A stretch of 64,000 bases of DNA from an uncultured Flavobacteriales bacterium (GCA_938084585.1 CALKFF010000009.1:1-64000), one strand, 5' to 3'. Shown: positions 1-64,000, numbered from the stretch's first letter. Program-made: numbers and translations. Notes: generated by a model not told the origin, from the sequence alone.

Positions 1-1242
1 CTCCCACACGGTTTTGTTGGGGTCGATGTCTTGGTGACGTTGGTCGACGTAGCCAACCTTCACGGTCTCTCCCATGTCGATGGCGCCCGCATCCGGCGTC
101 TCCTCCCCCATCATCATGCGGAACAACGTGGTCTTTCCCGCTCCGTTGGGGCCGATGATGCCCACGATGCCCGCAGGAGGCAGCTGAAAGCTCAACCCTT
201 CCACAAGAAGCTTGTCTCCAAACGCCTTCGTCAGACCGCTTGCCTCAATGACCTTGTTGCCAAGGCGCGGGCCGTTGGGAATTGGGATGTTCAGGCGGGC
301 GTCTTTCTCTTTCGTGCCCTCGGCCAACATGCTCTCGTAGTTGTTGATTCGGGCCTTGTTCTTCGCGCGCCTTCCCTTGGGGCTTTGGCGGATCCAATCC
401 AACTCGCGGTCGAGTTCCTTTCTCCGCTTGCTTTCGTGCTTCTCCTCCTGGGCCAAACGCTTGCTCTTTTGCTCGAGCCAGGACGCGTAGTTGCCTTCGT
501 AGGGAATGCCCTCTCCACGGTCCAATTCCAAAATCCATCCGGCCACGTTGTCCAAGAAGTAGCGATCGTGCGTCACGCACAGCACCGTGCCTTTGTATTG
601 CTCCAGGTGTTGCTCCAACCAATCGATCGATTCCGCGTCAAGGTGGTTGGTTGGCTCGTCCAAGAGCAGCACGTCAGGCTGCTGCAACAACAACCGACAC
701 AAGGCCACGCGACGTCGCTCACCTCCACTGAGTTTCGCAATTTTTTGGTCGTCCGGCGGACAGCGCAAGGCGTCCATGGCGATGCTCAACTTGGTGTCGA
801 GCTCCCAGGCATCCAACGCATCGATCTTGTCTTGAACCGCCGCTTGACGGTCCATCAGCTTCTGCATTTTGTCGGGGTCGTTCAGGATCTCTTCGTCCAT
901 GAACTTCATGTTGATCTCCTCGTATTCCTTCAGGACGTCCACAATCTCTTGGGTGCCCTCCTCGACCACCTCACGCACGGTTTTGGACTCGTCCAACTCC
1001 GGTTCCTGAGACAAATAGCCAACCGAGTAACCGTCTGACCACACCACCTCTCCTTGGTAGGCGTCGTCCAACCCGGCGATGATCTTCATCACCGTGGACT
1101 TTCCCGCTCCGTTGTTTCCGATGATGCCAATCTTGGCGCCGTAGAAGAATGACAGGTAGATGTCCTTCAAGATGTGCTTGCCGGTGGGGGTCGTCTTGTT
1201 GACCCGCACCATGCTGAAAATGACTTTTTTGTCGTCAGACAT
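1..1242 (-). CDS. ettA: Energy-dependent translational throttle protein EttA (ABC-F), C-terminus cut by window edge
   Basis: Reverse translation begins MSDDKKVIFSMVRVNKTTPTGKHILKDIYLSFFYGAKIGIIGNNGAGKSTVMKIIAG and contains two Walker A sites, LSGGERRRVALCRLLLQQPDVLLLDEPTNHLDAESIDWLE. No stop in window, so absent from the ORF track. Confidence 0.9.
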   Translation of the reverse strand, partial: MSDDKKVIFSMVRVNKTTPTGKHILKDIYLSFFYGAKIGIIGNNGAGKSTVMKIIAGLDDAYQGEVVWSDGYSVGYLSQEPELDESKTVREVVEEGTQEIVDVLKEYEEINMKFMDEEILNDPDKMQKLMDRQAAVQDKIDALDAWELDTKLSIAMDALRCPPDDQKIAKLSGGERRRVALCRLLLQQPDVLLLDEPTNHLDAESIDWLEQHLEQYKGTVLCVTHDRYFLDNVAGWILELDRGEGIPYEGNYASWLEQKSKRLAQEEKHESKRRKELDRELDWIRQSPKGRRAKNKARINNYESMLAEGTKEKDARLNIPIPNGPRLGNKVIEASGLTKAFGDKLLVEGLSFQLPPAGIVGIIGPNGAGKTTLFRMMMGEETPDAGAIDMGETVKVGYVDQRHQDIDPNKTVWE

Positions 1243-1291
1243 GGGTAGGAATGGATTGCAAAATGAAAGGCCCGTTCAGCCTCGGACGAAG

Positions 1292-2551
1292 TTAGGCCTT
1301 GGCCTCGCCTCGAACCAAGGTGAGCAACGTGATTTCAGGCGGCATGCCGACCCGACCGGGAAAGCCGAGCACCCCAAAGCCGCGGTTCACGTGCAGGTAT
1401 TGGCTCCCTTCCAGGTACAGCCCTCCCCAGCGCTTGTAGGAAATCGACGAGGGAGACCACTTGATGCCAAGCCATGGAATTTCTATGCCCATTTGCATCC
1501 CGTGGGTGTGTCCGCTGAGGGTCAATTCCACCGGGGCACGGTCTTCCATGATGCCCAACTCGTAATGGGTGGGATCGTGGCTCATCAACACGGTGAACCG
1601 TGAGTCGGCACCGCTGTTTTCCAACGCTTTGGCCAAGTCGCCGCTCTTGCGGAAGCCCTTGCCCCAATTTTCCACACCAGCCAACACCATGGACGCGCCG
1701 TCTTTGGTCCACACCACGTGGTCGTTGTCCAACATGGTGAAGCCCATGTCTCGCTGATGCTGCTTCAACTGGGCGATGCTGGCCTCCCTCTGCTCGTCGG
1801 TGAATGGGCCGTAGTCCGCGTAGTCGTGGTTGCCCATGACGCTGAACTTCCCAAGCGGCGCCGTGATTTCCGCGAAGGCGTCGACCCATGGGGTGGCTTC
1901 GTCTGCCAATTCGTTGACGAGATCTCCTGTGAACAACACGGCATCGGGCTGAAGGGATTGCACCTTCTTCAATGCGGCCAACACCGGTTCCGGGGTGCCG
2001 TCAAACGACCCAAGGTGCGCGTCGCTCAGCTGAACCAGCCTCAAGCCGTCAAATGCCTTAGGCACGTTGGGATGCGAGACCTTGATGTCACGGACCTTGT
2101 AAGCATATTTCCCCTTGGTGATGCCGTAACCCATGCCCATGAAGGCCGCGGCGCCCACGCCCTGGGCCAGCACGTTCAGGAACGACCCGCGGGCCATGGC
2201 GCCTTCTGTAGGCTTGCCGCTCACCTTCAACCACGTCCACACGCCAGCGGCACGCAACTCGTCCACCAATTGGATGGCCACGACGAAAAACTTGGGGATG
2301 GTCAATGCAAACGTCGCCCCCATGATTGTCTTCAACAACACAGGATGCGTGCCCCGCCACGTCGGCCACATGAAGAAGGCGGCCAAAAACGCCGCCCACA
2401 CGACCACATGGACGCCCCACCACCCCTTGCGGGCCACCTCCCACCAAGATTGAGCTTGGTACGCCTTCCAAAGGGCACGGTACGTGAAAAACTCGATCAC
2501 GAAGAAAAAAACCGCCACGAAAGTGAGGCCGATGAGGAGGCGTTCAAGCAT
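1292..2551 (-). CDS. Membrane-associated metallophosphoesterase (YkuE/YaeI-like)
   Basis: N-terminal TM helices then LVQLSDAHLGS, LFTGDLVNE, VMGNHDYADYG, LSGHTHGMQMG. ATG at 2551 preferred over TTG at 2557 because of upstream TACTTTTG. Confidence 0.85.
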   Translation of the reverse strand: MLERLLIGLTFVAVFFFVIEFFTYRALWKAYQAQSWWEVARKGWWGVHVVVWAAFLAAFFMWPTWRGTHPVLLKTIMGATFALTIPKFFVVAIQLVDELRAAGVWTWLKVSGKPTEGAMARGSFLNVLAQGVGAAAFMGMGYGITKGKYAYKVRDIKVSHPNVPKAFDGLRLVQLSDAHLGSFDGTPEPVLAALKKVQSLQPDAVLFTGDLVNELADEATPWVDAFAEITAPLGKFSVMGNHDYADYGPFTDEQREASIAQLKQHQRDMGFTMLDNDHVVWTKDGASMVLAGVENWGKGFRKSGDLAKALENSGADSRFTVLMSHDPTHYELGIMEDRAPVELTLSGHTHGMQMGIEIPWLGIKWSPSSISYKRWGGLYLEGSQYLHVNRGFGVLGFPGRVGMPPEITLLTLVRGEAKA

Positions 2552-2590
2552 GTGCAAAAGTACCCGCGTTCAATCCGGTTTGTTCACCCC

Positions 2591-3286
2591 TCAGGCCAAC
2601 AATTCAGAAAGGTCCTCCTTGGAGGAATGCAGTGGCAATTCGCCAAGAGCCCCTTCTCGAATCACGGCCAACGAACTCCTTGACAAGGTAGCCTCTGGCT
2701 GGGCTTGGGCCCAACGTTCCACCCCCCACAAATCGTGGGTGGCCATCAGCACACCTCCCCCCCGCGCAACATGCCCTTCCAGCATTTGCCAAAGCCGGCG
2801 CTGGGCCTTCACGTCCAAGAACGCGGTGGGTTCGTCCAACACCAGCCACCGGTCCGACTGGAGCATGGCGCGTGCGACCATCACCTGCTGGGCCTGTCCG
2901 TCACTCAATTCTGACAACCTGGAGTTTGCAAGCCTCATGAGGTCCGGATGCCAAGCCTCCACGTCCGAGGGGTTTCCGGACAACGCCCAAACCTCCTTCA
3001 CGGTCAACCCGACTTGCTGAGGGGGGCGCGACGACACAAAAGCCATCGACTTCGTCCATTTGCTTCTGAACTCCGGCTTGACTTCGTGGTCGCCGTCCGA
3101 AATCGAGACGTGGCCAGACAGGGCAGGCAGGGCTTGCACCAGCGTGCGGAGCAACGAAGATTTTCCCGAGCCATTGCCGCCCAACAGCAAGTGCATTCCG
3201 CCCGCCTTCCATACATGGTCGAGTGGCCCAAGCAGCACATGTTCTGGGCTGTGACCCACCACCAATTTCGACGCCTTCAAATTCAT
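2591..3286 (-). CDS. ABC transporter ATP-binding protein, FecCD/BtuD-type iron-siderophore/cobalamin family
   Basis: Within the 507-aa frame: MNLKASKLVVGHSPEH, GGNGSGKSSLLRTL Walker A, LSDGQAQQVMVARAMLQSDRWLVLDEPTAFLD. ATG overlaps permease stop (ATGA). Confidence 0.88.
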   Translation of the reverse strand: MNLKASKLVVGHSPEHVLLGPLDHVWKAGGMHLLLGGNGSGKSSLLRTLVQALPALSGHVSISDGDHEVKPEFRSKWTKSMAFVSSRPPQQVGLTVKEVWALSGNPSDVEAWHPDLMRLANSRLSELSDGQAQQVMVARAMLQSDRWLVLDEPTAFLDVKAQRRLWQMLEGHVARGGGVLMATHDLWGVERWAQAQPEATLSRSSLAVIREGALGELPLHSSKEDLSELLA

Positions 3287-4275
3287 GACCAATCGTGGGT
3301 TCGTTTCCAAAGCACAGCCACAACCACTGGCGCACCAAACAAAGCCAACACGGCGTTGAGGGGCCAATGGGCACCCCCCGCGTCGGTGACACGCACCACC
3401 CCGTCCGACAACAGGGCAAGGACCGCACCCCACATGGCCACCCCTCCCATCATGGCGCGGTGGCTCCTGGCCTTGCTGAAAAACTTGTGCACGTGGGGGG
3501 TCGCCAACCCTAGGAACGCCAGAGGACCGCACAACGAGGTGACCCACCCCACCACAACCCCCGCCAGCAGGAGCAGTTCCCCTTGGAATTGGGCGGGCGG
3601 GACGCCCATGGTTTGAGCCATGTCCTCCCCAAGCGTCCACATGTCCAACCAGCCAGCTCGACGCAGCATCCACAGGGCGCAAGCCAGGACAAGGGCTCCG
3701 AGCGAGGTCGCTTGCCACATGGTGGCCTTGCCAAACGTGCCCATCCCCCAAAAGACGAAGGATTGCAACGATTCGGCGGACGCCGACGCCTGCAACAACG
3801 TGACAGCTGACCCCACGGCGTAGCTCACCATCAACCCGAACACCAACGTGGTCACCGGGGACACAAATCGTCTGGCTGCCACCGCAATCAACACCAGCAC
3901 CGTCAAGCACCCTGCAGACGCTGCGATCCAGGTGGGCAAGGTCAGACCTGTCAGCACGGCGAGCGCCACCCCCAAAGACCCACCTGATGTGATGCCCAAC
4001 ACCCCAGGGCCAGCCAGGGGATTCCTGAACCACGTTTGGAGCAACATGCCAAGCCATCCCAACAGCACACCCGCCGAAATGGCGGTGAGCGTTCGAGGCA
4101 GGCGCACCTCCCACAGGATGGTGGTGTGCAGCGCAGAGGGTTCACCTTTCCTGCAAAGCGCCTCCCACCACTCGGCCGTGCCCATCGGCACTTCTCCCCA
4201 CCTGAGGTGAAGGAAAGTCAGGCACGTCAGTACGACGCCGGCGCACAGCGTGGCCACGGAGGGACGAAAATTCAT
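3283..4275 (-). CDS. FecCD-family ABC transporter permease
   Basis: 330 aa polytopic; RLPRTLTAISAGVLLGWLGMLLQTWFRNPLAGPGVLGITSGGSLG signature. Confidence 0.9.
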   Translation of the reverse strand: MNFRPSVATLCAGVVLTCLTFLHLRWGEVPMGTAEWWEALCRKGEPSALHTTILWEVRLPRTLTAISAGVLLGWLGMLLQTWFRNPLAGPGVLGITSGGSLGVALAVLTGLTLPTWIAASAGCLTVLVLIAVAARRFVSPVTTLVFGLMVSYAVGSAVTLLQASASAESLQSFVFWGMGTFGKATMWQATSLGALVLACALWMLRRAGWLDMWTLGEDMAQTMGVPPAQFQGELLLLAGVVVGWVTSLCGPLAFLGLATPHVHKFFSKARSHRAMMGGVAMWGAVLALLSDGVVRVTDAGGAHWPLNAVLALFGAPVVVAVLWKRTHDWS

Positions 4276-5384
4276 GGCCGCGACAGAGGTTGGAAGGTTC
4301 GATGTGGCCCCACGCGGCCCAAATGCATCGCCGAACGAAGGTCCTCAAGGATCAAGTCGGGTTGCACCACCAACGCCCCGAAGTAATCCTGCTGGGCGGT
4401 GTTGCACACCCACACTTCGTCGGTTGCGTCCAGAAGTGCCTGGTGCTTGGGGTCCTGGGCCAGCAGGTCCGCCACCGTGAAGGAATCGGGGTCATGGACC
4501 ACCATCATCCACAGGTCGCATTGCGCAGCGTGGTCCAACACTTGTTCCAGCCCGAGCGCCACGTTGCTGTTTTGGTCCTCTTGCGTGAGGCCATATTGTC
4601 CCCCGGCGTCTTCCACCCAACGGGCGACGAATGTTTTTTGGCCTGGGGCATGCCACACCCCGTCAGCCACACTGCCCATGAGGACTGTCGGCTCACGCCC
4701 TCCCTCGACGGATTCTGCAGCAACGGACTGGTACCGGTCGCGGATCGCCGCAAACGCCCGAGCACCCGCCAATGAATCTCCCATCATCCAGGCAAGGGGG
4801 ACCATCCATTCGGCCCGTCCCAACGGGTGGGCCTCCAAGTACTCCGTGACAGGGACCATTGGCCAGCCACGTGTGGACAAATCGTACGCCGGACTGCCCA
4901 AGACCAGCCCCGGAGCCAGCGCCTCCATCCGCTCCACGTTCCAACCGCCGTCGCCGGCCAAATCCACCACCCCCCGTTCCTTGGCATGACTCAGCACAGG
5001 CCCATCGGCGAGGAAGTTCAAGGAGTTGCACCCGACCCAGCGGTCCAGGCCCACCCCAGCATGGAGCAAATGGGCATGTGTGGTGCCCGACGTGACCACA
5101 TCTGGCTCGGCGGGCAGCGCCACGCAGGGAATGTCCAGAGCCCCTCCCCTCCACGGCCCACGCACCACTGCGCACAGGACCTCTCCAGAGCGAGGGTTGA
5201 GCAACACCAAAATCACTTGACCCGCCTCGTTCAGGTGCCAAGAGTGGCCAAGGGCGTAATGCGGGGCGTCAAGTTCAGCCCACGCTGTTCGCGACGAGGT
5301 GGAGGCAGAAGAATGGCACCCCAGGAGCCCCAGACTGAGCAGGGCGACGCCCCACATCACGGCCATCAAGGTTTGCCTTCTCAC
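4272..5384 (-). CDS. ABC transporter substrate-binding lipoprotein (cluster B, iron/B12 type)
   Basis: Stop overlaps permease start. GTG at 5384 gives MRRQTLMAVMWGVALLSLGLLGCHSS, a good lipobox signal peptide, and lies 5 nt after TACCTTTG. The longer ATG at 5423 is less likely. Confidence 0.75.
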   Translation of the reverse strand: MRRQTLMAVMWGVALLSLGLLGCHSSASTSSRTAWAELDAPHYALGHSWHLNEAGQVILVLLNPRSGEVLCAVVRGPWRGGALDIPCVALPAEPDVVTSGTTHAHLLHAGVGLDRWVGCNSLNFLADGPVLSHAKERGVVDLAGDGGWNVERMEALAPGLVLGSPAYDLSTRGWPMVPVTEYLEAHPLGRAEWMVPLAWMMGDSLAGARAFAAIRDRYQSVAAESVEGGREPTVLMGSVADGVWHAPGQKTFVARWVEDAGGQYGLTQEDQNSNVALGLEQVLDHAAQCDLWMMVVHDPDSFTVADLLAQDPKHQALLDATDEVWVCNTAQQDYFGALVVQPDLILEDLRSAMHLGRVGPHRTFQPLSRP

Positions 5385-5389
5385 AAGAC

Positions 5390-5397
5390 CAAAGGTA
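5390..5397 (-). promoter_or_regulatory. TAnnTTTG -7 element (TACCTTTG) for the substrate-binding protein
   Basis: Reverse complement of caaaggta; 5 nt before GTG 5384. Confidence 0.55.
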
Positions 5398-5409
5398 GGA
5401 GCCTTGAAG

Positions 5410-5417
5410 TACCTTCG
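5410..5417 (+). promoter_or_regulatory. TAnnTTNG -7 element (TACCTTCG), 4 nt before ATG 5422
   Basis: TACCTTCG-AGTC-ATG. Confidence 0.6.
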
Positions 5418-5421
5418 AGTC

Positions 5422-7059
5422 ATGGCATCCGAAAACGACTTGGCGCGGAACCTCAACGAAGACCGCATGCGCATGCGTGTCGCCGACTTAGAGCGACTTC
5501 TGGCACGCGTGCGCCAAGGCGGTGGGCAAGCCCGCATCGAGAAAGAGCACGCCAAAGGAAAATGGACGGCCCGCGAACGTCTCGGCAAGCTGTTCGACCC
5601 GGGTTGCGAGCGGCTGGAGATCGGCGCACTGGCAGGTCACGGGATGTACGAGGAAGAAGGCGGATGCCCTTCCGGTGGCGTGGTGGTGGAGCTCGGCCGA
5701 ATCCACGGCAAACTGTGTTTGGCCGTGGCCAACGACGCCACCGTGAAAGCCGGCGCGTGGTTCCCGATCACAGGCAAAAAAAACCTCCGCGCCCAAGAAA
5801 TTGCCCTGGAAAACCGCTTGCCGATCATCTATTTGGTGGACAGCGCCGGGGTGTACTTGCCCATGCAAGACGAGATCTTCCCGGACAAGGAACACTTCGG
5901 GCGGATGTTCAGGAACAACGCCAAACTCTCTTCTGCCGGCATTCCACAAATCGCCGCGGTGATGGGAAGTTGTGTCGCCGGGGGAGCCTACCTCCCCATC
6001 ATGAGCGACGAGAGCATCATTGTGGAGGGCACGGGGTCCATCTTCCTGGCTGGGAGCTACCTCGTGAAGGCCGCCATTGGCGAGGACATCGACAACGAAA
6101 CCCTCGGCGGGGCCCAAACCCACGACGAAATCTCAGGTGTGACGGACTACCGCTGCGCCAACGAAGAGGAGGCGTTGACGCACATTCGCAAGCTTGCCTC
6201 GCACTGGGGCGATTTGGGCCCCAAGGCAGGTTTCCAAAGGGACGCCGCTTTGTCGCCGGCTTCTCCCTCCATTTGCGGGGTCGTGCCCGACGCCCGAACG
6301 GAACCCTACGACACACGCGACCTTCTCGACGCCCTTGTGGACCAGGACAGTTTCACCGAGTACAAATCTGGGTACGGCAAAACCTTGGTGTGTGGGTATG
6401 CGCGCATCGACGGATGGAGTGTGGGCATTGTGGCCAACCAACGCACGGTGGTGAAGAGCAAGAAGGACGGCCTTCAGTTTGGCGGGGTGATTTACTCCGA
6501 CAGCGCAGACAAAGCCGCCCGTTTCATCATGACCTGCAACCAGCGCAACGTGCCCCTGGTGTTCTTGCAAGACGTCACCGGCTTCATGGTCGGGTCCAAA
6601 TCGGAACACGGCGGCATCATCAAGGACGGCGCCAAAATGGTCAACGCGGTCGCCAACAGCGTGGTCCCCAAGTTCACCGTCGTGGTGGGCAACAGCTACG
6701 GCGCCGGGAATTACGCCATGTGCGGCAAGGCCTACGACCCACGGCTGATCGTGGCTTGGCCCACAGCACGCTTGGCAGTGATGGGCGGCACCCAAGCGGC
6801 CAAGGTGCTCCTGCAGATTGAAAAGGCCTCTTTGAAGAAACAGGGAAAGGCCCCCACCGAAGCCGAGGAGCAGACCCTTCTTGACACCATCACCCAACGG
6901 TACGACGAGCAAACCGAGCCCGTGTACGCCGCAGCGCGACTGTGGGTGGACGCCATCATCGACCCCAACCACACCCGGTCTTGGATTTCCATGGGCATTG
7001 AAGCCGCAAACGAGGCGCCCATCGCTGCTGCTTTCCGGCCGGGGGTCTTGCAAACTTGA
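5422..7059 (+). CDS. Acyl-CoA carboxylase carboxyltransferase (beta) subunit
   Basis: MASENDLARNLNEDRMRMRVADLERLL...AAVMGSCVAGGAYLPIMSDESIIVEGTGSIFLAGSYLVKAAIGEDIDNETLGGAQTH; typical methylcrotonyl/propionyl-CoA carboxylase beta. Confidence 0.92.
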   Translation: MASENDLARNLNEDRMRMRVADLERLLARVRQGGGQARIEKEHAKGKWTARERLGKLFDPGCERLEIGALAGHGMYEEEGGCPSGGVVVELGRIHGKLCLAVANDATVKAGAWFPITGKKNLRAQEIALENRLPIIYLVDSAGVYLPMQDEIFPDKEHFGRMFRNNAKLSSAGIPQIAAVMGSCVAGGAYLPIMSDESIIVEGTGSIFLAGSYLVKAAIGEDIDNETLGGAQTHDEISGVTDYRCANEEEALTHIRKLASHWGDLGPKAGFQRDAALSPASPSICGVVPDARTEPYDTRDLLDALVDQDSFTEYKSGYGKTLVCGYARIDGWSVGIVANQRTVVKSKKDGLQFGGVIYSDSADKAARFIMTCNQRNVPLVFLQDVTGFMVGSKSEHGGIIKDGAKMVNAVANSVVPKFTVVVGNSYGAGNYAMCGKAYDPRLIVAWPTARLAVMGGTQAAKVLLQIEKASLKKQGKAPTEAEEQTLLDTITQRYDEQTEPVYAAARLWVDAIIDPNHTRSWISMGIEAANEAPIAAAFRPGVLQT

Positions 7060-7070
7060 CAGAAACAACC

Positions 7071-7961
7071 ATGAGACACCCAGCCCTCCTCCTCCTTCTT
7101 TGGACCTTGACGTCGTGTTTGGCGTGGTCCCAGACGAAGGCCCAATCCAAATCCATGCGCGGCAACCCCGCCGCCTACGCCCTGTACCAAGGTGATGGCA
7201 CACCTGCCACTTGGTCCGATTTGGTGACTGAAGCCTTGGAAGCCGACGTGGTGTGCTTCGGAGAATTGCACGACGATGCCGTCATGCATTGGCTCCAGCA
7301 GGAGCTGGTGCGCAGCCTGTTGGACCAGGGGGCTCAACCCAGCTTGGGGGCCGAGATGTTGGAAGCGGACGACCAACTCGTGGTGAACGAATACCTCGCG
7401 GGCGTCGTCAACTTGGACAAACTGGAAGCGGCGGCCAACCTTTGGCCCAACCACGCCACAGACTACCAACCTCTGTTGGACTTGGCCAAGGAACACGGGT
7501 TGACCATGACCGCCACCAACGTGCCTCGGCGTTACGCGTCGTGGGTCTACAAGCACGGGCTCGACGGCTTGAAAGACCTGTCCCCAGACGCCCAGGCCTA
7601 CTTGCCGTCGCTGCCAGTGGCCTTCGACCCCTCCCTGCCAGGGTACGACGCGATGTTGGCCATGGCCGGAGGGCACGGCGGGGAAACCCTGCCCATGGCG
7701 CAGGCCATCAAGGACGCCACCATGGCGCATTGGATCTTGCAAACCCGCACGGAAGGCCAACCTTTCGTGCACGTCAACGGCTCGTACCACAGCCAGGATT
7801 GGGAAGGCATCGTCTGGTACCTCCGGCAAGCCCAACCTGACTTGAACGTCCTCACCATTCACGGCGACACCCAGGTCGACGTATGGACCCCGGACAGCAC
7901 GGCTTTGAACCGGGCAGACTTCCTCGTGCTGACCCAAGCCCAAATGACCCGCACGCACTGA
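7071..7961 (+). CDS. ChaN-family (haem-binding uptake/Tiki superfamily) lipoprotein
   Basis: Signal LLLLLWTLTSC then VVCFGELHDDAVMHWLQQEL and DYQPLLDLAKEHGLTMTATNVPRRYASWVYKHG. Confidence 0.8.
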   Translation: MRHPALLLLLWTLTSCLAWSQTKAQSKSMRGNPAAYALYQGDGTPATWSDLVTEALEADVVCFGELHDDAVMHWLQQELVRSLLDQGAQPSLGAEMLEADDQLVVNEYLAGVVNLDKLEAAANLWPNHATDYQPLLDLAKEHGLTMTATNVPRRYASWVYKHGLDGLKDLSPDAQAYLPSLPVAFDPSLPGYDAMLAMAGGHGGETLPMAQAIKDATMAHWILQTRTEGQPFVHVNGSYHSQDWEGIVWYLRQAQPDLNVLTIHGDTQVDVWTPDSTALNRADFLVLTQAQMTRTH

Positions 7962-7988
7962 TTTCAACCCTCAACTGACCCTCCGACC

Positions 7989-8480
7989 ATGATTTCTCTT
8001 CGCTCCTTCGCCGTCCTTGCCCTCGCTTCCTTTTTCGCGGGTTGCGCCCCCCCGCCTCCTGCAGGCCAAACCGACGTCGCCGGCGTGCCGCAAACGTTTT
8101 ACGGGTCGGTCATCGAGACCGACGGTGCTCTCCAGGCCCAGGATGTCCGAGAAGCCCTCGCCGAAGACGGGCGCGCGTCTTTGACGTTTGAAGGGGAAGT
8201 GACCGCCACTTGCGCCAAAAAAGGATGCTGGATGGACGTGGCCTCGGGCAGCGACACGGTGTTCGTCCGGTTCCTGGACTACAGCTTTTTCGTCCCGACC
8301 GACGGCGCAGAAGGCAAACGCACAGTGGTCCAAGGTGAAGCCTTCTACGACACCTTGACTGTGCCCATGCTGAAGCACTACGCCGAGGACGCCGGGAAGA
8401 GCCAGGCTGAAATCGACGCCATCACAGAACCGGAACTGCGGTTGGTGTTCACGGCCACAGGGGTCATGATCGAGGGTTGA
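7989..8480 (+). CDS. DUF4920-like lipoprotein
   Basis: Lipobox FFAGC; VTATCAKKGCWMDV and FLDYSFFVPTDGAEGKRTVVQG pattern. Confidence 0.7.
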   Translation: MISLRSFAVLALASFFAGCAPPPPAGQTDVAGVPQTFYGSVIETDGALQAQDVREALAEDGRASLTFEGEVTATCAKKGCWMDVASGSDTVFVRFLDYSFFVPTDGAEGKRTVVQGEAFYDTLTVPMLKHYAEDAGKSQAEIDAITEPELRLVFTATGVMIEG

Positions 8481-8481
8481 G

Positions 8482-8937
8482 ATGAAGAACGTGGCGACGT
8501 TTGGCCTTTGTGTGGGTCTGGTTTGGAGCGTTGGATGTACTCCGGGTTCTGAACCTGATGACGTGCAACCTCGGTTGGCCCCAAGCCAGCCCAACGGCTT
8601 GTCTGAATTGGCTGGCACCATGGTCGCCATGGACGACCAACTTGCGCGGATCCTGAAGGACATGGACACCGAAGGGTTTGTCTGGGAAGGACAGTCCTTG
8701 GATGTGCACAGCTTGATGGACCGTCACCCCACCGACGAGACCATGGTCAACGGCCACTTTGAGGACCACGCGCCCCTGTACCGCCAAGCGATTGCCCAAT
8801 TCAACGCGTCGCCAAGTGCACAAGCCTTCAACCACGTGGTGGACGCCTGCAAGAACTGCCACCTGGGCACCTGCCCCGGCCCGCTCGAACGCATCGAAAA
8901 GCGGCGGGTTGCGAGCGACGCAGGCGTGCGTCACTGA
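8482..8937 (+). CDS. Putative lipoprotein with a single CxxCH haem-binding motif
   Basis: Begins 1 nt after previous stop; signal VCLVWSVGC-like; C-terminal VVDACKNCHLGTCPGPLERIEKRR. Confidence 0.6.
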   Translation: MKNVATFGLCVGLVWSVGCTPGSEPDDVQPRLAPSQPNGLSELAGTMVAMDDQLARILKDMDTEGFVWEGQSLDVHSLMDRHPTDETMVNGHFEDHAPLYRQAIAQFNASPSAQAFNHVVDACKNCHLGTCPGPLERIEKRRVASDAGVRH

Positions 8938-8940
8938 CAA

Positions 8941-9453
8941 TCACATCAACGTGTCCTGGAGCATGGCCAAGTGGGCCTTCATGCCTTCCAGGAACGGGGC
9001 AATGTCTTTCTTGGAGTCGTCTCCCATGGCTTCTCCGACGATCACTTGGGCCTCAAGCAGGTCTTTCTCGTCCTGCACGGTTTCCACCTGCTCCAACAAC
9101 GTGGCCCCTTCCATGGCTTGCTTGAAATCCCCTTGACAGGCCACTTCCACCACCAGCGCCAGGCGGCCGTCGCACATGAATCCGCAACTCCACAGGCATT
9201 GAAGGATGTCCCCGGCCACATGGGCCAGCTTGGGGTCGGTGAGGGCTTCCAGGAAAATGTCTTCCGCCGCAGACAGCTTCATGGAGGAAAGCATGCCAAG
9301 CATCTCTTCACGCAAGGCGTCGTCTTTGCGCGTGGCGAACGCCTCGAGCAAGGGACGAATGGACGCTTGGGTTCCTTTGTCGTGGATGGTTTTCAGGGCC
9401 TTGGACACCACCCCGTCTTCCTTGCTGGTCAACCCCAAAATGTGCTTGCTCAT
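8941..9453 (-). CDS. HEAT-repeat-like conserved protein
   Basis: MSKHILGLTSKEDGVVSKALKTIHDKGTQASIRPLLEAFATRKDDALREEMLGMLSSMK; ATGA overlap with NUDIX stop. Confidence 0.62.
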   Translation of the reverse strand: MSKHILGLTSKEDGVVSKALKTIHDKGTQASIRPLLEAFATRKDDALREEMLGMLSSMKLSAAEDIFLEALTDPKLAHVAGDILQCLWSCGFMCDGRLALVVEVACQGDFKQAMEGATLLEQVETVQDEKDLLEAQVIVGEAMGDDSKKDIAPFLEGMKAHLAMLQDTLM

Positions 9454-10142
9454 GGCTGAAAAATTCTGGGTGCAAAGGAAGGGGGAAAACCCGCTCCATG
9501 ACAAAGGCTCAGCACCTCCGCCGTCATCATGGCGGTGGCACCCCACAACACAGCCTTCCCCACGTCGCAGCCCGGCGACACGACGGTGCCCCGCCGACTT
9601 GCAATGCGTTTTGTGGGCCAGGCTTTCCCTGCAGCTGGCAGATCGGACAAAGGGGTGATCAAAATCTCGGCCACCTCGGTGGGCTCCTTGACGAACTGAG
9701 GCAGCTCGTCCACCACCGCCAACACAGGCTGCACCCAAAACGAGCTCGGGGGGATGTACAAGGGCGTCATCGCACCGACCAAATGCGTCCGGTCCAAGGC
9801 CACCCCCACCTCCTCTTCAAACTCACGGAGGGCGGTTCGGACCAAGTCGGACCCGTCCGAGGCCTCTTCTGCCCCGCCGGGGAAGGAGAGCTGACCGCTG
9901 TGCGGAGAGCCATCTTGGGTGCGACGCATGAACACCAGGGACCATTGGTCTCGGGCGTTGGGACACAACAAGGCCACCACGCCCGCGCGGCGTGCCGCGC
10001 GGTCCTCCGTCATCCCCTCCTTGGGACGCCCCGGGGGACACGCCAATTTCTGGGCCGACCAGCCCGGGAGCCCGTGGGACGCCACATGGCCACGCAAGAG
10101 CTTGATGGCCGCACCTTCCGCTCGTTCAAAATCCCGGATCAT
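9450..10142 (-). CDS. NUDIX hydrolase, CoA pyrophosphatase type
   Basis: GQLSFPGGAEEASDGSDLVRTALREFEEEVGV Nudix box. Confidence 0.86.
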   Translation of the reverse strand: MIRDFERAEGAAIKLLRGHVASHGLPGWSAQKLACPPGRPKEGMTEDRAARRAGVVALLCPNARDQWSLVFMRRTQDGSPHSGQLSFPGGAEEASDGSDLVRTALREFEEEVGVALDRTHLVGAMTPLYIPPSSFWVQPVLAVVDELPQFVKEPTEVAEILITPLSDLPAAGKAWPTKRIASRRGTVVSPGCDVGKAVLWGATAMMTAEVLSLCHGAGFPPSFAPRIFQP

Positions 10143-10183
10143 GTTGCAAAGGAACGCACGGATGAAGGCCGTTTCTTTGCCGC

Positions 10184-10885
10184 ATGAAGATTCACCTGCT
10201 CGACGCAGACCTCCACTTCCCTCCCGTGTCCGCCGCAGGCGACCATGGGTTGCTTGCGGTTGGAGGGGATCTTTCCCCGGCGCGCTTGATGGCCGCCTAC
10301 GAACACGGCACCTTTCCATGGTTCATGGAGGACGAACCCATCATGTGGTGGGCCCCACCCGAACGCGCCGTGTTGCCTACCCAAGGGTTGAAGGTGACCA
10401 AAAGCATGAGGAACATCCTCAACCGTCGGCCGTTCCGCATCACCATGGACCGATGCTTTGAGGAGGTGGTGCGGCAATGTCAACAAGCCCCGCGTGACGG
10501 CGAAGGCACGTGGATCACCGACGACATCGTGGACGCATACGCGGCGCTGCACGACCTGGGCGTGGCCCACTCGGTCGAGGCTTGGCGAGACGACGAACTC
10601 GTGGGCGGCTTGTACGGGGTCTCCTTGGGACGGATGTTTTTTGGCGAAAGCATGTTTTCCACGCAATCCAACGCGAGCAAAGTGGCGTTCATTCAGTTGG
10701 TGCGCTGGTTGGCCTTGAATGGGTTTGGGCCTGTGGATTGCCAAATCATGAACCCGCACCTCGCCTCCCTGGGTGCTGTGCCGTGGCCGCGGGCTCAGTT
10801 TCAAACCCAATTGAACCTCTTCCTTCACGCCGCACCCACCATGACAGGGCCTTGGACCCCGCACGAACATCATTTGAACGCATGA
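10184..10885 (+). CDS. aat: Leucyl/phenylalanyl-tRNA--protein transferase
   Basis: LLAVGGDLSPARLMAAYEHGTFPWFMEDEPIMWWAPPERAVL... VGGLYGVSLGRMFFGESMFS. Confidence 0.95.
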   Translation: MKIHLLDADLHFPPVSAAGDHGLLAVGGDLSPARLMAAYEHGTFPWFMEDEPIMWWAPPERAVLPTQGLKVTKSMRNILNRRPFRITMDRCFEEVVRQCQQAPRDGEGTWITDDIVDAYAALHDLGVAHSVEAWRDDELVGGLYGVSLGRMFFGESMFSTQSNASKVAFIQLVRWLALNGFGPVDCQIMNPHLASLGAVPWPRAQFQTQLNLFLHAAPTMTGPWTPHEHHLNA

Positions 10886-11367
10886 CCGCCAACACGACCC
10901 GGGAAGCCATTCAACCGCGCCACCGCAACGCATGGATCAAATGGCTCGTGTTGCGCGCCTTGGGGATGCGAGGATGGCGTGTGCGAGGCCGGTTTCCCAA
11001 GCCGTTTTGGCGCACCCTTGTGGTCATGCACGCCCCTTTCGCCTGGCAAGTGACTTGGGCCAAGTGGCTGTACCCCGTGCAATCCATCCAGGTGAAGCCA
11101 GGTTGCGAAGGACATGTGCTGAAGGAAGCATGGTCCTCTGGGAAATGTGTCGTCCTCCACACCGACGGCAGCAACGCACAATTGGAACAGGTCCAAACTT
11201 GGGCCAAATCCTGTGGGGCGCGCCTCACCCTTTGTGCATGGGAGTCGAAACGCAGGTTCTTTCACGTCCATGCGCCCTTCAAACCGTCGAAGCACGCCGA
11301 GAGAGACGTGCATTACATGGCGCGGTACTTCAAGTATTTCCTACAGACTCACTCTGATTCTGAGTGA
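10882..11367 (+). CDS. Hypothetical protein, possibly a divergent PlsC-like acyltransferase-fold protein lacking the HX4D motif
   Basis: MTANTTREAIQPRHRNAWIKWLVLRALGMRGWRVRGRFPKPFWRTLVVMHAPFAWQ...; ATGA overlap with aat stop. Confidence 0.6.
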   Translation: MTANTTREAIQPRHRNAWIKWLVLRALGMRGWRVRGRFPKPFWRTLVVMHAPFAWQVTWAKWLYPVQSIQVKPGCEGHVLKEAWSSGKCVVLHTDGSNAQLEQVQTWAKSCGARLTLCAWESKRRFFHVHAPFKPSKHAERDVHYMARYFKYFLQTHSDSE

Positions 11368-11377
11368 GTTGAGGAAG

Positions 11378-11452
11378 CTATCCACAGGTTGTTCACAATC
11401 TCAGAAAACCCGTGGAAAACCCGTGAACAACGGGGGAGCGCCTTTTTCCACA
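11378..11452. promoter_or_regulatory. Cluster of DnaA-box-like 9-mers in intergenic region
   Basis: CTATCCACA (11378), TTGTTCACA (11389), CGTGGAAAA (11411), CGTGAACAA (11422), TTTTCCACA (11444). Confidence 0.35.
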
Positions 11453-11513
11453 GCTCCAGAGGAAAAGTCCTTTCTTGCTGTTCAAATCTCTCACCTACCA
11501 AACGCCTGAACCC

Positions 11514-11795
11514 ATGAAATCCTTGGACAAATACGACCACATGATTCTCGACATCATTCACATGCACAAGGTTGAGAATCAATGTCACATCCGTTTGGCC
11601 GTGCTGGAGCGCAACTTCTGGAAGCGCATTGAAGAAGATACGGATCTCCATGTGGGCAAGGCCCGCATTGGCGAGCGCATCACCAACTTGTACCTCGACG
11701 GCCTGATCCAAAACAAGGATGGCTACGCCCTGACGAAGAAGGGCCGTGAGCAATTGGCGCTCGCTCCTTGGAAGCAGGAGGCTGTCCAGGGCTGA
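11514..11795 (+). CDS. Small winged-helix-like conserved protein
   Basis: MKSLDKYDHMILDIIHMHKVENQCHIRLAVLERNFWKRIEED...RIGERITNLYLDGLIQNKDGYALTKKGREQL. Confidence 0.65.
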   Translation: MKSLDKYDHMILDIIHMHKVENQCHIRLAVLERNFWKRIEEDTDLHVGKARIGERITNLYLDGLIQNKDGYALTKKGREQLALAPWKQEAVQG

Positions 11796-11810
11796 GTCTT
11801 ACCAACCTCC

Positions 11811-11848
11811 AACAAAAAAGGCGATCCGATTGGATCGCCTTTTTTGTT
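11811..11848. terminator. Bidirectional rho-independent terminator
   Basis: AACAAAAAAGGCGATCC-gatt-GGATCGCCTTTTTTGTT; lies between convergent genes. Confidence 0.88.
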
Positions 11849-11867
11849 GCCCTGCTGGGGGCAAGCA

Positions 11868-12017
11868 TCAAGATTCTTCCAGAATCTCGAGGCCTGGGAA
11901 CTTCTCCTTCCAGTAGGCCAACTTGCTCTCGTCCCGCACCGTGATCACGGTGCGGCGGTCCAAGCGAACCTTGATGTTGGGCTGCAATTCCTTGGCGGAC
12001 TTTTTTCTTCTGGCCAT
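11868..12017 (-). CDS. Small basic conserved protein (49 aa)
   Basis: MARRKKSAKELQPNIKVRLDRRTVITVRDESKLAYWKEKFPGLEILEES; ends beside terminator. Confidence 0.55.
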   Translation of the reverse strand: MARRKKSAKELQPNIKVRLDRRTVITVRDESKLAYWKEKFPGLEILEES

Positions 12018-12140
12018 GTTCTTAAGGTCTTTTCCCGTTAGGGTGCTGCTAGATAACTCCTTTTGAGCCAAAAAAGTTGCGTTCTGTTCAAAAACTCGAC
12101 GACGACGTTAAGGAATCTTGACGTTCCGCCTCTCTTCAAA

Positions 12141-13472
12141 TCAAGTCGCTCGGGGCACCAACCGACCTGCATACCATGCGATGTACGCGTAGCACATCGC
12201 GGGCAACAGGAAGGCCACTTCAAAACTGACGCCGTCCACCAAGGCACCAACGGCCGGCGGAATGAACGCCCCTCCCACAATGGCCGTGCAGAGCAATCCT
12301 GAGCCTTGGGGCTTCCCTTCCCCCAGGTCCTCAATGGCCAAGGTGAAGATGGTCGGAAACATGATGCTGTTGAAGAAGCCCACGCCGAGCAAGTACAACA
12401 ACGCAGGGACACCGGACAACGAGGTGGAAACGCAAATCAACACCACGGCACACGACCCCGCCACGGTCAACAGTTTGGATGGTGAGATCCACCCCATCAG
12501 TCCAGAACCTGCGAAACGGCCCAGCATGGCCCCGCCCCAATAGAACGTCAACAATGCGCCCAACACCCCTTTGGCATCAAGCCCAGACACGTCAATGCCT
12601 TTGATGAAGGCCGCCACCCCAGCCATGGCACCAAGCACCTCGCTGGACTGGATGTCTTCCAGGATGTCCAAAGACAGACCGTAGCTCACCATGTAGGAGC
12701 CCAAGGCCACCTCGGCCCCGACGTACACGAAGATGGCCAAGGCGCCGAAGCGCAACTTGCGGTTTTGGAAGACCTGGGCGTAGCTCGTCCCGTTGCCCTC
12801 GTCTCGATGGCCCAAAATTTTGGGAAGTTGGATGACACCCACGACGCCTGCCAGCAAGAAGAAGGCCAGCGCCAGCAGCACGAAGGGAACCTGCACAGCC
12901 GAAGCCTCCGCCGTGAAGTATGCTTGGCGCTCGGCCTCAGCCAGCGCGTCGATGGCCTCGCCGGTCAGGATTTGGTCTCCCAGAAGGAAGCTCGCTGCCA
13001 CCACAGGCGCGATGGTCGTCCCAAATGAATTGAACGCTTGAGACAGGTTGAGCCTCGCCGAAGCGGATTCCTCCGGGCCGAGCACACTGATGTAAGGATT
13101 GGCGGCCACCTGCAACACCGTGATGCCTCCAGCCACCACGAACAACGCCAGCAAAAACAAAGGATACAAGCGTGTGGCAGCCGCAGGATAAAACAGCAGA
13201 CAGCCCAACCCTGCCGTGGCCAAGCCCACCAAAATGCCTCGTTGGTAGCCAATCTTTGAAATCAGGTTTCCGCCAGGAATGGACAGCACCCCGTAGGCTG
13301 CAAACCAGGCGAACTGGACCAAGCCAGCCTGGAGGAATGTCAATTCGAACACGTCCTTCAACCGGGGAATCAACGCATCCACCAAAACGGTGATGAACCC
13401 CCACATGAAAAACAAGGAGGTGACTGCCACGAAGGCGCCGCGCAAACTGCGGCCAGAAAAGGAATCGGTCAT
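12141..13472 (-). CDS. Sugar MFS transporter (FucP/GluP family)
   Basis: SLFFMWGFITVLVDALIPRLKDVFELTFLQAGLVQFAWFAAYGVLSIPGGNLISKIGYQRGI. Confidence 0.88.
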   Translation of the reverse strand: MTDSFSGRSLRGAFVAVTSLFFMWGFITVLVDALIPRLKDVFELTFLQAGLVQFAWFAAYGVLSIPGGNLISKIGYQRGILVGLATAGLGCLLFYPAAATRLYPLFLLALFVVAGGITVLQVAANPYISVLGPEESASARLNLSQAFNSFGTTIAPVVAASFLLGDQILTGEAIDALAEAERQAYFTAEASAVQVPFVLLALAFFLLAGVVGVIQLPKILGHRDEGNGTSYAQVFQNRKLRFGALAIFVYVGAEVALGSYMVSYGLSLDILEDIQSSEVLGAMAGVAAFIKGIDVSGLDAKGVLGALLTFYWGGAMLGRFAGSGLMGWISPSKLLTVAGSCAVVLICVSTSLSGVPALLYLLGVGFFNSIMFPTIFTLAIEDLGEGKPQGSGLLCTAIVGGAFIPPAVGALVDGVSFEVAFLLPAMCYAYIAWYAGRLVPRAT

Positions 13473-13490
13473 GAGAAAGGTGGTAAGGTT

Positions 13491-15695
13491 TCAGCGCATC
13501 AAGTGCACGAAGCCACGGAACTCCTGGGCGTCGGTGTCGAAGCCAGCGGCCTTGATCACCCAATGGTACACCCCGTTGGGCGCGTAGTGCGTGCCTCCGT
13601 CCACGTCCCCCACCCAAGCCGCGTCCATGTCCGTGCTGTGGTAGACTTCCTCGCCCCAGCGGTTGTAGATCCAAATCTTAAACAACCGCACCTGGCGCCC
13701 TGTGATTTCCAAAGCGTCGTTCAACCCGTCGTTGTCAGGCGTGAACGCGGTGGGGATGTAAAACAGCACGTCGCCGTAGATGTCCATGACCGCGTCGTCG
13801 GAACAACCAATGTTGGTCGTGACGTACACTTTGGCTTCGTATTGGGACAACCCATCGTACGTGTGGGTGGGAGCGCGCTCGTACGCCACGTTTCCATCTC
13901 CGAATTCCCAGACGTAGAAGTAGGCGCCCTCGAAGGGCTCCACTGGGTCGGTCAAGACATCAAAAGCGTAAGTGTCGTCGCCAAGGCTCTCGCGCACGAT
14001 GGTCGTTTTGACCGTCTGCACGTCCACCTTGGTGGACGCGAACTCTGAATAATCGCAGTTGTCGACCACCACCACTTCGTACTCCGTGCTTTCGTCAGGA
14101 TCGACCACGTGAATCAATTCCTCGTCGTTGAAGTCGTCCCATTGGATTTGGTAGGGCGGTTGGCCACCTTGAATTTCAAGTTCCATGACCGCTGCAGCGC
14201 CGTTGCACAACAAGGTGTCGTTGGGCATGGTCAGTTCAAGGGCGTCGTACGGCACTTCAAACAAGCCCTGGAGGTAGACCTCCCGTCCGCAGCCGTCTTC
14301 CATGTACACTTCCATCAACGAACTGGTCAATGATTGGTAGTTGACGCACTGGTCCGACCCGAAATCCACCCCGTTGATGGTCCAGTAATAATCCACAGGT
14401 GGATAGGCGTATGCCGGGTCTTGAATCAGTTCGATGCACACCTCCTCCGACTGGTCGCATGGCACCGTCACCAATTCTGGCATGGTGGCCTCGAAAGGAG
14501 GCGTGTCGTAGATGATGATGGTGATTTCGCTCTCAATCGTCCCGCTCGTCACCTTCAAGTACAGTGTCTCTGTGCCTTCATCGATGTCGTCTTGGGGCAC
14601 TTCGAACGTCAAAGAGATGCCGTATTCCCCCACAGGAATGGCCGCCGAAGATGGCAACCCCAGCAAATCTTCGTCCAAGGTGGCTTCCGACCCTGGCGCC
14701 GCGGTCAAATCGAAGGGGAACGGAAAGAGCGACGACACCGCGCAAGGACGGCTGATGGTGATGGTGGCTGGCCCACAATCCTCCCATGCGCAGTAAATGA
14801 TCTGGTCGTCGTTGGGGTCCGGGTCGCACTCCGGTGCCGCTTGCGACTCGTACGTGGTCGGAATCGGCGACCCAAAACTGCCTTCCTCCAAAATCACCAC
14901 GGAATCCAAAATCGTGTCCGTCCCGTCGCCAATGGCCAACTTGATGTGGTACGTCTCCCCGCAAATGACAGGATACACCGCAGTCAACACGGTGGTGTAT
15001 CCGTTCATGCAAACGTCATCTGGCGCCTCGTTCAGGATGTAATACTCCGCATTCAGAGCGCCGTTCACAGAGCTGATGGTGATGGGCAGTTCAGGATCTG
15101 AATCAGGAACGCTTGCGATGTTGATGGCCTGACCCGGGAACGCCCCAGGTGCGTCGTAAGGCCCATTGATGCCGGCCCCCGAAAGGAAGAAGGCGAAAAT
15201 GTCGTTGTACTGAGAGTTTTCCCAGGCCTCGTACTCACTGGACCCAAACACGTAGTTGAACGACACGTAGTCGCCGGCAGGATCGAAGTCGAATTCCAAC
15301 ACGCACAAGTCGTTCACACTGGTCACCGAAAACGCCTGACCAATCAAGGGTGGCACGCTGTTCGCAATGTCCAGCAAGTCGTTGTCTGTGGGGTTGCCCC
15401 CGGAGCAATTCAAGCATCCTGCTCCAGCACAAAAGGCGTCCGCGGCGTTGCCCGAACTCAACACCAAGCCGCCGTTGATGGGAAAGCCCACGTCGTCGCC
15501 CCCAGTCATGTAACCGATTTGCTCGGTGGAGCCGATGAAATTGACGTTGGTGGCGGTGACCCCCTCCCCAAGCAACACGTCGTTGACGTATTGCTCAATC
15601 GTCAGGCTTTGGTCCACGTCAACTTGAGCCGTGGCCCCAAAGGACAGCATGGCCAACAAGGGCAACGCCAAAAGGCGGTTGAAATGTTCAAGCAT
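13491..15695 (-). CDS. Choice-of-anchor L-type secreted protein with T9SS type-B (gliding motility-associated) C-terminal domain
   Basis: LVLSSGNAADAFCAG..., C-term FYIPTAFTPDNDGLNDALEITGRQVRLFKIWIYNRWGEEVYHSTD...NGVYHWVIKA. Confidence 0.88.
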   Translation of the reverse strand: MLEHFNRLLALPLLAMLSFGATAQVDVDQSLTIEQYVNDVLLGEGVTATNVNFIGSTEQIGYMTGGDDVGFPINGGLVLSSGNAADAFCAGAGCLNCSGGNPTDNDLLDIANSVPPLIGQAFSVTSVNDLCVLEFDFDPAGDYVSFNYVFGSSEYEAWENSQYNDIFAFFLSGAGINGPYDAPGAFPGQAINIASVPDSDPELPITISSVNGALNAEYYILNEAPDDVCMNGYTTVLTAVYPVICGETYHIKLAIGDGTDTILDSVVILEEGSFGSPIPTTYESQAAPECDPDPNDDQIIYCAWEDCGPATITISRPCAVSSLFPFPFDLTAAPGSEATLDEDLLGLPSSAAIPVGEYGISLTFEVPQDDIDEGTETLYLKVTSGTIESEITIIIYDTPPFEATMPELVTVPCDQSEEVCIELIQDPAYAYPPVDYYWTINGVDFGSDQCVNYQSLTSSLMEVYMEDGCGREVYLQGLFEVPYDALELTMPNDTLLCNGAAAVMELEIQGGQPPYQIQWDDFNDEELIHVVDPDESTEYEVVVVDNCDYSEFASTKVDVQTVKTTIVRESLGDDTYAFDVLTDPVEPFEGAYFYVWEFGDGNVAYERAPTHTYDGLSQYEAKVYVTTNIGCSDDAVMDIYGDVLFYIPTAFTPDNDGLNDALEITGRQVRLFKIWIYNRWGEEVYHSTDMDAAWVGDVDGGTHYAPNGVYHWVIKAAGFDTDAQEFRGFVHLMR

Positions 15696-15751
15696 GGCAG
15701 GTGGTCAACTCTGCCGACAAGATACACGAAGAAGCGACGTGACGTGACGCC

Positions 15752-16258
15752 TCAATTTTGATAGTCCACCAAAGAAGCAGAGAGCTTCTTGCGGGCGTGG
15801 AAAATGCGCGATTTCACAGTGCCCATGGGGATTTCCATTTCTGCCGCAATCTCGTCGTAGTGGTACCCGTCAAGGAACATGGTGAATGGCTTGCGGAAGT
15901 CAGGCTTGAGTTCGTTGATGGCGCCCAAGATGTCGGACTGGTTGATCTCTGTGGTCACCGTGTCCACACGGTAATCTTGGCTCGCGTTGATGAAGTATTG
16001 GTTCTCCGTGCTGTCGAGCACCGTGTTCTGAAACTTCTTGCGCTTGTAGTTGTTGATGAAGATGTTGCGCATGATGGTGTACAGCCACCCCTTCATGTTG
16101 GTCCCCTCCTTGAAGTTGTTCTTGTATCTCAGGGCCTTGACCATGGTGTCTTGAACCAAGTCGTCGGCGTCGGCCCCGTTCCTTGTGAAACCGAGTGCAA
16201 AACCGCGCAAGAAGTCAGACTGGCTGACCAAGAGTTGATTGAATTCGAGGGTGCTCAT
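15752..16258 (-). CDS. ECF RNA polymerase sigma factor
   Basis: MSTLEFNQLLVSQSDFLRGFALGFTRNGADADDLVQDTMVKALRYKNNFKEGTNMKGWLYTIMRNIFINNYKRKKF...IPMGTVKSRIFHARKKL. Confidence 0.9.
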   Translation of the reverse strand: MSTLEFNQLLVSQSDFLRGFALGFTRNGADADDLVQDTMVKALRYKNNFKEGTNMKGWLYTIMRNIFINNYKRKKFQNTVLDSTENQYFINASQDYRVDTVTTEINQSDILGAINELKPDFRKPFTMFLDGYHYDEIAAEMEIPMGTVKSRIFHARKKLSASLVDYQN

Positions 16259-16270
16259 CACAAACCGTTT

Positions 16271-16391
16271 TTTGTTTAACGAACTGAAGCAAAGATTAAA
16301 CAAACCTCTCCTCGCGCCAACTTTTTGTTCAACGTTTTTCAAAAAACGTTCAACATTTTTTCAGGAAATCCTGAAAACCAACATGTTAAAC
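16271..16391. promoter_or_regulatory. Repeat-rich operator-like region between sigma factor and MerR/B12 genes
   Basis: Inverted repeats TTTGTTTAA/TTAAACAAA (16271-16304), AACGTTTTT-ca-AAAAACGTT (16331-16350), TTTTCAGGA-aa-TCCTGAAAA (16358-16377), plus GTTYAAC-like half-sites. Confidence 0.55.
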
Positions 16392-16410
16392 GTACTCCAA
16401 AAAAGATGGA

Positions 16411-17385
16411 TCAGTGCAAAATCTTTTGCACAAGGCTCGCTCCGTCGGCGTGCACGGTGGTGTTGGCGCCTCCAGCCGCCTGTTTGAACACCCCACCGCC
16501 GAGGTGAAAAGTCACGTCCGAACCGGCAAACGTCCGGTCGATTCGGTCCAGGTAATCCTGGGCTTGATCCGCCGCGGGGGACGTCGTGCAATACGACACA
16601 AAACACACGTCCTCGAACTGGGCGGCCACGTTCACCAAGTCGTCAAAAGGCACACTCTGGCCCAAGAACACGCTATGACGCCCCGCAGACCTGCAGAGGT
16701 GGTGAAGAAACAGCAAGGAGATGTCGTGGATCTCGCGTTCCGGCAAATACAGCACAATCACCCTGCCTTTCTCTTGCCCCTCCGGAACGGGGGCGTTGTG
16801 GATTTCAGCAAACAGCATTTGACGAAGGAGGTTGCTCATGAAATGCTCATGGGCAGGACAAATGGTGTCGGTCAACCAAAGCACACCCACTTCCGCCAAA
16901 AAAGGCAAGGCCACACTCAGCACCGCTCCATCGAAGGTCAACCGGTCCACGCATTCTTGCATGGTGCCGCGAAACAGCGTCTCGTCGTAAGTCATCATGG
17001 CGAGCTTCAGCCGCTGCTTCGCCAGCGCCTCTCCGCCTTCGTCCGCTACACTCGGACCTTCCGCGACCATCTGGGCCAACTGCTTGGGCGACAACCCTGC
17101 GATCTTGGAAATCTTCAGTCCACGCTCCAAGAGCAAGGCCACGTTGAGGAGCTTCTTCAAGTCCTCTCCACCATAAGTCCGGATGTTCGTGGAAGACCTG
17201 TTGGGGTTCAACAGGGCGTACCTCTGTTCCCAAGCGCGGATGGTGTGCGCCTTGACCCCAGAGAGGTTCTCCAAATCCTTGATTGAAAATTCTTGCTTCA
17301 CGCGGTCCTCCTGCACCATGTGATGTGGTGCAAAAATGTGAACACCCTTTTCGGGCCTTTGGTTCACATCATAAGTTTGCTCCAT
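16411..17385 (-). CDS. MerR-family regulator with C-terminal cobalamin-binding domain (CarH/LitR-like)
   Basis: FSIKDLENLSGVKAHTIRAWEQRYALLNPNRSSTNIRTY HTH; W-X9-EH motif (WLTDTICPAHEH); EIHDIS near ExHxxG. Start uncertain (17385 or nearer 17306). Confidence 0.85.
   Translation of the reverse strand: MEQTYDVNQRPEKGVHIFAPHHMVQEDRVKQEFSIKDLENLSGVKAHTIRAWEQRYALLNPNRSSTNIRTYGGEDLKKLLNVALLLERGLKISKIAGLSPKQLAQMVAEGPSVADEGGEALAKQRLKLAMMTYDETLFRGTMQECVDRLTFDGAVLSVALPFLAEVGVLWLTDTICPAHEHFMSNLLRQMLFAEIHNAPVPEGQEKGRVIVLYLPEREIHDISLLFLHHLCRSAGRHSVFLGQSVPFDDLVNVAAQFEDVCFVSYCTTSPAADQAQDYLDRIDRTFAGSDVTFHLGGGVFKQAAGGANTTVHADGASLVQKILH
17372..17379 (+). promoter_or_regulatory. TAAGTTTG -7 element, 4 nt before ATG 17384
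   Basis: TAAGTTTG-CTCC-ATG. Confidence 0.6.
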
Positions 17386-18487
17386 GACAGATACAAGGTT
17401 CTTGGACAACGGTGATTCGGCCGAATTCTATCCATTGAACGCCCTCAAGGGGGTGCAAGAGCTTCATTTTGGAGTACGGACCATTGCAAAACAATGGCAA
17501 GAAGTCTTGCGGGACAACCCCCACATTCGAATTCATTCACGGCTCATGCCCACCCACGACAACGCGATGGCCGTGTTGAATCTGTCAGATGGAGACGGCC
17601 TGTCGCGCGGTGACGAGCTGGTCGCCCTGCGTGGTGCGGAAGCGGTAAACGTGCATGAATTGCAGGCAGACGCCCTTTGGTTGAACGACGCCGCCCACCT
17701 CTTTGAGCTCTGCGGGTTGGGGTTGGAGGAGGATTTGTCCAGGCTTCAACTCGCGTGGCGGCTCCGCGCGTTGCAAGAAGAGGAGCGCGAAGCTTGGCAA
17801 GCCCAGGGTGTGCGCGTCCACGGTCCCATGTCCAGCGTGTGGCTTGCCCCCGGGGCGGTGCTGCGGGACGTCAGCTTGAACACAGAACAAGGCCCCGTCG
17901 TGGTGGGCCCCGACGCAGAAATCATGGAGGGATGTCGCGTCCGTGGCCCCTTTGCCCTTGGGGAAGGATCCCAACTGCGCATGGGCACCTTGGTCTACGG
18001 CGCGACCACCGTGGGCCAAGGCTGTAAAATGGGCGGCGAATTGAGCAACGTGGTCGTTCACGACTGGTCCAACAAGGCCCACGGCGGTTTTTTGGGCAAT
18101 GCGGTGCTTGGGTCTTGGTGCAACCTCGGGGCCGAGACCACGTGCAGCAACTTGAAAAACACCTACGGGGTGATTGCCGAATGGAGCGAGGACAGCCAGT
18201 CCTTTGAACCCAAGGGACGCCAGTTCTGCGGCTTGCTCATGGGCGACCACAGCAAAACCGCTATTCACACCGCCTTTTCCACGGCCACCGTGGTTGGGGT
18301 GATGGCCAATGTGTTCGGGGAGCAGACGCCTCCCCGCCATGTTCCAAATTTCCAATGGGGCGTGGACGGCGACGCCCAAATCGACCTTGACAAAGGCCTT
18401 GACGTGGCCCGAAAAGTCATGGCGCGCCGCAAGCAGACCATGTCCGCCAGCGAGGAGCATGCCATTCGGGCACTCTTTTCAAAATAA
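17384..18487 (+). CDS. GlmU-like putative sugar-nucleotidyl/acetyltransferase with left-handed beta-helix
   Basis: FYPLNALKGVQELHFGVRTIAKQW, hexapeptide-like repeats GPVVVGPDAEIMEGCRVRGPFALGEGSQLRMGTLVYGATTVGQGC. Confidence 0.75.
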   Translation: MTDTRFLDNGDSAEFYPLNALKGVQELHFGVRTIAKQWQEVLRDNPHIRIHSRLMPTHDNAMAVLNLSDGDGLSRGDELVALRGAEAVNVHELQADALWLNDAAHLFELCGLGLEEDLSRLQLAWRLRALQEEEREAWQAQGVRVHGPMSSVWLAPGAVLRDVSLNTEQGPVVVGPDAEIMEGCRVRGPFALGEGSQLRMGTLVYGATTVGQGCKMGGELSNVVVHDWSNKAHGGFLGNAVLGSWCNLGAETTCSNLKNTYGVIAEWSEDSQSFEPKGRQFCGLLMGDHSKTAIHTAFSTATVVGVMANVFGEQTPPRHVPNFQWGVDGDAQIDLDKGLDVARKVMARRKQTMSASEEHAIRALFSK

Positions 18488-18558
18488 GTCTGCCAAGCTG
18501 TCGCAACATGTCGGGTGGCACGGCGTTTGACCTGTGCCTGTCCACACACGCCCTGACC

Positions 18559-20985
18559 ATGAACATCAAACTGAGCGACACCCAGGACCAAGAGTTCATC
18601 CCCATTTTGACCGAGGAGGATGAAACGGCCATGCAGGAAACCGACATTCCAGAGGTGCTCCCGCTGCTGTCGCTTCGCAACACCGTGCTGTTTCCCGGGG
18701 TGGTGATTCCGATCAGCGTGGGGCGAGACAGGTCTGTGCGGCTGATCAAAGAAGCGAACAAGGCCGACCAGGTAATTGGGGTGGTGAGCCAAAAGGAAGA
18801 CGACACCGAGGTGCCCGGGCCGGACGACTTGAACAACGTCGGCACCGTGGCCCGCATCATGAAGATGTTGAAGATGCCCGACGGCACCAACACCGTGATC
18901 CTCCAAGGGCAACAACGATTCAAGTGGGACGAAGTCATCCAAGAAGAACCCTACCTCAAGGCCAAGGTCTCGGCTTACGGGGGGATTGAAGAGCCCCTGC
19001 CCGAAAAAGAGGGCCAGGCCATGGTGGAGAGCTTGCGGGAGTTGGCCGCCGAGCTCATTGAAATGAATCCCAACATCCCCACGGAAGCTGCCGAGGCCAT
19101 CAAGGGCATCAACCGCCTGGGGTTTTTGGTCAATTTCATCGGCAGCAACATGCAGGTGAAGGTGGACGAGAAACAGCGCATTCTCGAAGAAGTCGACCTC
19201 GGAAAACGCGCCCAAACGGTGTTGGAGTTGCTGCACAAGGAGAAGCACATGCTTTCCCTGAAGCAGGACATCCACGCCAAGGTCAAAACCGACCTCGACC
19301 AACAGCAGCGCGAGTTCTTCCTCCACCAGCAGATGAAGACCATCCAGGACGAGTTGGGGGCCAACCCGTTGAAGGAAGAAATTCAGGAGAAGCGCGCCAA
19401 AGCGGCGGACAAAAACTGGCCTGACCACGCCAGAGCGGCCTTCGACAAGGAACTCGGCAAGCTGGAACGGATGAACCCCCAGGGCAGCGAGTACAGCGTG
19501 CAGTCCAACTACCTGGACGTGATGCTCGAACTTCCTTGGAACGAGGTCTCCGACGACAACTTCGACTTGACCCACGCCCAAGCGGTGTTGGACCAAGACC
19601 ACCACGGGTTGGAAAAAGTGAAGGAGCGCATCATTGAACACTTGGCGGTGCTCAAAATCAAGGGCGACATGAAAGCCCCCATCCTCTGCCTGTACGGCCC
19701 TCCGGGGGTGGGCAAAACCTCCTTGGGACGCAGCATCGCCGAAGCGCTGGGACGGAAATACGTCCGCATGAGCTTGGGCGGGTTGCGCGACGAAGCTGAA
19801 ATCCGCGGCCACCGCAAGACCTACATCGGCGCCATGCCGGGACGGGTGCTTCAAAACCTCAAGAAAGCGGGCACGAGCAACCCGCTGTTCATCTTGGACG
19901 AAATCGACAAGTTGGGCAGGGACCACCACGGCGACCCTTCCTCCGCCCTGCTCGAAGTGCTCGACCCTGAGCAGAACCACACCTTCCACGACAATTACCT
20001 CGACTTGGACTACGACCTGAGCAAGGTGATGTTCTTGGCCACGTGCAACGACTTGAGCACCATCCAGCCCGCACTCCGGGACCGCATGGAAATCATCGAC
20101 GTCAGTGGGTACACGCTGGAAGAGAAAGTGCAAATCGGCAAGCAGCACCTCTTGCCCAAGCACCTCAACGCCTCAGGACTCGCGCCTGCCAGCCTCAAGG
20201 TGCCCGTGGCCACCATCCAAGCTGTGGTGGAACAATACACGAACGAAAGCGGGGTGCGGGGCTTGGACAAGCGGCTGGCCAAACTCGTGCGTCACCGCGC
20301 CAAACAAATTGCCCTCGAGGAAGCCCACGAGGTGACCGTCGGCGCAGATCACCTGCACGACATTTTGGGCATTGCCAGGGAAAAGGACAAGTACGAGGGA
20401 AACGACGTGGCAGGCGTGGTGACTGGCCTGGCTTGGACACCCCGTGGCGGCGACATCCTCTTCATCGAATCGTCCCTCACGCCGGGCAAAGGCAAGTTGA
20501 CCCTGACGGGGAATTTGGGGGCCGTCATGAAGGAATCCGCGGTGATCGCGTTGCAGCACCTCAAGGCCCATGCCGATTGGCTGGGGTTGACCCCCGACGT
20601 GTTTGACAAGTGGGACATCCACATTCACGTGCCGCAGGGCGCCATTCCCAAAGACGGTCCGAGCGCCGGCATCACCATGCTCACGGCCCTGGCCAGCGCC
20701 TTCACCCAGCGCAAGGTCCGGAAGTACTTGGCCATGAGTGGGGAAATCACGTTGCGCGGGCAAGTGTTGCCTGTGGGTGGCATCAAGGAGAAAATCCTGG
20801 CCGCCAAGCGGGCCGGCATCAAGGAAATCATCCTGTGCGAGCGCAACCGCAAAGACGTGGACGACATCAACCCTCGCTACATCAAGGGACTGAGTTTCAC
20901 CTACGTCACGCAGATGCGCGAAGTGGTGGACAGGGCCTTGCTCGGACAACAAGTGGACAACCCCCTGCACGTGGTCGCCTCGTAA
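18559..20985 (+). CDS. lon: Endopeptidase La (Lon protease)
   Basis: [77 protein letters not shown]. Alternative start 18508. Confidence 0.97.
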
Positions 20986-20990
20986 CTTGC
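20983..20990 (+). promoter_or_regulatory. TAACTTGC -7-like element built on lon stop codon
   Basis: TAA (lon stop)-CTTGC-CAGC-ATG 20995. Confidence 0.5.
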
Positions 20991-20994
20991 CAGC

Positions 20995-22059
20995 ATGACC
21001 GCCCACTCCTGCCTCCGAATGGTGTTGGTGTCCAGCCTGGCGCTTGGACTCCACACGACCTGGGCGCAAGACGTCCCCACCTCCCTGGCTTGGGACGTGG
21101 CTGCAGCGCCTCGCCATGCCGCATTGGGCGGCTTGGACGTGGCCCCTTTGGAAGCCGACGGGTGGTCCGTGGCTGTGCATCCTTGCGCGTTGGATTCCTC
21201 CGTGGAACGCGACGTGTACACCTCTTACCTGGACTACTTCGCGGGAATTCGCTCTGGTGCCGTGACCTGGCCTTTGGCCCACCATGGCAAGCGCGCGTCC
21301 CATGTGGGCATCCGGTTTGCCTCGTTCGGGACGTTCGAAGGCACCACCGCTGCCGGCCTCGAGGCGGGCAACTTCTCCGGCGGCGACTACATCGCCCAGT
21401 ACGGCACGGCTTGGGCCTTGGGGCCACAATGGACGGTGGGCGCCACGGGGTGGACCGGGCTGCGGAACCTCGCGCAGGTCAATGCCGGCGTGTTGGGCGT
21501 GGACTTGGGGGCGCTTCGGCGCACCCGCAACGGCATGGGCGCCCTCGGCTTCGTCGTGAGCAACTTCGGCCTGCAGGAAGACTTTTCAGGCATCATGCCG
21601 CAAGGGCGGTTGCCGCACAACGTGCAGGTCGGCTGGACCCAAACTTTCCCCAACGCCCCCTTCACCTTCCACCTTCGCATGCAGCGGCTGAACACCTGGG
21701 AGCTTGCCCCAGAAGGCACGTACGACGACGCCTACGACCCGCTGACCGGGGAAGTCATCCCCAACGACCTTTGGGAATGGGGAGACCAATTCGCCCGGCA
21801 CTTGACGGGTGGGGTCACGTTGAAGCTGGGCCCGCAATTGACGGGCCACTTGGGCTACAACCACCAACGCCAAAAAACGATGGTCGCCGCAGGACGAACT
21901 GGCCTGAATGGGCTCTCCCTGGGGCTCCAAGGCCAGTTCAAAGCGCTCCGCTACAGCGTGGCCAGAAGCGTGTACCACTTCGCGGGAACCTCCACGCATT
22001 TGGCCTTGGCGATTCAAGTGCCGCAACAAGGCGGTGAATCTGGGGCGAATCGGCCCTGA
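20995..22059 (+). CDS. porQ: Type IX secretion system-associated protein PorQ-like
   Basis: Signal peptide, AWDVAAAPRHAALGGLDVAP..., beta-barrel style sequence, immediately upstream of cmk as in other Bacteroidota. Confidence 0.78.
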   Translation: MTAHSCLRMVLVSSLALGLHTTWAQDVPTSLAWDVAAAPRHAALGGLDVAPLEADGWSVAVHPCALDSSVERDVYTSYLDYFAGIRSGAVTWPLAHHGKRASHVGIRFASFGTFEGTTAAGLEAGNFSGGDYIAQYGTAWALGPQWTVGATGWTGLRNLAQVNAGVLGVDLGALRRTRNGMGALGFVVSNFGLQEDFSGIMPQGRLPHNVQVGWTQTFPNAPFTFHLRMQRLNTWELAPEGTYDDAYDPLTGEVIPNDLWEWGDQFARHLTGGVTLKLGPQLTGHLGYNHQRQKTMVAAGRTGLNGLSLGLQGQFKALRYSVARSVYHFAGTSTHLALAIQVPQQGGESGANRP

Positions 22060-22077
22060 TTGTTGCTTGGGGCAAGT

Positions 22078-22085
22078 TATCTTCG
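22078..22085 (+). promoter_or_regulatory. TATCTTCG -7 element, 4 nt before ATG 22090
   Basis: TATCTTCG-ACGC-ATG. Confidence 0.6.
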
Positions 22086-22089
22086 ACGC

Positions 22090-22791
22090 ATGGGTCGCAG
22101 TCGCATCAACATCGCCATTGACGGGCACTCAAGTGCCGGAAAGAGCACCATGGCCAAAACTTTGGCCAAAGAACTCAATTACGTCTACATCGACACGGGC
22201 GCGATGTACCGCGCAGCGACGCTTCACGCGATGAAAGAGCGCAGTGTCGTGGACACCGAAGTGAACGAGGTGGGGTTGCGCGCGGGGTTGGAGCGCATGT
22301 TCCTTGCGTTCAAATACAACCCCAAGACCGAGCAATCAGAAATTCACCTCAACGGCGTGAATGTCGAGAAGGAGATCCGAAGCATGGACGTGGCCAACAA
22401 GGTGAGTCTTGTGGCACGCGTGCCCGAGGTCAGGACCAAACTTGTGGCCATTCAGCAACGCATGGCCGAAGCCGGCGGCGTGGTCATGGATGGCCGCGAC
22501 ATCGGCACCGTGGTGTTGCCCAACGCTGAACTGAAGGTCTTCATGACGGCGGACCCAGAGACGCGCGCCTACAGGCGGTTGCGTGAACTGCAGCTGGCGG
22601 GCAAGGACGTGTCGTACGACGACGTCTTGGACAACGTCCTCAGCCGCGACCGCATCGACTCTGAACGTGCGGTGGCGCCTCTGCGTCAAGCGGACGACGC
22701 GGTCGTGGTGGACAACAGCGACTTGACGGTGGAAGAGCAATTCAACTTCTTGCTCTCCCTGGCGCGAACCCGCATGGCGGACCGCACTTGA
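22090..22791 (+). CDS. cmk: (d)CMP kinase
   Basis: INIAIDGHSSAGKSTMAKTLAKELNYVYIDTGAMYRAATL, VVMDGRDIGTVVLPNAELKVFMTAD. Confidence 0.95.
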   Translation: MGRSRINIAIDGHSSAGKSTMAKTLAKELNYVYIDTGAMYRAATLHAMKERSVVDTEVNEVGLRAGLERMFLAFKYNPKTEQSEIHLNGVNVEKEIRSMDVANKVSLVARVPEVRTKLVAIQQRMAEAGGVVMDGRDIGTVVLPNAELKVFMTADPETRAYRRLRELQLAGKDVSYDDVLDNVLSRDRIDSERAVAPLRQADDAVVVDNSDLTVEEQFNFLLSLARTRMADRT

Positions 22792-25760
22792 TGGCGCGGC
22801 TTGCGTTGACCCTGGGGGCGTTGTTTGCCTTTTGGGGATGCCACTTTGGCCAGCACCCCTCCCCGGCTTCCTCCTCCAAGCCTCCCGCGTTCCTCGACGG
22901 TCCCCTTGACGTCGTGGACAGCGTGATGGCCACACTCACCATGGAACAGCGCGTGGCCCAACTTCTCATGGTGCCCATCTACGCCCGCACTGACACGGCA
23001 GGCTGGGCAGAAGCCGAGCGATGGACCCGCGATCTGGGGTTGGGTGGCGTGATCTGCATGCAAGGCGGGCCCGACCACCAACGCATTCGATTGAAGCGTC
23101 TGCAAGACTTGGCCACAGTCCCGTTGATGGTGTCGTCCGACGCCGAATGGGGGTTGGGCATGAGGCTGGACAGCACGCGTTCGTTCCCACGGGCCATGAC
23201 GTTGGGCGCCACACGCAACGAGGCGTTGGTCAGGATGTATGGGCAAGTGGTCGGACAAAGCCTCCGCGCCACGGGCGTGCATGTCAACTTCGCCCCTGTG
23301 GTGGACGTCAACTCCAACCCGATCAACCCGGTGATTGGCAGCCGCAGCTTCGGGGAGTCTGTGGAATGGGTGTCCAAGTTGGGGCAAGCCTACGCCGACG
23401 GCCTCCAAGACCAAAGGGTGCTCGCCACCGCCAAGCATTTTCCGGGTCATGGCGACAGTGACAGCGATTCTCACGCCACCTTGCCCTCCATTTTGCACGA
23501 CCGTGAGCGGTTGGATTCTGTGGAATTGGCCCCGTTCCAACACGCCTTCGACCACGGCATGGGCGGGGTGATGGTCGCCCACCTGGACGTGCCCGGCTTG
23601 GACAGCACCGAAGCCCAACCCTCCACCCTTTCCCCCGCGATTGTCGACACCCTGCTGCGGCAAGAGATGGGCTTCGAAGGCTTGGTGTTCACCGACGCCA
23701 TGAGCATGAAGGGGTTCGCGGACTTTGCCGGGGAACGGAGGCGCATTCGAGGCGCGCTGAAAGCCGGCAACGACATCCTGTTGTTCCCCGGGGATCCCGT
23801 TGCCGCCATTGAAGAGGCCATGGCATCTTTGGCCGACGGCACCCTGGACACCTTGGACATCGACGCCAAATGCCGCCGTGTGCTGTTGGCCAAACTTTGG
23901 ACCGACGCCGGCGAGACCGTGCCTGCCACCGGAACTACCTGGGAGCCCAAACACGCTGAACTGGTGCACCGAGAATTGCTCGCACAAAGCCTCACCATGT
24001 TGCCGGGTCACACGTCCTACCCCAAGACATGGGCGGCCACGCAAGGCCATGCTGTGATGTTGGATTTGGCCAACCACGCCAAGTCCTGCGCCCCCCTCGA
24101 AGCCCAACTCGCCAATCACCTTGGAGAAGGGTGGGCCGTGTCGCGGCATGTGGTTGGGAAAGACGGAAGCGGCCTGGGCAAACGCGACGTTCAATCGGAC
24201 CTGGCGCAAGCCACCCACGTGCTCGTCACCGCCACCGAAATGAGCCACCGGCCTTCGCGCAACTTCGGCATCCAGCCTGAAGGGTTGGCTCGGGTGGCCG
24301 CCCTGCTCGAAGAACGCAACCTCGACCCCAGGAACATCGTGGTGGTGTGGATGGGCAACCCGTATGCCTTGCCCGAGTTCGTGTCGCTTCAGTCGCACGT
24401 CGCGGGAATCTTGGTGGCTTACCAAGACGACGAACGCACCTGCCACGCCGTGGCCGACGCCGTGGCTGGCGTCACCCCCATCGGCGGCAAACTTCCCGTC
24501 ACCCCGGTGAACACGCCGTGGCGCGAGGGCGACGGTCTCGATTTGGAGGGCGCCATGCGATTGGGACGTCCCGTGGATGGGCGCGTGGCGTTTTGGGAAG
24601 AACCCCATGCGAAGGTCGACAGCCTGCTGCAGCACGCCCTGGACAAGCGCGCCATGCCTGGTGCGAGGGTCGTGGTCGCCCATGCAGGCCAAATCGTCCT
24701 GGACCACACCGTCGGGACCTTGGACGGAACACATCCCACAACCCCGGATGCCGTGTACGACTTGGCTTCCATCACCAAGGTGGCCGCCACGGGAAACGCC
24801 CTGATGCACATGGCGGGGTTTGGGCTTTTGGAAGAAGATGGACAAGTGCACAACCTGTTGCCTGGGCTGAAGGGACACCCTTTGGGCACGCGCTCCCCGC
24901 GCGAACTCCTGAGCCACCAGGCCGGCCTGGCGTCGTGGATTCCATTCTACCGAAGCGCCCTCGAGGACACCACGGGCGCCTTCTGCGACGCCCCGGACTC
25001 CTCTTGCCACGTGCCCGTGAGCCCGAACATGTTCATGGAAGAAGCCTATTTGGACACCATTTGGAACACCATTTTGGATGCCGAACTGGACGCCCCTGGC
25101 GACTACCGATACAGCGACCTCGGCTTCTACGTGTGGGACAAAGTCCTGTCCACTTGGGGCATGAACATCGAGGACTGGGTGGCCAACCATGTGGCCGGTC
25201 CGATGGGATGGCAAAGCATGACGTACCGCCCGCTGGACAACGGGATTCCTGAATCGCGCATTGCCCCGAGCGAATGGGACCGAGAATTCAGGGGGCGCGA
25301 AGTGCGGGGCACCGTGCACGACCCTGGCGCGGCGATGATGGGCGGTGTGGCATGCCATGCCGGGCTCTTCTCCAACGCCTATGACCTCGCGGAGCTCGCC
25401 GAGACCTGGCGCCTAGGCGGGGTGTTTAAGGGCATTCGCATCGTGCCGGAAGACGTGCTCGATCAGTGGACCAGTCGGGCTTTAGCGGACGACGACAACC
25501 GTCGAGGGCTGGCCTTCGACAAGCCGGCGTTGGAGCCCGACTCAGGCCCCACCTGCGACCTTGCGTCGTGGGAGAGCTTTGGCCACAGTGGTTTCACCGG
25601 CACCTTGGTGTGGGTGGACCCTGCCTACGATTTGGTCTACGTGTTCTTGAGCAACCGCACCTACCCAGACGCGTCCAACAAAGCCTTGCTCCGCCTGGAC
25701 ACACGGACAGAGATTCAACGCGTGGTGCTCGAACATTTGGGGGCCACAAGCCGTTTTTGA
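22791..25760 (+). CDS. Glycoside hydrolase family 3 (NagZ-like) fused to a serine hydrolase/beta-lactamase domain; lipoprotein
   Basis: Lipobox FAFWGC; GH3 block VLATAKHFPGHGDSDSDSHATLP, GLVFTDAMSMKGF; C-term YDLASITKVAATGNALMHM (SxxK) and LLSHQAGLASW. Confidence 0.9.
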   Translation: MARLALTLGALFAFWGCHFGQHPSPASSSKPPAFLDGPLDVVDSVMATLTMEQRVAQLLMVPIYARTDTAGWAEAERWTRDLGLGGVICMQGGPDHQRIRLKRLQDLATVPLMVSSDAEWGLGMRLDSTRSFPRAMTLGATRNEALVRMYGQVVGQSLRATGVHVNFAPVVDVNSNPINPVIGSRSFGESVEWVSKLGQAYADGLQDQRVLATAKHFPGHGDSDSDSHATLPSILHDRERLDSVELAPFQHAFDHGMGGVMVAHLDVPGLDSTEAQPSTLSPAIVDTLLRQEMGFEGLVFTDAMSMKGFADFAGERRRIRGALKAGNDILLFPGDPVAAIEEAMASLADGTLDTLDIDAKCRRVLLAKLWTDAGETVPATGTTWEPKHAELVHRELLAQSLTMLPGHTSYPKTWAATQGHAVMLDLANHAKSCAPLEAQLANHLGEGWAVSRHVVGKDGSGLGKRDVQSDLAQATHVLVTATEMSHRPSRNFGIQPEGLARVAALLEERNLDPRNIVVVWMGNPYALPEFVSLQSHVAGILVAYQDDERTCHAVADAVAGVTPIGGKLPVTPVNTPWREGDGLDLEGAMRLGRPVDGRVAFWEEPHAKVDSLLQHALDKRAMPGARVVVAHAGQIVLDHTVGTLDGTHPTTPDAVYDLASITKVAATGNALMHMAGFGLLEEDGQVHNLLPGLKGHPLGTRSPRELLSHQAGLASWIPFYRSALEDTTGAFCDAPDSSCHVPVSPNMFMEEAYLDTIWNTILDAELDAPGDYRYSDLGFYVWDKVLSTWGMNIEDWVANHVAGPMGWQSMTYRPLDNGIPESRIAPSEWDREFRGREVRGTVHDPGAAMMGGVACHAGLFSNAYDLAELAETWRLGGVFKGIRIVPEDVLDQWTSRALADDDNRRGLAFDKPALEPDSGPTCDLASWESFGHSGFTGTLVWVDPAYDLVYVFLSNRTYPDASNKALLRLDTRTEIQRVVLEHLGATSRF

Positions 25761-25763
25761 GCC

Positions 25764-26906
25764 ATGACTGCCGCCCCACTGCGCATTGGAATCGTCTGCT
25801 ACCCCACCTACGGCGGAAGCGGCGTGGTGGCGACGGAGCTCGGCAAGGCCTTGGCCGACCAAGGGCACGAGGTGCATTTCATCACATACACCCAACCCGT
25901 TCGCTTGGGGTCATTTCACCCCCGCGTGTTCTACCACGAGGTGGAAGTTTCCAAGTACCCGCTCTTCGACTACCCGCCCTACGAACTGGTTTTGACGTCC
26001 AAAATGGTGGAGGTGGCCACGGCCTGTGCGCTCGACTTGCTGCACGTGCACTACGCCATCCCCCACGCGAGTGCGGCGTTGAATGCGCGTAGGATTTTGG
26101 CCAAACAAGGGCAACGCCTTCCAGTGGTCACCACCCTGCACGGCACGGACATCACCCTGTTGGGCCAGGACGCGTCATTCAAACCATCGATCAGCGACGC
26201 CATCGAGGAAAGCGACGTCGTGACCGCTGTGTCACACGACCTCAAGCGGGTGTCCGTGGAGACGTTCGGCAAGCATCCGATTGAGGTGGTGCCCAACTTC
26301 ATTTGCCCAAGCCATTTCCAAAGGGAGCCCAACGCGTCGTTCAAAGAGGAGCTTTCGCCGTCCGGCGCTCCTGTGCTCTGCCACATCAGCAACTTCCGAC
26401 CAGTGAAACGCGTGTGCGACGTGGTGGCCATGTTCGCCCATCTCCGGGCATCCAAAGAAGCCAAACTCCTCATGGTTGGAGACGGCCCCGACCGCGCGGC
26501 AGCAGAGCGGCACGCCCTCGACTTGAAGGTCGCCGAGGATGTGGTGTTCTTGGGCAAGGTCAAGAATCCCATCGAACCCCTGCTCATCAGCGACTTGCTG
26601 GTCCTGCCTTCAGAAACAGAAAGCTTTGGACTCGTGGCCTTGGAAGCCTTCGCCGCAGGGGTGCCCGTGATTTCGACAGACGTGGGCGGGCTGCCCGAAG
26701 TCAACCTGCATGGCAAAACCGGCATGCTCCGCCCCGTGGGAGATGTGGAATGCATGGCCAAGGACGCCCTGCATGTGCTCGACAGCGCCCATTTCCCAAG
26801 CTTCCATGAAGCTGCCCTCCAACGGGCCGAAGCGTTCCACATTCACAAGATCCTGCCCCAATATGAGGCCCTGTACCGCAAGGCCCTGGCCACCCCTTTG
26901 TCATGA
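25764..26906 (+). CDS. bshA: N-acetyl-alpha-D-glucosaminyl L-malate synthase BshA
   Basis: IGIVCYPTYGGSGVVATELGKALADQGHEVHFITYTQPVRL, HVHYAIPHASAALNARRI, VTTLHGTDITLLGQDASFKP. Confidence 0.9.
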   Translation: MTAAPLRIGIVCYPTYGGSGVVATELGKALADQGHEVHFITYTQPVRLGSFHPRVFYHEVEVSKYPLFDYPPYELVLTSKMVEVATACALDLLHVHYAIPHASAALNARRILAKQGQRLPVVTTLHGTDITLLGQDASFKPSISDAIEESDVVTAVSHDLKRVSVETFGKHPIEVVPNFICPSHFQREPNASFKEELSPSGAPVLCHISNFRPVKRVCDVVAMFAHLRASKEAKLLMVGDGPDRAAAERHALDLKVAEDVVFLGKVKNPIEPLLISDLLVLPSETESFGLVALEAFAAGVPVISTDVGGLPEVNLHGKTGMLRPVGDVECMAKDALHVLDSAHFPSFHEAALQRAEAFHIHKILPQYEALYRKALATPLS

Positions 26907-27463
26907 AAAGTCACCGCATCGGAGAACGCATCGTGGTCAGCCGTTCTGGCGACCGTTGGATGGCCACCATTACAGGCGCCATCCCCGATTGGCAGCGACA
27001 GAGCCTCGAGCTTTGGCTGGGCGCATGGGGGGCGCTGGGGGCCATGTTGGCGTACGGCGCATGGCGTTTCCCCGGAGGAGAACGTCAATTCTACCTCATT
27101 TACCTGGGGTTTTGGGCCTTCTTCGCGATGCGCGGATGGAAGGCCGTGCGCTGGCGCCGCTCGGGCCAAGAAGTTGTCCAATTGAGTCAGGATGGGTTGT
27201 CCATCCGGCTGGACCATGGTGAGCAGACCGGCAAAGCCACCGAGGCGCCGCTGCAAGAGCTGAAGCCAGCCGAAGCCCCCGCCCCCAACCCCAAGTCGTT
27301 CCTCGAATCGATGGACCAGCAGTTTTGGGTGGTCGGTGGGGACCGCATCCACGTGGGAACGGCGTCCAAAACCCTCGTGTTTGGGAAGCAATTGGAATCC
27401 AAAGACGCGATTCAACTCGTGACGCTCTTCAACAAGCACTTGGCTCAGTTGAAGAAGGCCTGA
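26903..27463 (+). CDS. Conserved hypothetical membrane protein
   Basis: ATGA overlap with bshA; two TM helices LGAWGALGAMLAYGAW and FYLIYLGFWAFFAM. Confidence 0.65.
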   Translation: MKSHRIGERIVVSRSGDRWMATITGAIPDWQRQSLELWLGAWGALGAMLAYGAWRFPGGERQFYLIYLGFWAFFAMRGWKAVRWRRSGQEVVQLSQDGLSIRLDHGEQTGKATEAPLQELKPAEAPAPNPKSFLESMDQQFWVVGGDRIHVGTASKTLVFGKQLESKDAIQLVTLFNKHLAQLKKA

Positions 27464-27538
27464 CGCGTCTGCCAACCCAACATCCACGGCCGTGCATTGG
27501 GCTGAGGAGGACATCGAGAAGGTGTCGACCCTTGCGCC

Positions 27539-28210
27539 ATGAATGTCCTTTCAACCAGGCCCTTGGCAGCATCGATTTTCTGCTTGGCCTTGGCTTCCTG
27601 CCACCCCTTCACCGCTCCTGACCCTCACGTCAAAACCGTCGTCTGGGACGTCCACGGCGCCCCGCCGGCGTCAGGGCACGCTTTGCTGATTCAACCTGCT
27701 GCGCCCAACGATGGCATGTCCACCACCCCATGGACACCGCTCAGCGACACCCTCTTGTGGGACCTCTCGACTGGAGAACTTGAATGGCCCCATGTCCCAT
27801 TGGACGCGTGGTGGCACATCGAATCCAGCGACCCGTGCCACCCAGGCAGCATGCGGGCGGACCGCTTTCCTGCCTTCACCGACACATGCCACATGACCAG
27901 CCACACCACCCTGCACTTGTCCGGAAAAATGCACCGCACGTTGGGCGCGTCTGTGACAGGGTATCGTTTGGAACTCAAGTCCCGTGGCGCCTCGAACTGG
28001 CAAGTGGCTGAAACCTGGGACATGAACCGTGGGACCATTCACCGCGTCCTGCCCATGCAACTGAGCGAAGGGCCATGGTCGTTTCGGCTGCTTCGAATGC
28101 ATAACGATCAGCCACCGAGGTTGATTCATGACACGACCGCAACGACGTGCCACCAGGATGGGTGGTCCTGGATTTGGAACGACCTCGACGCCACAACCCC
28201 TCAGCCATGA
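27539..28210 (+). CDS. Hypothetical lipoprotein
   Basis: IFCLALASCHP lipobox; ATGA overlap with next gene. Confidence 0.65.
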   Translation: MNVLSTRPLAASIFCLALASCHPFTAPDPHVKTVVWDVHGAPPASGHALLIQPAAPNDGMSTTPWTPLSDTLLWDLSTGELEWPHVPLDAWWHIESSDPCHPGSMRADRFPAFTDTCHMTSHTTLHLSGKMHRTLGASVTGYRLELKSRGASNWQVAETWDMNRGTIHRVLPMQLSEGPWSFRLLRMHNDQPPRLIHDTTATTCHQDGWSWIWNDLDATTPQP

Positions 28211-31128
28211 GGAGGCTTTTCACGGGCGTCGCGGTTGTTGTGCTGACCATGGTCAAAGGATGGTCCCAGCCTTGGATCATCCCCACCCCGGATTCTCCTC
28301 CTTGGTGTCCTGACGGAACGGGTTGCAACGCACAAATCAGCGCCACCCTCCAAGGTGTGGACGTTCATGGGGTGGCACATTGCCGCTTGGGGTTTGATGG
28401 CGTGTTCGACAAACCGGTCGTGCTCTTGGAAGGCATCGACTTCAACCCCACCACCGTCACCTCTCCTGAACTTGGCTTTGGTGACCTTCACTGGGGCACC
28501 ATGTTCGGTGGCGATTTGACTCAAGTCCCACTGGCTGCAGGGTACAGGCCCATGCTGGACTCCCTCCATGAAAGAGGAGCAGATGTGGTGATGCTCGACT
28601 TTGAAGACGGCACCACCAGCTTGGAGCGCAAGGCGGCGCTTGCACGCCGTTTGCTTGAGCTCGTCCTGTCCTCCAAGGTTGGCAACACCCCGGTGACCCT
28701 CGTGGGAGTCAGCATGGGAGGTGTGGTGGCACGCATGGTCCTTGCCCAGTGGGAGGCAGCCGCAGGTCCAGGACATTGCGTCAGTCCGTTCGTGGCCATT
28801 GACGCCCCCTTTCTGGGCGCCACATTGCCTCAGGGGGTTCAAGGTTTGATGTCCATTCTCGCAGGCCAATCGAACCAGGCATCTCAGTTCTGGGAGGTGT
28901 TCAATTCCCCTGCGGCCAAACAGCTCCTCCGGAACCACATGCAAGACTCCTTCGCGCACCAGAACGTGGTGACGATGCTGAACACCCTCGGATGGCCTGA
29001 CCAAACCCAACATTTGAACATCGTGAACAGCCACCCTGACGGGGTCGCTCCGCTCTCTGAAGACCCACTTTTGCACGTGGAATGGGCGCTTTCACCGTGG
29101 TCGCAACCGTCTTTCATGATGCGGGCTGAGCGCTGGAACTCGGAGAACGCTTTTTTGGCCGCAGCCATTTTGCCGGGCGACCTCAATCCCAACACACCCC
29201 TCGGCATCCTCGATGCAGAGGTGGCGTTGGGGACATGGACAGAGACCGATTGGGAATCTGTGGCCGGCTCCTCCGGAGACCATGTGGTGTTGCTGGCATC
29301 GAGCCTGGCGCAAGAGGTGGAATTGGACGTGACCCATTGGCAAATCCAAGAAGACGTCACCTTCGTCCCACACGAAAGCGCCCTCGGGGGACCCAACAGC
29401 CCCTGGGACGCCGTGTCGACAGCCCCCTTGTCCGCCCCACGGGAGGATCACGCCAGCTTGCCGCCTCATCACCGGGCATGGTTGATGAACCAACTCGACG
29501 CGACGTGGGCGCAATGCGCTCCGTTGTTCCACCAACCTTACGCTGCAGAGACCGTCTTCTTGAGCGCTGAAGGCACGTCGCCCAGGCTCATTCACAGCAC
29601 TGTGCTTACGGAAGGCGACACGTTGTGGGTAGGCGACCCCAGTGCACCATGCGAAGCGACAACCTCCCCATGCGCAGGTGAGATCGTGGTGGGAGCTCAT
29701 GCCGCGATTCACGTCGGCTCCGCGCTCTCTTCTGGGGTACTCAGCATCTCTGCTGGGACTGGGCTGACCGTCGAGCCTGGCGGCACAGTGCACATCCACC
29801 CTGGCTCAGAACTCGTCATTCAACCAGGGGGCGATTTGACCCTTGGTGGCGGACGGTTGGTGCTTGAAGGGGATGCCCAACTTCGGGTTGAACACGACGG
29901 CCTCTTGGAACTTCAAGATGGTGCGGAATGGCATGTCGAAGACGCAGCTGGACTCGTGGATGTGCATGGCACGGTGCACGTCCCAGCCCACCAAGAGGTG
30001 CAATGGAAAACCAATGGACACGTGGACTGGCACGGGGGCAGCCGTCTTTGGCTCGGGTCTCAAGGCGCTTTGCATTGCGACGGGAACGACACGGGCCTGT
30101 GGACCTTGGCAGGGCCTGTGGCGTGGCAAGGTCCCGGCCATGCCCACCTCAAAAACCTCAAGGTCTTCTGGCTGTCCGAAGGTCATTTGCACGCCACCTG
30201 CCGCACGACCTTGGAGGATTGCGACCTGACCGCCGAGGATCCCGCAGCGCCAAGCCTCTTCTCAGAGGGACGCACGCGCATCTCTCACTCCAAGGTTGGC
30301 GGTCTCTTTTGGGAACATCAAGGCCAAGGGGATATGCCAGCTTCGACTTCGGCCTTTTTCGCAGAAGACTCCCAATGGGAAGACTGCCAATTGGCCCTCA
30401 GCGAATGTTCAGCCCAGGTCGCGGACAACGACTTTGTTCACTCTCCCGTCCGAATTGAAGCGCCACAGACGCCATTCAAGGTCACGGGCAACACGCTTCA
30501 AGCGCCTTGGCACGCCACCACCCCCACCTTGTCTCTGTCACATGGAGAAGGAAATCCGGTTTGGCTGGAAAACAACATCTGGGTTCAAGGCTTGGGCCTC
30601 CACATTCAACAAACTGCAGCCACCCTGAAATGCAACACTTGGTTGGATTGCGGCGCCGGCGCCGTCCACATTGAAGGAGTCGCGCAGGCATGCATGGCCT
30701 CTGCATGCGGAGGCGGAGGAAATGTGTTCGATCAGAACGCTTGGCATGTTGTTCTGAGCAATGCTCCCCTCCCACACATGTCAGGTGCGAACCACTTGGG
30801 ATGGGCCCTTGACGGGTTCATCCAAGGCACCACGTCCGACCAGCTCACAAGCTGGACAGTTGCGGGATGCAGTTGGGATCCTGCTTGGGGAATGGGCCTG
30901 TGGACCGGGGAGGTGCCTTCTGAGCTTTCAGGCCAAACGGAGGCCGGTGGGCTCGGCGCGTACATCCCAGTCTTTGCGTTTGACCCCAGACCGCGCTCCC
31001 CCTGCACGTCCTCACCATGGTCAGCAAAACCATTGAAGAAGACGGAGTCGTCTGGGTTGTGGAACCTTTTGGGGCAAGAACTCCAGGAAAATCAAGCGTC
31101 CAGCAACGCTTCCAAGGCAGACAAATAG
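28207..31128 (+). CDS. Secreted alpha/beta-hydrolase (lipase-like) fused to a right-handed beta-helix region
   Basis: N-terminal signal; KPVVLLEGIDFNP, TLVGVSMGGVVARMVLAQW (GxSxG); C-terminal half with repeated strands GTVHIHPGSELVIQPGGDLTLGGGRLVLEGDAQL. Confidence 0.75.
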   Translation: MRRLFTGVAVVVLTMVKGWSQPWIIPTPDSPPWCPDGTGCNAQISATLQGVDVHGVAHCRLGFDGVFDKPVVLLEGIDFNPTTVTSPELGFGDLHWGTMFGGDLTQVPLAAGYRPMLDSLHERGADVVMLDFEDGTTSLERKAALARRLLELVLSSKVGNTPVTLVGVSMGGVVARMVLAQWEAAAGPGHCVSPFVAIDAPFLGATLPQGVQGLMSILAGQSNQASQFWEVFNSPAAKQLLRNHMQDSFAHQNVVTMLNTLGWPDQTQHLNIVNSHPDGVAPLSEDPLLHVEWALSPWSQPSFMMRAERWNSENAFLAAAILPGDLNPNTPLGILDAEVALGTWTETDWESVAGSSGDHVVLLASSLAQEVELDVTHWQIQEDVTFVPHESALGGPNSPWDAVSTAPLSAPREDHASLPPHHRAWLMNQLDATWAQCAPLFHQPYAAETVFLSAEGTSPRLIHSTVLTEGDTLWVGDPSAPCEATTSPCAGEIVVGAHAAIHVGSALSSGVLSISAGTGLTVEPGGTVHIHPGSELVIQPGGDLTLGGGRLVLEGDAQLRVEHDGLLELQDGAEWHVEDAAGLVDVHGTVHVPAHQEVQWKTNGHVDWHGGSRLWLGSQGALHCDGNDTGLWTLAGPVAWQGPGHAHLKNLKVFWLSEGHLHATCRTTLEDCDLTAEDPAAPSLFSEGRTRISHSKVGGLFWEHQGQGDMPASTSAFFAEDSQWEDCQLALSECSAQVADNDFVHSPVRIEAPQTPFKVTGNTLQAPWHATTPTLSLSHGEGNPVWLENNIWVQGLGLHIQQTAATLKCNTWLDCGAGAVHIEGVAQACMASACGGGGNVFDQNAWHVVLSNAPLPHMSGANHLGWALDGFIQGTTSDQLTSWTVAGCSWDPAWGMGLWTGEVPSELSGQTEAGGLGAYIPVFAFDPRPRSPCTSSPWSAKPLKKTESSGLWNLLGQELQENQASSNASKADK

Positions 31129-31520
31129 CCTTGGAGGCCCAACCCTGAAACGCACGCCTTGGCTGCAGCCGCCGTCAAGCTGGTGCGGCGGAAGTGCTCG
31201 CGGCCATGGATGTTGGAGATGTGCACCTCAACCACAGGAATTTGAATCGCCTCCACCGCGTCGCGCAACGCCACAGAGGTGTGCGAGAATCCGCCGGGGT
31301 TGAAGACCACGCCCAGGCAAGATTCGCCCGCGGCGTGGAGCGCGTCGATGAGTTCGCCTTCGTGGTTGCTTTGGAACGCTTGAATGTCGGCTCCGAGCTC
31401 CGCCGCACGTGCCGCCACGGCAGCCTCGAGCTTCTCCAGCGTCAAGTCGCCGTAGACCTCTGGGTTGCGCTGCCCCAACAAATTGAGGTTGGGGCCGTGG
31501 ATGAGGGCAATTTTGATCAT
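31092..31520 (-). CDS. aroQ: 3-dehydroquinate dehydratase type II
   Basis: IALIHGPNLNLLGQRNPEVYG, FQSNHEGELIDALHAA, NPGGFSHTSVALRDA, EVHISNIHGREHFRRTS. Confidence 0.96.
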   Translation of the reverse strand: MIKIALIHGPNLNLLGQRNPEVYGDLTLEKLEAAVAARAAELGADIQAFQSNHEGELIDALHAAGESCLGVVFNPGGFSHTSVALRDAVEAIQIPVVEVHISNIHGREHFRRTSLTAAAAKACVSGLGLQGYLSALEALLDA

Positions 31521-33760
31521 CACTGAATGGCGAGGGGTTTCATCCCGTGAACAAACATCACTTCTCCCAAGCCATTAAACCGCTCAAAGGCGTCCTCGCC
31601 CATGGTTTCGATGTCGGACGCTTGGAATCCAAGAATGACAAGGTCCGCACCGCCCGATTTGTTCTTGATGGTCTGCACAGAACTGGAGTGGTGGGTGACG
31701 TGCTCGATGTTTTGCTCCGCAATGGGCAAGCGGCCCTCCACGATGCTGGCACGCAACGCCTCCTCCTCTTCTGCATTCTCGCCGTCGTGAAGGAAAAACA
31801 CGCTGATGCTGGCGTCGCTCCAGTCGGGATGGCCCTGCAAGATGTAAGCCAGCAAAATCATCAGGCTTGAGTTGACGCTGTCTTCTGGCGTGATCCACAA
31901 ATGGATGTCGTGCTTGTTGCCAAACTTCCGACCGCTGCTCCGCAACAACGCCAAGTCCAAACCCGACGCCGCCAGCAGCCCGAAGTTGTCCATGAGTTGG
32001 TCCCGGTTGGCCGGCTGGTCCGGCGAATACTCCATCAAGAACAGGTTGTTTCCCTTGCCTGAAATGCCCGGCAGCTGGATGCACTGGGCGATCGCCGACG
32101 TGTAAGAAGGGCTGATGATGGTGTCCAGGTGAACGCGACTCCGGTTTCCGCGGGCGCGCTTGACAAGTTGAGCCTGAGCCTTTCTGGCCTCCGCTTGGGT
32201 TTCCTGGGACAAGAACCCTTTGACAAAGTGCATGTACGTCCCGAAGCCATGGCGGTATGCCACCCACCGCACCATGTCAAACCCTTCTTGGCGGTCGAAG
32301 GTGTCTGGGGAAATCGCCAACACGAAGGGCCGCCAGCCAGTGGACTCTTCGAGGTCGTCGTCGTCGCTCATTTGCAACGCCAGCTGCAAGAACCGCTGGA
32401 CTTGGAAAATGACCCCGCGGAACAACCGAACCATCCCACGCTGGCCGCCGCCAAGTCGGGACACCCATGCGTGGATGAGCACCATGATGATCAAACTCGC
32501 CGTGGCGTAGGTCGGGTTCATCCCGAACATCAGCACGACACACAACACCGCCCCCATCAAGCTGATGGACCAGTGCGACCGGAAGGTGGGACGGTAACTT
32601 GGGTCGGCCGCCATGTGTTCCAAAAAGGACACGAGGCAGATGGCCCCATAGGTCACCATGAAGAACATGGAGATGATCTCGGCCACGGCGTTGATGTCGC
32701 CCATCAAGACAAACACAAACGCTATGGCGCACGTGGCCAAGGACGCCCGCACCGGTTCGTTTTGGGATCCCCTGCCCTTCTTCAGCCAGGCCGACATGCC
32801 GGCCGGAAAGATCTCGTCCGCGGCAATGGCTTGCAACGTTCGAGGCGCCACCATCACACTGCCCAAGGCCGAACTCATCGCCGCGGCGGCCAGTCCGATG
32901 GGAATGATGGGGCCCCAGAGGGCGATGTTTTCCATGTACAATTCGTCTGCAGCCAAGGCTTCGAGCGGGGCGCTCCACCACAATTTGATGGCCACCGCGA
33001 TGTAAATCACAATGCCCACCACCGTGGCCCAAATGGTGCCTTTCGGAATGCTGGAACGAGGGTCTTTCAAATCGCCGCTGAGCCCAAGCCCAGCAGCAAT
33101 GCCAGTGAACGCAGGAAAGATGAAGGTGAACACTTCGAAGAACGAGAACCGATTCACGGTTTCGCCAGACGCGGTCGTCAGCACATCGGGGATGGTCGCC
33201 AGAGGACTCAGGTTGGGGTTTCCTGGACCGCTGCCCAGAAAGAACAAGACCAACGCCGAGAACAAGAGCACGACCACGATGTAGAGGGCTTTCACCCCGA
33301 GGTTGGCCCCCTTGCCCACCATGAGCACCGTGAGCAACGCCATCACCCCGAGGTTGACCCACATGGGGTCGATGGCCACGCCGTGAACCACGTCAGTCCA
33401 GTGCAGCAAATCGCGACAAGCCACCGTGAATGCAATGACATAAAAGGCCACGCTGATCGCTTGCGACAAGTATAATGCAAGGCCAATGGCGCCACCAATG
33501 TTCAAGCCAAACGACCTGGAAATCATATAATAGGCCCCGCCTCCTTCGACTTTTTGGTTGGTGGCGATTTCCGCCACAGCGAGGGCGGTGGGCACCGTCA
33601 CAAGGTGGCCCACGAAGACAATCATCAACGTGGACACCAAGCCGACGTGGGCCACGGCGTACCCGAAACGCAAGAACAGGATTGCCCCCAAAATGGTGGA
33701 GATGGCCGTCAAAAACACCGGCCACGTGCCCATCGTTTTGAGGTTTTCCTGCGGGGTCAT
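31520..33760 (-). CDS. SLC12-like (cation-chloride cotransporter/APC superfamily) transporter
   Basis: MTPQENLKTMGTWPVFLTAISTILGAILFLRFGYAVAHVG..., large C-terminal cytosolic domain. Start trimmed from the 33862 frame; ATGA with upstream gene. Confidence 0.82.
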   Translation of the reverse strand: MTPQENLKTMGTWPVFLTAISTILGAILFLRFGYAVAHVGLVSTLMIVFVGHLVTVPTALAVAEIATNQKVEGGGAYYMISRSFGLNIGGAIGLALYLSQAISVAFYVIAFTVACRDLLHWTDVVHGVAIDPMWVNLGVMALLTVLMVGKGANLGVKALYIVVVLLFSALVLFFLGSGPGNPNLSPLATIPDVLTTASGETVNRFSFFEVFTFIFPAFTGIAAGLGLSGDLKDPRSSIPKGTIWATVVGIVIYIAVAIKLWWSAPLEALAADELYMENIALWGPIIPIGLAAAAMSSALGSVMVAPRTLQAIAADEIFPAGMSAWLKKGRGSQNEPVRASLATCAIAFVFVLMGDINAVAEIISMFFMVTYGAICLVSFLEHMAADPSYRPTFRSHWSISLMGAVLCVVLMFGMNPTYATASLIIMVLIHAWVSRLGGGQRGMVRLFRGVIFQVQRFLQLALQMSDDDDLEESTGWRPFVLAISPDTFDRQEGFDMVRWVAYRHGFGTYMHFVKGFLSQETQAEARKAQAQLVKRARGNRSRVHLDTIISPSYTSAIAQCIQLPGISGKGNNLFLMEYSPDQPANRDQLMDNFGLLAASGLDLALLRSSGRKFGNKHDIHLWITPEDSVNSSLMILLAYILQGHPDWSDASISVFFLHDGENAEEEEALRASIVEGRLPIAEQNIEHVTHHSSSVQTIKNKSGGADLVILGFQASDIETMGEDAFERFNGLGEVMFVHGMKPLAIQ

Positions 33761-34635
33761 GGATGGCCGTTTTCGGTGGGGTTCCACTTGACCACGGCAT
33801 GCACAGGCATGTGGTCGCTGATGAAGAACCCTTTGACGATCACCTCGTCGACACATGTCCAAGTGGCCTCCAGTCCCTTCACGTACACCGCGTCAATGCG
33901 GGGACCACCTGCCGACCCCTCTGGTTTGAAGGTGGTGTAGGTGGGGAATTCACGTCGGCAACGGACTTTGGGGTTGTCGTACGTGTTCACGAAACCCGCT
34001 TCGGTCAGGGCCGTCCGGCCTGGTGAGGCCTGCACTTCATTGAAATCCCCCAGCAACGCCGTGGCGTCTGCCTCGCATGCTGCGTCCAGCACGGCAAGAA
34101 AGTCCCCGGCGAATTCACGCGCGTCGACCGACACGTGGCTCCAATGCGTGTTGTACACCCGCAACGTCTTGCCGTCGGCCTTGTGATGCAACGTGGCCAC
34201 CGTCACAATCCGCGGCAAATCCGCGGCAGGATGAACGGCTCCAGGGGTTTTCCAATCTCGGGCCAGCCACAAGGTTTGGCTGTGGAGCAATTCCCACTTG
34301 TTTTTGTCGTAAAAAATGGGACAGGCTTCTCCGCCCCCGTCGGCATCTCGACCTGAACCGACATGGGCCATCCAAGGAAGCCGAGCGGCCAGGTCCTCCA
34401 CCTGATTCGGCAGCGCTTCTTGGAGGCCCACGACGTCGTAAAAGCCAACGATTTGGGCCACTTGGTCCCGCCGTTCTTCCCACGTCAAGGGGTCGCCTGG
34501 GTTGTCGTAGCGCACGTTGAAGGTGGCCAAAGACCACTCGCCTTCTCGCATTTGAGCTGAAGCAGGCGTCAGACTCCACAAGACACTCCACACGAGCAGC
34601 GCGCAGCGGCAAATTTGTTTGGACGAAAGAGGCAT
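33757..34635 (-). CDS. Endonuclease/exonuclease/phosphatase family protein
   Basis: SLATFNVRYDNPGD, VVGLQEALPNQVEDL, LLGDFNEVQ, SDHMPVHAVV. Confidence 0.88.
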   Translation of the reverse strand: MPLSSKQICRCALLVWSVLWSLTPASAQMREGEWSLATFNVRYDNPGDPLTWEERRDQVAQIVGFYDVVGLQEALPNQVEDLAARLPWMAHVGSGRDADGGGEACPIFYDKNKWELLHSQTLWLARDWKTPGAVHPAADLPRIVTVATLHHKADGKTLRVYNTHWSHVSVDAREFAGDFLAVLDAACEADATALLGDFNEVQASPGRTALTEAGFVNTYDNPKVRCRREFPTYTTFKPEGSAGGPRIDAVYVKGLEATWTCVDEVIVKGFFISDHMPVHAVVKWNPTENGHP

Positions 34636-34639
34636 CTCT

Positions 34640-34647
34640 CAAAGGTA
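34640..34647 (-). promoter_or_regulatory. TACCTTTG -7 element, 4 nt before ATG 34635
   Basis: Reverse complement: TACCTTTG-AGAG-ATG. Confidence 0.6.
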
Positions 34648-34663
34648 CCGCATCCCGGGACAG

Positions 34664-34671
34664 TACCTTCG
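34664..34671 (+). promoter_or_regulatory. TACCTTCG -7 element upstream of rlmD
   Basis: TACCTTCG, 15 nt before ATG 34687. Confidence 0.5.
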
Positions 34672-34686
34672 CGGCAAACCAAGGAC

Positions 34687-36150
34687 ATGGGAGGACATCG
34701 ACGGGTGAAGCGGGCGTTTCACAAGGGACAGATTCTGACGCTGCAAATTCAAGACATGGCGTTCGGAGGCAAGGGCATCGCACGCCTGGAGACGGAGAAG
34801 GGGCCGTTTGTGGTCTTCGTGCAAAATGCCTTCCCAGGCCAAACCGTCGAAGCCCAGGTCGTGAAGTGCAAGTCGAAGCATGCCGAATGTCGCTTGGTGA
34901 AGGTGCTCGAAAAGGCCGACTTTGAGTTGGAGTTGCCACACCAAGTCATCCCTGGGGCGCCATACGCCACGGTGCCCATCGAACGCCAGCACGAATGGAA
35001 GGCCGCCACCGCGCTGGACCTGTACCGCAAAATCGGCGGGGTGGAAAATTTGGACGACGTGTTCCAAGGCCTTGTGCCCTCTCCGGAGACCTGGCACTAC
35101 CGGAACAAAATGGAATACAGCTTCTCGGAGATCCGGCACGACCTCGAGACCGACGAAAAGGTGGACGATTTCGGGCTGGGCTTCAAGCATCGGGGCACCT
35201 GGTGGGCCGTGGAAAATTTGGACGGGGACAGCGGGTTGTTCGACCCTTTGGTCGAGTCGACCCTTCATGAAGTTCGGACGTGGTGTGAAGCGACGGGCTT
35301 GCCGGCCTGGCATCCTCCCCAGCGCAAGGGCTTCTTCCGGTTCCTCGTGGTCCGCAAGAGCCTCGCCGACGGCGGCCTCCTCGTCAACCTCGTGACCACG
35401 TCAGACGCCCCCTTGGACGTGGAAGGTTTTGTGGGGCTCATTCGAGGCTTGTGGGGCGACCGTGTGCAAGGCATTCTGCACACCCTCAACGACGACGTCG
35501 GTGAGCGCGTGGAAGCCCGCGAAGGACAATCCAAAGTCATCTGGGGCAACAGCACCGTGACCGAGGTGCTGCACGGGTTGTCGTTTGGCATCAGCATGGC
35601 CTCGTTCTTCCAGACCAACCCGGCCTCGGCCGAGCGGTTGTACGCCGAAGTCATGGCCCTCGCCTTGGAAGGTGTGGAATCCCGCCCTGGCCAAGTCATC
35701 ATGGACCTGTTCTGCGGAACCGGCACCATCGGCCAAATCCTGGCCAAGCACGCCAACGTGCCCGTGGTTGGGGTGGACATCGTGCCCCAAGCCATCGAAG
35801 ACGCCCGCGAGGCGGCGACCCGCAATGGCATCGACAACGTCAGCTTCTTCGCGGCGGATGCCGGGAAATTTTTGTTGGAACACCCTGAGTACAAGGGCAA
35901 GCTGCACACTGTGGTGCTCGACCCGCCGCGCGCAGGCATTTCGCCCAAGACGCTTCGCAAGGTCATGCGGCTCGAAGCCCAGCGGATTGTGTACGTCAGC
36001 TGCAACCCCGCCACCCAAGCGCGCGATTTGGTGGAACTGCGAACCCAAGGGTACGAATTGAAGTCCTTGAAACTCGTCGATCAATTCCCGCACACCGCCC
36101 ACGTGGAGGCGGTCGCATTGTTGGAGAAAATCCCGAACTTGGTCTCATGA
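34687..36150 (+). CDS. rlmD: 23S rRNA (uracil-C5)-methyltransferase RlmD/RumA family
   Basis: TRAM-like N-term MAFGGKGIARLE; IMDLFCGTGTIGQILAK; LDPPRAGISPKTLRKV; IVYVSCNPATQARDL. Confidence 0.92.
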   Translation: MGGHRRVKRAFHKGQILTLQIQDMAFGGKGIARLETEKGPFVVFVQNAFPGQTVEAQVVKCKSKHAECRLVKVLEKADFELELPHQVIPGAPYATVPIERQHEWKAATALDLYRKIGGVENLDDVFQGLVPSPETWHYRNKMEYSFSEIRHDLETDEKVDDFGLGFKHRGTWWAVENLDGDSGLFDPLVESTLHEVRTWCEATGLPAWHPPQRKGFFRFLVVRKSLADGGLLVNLVTTSDAPLDVEGFVGLIRGLWGDRVQGILHTLNDDVGERVEAREGQSKVIWGNSTVTEVLHGLSFGISMASFFQTNPASAERLYAEVMALALEGVESRPGQVIMDLFCGTGTIGQILAKHANVPVVGVDIVPQAIEDAREAATRNGIDNVSFFAADAGKFLLEHPEYKGKLHTVVLDPPRAGISPKTLRKVMRLEAQRIVYVSCNPATQARDLVELRTQGYELKSLKLVDQFPHTAHVEAVALLEKIPNLVS

Positions 36151-36668
36151 GTGCTCAACGTGATTTGGTCATGACCCACGACAACGTGGTCCGCAAGTTG
36201 GACCGCATGGCCCGGGAACTTCTGGAAGTGCACTACCAAGAGTCCACCCTTGTCCTCATTGGGGTGGCCGGCCAAGGTGTGGCGTTGTGTGAGGCGTTGT
36301 CTTCGAGGCTTCAAGCCCTGTCCGACCTCAAGGTGGTGACAGGCACGTTGACCATGCACAAGGACTTGCCGTTGGAACACGAGCTGCGTTGCGACGTGGA
36401 CATGGCCACCTGGAACGACAAGATTGTGATCCTGGTGGACGACGTGCTGAATTCAGGCCGAACGTTGATTCACGCCGTTCGATTTGTCTTGGAGGGCCAC
36501 CCGCGCGAGGTTCACACCGCGGTGCTCGTCGACCGGAAGCACCGGTCCTTCCCCATTCGTGCCGACTACTGCGGTTTGACGTTGAGCACACACCACAACG
36601 AACACATCGCCGTCGACCTGTCGGATCCGGACCACGCGTCGGTGCATTTGGAGCGCCCCGCGTCCTGA
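36147..36668 (+). CDS. Phosphoribosyltransferase family protein
   Basis: IVILVDDVLNSGRTLIHAVRF PRPP-binding loop. Confidence 0.85.
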   Translation: MSAQRDLVMTHDNVVRKLDRMARELLEVHYQESTLVLIGVAGQGVALCEALSSRLQALSDLKVVTGTLTMHKDLPLEHELRCDVDMATWNDKIVILVDDVLNSGRTLIHAVRFVLEGHPREVHTAVLVDRKHRSFPIRADYCGLTLSTHHNEHIAVDLSDPDHASVHLERPAS

Positions 36669-36669
36669 G

Positions 36670-37209
36670 TCAACGTCCTTCGAGTCTCCAGCGCACTTGC
36701 GCCAGGGCGTCGTTCAGCAAAGCGTCGGTCCACTCTCCTTGCGTCCAGGTGACGTCGGCTTGGCCGTAGCATGCAGCGCGGGTCAACATCATCCTTTGGA
36801 CATGTTGCGCCAGCGCTTGGCCTGTTTTCCCTTTCAGCATGGGACGGGTGTCCAGCGAAGATTCCAACCGAAGCAACAACACCTCAAGCGGGGGCGCCAG
36901 GGCCACCACGAGCGACTTGCGGCGCATCCACTCCATGGCCCCGTCCGCACAAGGGGTACCTCCCCCCGTGGCCAGCACGATGGGCTCGTTGGGACGCAGG
37001 GCGTCGCTCAACGCGTCTTGCTCGGCCTCTCGGAAGGCAGGTTCGCCAAGCTCCGAAAAGACCTGGGGAATGGGCATGCCAAGCATGCGTTCCACCTCGG
37101 CGTCGGTGTCGAGAAACGGGCGCCCCAACCGCGTGGCCATGGCTTGGCCCACGGTGGACTTTCCGCTGCCCATGAATCCGATCAAGGAAAGGTGCATGTC
37201 TCGATTCAT
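36670..37209 (-). CDS. aroK: Shikimate kinase
   Basis: LSLIGFMGSGKSTVGQAMATRLGRPFLDTDAEVERMLG; VLATGGGTPC. Confidence 0.93.
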   Translation of the reverse strand: MNRDMHLSLIGFMGSGKSTVGQAMATRLGRPFLDTDAEVERMLGMPIPQVFSELGEPAFREAEQDALSDALRPNEPIVLATGGGTPCADGAMEWMRRKSLVVALAPPLEVLLLRLESSLDTRPMLKGKTGQALAQHVQRMMLTRAACYGQADVTWTQGEWTDALLNDALAQVRWRLEGR

Positions 37210-37820
37210 TTGATGTTGACGGCAAACATCTCGCGGCCTTCCAAGTGGCCGGTGAGCCGGTCGCCAGGTTCCACAGCGGCCACCCCTGCGGGCGTGCCTG
37301 TGAAGATCAAGTCGCCCATTTTCAGGGTCATGAACGTGGACACTTCGGCAATCAACCGGTCCACCGAAAACAACATGTCCGACGAATTCCCCGATTGCAC
37401 CAATTGGTCGCGGTTGTGCAGGGTGAACGCCAGGTCATCCACAGGCTTGCCAAGTTCCTTCAACGGCACGAAGCCCCCCACCACCGCCGACCCATCGAAA
37501 GCCTTGGCCCGCTCCCATGGGTGGCCGTTCTCCTTCAACTCCGCCTGCACGTCTCGTGCGGTGAAATCGATGCCCAACCCCACTTCGTCGTAGTACCGGT
37601 GGGCATGGCGTTCTGCAATGGTTTTTCCAATGCGGTTGATTTTGACCACCAACTCCACCTCGTGATGCACCTCTTGGGTCCACGTGGGGATGTAAAAGGG
37701 GTGCTTGTGGCTGAGAATGGCGCTTTGCGGTTTCAGAAACACCACCGGCTTCTGCGGCACCGCATTCCCGAGTTCCTTGGCGTGCTGCGCGTAGTTGCGT
37801 CCGATGCAGATGATCTTCAT
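37206..37820 (-). CDS. Fumarylacetoacetate hydrolase family protein
   Basis: IICIGRNYAQHAKELGNAVPQKPVVFLKPQSAIL; LIFTGTPAGVAAVEPGD. Confidence 0.92.
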   Translation of the reverse strand: MKIICIGRNYAQHAKELGNAVPQKPVVFLKPQSAILSHKHPFYIPTWTQEVHHEVELVVKINRIGKTIAERHAHRYYDEVGLGIDFTARDVQAELKENGHPWERAKAFDGSAVVGGFVPLKELGKPVDDLAFTLHNRDQLVQSGNSSDMLFSVDRLIAEVSTFMTLKMGDLIFTGTPAGVAAVEPGDRLTGHLEGREMFAVNIK

Positions 37821-39037
37821 TCTTCCACAAAGAACGCCACCTCCACGCGCCTGTCCAAGGCGCCGCGGTTCTGGGCGCGCTCTTCCCCGAAGTAGTTGAG
37901 CACGACGCGTGTCGAGGCCACCCCGCTTTCAAGCAAGTGGGTCCTGACGGCTTCGGCCCGGCGCTTCGACAAAGCCAAATTCGCGGCACGGTCGCCTTTC
38001 ACATCGGCATGGCCCGTGCACACCACCCGCAGCCGCCCATGCATGCCCATCACTTCCACGACTTCATTCAACTGCAACTGCGCGGCCAAGGTCAGCCGGG
38101 TGCTCCCCTCGTAAAACTGCACGCTGAACGACGCTGGCAAATTCAAGGCCTTCAATTCAGCGTCTGCCGAGGGGGACGTCCGCGTCGGAGTCCAAGCGCG
38201 TTCTGCCCAGTCTCTGGCGCCAGAAGACTGGTTTTCAAGCCTCGAGATCCGCGCGCTTTGGTCTTCGAGCAAGTCGAGCACGCGAAGCATCATCTGCTCG
38301 AGGCCTGAGGAAGACGGCATTCCCAGGTCGCCCCAGCCCCCATCCTCGGCGCCGTCGAGCAGCGACATGGATTCCAATGAAAAATTGAGCTCCAAGGGCT
38401 TCAGTTCCTCGTTTTCCCCGAGCTCCATCCATTCCTCGAGGTTGTCCTCGGGCACGCTTTGCTCAATGGTCCCGATTTTTTGGAGCAACCCTCGGTTGAC
38501 GAACCGCCCGAGCTCCACCCCCACCTGCAGAAGGATTTCTTGGATGCGTTGTTCTACCAAGACGTACAAGTTCTCCTCGAAACTTCTCGATTGCCCCGTC
38601 CGGAACCGCTCCGCATCACGGGGGTCGAGTTCGTCGAAGTCCAACAGCAAGTCGGACACCAAAGGGGAAAACCCTTGGAACTTCTCGGTCCCTGCGAACG
38701 AGCGAATTCGCAACATGTCGGACACGATGCGTTCCATTCCGCGAGACACCGACCTCACCGACTCGGCCCAGCCCAAGTCCTCTTCCGTCAAGAGAATTTG
38801 TCCTCGGAGGTAGACCCCCAACGCGTCCACTGTGAGTGCACGGAGCCGTTCCAACTCAGGGTCGGGTGCGCTGGCGTAATAGTTCACGACCAGGGTGCCT
38901 TCTTTTTGGTCTTGGGCGACCCAACCGGCCTGGGAAGATTGGCCATGCGCAAGCCAGGACCATCCTGCAAGGGCGAAGCACCCCAGGATGCGTCGGGCAC
39001 GTCGCGTGGCACGCTGCGCCGATGGCATGGTCTCCAT
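37817..39037 (-). CDS. OmpA-family C-terminal domain protein
   Basis: LQLNEVVEVMGMHGRLRVVCTGHADVKGDRAANLALSKRRAEAVRTHLLESGV. Confidence 0.85.
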   Translation of the reverse strand: METMPSAQRATRRARRILGCFALAGWSWLAHGQSSQAGWVAQDQKEGTLVVNYYASAPDPELERLRALTVDALGVYLRGQILLTEEDLGWAESVRSVSRGMERIVSDMLRIRSFAGTEKFQGFSPLVSDLLLDFDELDPRDAERFRTGQSRSFEENLYVLVEQRIQEILLQVGVELGRFVNRGLLQKIGTIEQSVPEDNLEEWMELGENEELKPLELNFSLESMSLLDGAEDGGWGDLGMPSSSGLEQMMLRVLDLLEDQSARISRLENQSSGARDWAERAWTPTRTSPSADAELKALNLPASFSVQFYEGSTRLTLAAQLQLNEVVEVMGMHGRLRVVCTGHADVKGDRAANLALSKRRAEAVRTHLLESGVASTRVVLNYFGEERAQNRGALDRRVEVAFFVEE

Positions 39038-39065
39038 GCCTGCAATTTCGTGAATTTTATGTAAA

Positions 39066-40475
39066 TCACTTACCCTCCCTCCTCACCACCGTGCGGACGG
39101 TGTAAAGCAGGATCTTCAAGTCCAGCAACAGGGAGATGTTTTCGAGGTACATGATGTCGTACCGCAAGCGCTGACGCATCTGGTCCACATTCTCCGCGTA
39201 GCCGTATTTCACTTGGCCCCACGAGGTGATGCCTGGCCGGACTTGCTGCAGCCTCAAAAAGTGTGGGCTGTGATGGACGATTTGGTCGGTGAAAAACGCC
39301 CGCTCAGGACGGGGGCCCACCAGCGACATGTCTCCCTTCAACACATTCCAAAACTGAGGCAGTTCGTCGATTCGTGCTTGTCGCAGCTTCTTTCCCACCG
39401 CCGTGATTCTGGGGTCGTCGTCCGAGCTTAGGCGCGGCTTCACCCCTTCCGCATCCACGACCATGGTCCGGAATTTCACGATCTTGAACGGCGTTCCGTG
39501 AAGGCCTAGACGCTCCTGGCGGTAGAACACAGGTCCTGGCGAACTTCGACGCACCGCGATGGCCACCGCGGCCAGCAAGGGCGACAGGACCACAAGGGCC
39601 AACGCGCTCAAGACGACGTCCAACGCGCGCTTGACCACGCGCATGCCCGCCGTCAACCCGGGCTTGCTCAAATTCACCAGCGGCACCCCAAACAAGTTGG
39701 ACGACCGCACCGTCCCCGCCATGTAATCCAAGGCGCCTGGCACCACCAAGATGTCCACCCCACGTCCTTCCAAGAGTGCGATCCACCCCAACGTCGCAGG
39801 GTCGTCGCCCACGCGTGTGGTCAACACCGCCCGGTCCACGGGGTGCGTGTCCAGCCACGAATCCAGCGACTTGAGCCCTGCCTTGAGGTCATCGCGTGTC
39901 CACGTCGCCACAACATCCCACCCCAGCCTTCCTGGGGTCCGTGACACGTCGTTCAAGAAAGCGGCGTTGCCATCTTCGTCACCCACAACCAACGTCGGGT
40001 AGGCCCATGTGCCATTTTGAACATTCCGCACCACCCTAGACGTCCAAGCCCAACGGGCGCCCAAAATCAAGGTCAAGTGGGTCCCCATCCACACCCCCAA
40101 CGTCTCGTAATGGTCCACATGGGTTCGGGTCACGTCGTCGAGCAACAACAGGAAGAAGAGCAAGACGCCGCCCAAGGCTGCGGACCGGAAGGACTGCCGC
40201 ACTTCCAAACCTCGGTGACGTTGGCGCACGTCCAGGTACATCCCCATGCACGCGTGCAAACCCACCCAAAAGAGGGGCACCACGACCATTGCCTTCCAAA
40301 AATTCTCGTCGGGGGTGATGTCGATCTCCATCCCAAACCGCCGGGGCTCCACCACGGCTTTGCGGAACGTGAACAGCACTGCCCAAGCCACGGCTGAGGC
40401 CAGGGCGTCAGTCGCCACATACCGCCACGCCCAAGAGGTCCAAGGCCTCGCTTGAGGCTGTCTGTCAGTCGGCAA
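39066..40475 (-). CDS. Polyprenyl glycosylphosphotransferase (undecaprenyl-phosphate sugar-1-P transferase)
   Basis: RALDVVLSALALVVLSPLLAAVAIAVRRSSPGPVFYRQERLGLHGTPFKIVKFRTM...SLVGPRPER. Confidence 0.92.
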   Translation of the reverse strand: MPTDRQPQARPWTSWAWRYVATDALASAVAWAVLFTFRKAVVEPRRFGMEIDITPDENFWKAMVVVPLFWVGLHACMGMYLDVRQRHRGLEVRQSFRSAALGGVLLFFLLLLDDVTRTHVDHYETLGVWMGTHLTLILGARWAWTSRVVRNVQNGTWAYPTLVVGDEDGNAAFLNDVSRTPGRLGWDVVATWTRDDLKAGLKSLDSWLDTHPVDRAVLTTRVGDDPATLGWIALLEGRGVDILVVPGALDYMAGTVRSSNLFGVPLVNLSKPGLTAGMRVVKRALDVVLSALALVVLSPLLAAVAIAVRRSSPGPVFYRQERLGLHGTPFKIVKFRTMVVDAEGVKPRLSSDDDPRITAVGKKLRQARIDELPQFWNVLKGDMSLVGPRPERAFFTDQIVHHSPHFLRLQQVRPGITSWGQVKYGYAENVDQMRQRLRYDIMYLENISLLLDLKILLYTVRTVVRREGK

Positions 40476-41346
40476 AGTGCACGAATTTGAAGTTGTCCAA
40501 CCAAATGTTGCCTTCGCTGCCGTCTGCAGGGATGCTGGCGTTCAGCGCAATTTCAAACGCCGCCGCGTCCTGCATCGTGGACAAGGCAGGGTACAAATCC
40601 AAGTACATCTTCTTCCACTCGCACAGCCCCTCCTCGTCGCAGGTCGGGTTGAGGCCGAGGATGGACAACCGACCGGCTTGGCTCCCGCCCAACACATCCA
40701 GCCCCACGAAGAATCCGACGTCGCATTTGTAGTTGAATTCGAGGTAGACTTCACGGTCCCTGGGCAGGTTGTAGAATTGTTCGTTCGTGGCTGCGCTGAG
40801 TTGCGTGTGTGTGCTGTCCAGCTTGATGTGCCCTGAAGCCGACCCCTCAAACACTTGGCTGGGCTCGGTTTGACGGACGACTTCCGCGTTGCTGTTGACC
40901 CCGGCCAAAAACCGGTTGGCCGACTCGAAATCCTCGGCCAGGATGACCTTGGTGGTCAACCCGCTGTGGTCCACGTACCCGCCACCAAAATCGACAGACT
41001 TGACCGTGGTTGGATCGCCGTCGAGGCTCACCGTGTTGACGTCGTAGTACCGGTACGGCCGACGCGTGGCAGCCACCCCATTGGCTCGGATGCCCGGCAC
41101 CAACGTGACGGTCTGTGGTGCCCCTTGAGGGAGGGCGATGGTGGCCGGCAAAGGGTACACCCCCAGCACGTCCGCCGCGCCGTACACCCACACCTCTTCC
41201 ACCCGGTGGGAATTGGTGCCTTGTTCTGGTGTCGTGGTCAGGGTGTAAGAAGACACCTCGAGCACCTCGGGCGCACCCGGATCCCATTGCGACACATCGC
41301 ATCCCAGAAGGGCAACCGCCCAAAACATCCAATGGCCCCGTTTCAC
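40465..41346 (-). CDS. Hypothetical lipoprotein
   Basis: GTG start proposed ([20 protein letters not shown]), 4 nt after TACCTTCG; overlaps sugar transferase start by 11 bp. Confidence 0.7.
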
Positions 41347-41350
41347 ACCG

Positions 41351-41358
41351 CGAAGGTA
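41351..41358 (-). promoter_or_regulatory. TACCTTCG -7 element, 4 nt before GTG 41346
   Basis: Reverse complement: TACCTTCG-CGGT-GTG. Confidence 0.55.
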
Positions 41359-41427
41359 GGGGTGCCGAGGAGGATGCATGCGCTGAGATTTGGCCTACTT
41401 TTGCCGCCAAACGCCCAACCATTTTCC

Positions 41428-42084
41428 ATGAAATTTTTCATCGACACCGCCAACCTCGACCAAATCCGTGAAGCCCAAGCCCTGGGCATCCTTGACGGAG
41501 TGACCACCAACCCCTCCCTGATGGCCAAAGAAGGCATCTCAGGCGACGAGGCGGTCAAGGCCCACTACAAGGCGATTTGCGACATCGTCGACGGCGACGT
41601 CAGCGCAGAAGTGATCTCCACCGATTTCGAGGGCATGGTCCGCGAAGGTGAAGCCCTCGCTGCCTTGCATGAAAACATCGTGGTGAAGGTGCCGATGATC
41701 CAAGAAGGCATCAAGGCCATCAGTCACTTCACCGACCACGGCATCCGGACCAACTGCACCTTGATCTTCAGCCCAGGCCAAGCCTTGGTGGCTGCCAAAG
41801 CAGGCGCGTCTTACGTGAGCCCATTCATCGGCCGCTTGGACGACATCAGCTCGGACGGCATGGACCTGATCGAAGACATCCGCAACATTTTCGACAACTA
41901 CGACTTCGGCACAGAAATCTTGGCGGCCAGCGTCCGCGGCCCCATGCACGTCATCGAATGTGCCAAGCTGGGTGCGGACGTGATGACCGGGCCTTTGAGC
42001 GCCATCGAAGGGTTGATGAAGCACCCGTTGACCGACATCGGCTTGGCCAAGTTCCTCGCGGACCACGCCAAGTCGAACGGCTGA
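41428..42084 (+). CDS. fsa: Fructose-6-phosphate aldolase / small transaldolase
   Basis: [67 protein letters not shown]. Confidence 0.94.
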
Positions 42085-42097
42085 AGCCCCAGTCGCT

Positions 42098-42724
42098 TTG
42101 GCGGACCTGCTGAAACTTCACGACCAGAACCCTGACCCTCGCAAGGTGCAGGAAGTGCTGCGTGTGCTGGACAGGGACGGCCTTGTGGTCTGCCCCACCG
42201 ACACGGTGTACAGCTTCGCAGCCAAACTGGGCAGCCCCAAGGCCTTCGACCGCCTGGCCCGCGCCAAGGGAATCAAGCCCGATAAAGCCGAGTTTTCCCT
42301 GCTCTGTGCGGACTTGAGCGACCTGAGCAAGTACGCCCAGCATCTGAGCAACCCGCTGTTCAAAATGATGAAGCGTGCCTTGCCTGGGCCCTACACCTTC
42401 ATCCTTCCGGCCAGCAGTGAGGTCCCCAAACTTTACCGCAGCCGCAAGAAAACCATCGGGATTCGCGTGCCGGACCATCCTGTGGCCCTTCACGTGTTGA
42501 AGGAGCTTGGCACGCCGTTGGTCGTGAGCAGCGTCCATGACGACGACGACCTGATGGAATACACCACCGACCCTGAGCTCATTTGCGAGCGACACGGACA
42601 TGTGGTGGACTTGGTCATCGACGGGGGCATCGGCCAATTGGAAGCCTCCACTGTGCTCGATTGCACAAGCGGTGAGCCTGAACTGGTGCGCCAAGGGCTG
42701 GGACCGGTCGACGGGTTGCTCTGA
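42098..42724 (+). CDS. Sua5/YciO/YrdC-family protein
   Basis: VVCPTDTVYSFAAKLGSPKAFDRLARAKG; KRALPGPYTFILPAS; TIGIRVPDHPVAL. TTG start. Confidence 0.87.
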   Translation: MADLLKLHDQNPDPRKVQEVLRVLDRDGLVVCPTDTVYSFAAKLGSPKAFDRLARAKGIKPDKAEFSLLCADLSDLSKYAQHLSNPLFKMMKRALPGPYTFILPASSEVPKLYRSRKKTIGIRVPDHPVALHVLKELGTPLVVSSVHDDDDLMEYTTDPELICERHGHVVDLVIDGGIGQLEASTVLDCTSGEPELVRQGLGPVDGLL

Positions 42725-42736
42725 CGACGCCTGCGT

Positions 42737-43393
42737 TCAGTCGCGGGCGCGTGCAGACAGCATGGGCACAAAGGCCGCCATGCCATGGTCTTTCTTGGTG
42801 AATTCCCGCTCGCTGATTCGGTCGATGGTCCACATCCGTTGGGTCTCGCCTCCGCCCACTGGGATGACCATGCGCCCCCCCACCTTCAACTGGCCCAACA
42901 ACGCTTGAGGCACGTCCGGCGCCCCGCACGTGATGATGATGCCGTCGAAAGGCGCGAACACAGGCTTGCCCTTGTAGCCGTCGCCATAGTACAACGCCGG
43001 CTTCCAGCCCATGGCTTTCAACAACGGTCCAGCGGCGTCGAAGAGCGCTTTTTGGCGTTCGATGCTGTGCACCTTGAAGCCCAATGCGCACAGGACGGCG
43101 CACTGGTACCCGCTGCCTGTTCCAATTTCCAAGATGGAATCCCCCGGCTGGGCCTCGAGCAACTCACTTTGCTTGGCCACGGTGTGGGGCTGGCTGATGG
43201 TTTGGCCGGCGGCGATCGGAAAGGCCTTGTTGGAGTAGGCGAATTGCGAAAAGGCCGAATCCATGAAAAAGTGCCGCGGCACCTCGTCCATGGCAGAAAG
43301 CACGCGCTCGTCCCTGATGCCCATGTCCCGCAACTCCTCCAAAAGCTTCCTCCTCTGCCCCTTGTGCATGTACGTGTCCTCCGGCAATTGCAT
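42737..43393 (-). CDS. pcm: Protein-L-isoaspartate(D-aspartate) O-methyltransferase
   Basis: AGQTISQPHTVAKQSELLEAQPGDSILEIGTGSGYQCAVLCALG. Confidence 0.93.
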   Translation of the reverse strand: MQLPEDTYMHKGQRRKLLEELRDMGIRDERVLSAMDEVPRHFFMDSAFSQFAYSNKAFPIAAGQTISQPHTVAKQSELLEAQPGDSILEIGTGSGYQCAVLCALGFKVHSIERQKALFDAAGPLLKAMGWKPALYYGDGYKGKPVFAPFDGIIITCGAPDVPQALLGQLKVGGRMVIPVGGGETQRMWTIDRISEREFTKKDHGMAAFVPMLSARARD

Positions 43394-43397
43394 GGAC

Positions 43398-43405
43398 GCA
43401 AACTA
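43398..43405 (-). promoter_or_regulatory. TAGTTTGC -7-like element, 4 nt before ATG 43393
   Basis: Reverse complement: TAGTTTGC-GTCC-ATG. Confidence 0.5.
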
Positions 43406-43485
43406 CCTCCTCCGACTGCAGCAGATGTGCACTTCATGTGGGCAATTTTCACAGCGCGTTGGTGAACAGCGACACGGCCTCCCTG

Positions 43486-43493
43486 TAGCTTCG
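43486..43493 (+). promoter_or_regulatory. TAGCTTCG -7-like element, 4 nt before ATG 43498
   Basis: TAGCTTCG-CGGC-ATG. Confidence 0.55.
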
Positions 43494-43497
43494 CGGC

Positions 43498-43986
43498 ATG
43501 GTGAAACACTGGTTCAATTGCAAGGTGAGCTCGCGGTCGTTGGACAGCGAGGGGGCGGAAGTGAAGAAGGTCGAGCAGTTTGTGCTGGACGCGTACACCT
43601 ACACCGAGGCGGAGACGCGCATGACCCAAATCTGCGAGTACGAGGGCATTCGGCCGTTTGAAATCACCCAGCTGACCAAAACCAACCTCATTGAGGTGAT
43701 TCGCTTTCCGGAGTGCGACAAGTGGTTCCGGGTCAAGGTGGCCATGACCACGTTCGACGCCGACAAGGGCACAGAAAAGGAGAGCAACCAACACATTCTG
43801 CTCAGCGCCATGGACGTGCGCGACGCCTTCGACAAAGTTTCTGGCCACATGAATCAACTCGGCGTGGGGTACGTCATCCCCTCCATTGCCTACCAGAAAA
43901 TTGTGGAAGTTTTTCCCCAAGACGAGTGGCAAGTCGTGGACGGCCAGGAACAACCCAAGGAAGACGCGGCACCGGTCGAAGCCTGA
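43498..43986 (+). CDS. DUF4494-family protein
   Basis: MVKHWFNCKVSSRSLDSEGAEVKKVEQFVLDAYTYTEAETRM; typical Bacteroidota DUF4494. Confidence 0.8.
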   Translation: MVKHWFNCKVSSRSLDSEGAEVKKVEQFVLDAYTYTEAETRMTQICEYEGIRPFEITQLTKTNLIEVIRFPECDKWFRVKVAMTTFDADKGTEKESNQHILLSAMDVRDAFDKVSGHMNQLGVGYVIPSIAYQKIVEVFPQDEWQVVDGQEQPKEDAAPVEA

Positions 43987-43993
43987 CCTGAGG

Positions 43994-45910
43994 TCACACC
44001 ATCCAACTCCACGCGCTGTCGTACGCGTCGTGCGCCTGGGCATGCTCGAAGAGTTCCGCCAGGAATGCATCGGTCGACAACGTGGCGCTGTCCCCCACCA
44101 GCATGCACGCCATTTTGGCCCGGGTTTGGGCCACGTGAATCCGTCGGCTCTCACTCAGGAATCCGACCTCCCCTTTGTCATTGCTCCGCGTCAGCGACAC
44201 GAGCATGGCGTCCCGCTCTTGCCCTTGAAATCCGTCCACGGTGTGGATGGTGACGGCCGCCTGGCGCAATCCCTGCTGCGTCCGCACACGTTCTGACCAA
44301 CCTTCCCTCAAGGTTTCCACCTGGGCCGCGTAAGGCGCCACAATCCCCACGGACATGCCCGGGTGCAGGTTCAGCCATTCCACAGCACGGTCCAACACGA
44401 AGGACGCTTCGTCGGGGTTGGATACGCTCCCGCCCTCTTCGGAACGCACCTCGTCAAACCCACAACCTGCCGTATCGACCACCAACCACGGCTTGAGACC
44501 CTTCAAAGTTCGGGCGGCCACGTCGGGATGCGCCTTCAATTGGCCGTCGTAAAACTTCATGTTGCCAAATGCCATGATCGCTTCGTGCATTCGGTGCTGC
44601 ACCTGCAGCAAATGGGTTTGGTCTGGGTGGCGCTCCACCAAGCGTTCCATCAGGGTGGTCGCCAACATACGCGCGCCCTGGCTTTTCACGGTCGGAGGCA
44701 ACTGGCATGGATCTCCAGACAGCACCAAGCGTGTGGCGCGCCTCATCGGGATCAACGTCGCCGGGGGAAGCGCCTGGGCCGCCTCGTCGACCACCGCCAC
44801 ATCAAACTTCACGCCCCGCAACCGTCGGTCGTCGCACCCCACCAAGGTGGCGCACACGACGTCAACTTCGCGAAGGACCTTCTCCGCCAAGTAAGCTTCG
44901 AGCTCCTCGGCTTCCTTCCGAAGGGCACGGGCCTCGGCGCGGGCTTGCCTGCGGGCCTCGCGCTGGGGCGCGTCGAAGTTGCGCACGTGTCTGTCGGCAT
45001 CCCGCTGTTGTTGGGCTGCATCGCGACGCGTTTTCACCACCCGAGCGTACTCTGGCAAGTTCTGAACCTGCGCATCCAAGGTCCTTTCAAGCACCCCTTG
45101 CTGCACCCTCATGGGGTGCCCCACCCGGACCACATTCAGGCCTGCCTGATGAAAGCGCTCCACCAAGACGTCCACCGCCATGTTGGAAGGTCCCGCTGCC
45201 AGGACCTTGTCCCCGGCAGCCACCAAGTCCTTCACCGCCGCCACCAACGTGCTTGTTTTTCCGGTACCTGGAGGCCCGTGCAAGAGAGACACTTGCGGGC
45301 GGCGCCAGATGTCTTGGGCGGCCCGTCGTTGCCCCTCGTTCAATCCAGAAGCCTCACCGACCACCGCGTCGTCCAGGTGCGGTTCCGGCCAGTGTTCCGC
45401 CACCCCAAGTGCAAGGTCCCGAAACGACTTGTCCGTGTCTCCATCGGCGTTGACCCAATGGCTGAGGGCATGGGCCATGGCGTTGTAGCTACGTTCGTCG
45501 GCCCTGGCGTCCACCGTCCACTTGACATGCTGGGGCGACACGCCTTCTGGGCCGTCTCCTTCGAGCACCACCTCCATGTCGAGTCCCCGCATCTTTCGCA
45601 CGCGCGCTGGCCAAACCCCAAGTGCCTTGGACGCCTCGTCGTCGCCCACGGGGCTCAACAACACCGCGCTGCCCACGCGAAACGCGTTGGGCATCCCGCC
45701 TCCTTCCCCACACGCCATCGACCACTGCGCCCCACCAAATGCATACGAAGCCGCCGTGACGGCGACGGGCGACCAGGACAATCCTTCCGCCCTGCGCTGC
45801 TTGAGCGAGGCGTGTTCCAGCACAGATTGAAGGCGGGCGCGTTCTTCATCCCGCTCCACCAACAAGGCCTGGGTCCAGGCCGTCAACACCTCCAGCGCGT
45901 CCTCTTTCAA
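43994..45910 (-). CDS. AAA-domain superfamily I helicase (SMUBP2/Upf1-like)
   Basis: LLHGPPGTGKTSTLVAAVKDL, VVDEAAQALPPATLIP, RLVLSGDPCQLPPTV, VTIHTVDGFQGQERDAMLVSLTRSN. Start uncertain (TTG). Confidence 0.92.
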   Translation of the reverse strand: MKEDALEVLTAWTQALLVERDEERARLQSVLEHASLKQRRAEGLSWSPVAVTAASYAFGGAQWSMACGEGGGMPNAFRVGSAVLLSPVGDDEASKALGVWPARVRKMRGLDMEVVLEGDGPEGVSPQHVKWTVDARADERSYNAMAHALSHWVNADGDTDKSFRDLALGVAEHWPEPHLDDAVVGEASGLNEGQRRAAQDIWRRPQVSLLHGPPGTGKTSTLVAAVKDLVAAGDKVLAAGPSNMAVDVLVERFHQAGLNVVRVGHPMRVQQGVLERTLDAQVQNLPEYARVVKTRRDAAQQQRDADRHVRNFDAPQREARRQARAEARALRKEAEELEAYLAEKVLREVDVVCATLVGCDDRRLRGVKFDVAVVDEAAQALPPATLIPMRRATRLVLSGDPCQLPPTVKSQGARMLATTLMERLVERHPDQTHLLQVQHRMHEAIMAFGNMKFYDGQLKAHPDVAARTLKGLKPWLVVDTAGCGFDEVRSEEGGSVSNPDEASFVLDRAVEWLNLHPGMSVGIVAPYAAQVETLREGWSERVRTQQGLRQAAVTIHTVDGFQGQERDAMLVSLTRSNDKGEVGFLSESRRIHVAQTRAKMACMLVGDSATLSTDAFLAELFEHAQAHDAYDSAWSWMV

Positions 45911-45919
45911 AAGACGTTC

Positions 45920-48070
45920 TCAGTCCACAATTTGGACGGTGCCTTCCAGCACCACAGGCTTCCCCTCCTCGGGGTAATACTCCACGCCGTTGCCGGCAAT
46001 GCTCGTGACCACAAGGGGGCCGTCTTCCACAGGGATGGTCAGCTTGTAGTAGTAGACCCCGGAGGTGGCGCCGTCCGCATCCGCATCCCAGAACGAACTC
46101 GCGCCGAAATCGTCGCTTTCGTAGACCACGTTGCCCCACCGGTTGAGGATGACAAGCTCCACGTTCTCGTACGTCTCGATGCCAGGAATGCGGAACATGT
46201 CGTTCGCCCCACTTGTGCTGTAAGGGCTGATCACGTTGGGGATGGTGATTTCACATGTGCCCACCAAAATGTCGGCGTCCGCCTCACACAGCAACCCTCC
46301 AAACGCGTCAAATTCCTGCACCACATGCACGTTGAAGTATTCAGGGTTCACCATGCCTGACGCGTAAACCGTTTCGCCCAGCGTGTCCGAGAGGAACTCT
46401 TCCGGTCCCCACACCACGGTGAAGTCGCCGGCCTCTGGATCGCTCACAAAGGCGTTCAATTCCACGGGCTGGCCACCGCAGTACACGTCGGGGTTGGCGT
46501 CGATGGCTGGGCTGAAGGCCACGTACTCCACCTCCACGTCTTGGGTGTACTCGCACCCGAAGTTGTTGGTGGCGTGGGCGGTGTAGGTGTGTTGGCCTGC
46601 GGTCGTCATGGTCACGCCCACGTCGGCGCAGTTCCAAGCCCCGTCCAGGACAATGTGGCTGTTTTGTTCCAACGTGGTCCAGTAGGTGCTGTCGCACTCC
46701 AGCCCAAACGTGGGTGTGAAACTCAATTCCGCGGGGTACAAACTGTCCGCAAACTGGATGGCCCAGTCGAAGACAAATCCGTTGTCGGAACCCCACAAGT
46801 CGCAGATTTCCATTTGCCACACGCCGTTCAAGGGACATCCGTCGAGGTTGCCCCAGGTTTGGACGCTTTCGTACTCCCCTGGAGGGAGCGTTCCTGTTGT
46901 GTTTTCCGCCCACGTCCCGTTTGTGGCGTCCGGCGTCCAGAAGTAATCGAAGCCTTCGCCAGGGGTGTCTGGATCTCCGTCGTCGTCGACAGGAACCCCC
47001 AAGAACGTGCCTCCGCCGCCTTGCTGGTGGACCATCATGCTTTGGCCGTTGGGGCATTCGAAGGTGATGGTCAAATCCCCCATGAAGCTGTGCTCGAAAT
47101 TGATGTAAAAGCTTTCAAGCGCGTCTGCGGCCGAACCAATGGATTGGCCTGGGATGAATTGGGTGAAGGTCAACTCGCTGGAAAAGCACTGTCCAGGTTC
47201 ATCCGGAATGAACAATCCGCCGCCGAAGTCCACGCTGGGCTCCAAGGTGAACGGCTGTCCCTCCACGGACACGGACAAATCCACTTGCTCTCCTGTGCAG
47301 GCCACCTGGCTCAACGGTTCCATCGTCCACACGGGGTCGTTGCTCACGTAGACCAAGTAGTTGGTCAATTGCACGCTTTCGCACCCGATTTCATCCACCA
47401 GGCTCAATTGCATCCGGTGGATGCCAGGCTCGTCGTACACGTGAATGGCGTACCCGTTGTCGGTGGAATCGTCCACCGCGCCGTCGCCGTTCCAATCCCA
47501 GTACCACATGGTGATGTCGGCGTCCCCAGTGGCGTACGAATCGGCCCCGTCGAACGGCACCTCCACCCCTGGGCACACGCGGTAGGGCGCGGGATCTTCC
47601 ACGTTGACGACGGGCACGGGCACGGCGCAAGGCTGCCCACAATTGATGCCTGCGGCGAAGTCTCCCGTGCTTTCAGGTCCGCTTGTGAAAACAATGGTCA
47701 AACACCCCGTGGGGTTCGTTTCTGACGCGATTTGCACCAGCCCTTGCAACTGGTCGCCGCTGCCTTGCGCCAGGATGGGCGCGAAGGTGTCGTCTCCGTC
47801 GTGCACGGTGATTTGGGATTGCGCGTCGAGGTCAAACACGCTCCACTCAATCCAAATGGTGGTGTCCGGAGCAGTGGGGCACAGCGTCACCATCTCGTCT
47901 TCGTTGGCGCCGTAAGGCGCTGTGCTGCTGCCCGAGTCCACCAGGGCGTCGCCGCAACCTTCAATCAGGTCGGTGCTGGAAATGGAAATTTGGGCATTCA
48001 AACCGGTCCAAGCCCCCATCACAAGGGCACACGCGGCCAACACCTTCCACTGAATCATTCGCTTGCTCAT
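45920..48070 (-). CDS. Secreted multidomain protein with PKD-like and P-domain-like regions and T9SS type-B C-terminal domain
   Basis: YWDWNGDGAVDDSTDNGYAIHVYDEPGIHRMQLSLVDEIGC; CDLWGSDNGFVFDWAIQFAD; C-term NVISPYSTSGANDMFRIPGIETYENVELVILNRWGNVVYESDDF. Confidence 0.88.
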   Translation of the reverse strand: MSKRMIQWKVLAACALVMGAWTGLNAQISISSTDLIEGCGDALVDSGSSTAPYGANEDEMVTLCPTAPDTTIWIEWSVFDLDAQSQITVHDGDDTFAPILAQGSGDQLQGLVQIASETNPTGCLTIVFTSGPESTGDFAAGINCGQPCAVPVPVVNVEDPAPYRVCPGVEVPFDGADSYATGDADITMWYWDWNGDGAVDDSTDNGYAIHVYDEPGIHRMQLSLVDEIGCESVQLTNYLVYVSNDPVWTMEPLSQVACTGEQVDLSVSVEGQPFTLEPSVDFGGGLFIPDEPGQCFSSELTFTQFIPGQSIGSAADALESFYINFEHSFMGDLTITFECPNGQSMMVHQQGGGGTFLGVPVDDDGDPDTPGEGFDYFWTPDATNGTWAENTTGTLPPGEYESVQTWGNLDGCPLNGVWQMEICDLWGSDNGFVFDWAIQFADSLYPAELSFTPTFGLECDSTYWTTLEQNSHIVLDGAWNCADVGVTMTTAGQHTYTAHATNNFGCEYTQDVEVEYVAFSPAIDANPDVYCGGQPVELNAFVSDPEAGDFTVVWGPEEFLSDTLGETVYASGMVNPEYFNVHVVQEFDAFGGLLCEADADILVGTCEITIPNVISPYSTSGANDMFRIPGIETYENVELVILNRWGNVVYESDDFGASSFWDADADGATSGVYYYKLTIPVEDGPLVVTSIAGNGVEYYPEEGKPVVLEGTVQIVD

Positions 48071-48486
48071 TTCAATCGGGCTTTTGCGTTGACGAGGTAG
48101 CGTGCGGTCCACTTGTCCATGAAACCTTGGCTCGACACCACCACGAACGTGTTGCGGTCGGTGGGGTACGCCACGGCCGTTTCACGCGGGTGAATGTGCA
48201 TGGCCAGGAGCGCTTGAGGAACGTCGGCACCGCGAAGAACCTGCAAAGCTTCCACCGGAATGCCTGCCTTGGGGGTGGCCACTTCCACCCATCCTTGGGA
48301 CACCAACACAGCCTCATGCACGTGTTCAGTCCACGTGCGGTCCAACGTTGTCGTGCTCAAGTCGTGGTGCATCATGACCGCATCCATGCCAGGAAGGTCC
48401 AAGGCGCTCTGTCCAAACGCCTCGCTTGGCGCAAGCCAAGCGCATCCAATCAGGGCCAAACACCCCATCCAAATTCGTGTCGTCAT
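48067..48486 (-). CDS. Hypothetical exported protein
   Basis: Signal MTTRIWMGCLALIGCAWLAPSEAFGQ; ATGA overlap with T9SS substrate gene. Confidence 0.6.
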   Translation of the reverse strand: MTTRIWMGCLALIGCAWLAPSEAFGQSALDLPGMDAVMMHHDLSTTTLDRTWTEHVHEAVLVSQGWVEVATPKAGIPVEALQVLRGADVPQALLAMHIHPRETAVAYPTDRNTFVVVSSQGFMDKWTARYLVNAKARLK

Positions 48487-48584
48487 CCTTCGTCAAAGTT
48501 GAGGTTGGGCTTGGTTTTGCCCAAGCCGTGTGCAAGTTAATCGCTGAAAGACAACCGCGCGTTGCATATCTGATGTCGCAAAAG

Positions 48585-48614
48585 TTTGCGCGGTAGAAAA
48601 ACTGACTATCTTTG
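48585..48614 (+). promoter_or_regulatory. Bacteroidota-type promoter TTTG-N18-TATCTTTG for tRNA-Lys/Leu
   Basis: TTTG 48585-48588, TATCTTTG 48607-48614, tRNA begins 48636. Confidence 0.8.
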
Positions 48615-48635
48615 CCCCCCTCAACGGAGGAAAAC

Positions 48636-48709
48636 GACCTGGTAGCTCAGCTGGTTAGAGCATCTCACTTTTAATGAGAGGGTCCTGGGTTCGAGTCCCA
48701 GCCGGGTCA
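48636..48709 (+). tRNA. tRNA-Lys (TTT)
   Basis: GACCTGG...TCTCA CTTTTAA TGAGA...GGTTCGAGTCC...CCGGGTCA cloverleaf; CCA not encoded. Confidence 0.97.
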
Positions 48710-48736
48710 CAACAAAGGGGCACCAAGCCTTGCACC

Positions 48737-48820
48737 GCCCAGGTGCTGAAATTGGTAGACAGGCATGGTTGAGGGCCATGTGTCCGTTAGGGCGTGTGGG
48801 TTCGAGTCCCACCCTGGGCA
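48737..48820 (+). tRNA. tRNA-Leu (GAG)
   Basis: GCCCAGG acceptor, CATGG TTGAGGG CCATG anticodon arm, long variable arm, CCTGGGCA. Confidence 0.97.
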
Positions 48821-48825
48821 CTGAA

Positions 48826-48851
48826 GCGAGAGTCTCACTCTCGCTTTTTTT
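48826..48851 (+). terminator. Rho-independent terminator after tRNA pair
   Basis: GCGAGAGT-CTC-ACTCTCGC-TTTTTTT. Confidence 0.92.
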
Positions 48852-48894
48852 ATGCCCCCTCGTTTCCGACCTTCGGAGAACCAATCGCCGTCTC

Positions 48895-49545
48895 ATGACC
48901 TCACCCTCACCTTGGCACCACGACGTGACCTCCCGCTTTGCAGGCGTCTTTGAACCCGCATTGATGGAGGAGGTTTTGGAACACGCCCAACACATGCTGG
49001 TGCCGGAGGGGACCATGCTGATGGACGTCGGCCAGCGGATGGAAGCCATTCCATTGCTGCTGAATGGCGCCATCAAAATCATGAGGCTCGACCAAGACGG
49101 CGACGAAATCTTGCTCTACTTCTTGGAATCTGGCGACAGCTGTGCGCTGTCGATGGGCACGTACATGGGGGCGAGCAAAAGCAGCATCCGCGCCGTCACC
49201 GAGCAAGAAACCTCCTTGTTGATGGTGCCCGTGGCGGTGGGACAAGCGTGGATCAAGAAGTACACCTCGTGGTCCACGTTTGTGTTGGAGAGCTACCAAA
49301 GCCGGTTGGAGGAAATGCTCCAAGCGATCGATGCGTTGGCGTTCATGGATTTGTCGGCCCGCTTGAAACGGTACCTCTCCGACAAAGTGAAAGTGCAGGG
49401 AAACCTGACCCTACATACGACCCATCAGGACATTGCCAACGACCTGCACACGTCCCGGGTGGTGGTGTCTCGGCTGCTGAAAGGGTTTGAAAAAGAAGGG
49501 GTGCTCTCCCTGCACCGCAACGCCATCGAAATGGCCACCTTCTGA
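48895..49545 (+). CDS. Crp/Fnr-family transcriptional regulator
   Basis: cNMP-like domain ...GAIKIMRLDQDGDEILLYFLESGDSCALSM; HTH TTHQDIANDLHTSRVVVSRLLKGFEKEGVLSLHR. Confidence 0.9.
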   Translation: MTSPSPWHHDVTSRFAGVFEPALMEEVLEHAQHMLVPEGTMLMDVGQRMEAIPLLLNGAIKIMRLDQDGDEILLYFLESGDSCALSMGTYMGASKSSIRAVTEQETSLLMVPVAVGQAWIKKYTSWSTFVLESYQSRLEEMLQAIDALAFMDLSARLKRYLSDKVKVQGNLTLHTTHQDIANDLHTSRVVVSRLLKGFEKEGVLSLHRNAIEMATF

Positions 49546-49602
49546 CCACGGCGCAACCCGGGTCACACACCCGCCTTTCTCCGACCCGTACCTTGCCATC
49601 CA

Positions 49603-51339
49603 TTGATTGGCCCAGTGCGATTCCTTTCCCACATTCCCTGCCTGACTTGGTTGCGCACCTATTCCAAAGCGCAATGGAAAGGAGATTGGCCTGCCGGTCT
49701 CACGGTGGGCATCATGCTCATCCCCCAAGGCATGGCCTACGCGATGATTGCAGGACTCCCCGTGGTGTATGGCCTTTACGCGGCATTGGTACCTCAAATT
49801 GTCTACGGGATCTTCGGGACCTCGAGGCACTTGGCGGTGGGACCTGTGGCCATGGACAGCTTGTTGGTTGCCGCTGGCCTGGGCGGAATGGCCATGGTGG
49901 GGACGGAACGGTACATTGAATTGGCGCTGCTGCTCTCGGTGATGATGGGCCTCATGCAATGGGGCATGGGCATGCTCCGCATGGGCTTCATGGTCCACTT
50001 CTTGTCCAAACCCGTCATCAGCGGGTTCACAAGCGCTGCAGCCCTCTTGATTGGGCTGAACCAATTGCCCCATTTGGGTGGGGTCGCATGCGAACGGAGC
50101 AACCAAGTGCACTTGTTGTTGGCCAACCTCATGGATGCGGCATCCGGCACTCACGGACTCACGCTTGGCGTGGGCCTTGGGGCCATGCTCATGCTCAAAG
50201 TGTTGAAAGCATGGGTTCCCAAGCTGCCCGGCTCGTTGGTGGTCGTGCTGGGGAGCGTCGCTGCATCTTGGGGCGTGGGGCTCGAAGTGCTGGGCGTCCA
50301 AGTGGTGGGCCACATTCCAAAGGGCCTCCCTTCCGCAGGCCTTCCCACTTGGGGCATGAGCGACGTCAAGACCTTGTGGCCCGTGGCGTTGACCCTGGCC
50401 TTGGTGGCCTTCATGGAGGCCATCAGCGTGGCCAAGGCCGTGGAAGAACGGCACGACTACGACGTGGACGCCAACCAAGAACTCAAAGCCTTGGGCATGG
50501 CCAATGTGCTCGGGGCGTTCTTCCAAAGCTACCCCACCACTGGAGGGTTTTCCCGCACCGCGGTCACCGAGCAATCCGGCGGCCAAACGCCTGTCACCGC
50601 CTGGATTGCGGCGGCTGTGGTGGCCTTGACCTTGGTCCTGTTGACCCCCGTGTTTCACCATCTGCCCAACGCCGTCCTTGCGGCCGTGGTGCTGGTGGCC
50701 GTGGCTGGGCTCGTGGACCTGCAATTCCCGCGCAAGCTTTGGCACCAAGACAAGTGGGAGGCCGGTGTGCTTGCCATCACCTTTCTCGTCACCCTCGTGG
50801 TGAGCTTGCCCATGGGCATTGGCGTCGGGGTGACCCTCGCGTTGGCCTTGTGGATTCGGCAGATGATGACCCCTCACCACGCCGTGCTGGGCAACGTCCA
50901 CGGGGTGCACAGGAATGTGGAACGCTTCAAGGATGCGGTGGTTGTGCCTGAAGTGCTCGTGGTCCGTTACGACGGGGCGCTGACGTTCGCCAACCAAAGC
51001 CACTTCAAGCGCACCCTCCATACCTGGGTGACGCGCAAGGGGGCGCCACTTCAATTGATTGTCATTCAGGCCGACACCATTTCCCACATCGACGCGAGTG
51101 CCCGTGTGACCTTCCGAAACTTGGTCCAGGAATGGCGGGAAGCTGGCCTTCAGGTGTGCTTGGCCGGCGCCATTGGCCCTGTCCGGGACACCCTGGCTTC
51201 CGACGGTTTCTTGGACGAAGGGAACATCTCCTTTCAATTGAATGTGGACGATGCGTTGGCCGAGTTCGACCGTCCAGGCTCCGTGTCTCGTCGCAACCAA
51301 GCCATGGCCCAGCAACACTCTGCTTCGGATGAATCTTGA
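49603..51339 (+). CDS. SulP-family inorganic anion transporter with STAS domain
   Basis: WPAGLTVGIMLIPQGMAYAMIAGLPVVYGLYAALVPQIVYGIFGTSRHLAVGPVA; C-terminal STAS. TTG start 49603. Confidence 0.94.
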   Translation: MIGPVRFLSHIPCLTWLRTYSKAQWKGDWPAGLTVGIMLIPQGMAYAMIAGLPVVYGLYAALVPQIVYGIFGTSRHLAVGPVAMDSLLVAAGLGGMAMVGTERYIELALLLSVMMGLMQWGMGMLRMGFMVHFLSKPVISGFTSAAALLIGLNQLPHLGGVACERSNQVHLLLANLMDAASGTHGLTLGVGLGAMLMLKVLKAWVPKLPGSLVVVLGSVAASWGVGLEVLGVQVVGHIPKGLPSAGLPTWGMSDVKTLWPVALTLALVAFMEAISVAKAVEERHDYDVDANQELKALGMANVLGAFFQSYPTTGGFSRTAVTEQSGGQTPVTAWIAAAVVALTLVLLTPVFHHLPNAVLAAVVLVAVAGLVDLQFPRKLWHQDKWEAGVLAITFLVTLVVSLPMGIGVGVTLALALWIRQMMTPHHAVLGNVHGVHRNVERFKDAVVVPEVLVVRYDGALTFANQSHFKRTLHTWVTRKGAPLQLIVIQADTISHIDASARVTFRNLVQEWREAGLQVCLAGAIGPVRDTLASDGFLDEGNISFQLNVDDALAEFDRPGSVSRRNQAMAQQHSASDES

Positions 51340-51398
51340 GTCACTTGGGTTGCACGGCGATGTGACCCAAGTCGCCTGACTCGGTTGGACCGAGGCTG

Positions 51399-51406
51399 TA
51401 CCTTTG
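51399..51406 (+). promoter_or_regulatory. TACCTTTG -7 element, 5 nt before ATG 51412
   Basis: TACCTTTG-AGGCC-ATG. Confidence 0.6.
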
Positions 51407-51411
51407 AGGCC

Positions 51412-52824
51412 ATGGAAGTCAAACAGATTTACACGGGCTGTCTTGCCCAAGGCGCGTATTGCATCGAAAGCCAAGGGGAAATGGCCATCATTGACCCCCT
51501 TCGTGAAGTGCAGCCCTACCTCGACTTGGCTGAGGGCCGCGGCGCCCGCATTAAATACGTGCTTGAAACGCACTTCCATGCGGATTTCGTGTCCGGGCAC
51601 GTGACCCTCGCCGAGAAGACCGGCGCCCCCATTGTGTTTGGCCCCAACGCCAACCCTGGGTTCGAGGCGCACATCGCCCAAGACGGGGAACGTCTCCAAG
51701 TGGGCGCCGTGGAAATTGAAGTGCTCCACACCCCAGGGCACACGATGGAAAGCACCACATACTTGTTGCGTGACGAGCAGGGGCAACCCCACGCCATTTT
51801 CTCGGGCGACACCCTGTTTTTGGGAGATGTGGGGCGGCCTGATTTGGCGCAGAAAAGCGACCTCACCATGGAGGACCTCGCGGGACATTTGTTCGACAGC
51901 CTTCGCCACAAAATCATGACGCTCCCCGACGAGACCATTGTCTACCCTGGCCACGGCGCCGGCTCAGCGTGCGGCAAGAACATGAGCAAGGAAACCGTGG
52001 GAACCTTGGGCGACCAAAAAGCGACCAACTACGCGTTGCGCGAGGACATGACCAAAGATGAGTTCGTGAAGGAAGTCATCGACGGCCTGTTGCCCCCTCC
52101 CGGCTATTTCCCGCTGAATGTGGCGATGAACAAGGGTGGGTACGAGAGCATCGACGACGTGATGGCCCGCGGCACGCGGGCGCTGTCCCCGGAGGCGTTC
52201 GAAGCCGCGGCCAACGAAACCTCGGCAGTGGTGTTGGACGTGAGGCCCACGGCGGAGTTCATTGAAAGGCATGTCCCAAGGTCGACGTTCATCGGGCTGC
52301 AGGGCGGGTTTGCCCCATGGGTTGGCGCGGTGATTGTCGACGTGAAACAACCGATTTTGCTCATCGCCAACGACGACCAAATCGAAGAAGCCATCACCCG
52401 CCTTTCGCGTGTCGGGTTCGACAACGTCCTCGGCCACCTCGAAGGGGGCGTGGACGCGTGGGTGGCGGCAGGCAAGGAGACCGACCACATTGAAACCGTG
52501 GATGCCAAAGCGTTTGAACATGTGTTGGCCAACCATCCAGACACCTGCGTCGTGGACGTGAGAAAGGACGGCGAGTTCAGCGCCTCCCATGTGGAAGGTG
52601 CAGCGCATGCCTCCTTGGAATTTTTGGGCAACCACCTCGAACGCGTCCCCAAAGACACCCTGTTCTACATCCACTGTGCCGGGGGGTACCGGAGCGTCAT
52701 CGCACACTCCATGCTCAAAGCCCGCGGATACCACAACGGGATCGACGTCTTGGGAGGATTCAAAGCCATCGAAGCCACGTCCATCCCCACCACAGATTTT
52801 GTCTGCCCGAGCACGTTGAAGTGA
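51412..52824 (+). CDS. MBL-fold hydrolase with C-terminal rhodanese domains (persulfide dioxygenase-like)
   Basis: VLETHFHADFVSGHVTLAEKTGAPIVFGP, HTPGHTMESTTYLL, FSGDTLFLGDVGRPDL, VYPGHGAGSACGKN; C-term FYIHCAGGYRSVIAHSML. Confidence 0.92.
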   Translation: MEVKQIYTGCLAQGAYCIESQGEMAIIDPLREVQPYLDLAEGRGARIKYVLETHFHADFVSGHVTLAEKTGAPIVFGPNANPGFEAHIAQDGERLQVGAVEIEVLHTPGHTMESTTYLLRDEQGQPHAIFSGDTLFLGDVGRPDLAQKSDLTMEDLAGHLFDSLRHKIMTLPDETIVYPGHGAGSACGKNMSKETVGTLGDQKATNYALREDMTKDEFVKEVIDGLLPPPGYFPLNVAMNKGGYESIDDVMARGTRALSPEAFEAAANETSAVVLDVRPTAEFIERHVPRSTFIGLQGGFAPWVGAVIVDVKQPILLIANDDQIEEAITRLSRVGFDNVLGHLEGGVDAWVAAGKETDHIETVDAKAFEHVLANHPDTCVVDVRKDGEFSASHVEGAAHASLEFLGNHLERVPKDTLFYIHCAGGYRSVIAHSMLKARGYHNGIDVLGGFKAIEATSIPTTDFVCPSTLK

Positions 52825-52825
52825 G

Positions 52826-52854
52826 TTGACTTCAATTCCGATGCGTTACCTTTG
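52826..52854 (+). promoter_or_regulatory. Bacteroidota-type promoter TTG-N18-TACCTTTG for tRNA-Leu
   Basis: TTG 52826-52828, TACCTTTG 52847-52854; same spacing as tRNA-Lys promoter. Confidence 0.8.
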
Positions 52855-52866
52855 CGGCCTCCGCTT

Positions 52867-52948
52867 ACCCAGGTGGCGAAATTGGTAGACGCGCAGTCTT
52901 CAGGCGGCTGTGCCTTCGGGCGTGCTGGTTCGAGTCCAGTTCTGGGTA
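52867..52948 (+). tRNA. tRNA-Leu (CAG)
   Basis: ACCCAGG acceptor, CAGTC TTCAGGC GGCTG anticodon arm, GGTTCGAGTCC T-arm, TCTGGGTA. Confidence 0.96.
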
Positions 52949-52957
52949 CTTCAAAAG

Positions 52958-52984
52958 CCTCGGCGCATGCGTCGGGGTTTTTTT
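52958..52984 (+). terminator. Rho-independent terminator after tRNA-Leu
   Basis: CCTCGGCG-CATG-CGTCGGGG-TTTTTTT. Confidence 0.88.
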
Positions 52985-53040
52985 GTGCCTGAAACTGTCC
53001 GTTTTGTGGCAAGAAGCAAGGCGTCCATGCCAACGGCCCG

Positions 53041-53048
53041 TAATTTTG
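53041..53048 (+). promoter_or_regulatory. TAATTTTG -7 element, 4 nt before ATG 53053
   Basis: TAATTTTG-TGTC-ATG. Confidence 0.6.
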
Positions 53049-53052
53049 TGTC

Positions 53053-54165
53053 ATGGTTCAAGGAGACCCGTCTGCACGATTCTCAATCAACCACCCGTTG
53101 GGACAAGAAAAACGTCCTGTGGTGGTGGCCGGACCGTGCAGTGCCGAATCCAGAGAACAGGTGCTCCACACGGCCAAATCCTTGGCCGAGGGCGGGCGGG
53201 TTCAGTTCTTTCGCGCCGGACTGTGGAAGCCGCGCACCAGGCCCAACTCGTTTGAAGGTCTGGGAGAACAAGCCTTGCCATGGCTCATGGAAGCGGAGGC
53301 CACGACCGGCCTCAGGGCCATCACGGAGGTCGCGACCCCTGAGCACGTGGAGAAGGTGCTCAACGCAGGCATGTCCGCCGTCTGGATTGGGGCGCGCACC
53401 ACGGTGAGCCCCTTTGCCGTCCAAGCCATCGCGGAAGCGTTGGAAGGCACGGACCTCTTGGTCATGGTCAAGAACCCCATGCACGCCGATTTGAAATTGT
53501 GGATTGGGGCGCTGGAACGCGTCGCCTCGTGCACACGCGGCCAAGTCTGTGGTTTGCACCGGGGCTTTTCGAGCTACGGCAGCTCTGAATTCCGCAATGC
53601 GCCCATGTGGGAGATTCCAATCGCGCTGCGGTCAGAGATGCCAGAAGTCCCGCTGTTCTGCGACCCTTCCCACATTTCTGGCAAAGCGGAACACTTGCAG
53701 GACGTGGCCCAACGCGCCATGAATCTTGGCATGGAAGGGCTGATGATTGAAAGCCACCCCTCCCCTGCGCAAGCGCTGAGCGACGCCGAGCAACAAATCA
53801 CCCCCGACGCCCTGGACCGGTTGCTCGCCCAACTGGACGTGCCGGTCCAACACGTTGTCAACGACGACGCCCAAGAATCCCTGGACGCCCTGAGGCTTCA
53901 AATCGACAGTGTGGACGAGCAATTGTTGCACATGCTCGACAAGCGCATGACACTCGCCCGTGAGATCGGGGCGTTGAAACATCGGAACAAGTGGTCTCTT
54001 CTGAGCGTAGCGCGCTGGCGAGACATTGTGAAGAGCCGCCTGGATTGGGCCAGTCAAATGGGATTGAACCACGACTTCCTGTCCAAGATTTTGGCGTCCG
54101 TCCACGAAGAAAGCATCCGGGTGCAAGGCGACGAGGCCGACAAGGAGCGCTCGAAGCAAGCGTGA
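53053..54165 (+). CDS. Bifunctional 3-deoxy-7-phosphoheptulonate synthase / chorismate mutase
   Basis: VVVAGPCSAESREQVLHTAKSL, FRAGLWKPRTRPNSFEG, PLFCDPSHISGK; C-term LDALRLQIDSVDEQLLHMLDKRMTLAREIGALK chorismate mutase. Confidence 0.93.
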   Translation: MVQGDPSARFSINHPLGQEKRPVVVAGPCSAESREQVLHTAKSLAEGGRVQFFRAGLWKPRTRPNSFEGLGEQALPWLMEAEATTGLRAITEVATPEHVEKVLNAGMSAVWIGARTTVSPFAVQAIAEALEGTDLLVMVKNPMHADLKLWIGALERVASCTRGQVCGLHRGFSSYGSSEFRNAPMWEIPIALRSEMPEVPLFCDPSHISGKAEHLQDVAQRAMNLGMEGLMIESHPSPAQALSDAEQQITPDALDRLLAQLDVPVQHVVNDDAQESLDALRLQIDSVDEQLLHMLDKRMTLAREIGALKHRNKWSLLSVARWRDIVKSRLDWASQMGLNHDFLSKILASVHEESIRVQGDEADKERSKQA

Positions 54166-54273
54166 CGATTTTTTTTTGCCTGGGGTGCAACCTTTTGCAA
54201 CCTGGCCCGGTATAGGGACTCGGTTTTGGTTAATGCGCTGGCGACGGCGCAATGAATCAGGCGATTTGGTTTG

Positions 54274-54308
54274 AAAGGGACGCTCAAACGTGAGGGTCCC
54301 TTTTTTTC
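54274..54308 (+). terminator. Rho-independent terminator
   Basis: AAAGGGACgCTCAaacgTGAGgGTCCCTTTTTTT. Confidence 0.8.
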
Positions 54309-54690
54309 ATGCCCGTGTTTTCGTGAACATCGAAATCCAGATGGAACGGCTCAACCTGTAGATCACAGGCATCAACACCAACAGAAGCGTGCAGCCTGTC
54401 GTCAAGTAGGTGCCTGGATGGGTGAACATCCCAAATTCCATCCACCCCCACGTATCAAACGCCATCATCGCCACAAGCACCGCCACCCAAAGGGCCACAG
54501 TCAAGGCATAACTGACGTACGCCGCCCCGAAATAAAAGCCCGGCTCACGCTCGAAATCCTCTCCACACGCCGCGCACGCTTTGTGCATGAGGGCGGTGCT
54601 GCGAAGTTTGTAGGCGTTGGACTCCACAAACAAATGGGTCTGCCCACACTGGGGACAGCGGTTTCGAAGCATCCAAGTCAATCGAGGCAT
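54307..54690 (-). CDS. DUF983-family membrane protein
   Basis: NRCPQCGQTHLF...CAACGEDFEREPGFYFGAAYVSYALTVALWVAV. Confidence 0.85.
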   Translation of the reverse strand: MPRLTWMLRNRCPQCGQTHLFVESNAYKLRSTALMHKACAACGEDFEREPGFYFGAAYVSYALTVALWVAVLVAMMAFDTWGWMEFGMFTHPGTYLTTGCTLLLVLMPVIYRLSRSIWISMFTKTRA

Positions 54691-54748
54691 GGACAAATGT
54701 GGCCCAATTTTGACAAGACAGTGCAACCGAGGTGGCAGAGGCCCGCGC

Positions 54749-55633
54749 TCAGCGCCGGAGCAACTTGTAATTGGCGTAGTTGGGATTGATGCCCACCTTT
54801 TTGGCCAACGACTTCAGGCGCTCTTTCCACGTCCACCGATTCTGAGATGGGTCGAACGAGAACGTCCAATTCATGGCGCCGACCCTGCGCTGCATCACCT
54901 GAGGATGTGGTCCCTCGAACCTGTGGAGCGAACGAATGTGATCTTCGTACGCGAACGATTCCGGACCCACCACGTGCGTTTCCACCCATTCGTCGTCGTG
55001 CCAGAGCTTGTTGAATTGCACCCGCTTGTCTTGCATCACCTGCGGCGGCTTCACCCATCCGTAGTGATGCACCGTAGCGTCCACGGGCAAGACCCGGAGG
55101 GGCTCGTTGTCTCGGATGCGAAACCCCTGGGCATCACGGAACGACTTCACCGAGGACCCCGCGCGGACCACACGCACCTCATGGGCGTACCAGCGGTCCG
55201 ACGCCCCCACATAATCGTACGACCCATAGAAATGCTTGTACTTGAACAACAGGCCGTCCACATCACGCCGAAGGAAATGACGCTCCATCGCTTCACGGAT
55301 GGCAGGCAGGTCTTGCTCGTGCAACACCTCGTCGCCTTGGATGTACACCGCCCAGTCGGCCTCAGGTGAGATGTGCGCGTACGCCTTGTCCGTCTCCACA
55401 GCCAGCACCCGCCCCCCTTCACGCAAGGAATGGTCCCACACGGTGTCCACGATTCGAACCTTGTCCGAGCCGATGCTTTCAATCAATTCGCGTGTCCCGT
55501 CTTGGGCGTCGCCGACCGCCACCACAACCTCGTCGCAAAGCGGCATGATGCTTCGGATGGCCTCGACGATGGGGTAATCGAACCTGACCGCATTGTTGAT
55601 GAACGTGAATCCAGACACAAACATGGCGCTCAC
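54749..55633 (-). CDS. Glycosyltransferase family 2-like protein
   Basis: FVSGFTFINNAVRFDYPIVEAIRSIMPLCDEVVVAVGDAQDGTRELI; VYIQGDEVLHE. Confidence 0.85.
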   Translation of the reverse strand: MSAMFVSGFTFINNAVRFDYPIVEAIRSIMPLCDEVVVAVGDAQDGTRELIESIGSDKVRIVDTVWDHSLREGGRVLAVETDKAYAHISPEADWAVYIQGDEVLHEQDLPAIREAMERHFLRRDVDGLLFKYKHFYGSYDYVGASDRWYAHEVRVVRAGSSVKSFRDAQGFRIRDNEPLRVLPVDATVHHYGWVKPPQVMQDKRVQFNKLWHDDEWVETHVVGPESFAYEDHIRSLHRFEGPHPQVMQRRVGAMNWTFSFDPSQNRWTWKERLKSLAKKVGINPNYANYKLLRR

Positions 55634-57441
55634 CTTCCTTGCTGCAGTTGATTCAACTCGGCGTAGCGCCCGTTCAAGGCCACCAGCTCCTCGTGCGTCC
55701 CTTGCTCCACCACCTGGCCTCCTTCAAGCACGGCAATGGTGTCGGCTTCCCGGATGGTCGACATGCGGTGGGCGATGACCACCACGGTTTTTCCTTTCAC
55801 GGCTTGTTCCAGCGCTTGCTGAACCAAAGACTCTGAACTTGCGTCCAAGGCGGACGTGGCCTCGTCCAACAACAACACGTCGGCGTCGCGGTACAACGCC
55901 CTTGCCAACGCCACTCGCTGACGCTGGCCGCCGCTGAGCTTGCCTCCACTGTCCCCCACTTTGGCGTCCAATCCTTCGGGCAACGCTTCCGCAAACTCCA
56001 ACACGTGCGCCGCTTTCGCCGCACGGCGCATCCGATCCCAGTCGGGGGTGTCGTCGCCCAGCACAATGTTGTCGGCGATCGAGCCATGGAAGAGCAACGC
56101 GTCCTGGGTGACCACCGCCAACTTGGCCCGCCACGCCTGCCCGGACACCGTTCTCAGGTCGGTGTCGTCCACCCAAAGGGTGCCTTGATCTGGGTTGGCA
56201 AACTTGCTCAGCATGTGCGCGGCCGTGGTTTTTCCCGAGCCCGAAAGACCCACCAAAGCCACCACCTGACCAGCTGGAATGGTGAGATTCAGGCCATTCA
56301 AGGCAGGGGCGTCCTGTTCAGGATAACGGTACACCACATCCTCGAAGACCAGTGCCCGCTGACATGTGGGGGCTTCGGCCCCCGCCTCGCCCAAATCCGC
56401 TTCCCGAGACCACGACACCTCAAACAGCTCGTTCAACCGGTCCAGCGACGCCACGCCCTTCGACACGCGGAAGTACCCATCGGCCAAGGACCGCGCAGGC
56501 GGGATGATTTGCGAAAACACCACCAAGTAGCCGATGAACCAATCCCCAGACAACGCCGAATCCCCTGCAAGCACGAGCGAACCTCCGTAGGCCAACAGAA
56601 GCGCCATCACCGACAGCGAAATGACTTCGCTCATCGGCGACGACATGCTTTCACGACGGTGCATCCGGCGCATCGCCTTGAAATGGCCGTGGTTCCTCTC
56701 AGAAAAGGACGTTGTGAATTGCGCCTCGGCGTTGAAGGCCTTCACGATCCGCATGCCCAACAAGGATTCCTCCAGCACCGTCACCAATTGACCGAGTTCT
56801 TCTTTTCCCTTTTGGGCGTGGCGCTTGAGGCGCTTGGACCAACGGCTGATCAACGCACCCGTCACTGGCAGAAGCACAAAGGCGAACAACGTCAACTCCC
56901 AACTCAAGGCCAACAAGGTCGCCAGACTCACGAGCACCATGAGCGGCGACTTCAGCAACGCTTCCAACGAACCAATCACCGAGTGCTCCACTTCCATCAA
57001 GTCGTGGGTGAAGCGACTCATGACGTCCCCGCGTTTGGACTCCGAGAACCAGGCCATCGGCATGGACATGAGCTTGCCATAAAGGTCTTGCCTCAAATCT
57101 CGGCTGACCCCGGTACGGATGCCTGCCATGACGTAGAGAGCCGCGTATTGCACGGCATTTTTCAGAAGGGCCAGCACCACCATCGCGCCGCACAACACCG
57201 CGAGCGCCATGGACGCGCCTTCCCGCTGCACAAACCCGTCAAATCCGAGGCTGATCCAAGCCAACACCCCTTCTTGGGAATCCGCACCGGGCGCTGCCCC
57301 AAAGAGGATGCGCAAAAACGGCACCACAGACAAAAACGTGAACAACGACAGAACGGCGCTCAACGCATGGAGCACCCCCACCAACAGCACTTGGCCTCGC
57401 TGGTGACGAATCAAAGGAATCAGGGTCCAGACGGACCTCAT
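55630..57441 (-). CDS. ABC transporter permease/ATP-binding protein (MsbA/lipid exporter type)
   Basis: VALVGLSGSGKTTAAHMLSKF, LSGGQRQRVALARALYRDADVLLLDEATSALDASSE. Confidence 0.93.
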   Translation of the reverse strand: MRSVWTLIPLIRHQRGQVLLVGVLHALSAVLSLFTFLSVVPFLRILFGAAPGADSQEGVLAWISLGFDGFVQREGASMALAVLCGAMVVLALLKNAVQYAALYVMAGIRTGVSRDLRQDLYGKLMSMPMAWFSESKRGDVMSRFTHDLMEVEHSVIGSLEALLKSPLMVLVSLATLLALSWELTLFAFVLLPVTGALISRWSKRLKRHAQKGKEELGQLVTVLEESLLGMRIVKAFNAEAQFTTSFSERNHGHFKAMRRMHRRESMSSPMSEVISLSVMALLLAYGGSLVLAGDSALSGDWFIGYLVVFSQIIPPARSLADGYFRVSKGVASLDRLNELFEVSWSREADLGEAGAEAPTCQRALVFEDVVYRYPEQDAPALNGLNLTIPAGQVVALVGLSGSGKTTAAHMLSKFANPDQGTLWVDDTDLRTVSGQAWRAKLAVVTQDALLFHGSIADNIVLGDDTPDWDRMRRAAKAAHVLEFAEALPEGLDAKVGDSGGKLSGGQRQRVALARALYRDADVLLLDEATSALDASSESLVQQALEQAVKGKTVVVIAHRMSTIREADTIAVLEGGQVVEQGTHEELVALNGRYAELNQLQQGR

Positions 57442-58787
57442 CCGCGCACCAAGTCTGAAGCGAACCCGAGGTAATTCGCTGGGGTGATGGCATTCAGTTC
57501 CGCTTTGACCGCGTCGGACACGTCCAAGCCCTGCACAAATTCACGCATCACCGCCTGGTTGATCGTGCCATTTGTTCGAGTCAAGGCTTTCAAGGCCTCG
57601 TACGGCTCGGGGTAGGCTTCACGCCTCAGGATGGTCTGAATGGCTTCGGCCACAATGGCCCAATTGGCCTCCAAGTCGGCGGCAATCTTGTCCCCGTTCA
57701 ACACCAGCTTGCCCAGCCCCTTCCGGGTGGCGTTCATGGCGATGACGCTGTGCCCGAGGGGCACGCCCAGGTTGCGCATCACGGTGCTGTCGGTGAGGTC
57801 GCGCTGCAACCGGGAGACAGGCAACTTCTCGGCAAAGTGCCCCAGCAACGCATTGGCCACCCCCAGGTTGCCCTCGCTGTTCTCGAAGTCGATGGGGTTA
57901 ACTTTATGCGGCATGGCGGAAGACCCGACTTCCCCGGCCACAATCTTCTGCTTGAAGTAGTCCATGGAGATGTACGTCCACACGTCCCGGTCCAAATCGA
58001 GAATCACCGTGTGGATGCGACGCAAGGCGTCGCACCAAGCTGCGAGATGGTCGTACGGCTCAATTTGCGTGGTCAACGGGGTCCGCGTGAGGCCCAACTT
58101 GCCCTCCACGAAGGCCCGGCCAAAGGCAGGCCAATCCACCTCAGGGTAGGCCACCCGATGGGCGTTGAATTGCCCGGTGGCGCCGCCAAACTTGGCCGCA
58201 TACACGGCGTCGACAAGCCCGACGCGCTGGCTGCGCAGGCGCTCCACGAACACCTGAAGCTCTTTCCCCAACGTCACGGGAGACGCCGGCTGCCCATGCG
58301 TCCGCGCCAACATCGGCACATCTTTCCACTCCAGGGCCAAGCGAGATAAATCCGAAATCACCTCGTCCAGCAACGGCAGAACCACGCCTTCCGTCGCGCG
58401 TTTCAGCGACAGCGGAATCGCGGTGTTGTTGACGTCTTGGGAAGTCAACCCGAAGTGGACGAACTCCTTCCAAGCCCCCACGCCCAACTTGTCCATCGCG
58501 TCTTTCACGAAGTATTCAACCGCCTTCACGTCGTGGTTGGTGATGCGCTCCTGGTCCTTCACCCACTGGGCGTCCTGGGCCGAGAACTCGAGGTGCACAG
58601 CCCGGAGGGCGTCCACCTTGTCTTGGGGGAAATCGGCCAACTGGGGCAGGATCTTCACCAACTCCAAGAAGTATTCCACTTCCACCTCGACCCGGTGTTG
58701 AATCAGTCCTTGTTCAGACAACCAGGTGGCGAGGGTTTGGGTGTGTCTCCGGTAGCGTCCGTCGACGGGAGAAAGGGCGTCAAGCAT
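57438..58787 (-). CDS. purB: Adenylosuccinate lyase
   Basis: LDALSPVDGRYRRHTQTLATWLSEQGLIQHRVEVEVEYF; GEVGSSAMPHKVNPIDFENSEGNLG. Confidence 0.96.
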   Translation of the reverse strand: MLDALSPVDGRYRRHTQTLATWLSEQGLIQHRVEVEVEYFLELVKILPQLADFPQDKVDALRAVHLEFSAQDAQWVKDQERITNHDVKAVEYFVKDAMDKLGVGAWKEFVHFGLTSQDVNNTAIPLSLKRATEGVVLPLLDEVISDLSRLALEWKDVPMLARTHGQPASPVTLGKELQVFVERLRSQRVGLVDAVYAAKFGGATGQFNAHRVAYPEVDWPAFGRAFVEGKLGLTRTPLTTQIEPYDHLAAWCDALRRIHTVILDLDRDVWTYISMDYFKQKIVAGEVGSSAMPHKVNPIDFENSEGNLGVANALLGHFAEKLPVSRLQRDLTDSTVMRNLGVPLGHSVIAMNATRKGLGKLVLNGDKIAADLEANWAIVAEAIQTILRREAYPEPYEALKALTRTNGTINQAVMREFVQGLDVSDAVKAELNAITPANYLGFASDLVRG

Positions 58788-58804
58788 GGGCGTGATTCAA
58801 AGGT

Positions 58805-58812
58805 CAAATGTA
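58805..58812 (-). promoter_or_regulatory. TACATTTG -7 element upstream of purB
   Basis: Reverse complement of caaatgta; 17 nt before ATG 58787. Confidence 0.45.
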
Positions 58813-58833
58813 CTGAACTCACTTGGGTCATCA

Positions 58834-58841
58834 TACCTTTC
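58834..58841 (+). promoter_or_regulatory. TACCTTTC -7-like element, 4 nt before ATG 58846
   Basis: TACCTTTC-CACC-ATG. Confidence 0.5.
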
Positions 58842-58845
58842 CACC

Positions 58846-59718
58846 ATGCGCTTTCACACGATTCACACCGGGAATTTCAAACTGGACGGCGGGGCCATGT
58901 TTGGGGTGGTTCCCAAGCAACTTTGGTCCAGGACCAACCCGGCGGACAGCCAGAATTTGTGCACGTGGGCGATGCGTTCCCTGCTTGTCGAAGTCGGCGA
59001 CCGCCTGGTGCTCATCGACTGCGGCATTGGGGACAAGCAATCGGAAAAATTCTTCAGCCACTACCATTTGCACGGGGCGCACAGCTTGGACTCGAGTTTG
59101 GCGCAAGCTGGATTCTCAAGGGGAGACATCACAGACGTGTTCCTGACGCACTTGCATTTCGACCACGTCGGAGGTGCTGTGGTTCGTAGGGCAGATGGGC
59201 AACTGGTCCCCGCTTTCCCCAACGCGACGTTTTGGAGCAACGACGCGCATTGGGATTGGGCCATGAACCCCAATGCCAGGGAGAAAGCGTCGTTCCTGCG
59301 TGACAACTTGCAACCCTTGCGGGACTCGGGGCAACTCCGCATGGTGGAACGCACCGGACGCATCACCCACAACGCCATGGGCATCGAAGGGTGGGACATC
59401 TTCTTTGCCGATGGCCACACAGAGAGCCAAATGATCCCGTTGCTCCGGCACGGACAAGGCCAGACCACCGCCTTCATGGCCGACTTGCTCCCAAGCACAG
59501 GGCACATCCCCCTGGCCTACGTCATGGGGTACGACACGCGCCCCCTGCTCACCTTGGAAGAGAAAAAGCTGTTCTTGGACACCGCGGCCAACGAAGTTTG
59601 GACGTTGTTCTTGGAGCACGACGCCCAACACGCCGCCTGCACCGTTCGTCACACTGAAAAGGGAGTTCGGCTGGACCAGGCGGCCCCCACGTGGCACGAA
59701 CTCCACGGCAGGCCCTGA
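58846..59718 (+). CDS. MBL-fold metallo-hydrolase
   Basis: DVFLTHLHFDHVGGAVVR, SLLVEVGDRLVLIDCGIGDK, FADGHTESQMIPLL. Confidence 0.92.
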   Translation: MRFHTIHTGNFKLDGGAMFGVVPKQLWSRTNPADSQNLCTWAMRSLLVEVGDRLVLIDCGIGDKQSEKFFSHYHLHGAHSLDSSLAQAGFSRGDITDVFLTHLHFDHVGGAVVRRADGQLVPAFPNATFWSNDAHWDWAMNPNAREKASFLRDNLQPLRDSGQLRMVERTGRITHNAMGIEGWDIFFADGHTESQMIPLLRHGQGQTTAFMADLLPSTGHIPLAYVMGYDTRPLLTLEEKKLFLDTAANEVWTLFLEHDAQHAACTVRHTEKGVRLDQAAPTWHELHGRP

Positions 59719-59727
59719 GTCGAGACC

Positions 59728-60753
59728 TCAGGCCAACCCCTGAACCAGACGACTCGGCAAGCCAGGTCCCTGGTAAATCATGCCGGAGTACACCTGGACA
59801 AGGCTGGCCCCGGCGTCCAATTTCTCCTGGGCTGCCTCCACGCTGTCGATCCCGCCCACACCAATGATGGGGAATTGACCTTGACTCTTGGCGGCCAAGT
59901 GACGAATCACCTCTGTGGCCCGCTCCCGCACAGGCGCACCGCTCACGCCGCCAGGCCCCATGGCGCTCACGGTTTCGGAATCGGTGGCGAGGCCTTCTCT
60001 AGAAATGGTGGTGTTGGTGGCCACCACGCCGTCGACCTTTTCGCTGAGGACAATGTCCACGATGTCGTCCAATTGGCCGTCGGTCAAATCTGGCGCAATC
60101 TTCAGGAACACTGGACGCTTGCCTGGATGGTCCGCGTTGCGCTTGACCACTGCCCGCAACAACGCCGTCAAAGGCTCCTTGTCTTGCAACTCCCTCAACC
60201 CTGGGGTGTTGGGGGAACTCACATTGACCACGAAGTAATCCACGTGGGCATGCATGGCGTCCACACAAGCGAGGTAATCGTCCACCGCACGGTCGTTGGG
60301 GGTGATTTTGTTCTTGCCAATGTTGCCTCCCACAACCAACCCTTCAGGCCGGCGGACCAATCGCGCCACAGCCGGCACCAAACCCTCGTTGTTGAACCCC
60401 ATTCGATTGAGGACACCCTCGTCCTCCACCAGGCGAAACAGCCGAGGCTTCGGGTTGCCCGACTGGGCCCTCGGCGTCACCGTCCCAATCTCCACAAATC
60501 CAAAGCCGAGCAGCGCCAGGGCGTCCAGCCACTTTGCGTCTTTGTCGAACCCCGCGGCCAAACCCACCCTGTTTGGAAACTTCAGTCCAGCAACCTCAAC
60601 CTCTTGTCCTTCATTGTGTTGACGGACTTTTCTGCGCAAAAACCAAGGCACTCCAGGAATGCGTGACGCCAGCACAAAAAGGTCCATGGCGGCGTAGTGC
60701 GCACGCTCAGGAGTCATCCAAAAAAACAGGGGCTTGAGAAGCTTTTGATACAC
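59728..60753 (-). CDS. pyrD: Quinone-dependent dihydroorotate dehydrogenase
   Basis: NRVGLAAGFDKDAKWLDALALLGFGFVEIGTVTPRAQSGNPKPRLFRL; VNVSSPNTPGLRELQ. GTG start. Confidence 0.96.
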   Translation of the reverse strand: MYQKLLKPLFFWMTPERAHYAAMDLFVLASRIPGVPWFLRRKVRQHNEGQEVEVAGLKFPNRVGLAAGFDKDAKWLDALALLGFGFVEIGTVTPRAQSGNPKPRLFRLVEDEGVLNRMGFNNEGLVPAVARLVRRPEGLVVGGNIGKNKITPNDRAVDDYLACVDAMHAHVDYFVVNVSSPNTPGLRELQDKEPLTALLRAVVKRNADHPGKRPVFLKIAPDLTDGQLDDIVDIVLSEKVDGVVATNTTISREGLATDSETVSAMGPGGVSGAPVRERATEVIRHLAAKSQGQFPIIGVGGIDSVEAAQEKLDAGASLVQVYSGMIYQGPGLPSRLVQGLA

Positions 60754-60757
60754 GCGG

Positions 60758-60765
60758 CAAAACTA
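60758..60765 (-). promoter_or_regulatory. TAGTTTTG -7 element, 4 nt before GTG 60753
   Basis: Reverse complement: TAGTTTTG-CCGC-GTG. Confidence 0.6.
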
Positions 60766-60793
60766 AATCATGCCTTTGGGAGGCCGCCTTCAT

Positions 60794-60814
60794 TGTGGAT
60801 AACCCTGTGGATAG
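60794..60814. promoter_or_regulatory. Two tandem DnaA-box sequences
   Basis: TGTGGATAA (60794-60802; exact complement of TTATCCACA) and TGTGGATAG (60806-60814). Confidence 0.4.
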
Positions 60815-60872
60815 CGTTCATGACCCCCCACCCCTCACGCGTGTTGCGGCCCAATAGCTTTGAATCCCAAGG

Positions 60873-61454
60873 ATGAAGAACCTGGGACTTCTTAGCTGGC
60901 TCTCGAAGAAAAAACTCACCGACGAACAGGTGGCGAACATCTTCGTCAACACCTCGTTTGAGACGGTGGAGCAAGGCTGGCCGCAAGTGGCTGAGTTCTT
61001 GAACAGCGCCCCCGAATTCGAATCTTCGCCCAACCTCGACCAAGAGGACTACGGCCGCTTTTTGATGATCGTTGTGAGCGCCAACCTCAGTCTGATTCCC
61101 AAACACTTCAACAACGGCGTGGATCGGGCCATCATTCAACGGTGCTGCGCCAAGTTTGGATTCTCCCTGGGCCTGCCGCCCGACACGTTTGCACGCAAGG
61201 TGAAGGAGTACCGGAGTTTCATGAAAGAGATCAACCGGCCGAGCAAGAACACCTTGACCGCCATGACCAGGGCCGTGTGCTACAAGTACAACGTCATCGC
61301 ACACCAGGAGGCCTACTTCGCGGACATGAACGTCCCCAACCCCATTCTTCAGAAGAACTTGCGGGAAGTGATGGAGCACTTCTTGTGGGACTGGGAAGAA
61401 TTTGTGGACCAGTACAGGGTCGTCATTGGCGCCCCCCAGGAGGCCAACTCCTGA
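60873..61454 (+). CDS. Conserved hypothetical protein
   Basis: MKNLGLLSWLSKKKLTDEQVANIFVNTSFETVEQGWPQVAEFLN; intact ORF between well-supported genes, TAGCTTTG 10 nt upstream. Confidence 0.7.
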   Translation: MKNLGLLSWLSKKKLTDEQVANIFVNTSFETVEQGWPQVAEFLNSAPEFESSPNLDQEDYGRFLMIVVSANLSLIPKHFNNGVDRAIIQRCCAKFGFSLGLPPDTFARKVKEYRSFMKEINRPSKNTLTAMTRAVCYKYNVIAHQEAYFADMNVPNPILQKNLREVMEHFLWDWEEFVDQYRVVIGAPQEANS

Positions 61455-61461
61455 ATCCCCC

Positions 61462-61902
61462 TCAATCGGCCATGCGGGCCAAATCGCGCGCCTGATCCTT
61501 GTCCTTCAGGCTTTGTCGTTTGTCGTGCAACTTCTTCCCCTTGGCCACCGAAAACTTGAGCTTGGCGTACCCGCTTTGCGAAATGAAGAGCAACGTCGGA
61601 ACCAACGTCACTCCAACATCTTTTACCTTCTTTTCTAGCTTTTTAAGCTCTGTTCTTTGAAGCAAAAGTTTACGCTTTCGTTTCGAGTCCTGGGGCATGT
61701 ATCCGGCGTTGGCGTATTCCGCCACGTACATGTTGTGCACCCACAATTCACCCGCGTCAAACCTGCAATAGCCTTCGGTGATGCTCGCCTTGCCGGCCCG
61801 AATGGATTTGATTTCTGACCCAGAGAGCACCAGCCCCGCCGTGAACTCGTCGGTGAGGAAATAGGTGTAGGACGCCTTTTTGTTTTTGATGTTCACGGCC
61901 AT
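61462..61902 (-). CDS. smpB: SsrA-binding protein
   Basis: IKNKKASYTYFLTDEFTAGLVLSGSEIKSIRAGKASITEGYCRF; KKLHDKRQSLKDKDQARDLAR. Confidence 0.96.
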   Translation of the reverse strand: MAVNIKNKKASYTYFLTDEFTAGLVLSGSEIKSIRAGKASITEGYCRFDAGELWVHNMYVAEYANAGYMPQDSKRKRKLLLQRTELKKLEKKVKDVGVTLVPTLLFISQSGYAKLKFSVAKGKKLHDKRQSLKDKDQARDLARMAD

Positions 61903-61906
61903 GCCA

Positions 61907-61914
61907 CGAAGTTA
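61907..61914 (-). promoter_or_regulatory. TAACTTCG -7 element, 4 nt before ATG 61902
   Basis: Reverse complement: TAACTTCG-TGGC-ATG. Confidence 0.55.
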
Positions 61915-61961
61915 CGCCGCCGCTTTTTGGAGGACGGTCGGCCTCGGTCGAACTTGGCGGC

Positions 61962-62969
61962 ATGAGCTACGAGGACCTGAAACACATGCCCAAGGTGGAA
62001 TTGCACTGCCACCTGGAGCTGGCCTTTCGCAAAGCCACCCTCCGCGGTTGGGCCTTGGAAAAAGGCATGGCGGTGGCACGCGAAGAGGATTTTGACCGAG
62101 AATTCCTGATCAAAGAACCCATGGACGACCTGCCTACCGTCCTCCACAAGTTCTTGAACACCCGGGACGTCATCGACACCGAGGCCAAGGTCGAGCAACT
62201 CACCTTCGAGGCTTGCGAAGACATGTTCTTGCTGAGCAACGTCCGCATTTTGGAATTGAGGTACGCCCCTTCCTTCTTGCTCGACGCCCATCTCTCCATG
62301 GACGCCGACCGCATGCTCGAGGCGATTTTGCGAGGCATGGCCCGTGCCGAGGCCGCGTACCCCATGGTTGTGGGACTCATCGGCCTGCTTCAACGCATCA
62401 AATCTGTGAAAGACAACGCCTTTTGGTGCGATTGGATCTTGGAACGCAAGGCGCACTTCGTGGGCATGGATTTGGCGGACGACGAGGTGTCCTACCCCGC
62501 TTCCCCTTTTGCACCGTTGTTTCAAAAGGCCAAAGCCCAGGGACTTGGCATCACCGTCCACGCCGGCGAGCCCGCAGTGCCTGGTGCGGCGAAGAACATC
62601 CTGGTCGCCCTCGATGAATTGGGGGCGGACCGCATCGGACACGGGGTCCAAGCCATTCACGACGCCGAGGTCGTGGCTCGGCTGGTCAAAGACGGCGTGC
62701 CTTTGGAATTGTGCCCATGGAGCAACGTGCTGACGCGGGCCGTGCCAGATTTGAAATCCCATCCGTTCAAGCGGTTGATGGACGCCGGGGTGAAGACCAC
62801 GGTGAACACCGACGACCACGGGGTGATGGACATCTCGCTGATTCAAGAGTGCCAAAACCTGACCACCCATTTGGGTGTTTCGATGGAGGACCTTCACCAA
62901 TGCAATCAATGGGCCCGTGAGGCGTCCTTCATTGCAGACGACCGCATCCAAGCGGTTTGGACCACCTGA
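61962..62969 (+). CDS. Adenosine deaminase family protein
   Basis: MPKVELHCHLELAFRKATL, ITVHAGEP, GADRIGHGVQAIHD, TTVNTDDHGVMDISL. Confidence 0.92.
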   Translation: MSYEDLKHMPKVELHCHLELAFRKATLRGWALEKGMAVAREEDFDREFLIKEPMDDLPTVLHKFLNTRDVIDTEAKVEQLTFEACEDMFLLSNVRILELRYAPSFLLDAHLSMDADRMLEAILRGMARAEAAYPMVVGLIGLLQRIKSVKDNAFWCDWILERKAHFVGMDLADDEVSYPASPFAPLFQKAKAQGLGITVHAGEPAVPGAAKNILVALDELGADRIGHGVQAIHDAEVVARLVKDGVPLELCPWSNVLTRAVPDLKSHPFKRLMDAGVKTTVNTDDHGVMDISLIQECQNLTTHLGVSMEDLHQCNQWAREASFIADDRIQAVWTT

Positions 62970-62976
62970 CAGAAGT

Positions 62977-62984
62977 TACCTTGC
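62977..62984 (+). promoter_or_regulatory. TACCTTGC -7-like element, 4 nt before ATG 62989; TTTG 17 nt upstream
   Basis: TTTG-N17-TACCTTGC-ATCC-ATG. Confidence 0.6.
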
Positions 62985-62988
62985 ATCC

Positions 62989-63768
62989 ATGACGGATTCC
63001 ATCCTTTCTCACCTTCACCATGGCGTGATGACCATCACGCTCAACCGCCCTGAAGTCTTCAACAGCTTCAACCAAGGCATGGGACGCGCATTCCAGGAAG
63101 CCTTGGACGAGGCCGCCCAGGACGACAACGTCAGGTGCGTGGTCATCACAGGGGCGGGTCGCGCCTTCTGCGCGGGTCAAGATTTGAAGGAAGTCACGGC
63201 CGAGTCTTCGCCCGGCTTCAAAGTGATTGTGGAAGAGACCTACAACCGAAGCATCCGCCGCATCTGCGACATGGACAAGCCCGTGGTGGCGGCTGTGAAT
63301 GGCGTGGCTGCCGGCGCTGGCGCCAACATTGCGCTGGCCTGCGACTTTGTGGTCGCCAAAAGTTCGGTCAAATTCATCCAAGCCTTTGCCAACATTGGGT
63401 TGATTCCAGATAGCGGAGGCACGTATTGGCTGCCCCGCCTTGTGGGCATGGCGCGGGCGAAAGCGTTGACCATGCTCGGCGCCCCCTTGCCTGCCCAGGA
63501 CGCCCAAGACCTCGGGCTCATCCACTCGTGCGTGGCCGACGACGCGTTCCAGGACGAGGTGGACCAACTGGCCTCCAAATTGGCCAGCATGCCGACCCGC
63601 GGGTTGGGTTTGACCAAAAAAGCCCTGCACGCAGGCGCCCACAACACCTTGGACGTGCAGTTGGCGTTGGAATTGGATTGGCAATTTGAAGCTGCAGAAA
63701 CGGAGGACTACGCGGAGGGTGTGGCGGCGTTTTTGGAAAAACGGTCACCCAAATTCCAAGGGCGATGA
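62989..63768 (+). CDS. Enoyl-CoA hydratase/isomerase family protein (PaaG-like)
   Basis: VMTITLNRPEVFNSFNQGMGRAFQEAL, VITGAGRAFCAGQDLKEV, GVAAGAGANIALACDFVVA. Confidence 0.92.
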   Translation: MTDSILSHLHHGVMTITLNRPEVFNSFNQGMGRAFQEALDEAAQDDNVRCVVITGAGRAFCAGQDLKEVTAESSPGFKVIVEETYNRSIRRICDMDKPVVAAVNGVAAGAGANIALACDFVVAKSSVKFIQAFANIGLIPDSGGTYWLPRLVGMARAKALTMLGAPLPAQDAQDLGLIHSCVADDAFQDEVDQLASKLASMPTRGLGLTKKALHAGAHNTLDVQLALELDWQFEAAETEDYAEGVAAFLEKRSPKFQGR

Positions 63769-64000
63769 CCGACGGCTGGATCTCCGTCCAGAACGCGTTG
63801 CCCGAGGACGACCAGCGGGTGTTGGGGTTCATCCCTGGCCACAGGGCGTTCTTGCCGGGCAAGGACTTGCAGTTCGAAATCCGAGAAGTGGTGGTGCTGC
63901 GGTTTTGCAAGGACTTCTACGCGCGAAACGAGGAAAAGAGGGCCAAACACGGGTTGCACTTTTGGGCTGGAGAAGGCAACAGCAACCACTTTTTCGCAGA
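63765..64000 (+). CDS. DUF551-like protein, truncated by window end
   Basis: ATGA overlap with previous stop; MTDGWISVQNALPEDDQRVLGFIPGHRAFLPGKDLQFEIREVVVLRFCKDFY, no stop in window. Confidence 0.55.
   Translation, partial: MTDGWISVQNALPEDDQRVLGFIPGHRAFLPGKDLQFEIREVVVLRFCKDFYARNEEKRAKHGLHFWAGEGNSNHFFA

What the first reader, a model, noticed from the sequence alone, without database searches (positions are those of the whole stretch)
5410..62991. Window-wide TAnnTT[TC]G/TAnnTTGC octamer at a fixed 4-nt gap from start codons predicts leaderless mRNAs
Seen directly: octamer-N4-start occurs at + strand 5422 (TACCTTCG), 17384 (TAAGTTTG), 20995 (TAACTTGC), 22090 (TATCTTCG), 43498 (TAGCTTCG), 53053 (TAATTTTG), 58846 (TACCTTTC), 62989 (TACCTTGC), and - strand 34635 (TACCTTTG), 41346 (TACCTTCG, GTG), 43393 (TAGTTTGC), 60753 (TAGTTTTG, GTG), 61902 (TAACTTCG). 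Gaps of 3-6 nt occur at 2551, 5384 (GTG), 51412 and 49603 (TTG). Established: the Bacteroidota primary sigma factor uses a -7 TAnnTTTG element, and Shine-Dalgarno use is weak in the phylum. Inference: transcription starts at or within a few nt of the start codon, so a large share of first-in-operon genes would be leaderless. The fixed spacing also predicts correct start codons, including GTG and TTG. Caveat: the -33 TTTG box is clear only at the tRNA promoters and upstream of 62989.
Basis: partly seen in the sequence, partly recalled or inferred. Interest (0 to 1): 0.8.

Follow-up and report, generated by a model that had tools for sequence, protein, structure and literature searches.

The report
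Leaderless genes dominate a flavobacterial lineage
In this uncultured marine relative of flavobacteria, a large share of genes carry their promoter directly against the start codon, so their messages should begin at the first letter of the gene with no leader, a habit reported as rare in this phylum.

Summary
In the window, octamer-N4-start occurs 14 times against 1.3 ± 1.2 expected. Genome-wide, TANNTTYG-N4-ATG occurs 128 times against 10 for the reversed pattern. The spike sits at exactly 4 nt with a shoulder at 5, and 81 of the 85 ATGs at 4 nt open long ORFs. The octamer is the Bacteroidota sigma-A -7 box: it also precedes 14 of 16 tRNA units, favours operon-first genes, and stays at the same spacing in 20 of 24 ortholog pairs while flanks and N4 diverge. 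In Flavobacterium this box lies at -12 to -5, so N4-ATG puts the transcription start on the A of ATG. About 41-43% of box-bearing starts in this genus are leaderless, 37% in a sister genus, 8-17% in other Flavobacteriales and 0% in Bacteroidales with the same pipeline; published TSS maps give 5.5% (F. psychrophilum) and 3.7% (B. theta). A corollary I found no report of: divergent gene pairs only 28-60 bp apart that hold two leaderless promoters. TTG starts are not supported. No RNA data exist for this lineage, so leaderlessness is inferred.

The parts
5410..5424 (+). -7 box TACCTTCG + N4 + ATG of carboxyltransferase gene 5422-7059
   Evidence: motif-blind caller picks 5422
5382..5397 (-). -7 box TACCTTTG + N5 + GTG (5384) of periplasmic-binding-protein gene; divergent partner of 5422, 37 bp intergenic, boxes 12 bp apart
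   Evidence: start uncertain (caller 5366)
17372..17386 (+). -7 box TAAGTTTG + N4 + ATG, sugar nucleotidyltransferase-like gene; conserved at the same spacing in 5 relatives
20983..20997 (+). -7-type box TAACTTGC + N4 + ATG; TAA of the box is the stop codon of lon (18508-20985)
22078..22092 (+). -7 box TATCTTCG + N4 + ATG of cytidylate kinase; conserved in 6 relatives
43486..43500 (+). -7 box TAGCTTCG + N4 + ATG of DUF4494 gene
43391..43405 (-). -7-type box TAGTTTGC + N4 + ATG of PCMT gene; divergent partner of 43498 (104 bp; same length in L187)
53041..53055 (+). -7 box TAATTTTG + N4 + ATG of DAHP synthase/chorismate mutase
58834..58848 (+). box variant TACCTTTC + N4 + ATG of metallo-beta-lactamase-fold gene
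   Evidence: TTTC variant enriched at d=4
62977..62991 (+). -7-type box TACCTTGC + N4 + ATG of enoyl-CoA hydratase
51399..51414 (+). -7 box TACCTTTG + N5 + ATG of MBL-fold/rhodanese gene
49589..49605 (+). box TACCTTGC + N6 + TTG, sulfate permease gene; weak case
   Evidence: TTG not enriched
34633..34647 (-). -7 box TACCTTTG + N4 + ATG of endonuclease/phosphatase-family gene
41344..41358 (-). box TACCTTCG + N4 + GTG; uncertain start (in-frame ATG 11 codons upstream)
60751..60765 (-). -7 box TAGTTTTG + N4 + GTG of dihydroorotate dehydrogenase; TAG is an in-frame stop
61900..61914 (-). -7 box TAACTTCG + N4 + ATG of smpB; TAA is an in-frame stop
2549..2562 (-). -7 box TACTTTTG + N3 + ATG of metallophosphatase gene
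48607..48614 (+). -7 box TATCTTTG of tRNA-Lys/tRNA-Leu unit (non-coding, so not a translation signal)
52847..52854 (+). -7 box TACCTTTG of tRNA-Leu

Best explanation
The octamer is the -7 box read by the single Bacteroidota-type primary sigma factor. In this genus (uncultured marine Flavobacteriales; MAGs RS402, UBA7382 and others) the box is commonly placed so that its transcription start coincides with the A or G of the start codon (box, NNN, C, then ATG/GTG). The mRNA would then begin with 5'-AUG and be translated as a leaderless mRNA. Shown here: the box-start spacing, its enrichment, conservation, operon-first bias and promoter nature, and its confinement to some lineages. Inferred: the TSS position (from F. 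psychrophilum mapping of the same box at -12 to -5, and from the in-genome change of base composition about 3-5 nt after the box) and leaderless translation.
For: 128 vs 10 hits genome-wide. Spike at d=4 of 85 vs 5.8, 81/85 opening real ORFs. 60 of 80 d=4 starts are chosen by a motif-blind gene caller; 55/80 cannot extend upstream because an in-frame stop intervenes. The -1 base is C in 82/85 vs 43% of all ATGs, and +1 is always a purine, consistent with a YR initiator. Box upstream of 14/16 tRNA units. Box at 3-6 nt in 47/294 divergent-first genes vs 14/369 tightly following genes. Leadered genes carry a G-poor, A-rich leader (14% G) beginning about 3-5 nt after the box; DNA upstream of leaderless boxes has 32% G, like untranscribed DNA. 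Orthologs keep the box at d=4/5 in 20/24 pairs vs 2/125 of other genes; fixed box letters 85% identical, N4 31%, upstream 39-55%. Same pipeline: own genome 41%, other g1 43%, sister genus 37%, other genera of the family 12-17%, Flavobacteriaceae 8%, Bacteroidales 0%, in line with mapped values of 5.5% and 3.7% (PMC9723704, PMC7366714). One sigma-70 gene with region 3 per genome, 289 aa in L224.
Against: No RNA 5'-end data for any member. C at -1 is also common before leadered and internal starts (74% and 61%), so it is only partly a TSS signature. The composition change-point is broad (best 3 nt, bootstrap 0-6), so a 1-2 nt leader cannot be excluded. The next in-frame start is a median of 7 codons away, so single genes may start downstream. 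The genome is a 78%-complete MAG, and 1.21 Mb of it was analysed at gene level.
Confidence: 0.87

Rival explanations
1. The octamer is a translation-initiation element in a longer 5' UTR (a Kozak-like or S1-binding signal), not a promoter.
For: Fixed distance to the start codon; Bacteroidota use non-SD translation signals upstream of the start codon (PMC6847099, title and abstract).
Against: Precedes 14/16 tRNA units; depleted before tightly following operon genes (14/369); matches the sigma-A -7 box letter for letter; leadered genes carry it at 15-60 nt instead.
Confidence: 0.03
2. The start codons are misplaced: the real starts lie a few codons downstream, so these mRNAs have short leaders.
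For: Next in-frame start is a median of 7 codons downstream; no proteomics.
Against: Box and ATG are conserved together in orthologs with a diverged spacer; C at -1 in 82/85 and purine at +1; SmpB and cytidylate kinase Pfam domains begin at residues 5 and 8; a motif-blind caller picks the same ATG in 60/80.
Confidence: 0.07
3. The pattern is the ordinary minor leaderless fraction of any Bacteroidota genome, made visible by high G+C.
For: Some excess exists across Flavobacteriales families; AT-rich genomes have a high background.
Against: Control-subtracted share is 41-43% here vs 10% in a 54%-GC Flavobacteriales group, 8% in Flavobacteriaceae and 0% in Bacteroidales with the same pipeline (Fisher P 2e-5 vs the 54%-GC group).
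Confidence: 0.1

Closest known systems
Leaderless genes of Actinobacteria and Deinococcus-Thermus
   Same: Promoter element at a fixed short distance from the start codon, mixed with leadered genes; shares up to about 40% are reported (PMC9581028, PMC3160421).
   Different: Those use a Pribnow-type -10 box; here it is the Bacteroidota TAnnTTYG box at -12 to -5, in a genome whose start regions show no SD signal.
Bacteroidota sigma-A (sigma-ABfr) promoters, -33/-7 TTTG/TAnnTTTG
   Same: Same -7 octamer, same 4-5 nt box-to-TSS spacing (PMC6847099, PMC9723704); short RpoD.
   Different: The box tolerates other final letters (TTCG, TTGG, TTGC, TTTC), no -33 box is seen, and it abuts the start codon in about 41% of box-bearing starts, whereas mapped species have 5.5% (F. 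psychrophilum), 3.7% below 10 nt (B. theta) and at most 13% of 10 nt or less (F. johnsoniae).
F. psychrophilum SM5 promoters (TAnnTTGY)
   Same: TAnnTTGC sites in the window match SM5 and spike at the same distance.
   Different: All TAnnTTGN letters are enriched here (TTGG most), so they may be variants of one degenerate box.
Bidirectional bacterial promoters (recalled from general knowledge, not looked up)
   Same: Divergent transcription from one very short region.
   Different: Here both transcripts are predicted to be leaderless coding mRNAs, with 28-60 bp between the two start codons.

Membership tests
Bacteroidota sigma-A promoter | -7 box TAnnTTTG | tested here: met
   TAnnTTTG 65 and TAnnTTCG 56 hits at d=4 vs 4.7 and 3.4 expected in 1.66 Mb
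Bacteroidota sigma-A promoter | -33 TTTG element | tested here: not met
   no positional signal in 84 leaderless or 66 leadered promoters; reported as barely evident in F. johnsoniae too (PMC6847099), so it is not a firm defining feature
Bacteroidota sigma-A promoter | short primary sigma factor without region 1.1 | tested here: met
   one match with sigma-70 region 3 per genome in 11 genomes; 289-aa ORF in L224; absence of region 1.1 judged from length only
Bacteroidota sigma-A promoter | also drives stable RNA genes | tested here: met
   14 of 16 tRNA units
Leaderless mRNA gene | promoter element at fixed spacing to start codon, enriched above chance | tested here: met
Leaderless mRNA gene | mRNA 5' end at the start codon (leader under about 8-10 nt) | not testable with these tools
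   no RNA data; inferred from box-TSS spacing and leader base composition
Leaderless mRNA gene | concentrated on operon-first genes | tested here: met
   47/294 divergent vs 14/369 tight
Leaderless mRNA gene | AUG (or GUG) start codons | tested here: met
   76 ATG, 8 GTG, 0 TTG at d=4
SM5-type promoter | TAnnTTGY at -12 to -5 under a separate sigma factor | tested here: inconclusive
   TTGC 14 and TTGT 6 at d=4, but TTGG (23) and TTGA (5) too; factor unknown

The most novel reading that the evidence does not exclude
A marine Flavobacteriales lineage has turned leaderless initiation into a main mode of gene expression (about 40% of promoter-bearing genes), within a phylum in which leaderless mRNAs are reported as rare. 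It also packs divergent genes onto 28-60 bp bidirectional leaderless promoters, each polymerase using the other gene's coding sequence as its upstream region. Sister genera with altered anti-SD sequences hint at a coupled change in ribosomes.
Probability: 0.6. Interest if true: 0.75.

Novelty: new variant of a known kind. Interest (0 to 1): 0.66.

Why it matters
Studies of mapped Bacteroidota report that leaderless mRNAs cannot explain the missing Shine-Dalgarno signals (5.5% leaderless in F. psychrophilum, at most 13% with leaders of 10 nt or less in F. johnsoniae, 3.7% below 10 nt in B. theta). Here is a lineage where leaderless genes appear to be a large part of the answer. The clear gradient across genera makes the switch from leadered to leaderless expression testable within one order. 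It also improves start-codon calling in these MAGs and predicts very short bidirectional leaderless promoters.

Tried and rejected
A d=7 spike in a 160-kb sample of genus g182 was followed up over 101 genomes; it was weak in g182 and g175 and mostly at control level elsewhere. A -33 TTTG element was sought and not found. 16S rRNA is missing from all 11 genomes of the genus, so the anti-SD of this genus could not be read. The idea that the box is a translation signal was rejected because of the tRNA promoters. Overlap of box and upstream stop codon occurs (lon; 4 cases in own genome, 7 in relatives) but is not the main arrangement.

Full report
WHAT WAS CHECKED. All listed sites exist as written. 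In the window, relaxed octamer-N4-[AGT]TG occurs 14 times; order-1 Markov sequences give 1.3 +/- 1.2, maximum 4. Across the 1.94-Mb assembly, TANNTTYG-N4-ATG occurs 128 times on both strands against 10 for the reversed pattern.

THE SPIKE. On 1.21 Mb of this genome I counted ATGs at every distance from the box: 6, 4, 85, 27, 9, 10, 10 at distances 2 to 8, and 5.8 on average at 12 to 59. Of the 85 at distance 4, 81 open an ORF of 80 or more codons; at distance 5 it is 26 of 27. GTG is enriched at 4 nt, TTG is not. A gene caller that knows nothing of the box picks the same start in 60 of 80 cases, and in 55 of 80 an in-frame stop, often the TAA/TAG of the box itself, forbids an upstream start. 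Allowing any last two letters, 207 hits at d=4 stand against 25 expected in 1.66 Mb of this genus (sums over).

IT IS A PROMOTER. The same octamer precedes 14 of 16 tRNA units, is frequent before divergent genes (47/294 at 3-6 nt) and scarce before tightly following genes (14/369). Each genome of the genus has one sigma-70 family gene with region 3; the one read (L224) is a 289-aa protein of the short Bacteroidota type. In F. psychrophilum the box is mapped to -12 to -5 (PMC9723704), and in F. johnsoniae 4-5 nt separate it from the TSS (PMC6847099). With N4 the TSS falls on the A of ATG. The base at -1 is C in 82 of 85 against 43% of all ATGs, though C at -1 is also raised before leadered and internal starts.

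INDEPENDENT SIGN OF THE TSS. Genes whose box lies farther upstream have a G-poor (14%), A-rich leader. The change from upstream composition (about 30% G) begins about 3 nt after the box by likelihood (bootstrap 67% at 3, range 0-6). DNA upstream of the leaderless boxes has 32% G, like untranscribed DNA. This agrees with transcription starting at the ATG, within the resolution of the method.

CONSERVATION. At the lon locus, named relatives with about 60% protein identity keep TAAGTTTG or TAATTTTG exactly 4 nt before ATG while the spacer reads ctcc, tggc, cgat, cagc or tgac. Over 24 ortholog pairs 20 keep the box at 4 or 5 nt, against 2 of 125 for other genes; fixed box letters are 85% identical, the N4 31%, the upstream DNA 39-55%.

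LINEAGE. Lon is 98% identical to MAG Crocinitomicaceae RS402 and 95% to Flavobacteriales UBA7382. The 11 genomes of the genus show 104-144 hits against 8-27 controls. One sister genus matches (111 vs 9), other family members mostly show 1.2- to 8-fold, and named Bacteroidales show none (Marinifilum breve 157 vs 161, Labilibaculum 124 vs 123). In a sample of 396 Bacteroidota genomes nothing else reaches this ratio; one other family (f25) has members at 3-5 fold. With one pipeline the leaderless share of box-bearing starts is 41% (own), 43% (other members), 37% (sister genus), 12-17% (other genera of the family), 10% (the 64%-identity Lon group), 8% (Flavobacteriaceae) and 0% (Bacteroidales). 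The low values agree with published TSS maps: 5.5% (PMC9723704) and 3.7% (PMC7366714). This calibrates the pipeline roughly and makes the high value here specific to the lineage. Small samples (69-88 non-tight genes) make the sister-genus values rough.

BIDIRECTIONAL CASES. Divergent boxes within 80 bp occur 40 times, convergent ones 4. Of 144 divergent gene pairs, 47 are less than 60 bp apart by called starts (Bacteroidales 3 of 47), 13 have both starts leaderless and 60 have one (two of the 13 are doubtful, with negative or very long spacing after start refinement). The shortest clear one is CAT-GGTG-CGAAAGTA-CTGC-TAACTTCG-AGGC-ATG, 28 bp between the two start codons. In the window, 5384(-)/5422(+) are 37 bp apart. 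In such pairs each promoter's upstream region lies in the other gene, which fits the missing -33 element. The minus start at 5384 is itself uncertain.

WHAT REMAINS OPEN. No 5' ends have been measured. A leader of 1-2 nt, or a downstream start in single genes, cannot be excluded. The anti-SD of this genus is unknown, since all its genomes lack 16S rRNA. The translation mechanism (70S- or IF2-dependent, as for other leaderless mRNAs) is assumed from general knowledge.

Noticed in passing
L227 (G569), L231 (G452), 16S rRNA 3' ends: Two genera of the same family have altered anti-Shine-Dalgarno cores: GGATTAACTCC and GGATTATCTCC in place of GGATTACCTCC; the six other genera read have the normal CCTCC core. 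MAG contamination not excluded.
   Followed up: partly
window 5384-5422; G000 C21:29185; L197, L144: Divergent gene pairs 28-60 bp apart holding two back-to-back leaderless promoters.
   Followed up: yes
window 20983-20997: The TAA stop codon of lon is the first three letters of the next gene's promoter box; similar stop/box overlaps in 4 own and 7 relative cases.
   Followed up: partly
window 43391-43500; L187: A 104-bp divergent intergenic region keeps its length and an inner block (GATGTGCA..TGTGGGCAATTT..CAC..GGTGAAC) in a relative, suggesting a conserved operator or other element.
   Followed up: no
window 16259-16303, minus strand: Upstream of the gene 15752-16258 a conserved inverted repeat TTGTTTAA...TTAAACAA stands where a box would be, in relatives too.
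   Followed up: no
genomes G136, G113, G144, G101, G105 (family f25): A second, more distant family shows a 3-5 fold excess of the same box-N4-ATG pattern, a possible independent gain.
   Followed up: no
G473 (genus g182), L161-L168: In 160 kb, ATG at 7 nt from the box is as frequent as at 4 nt (7 vs 4); genome-wide excess over control is about 2-fold.
   Followed up: partly
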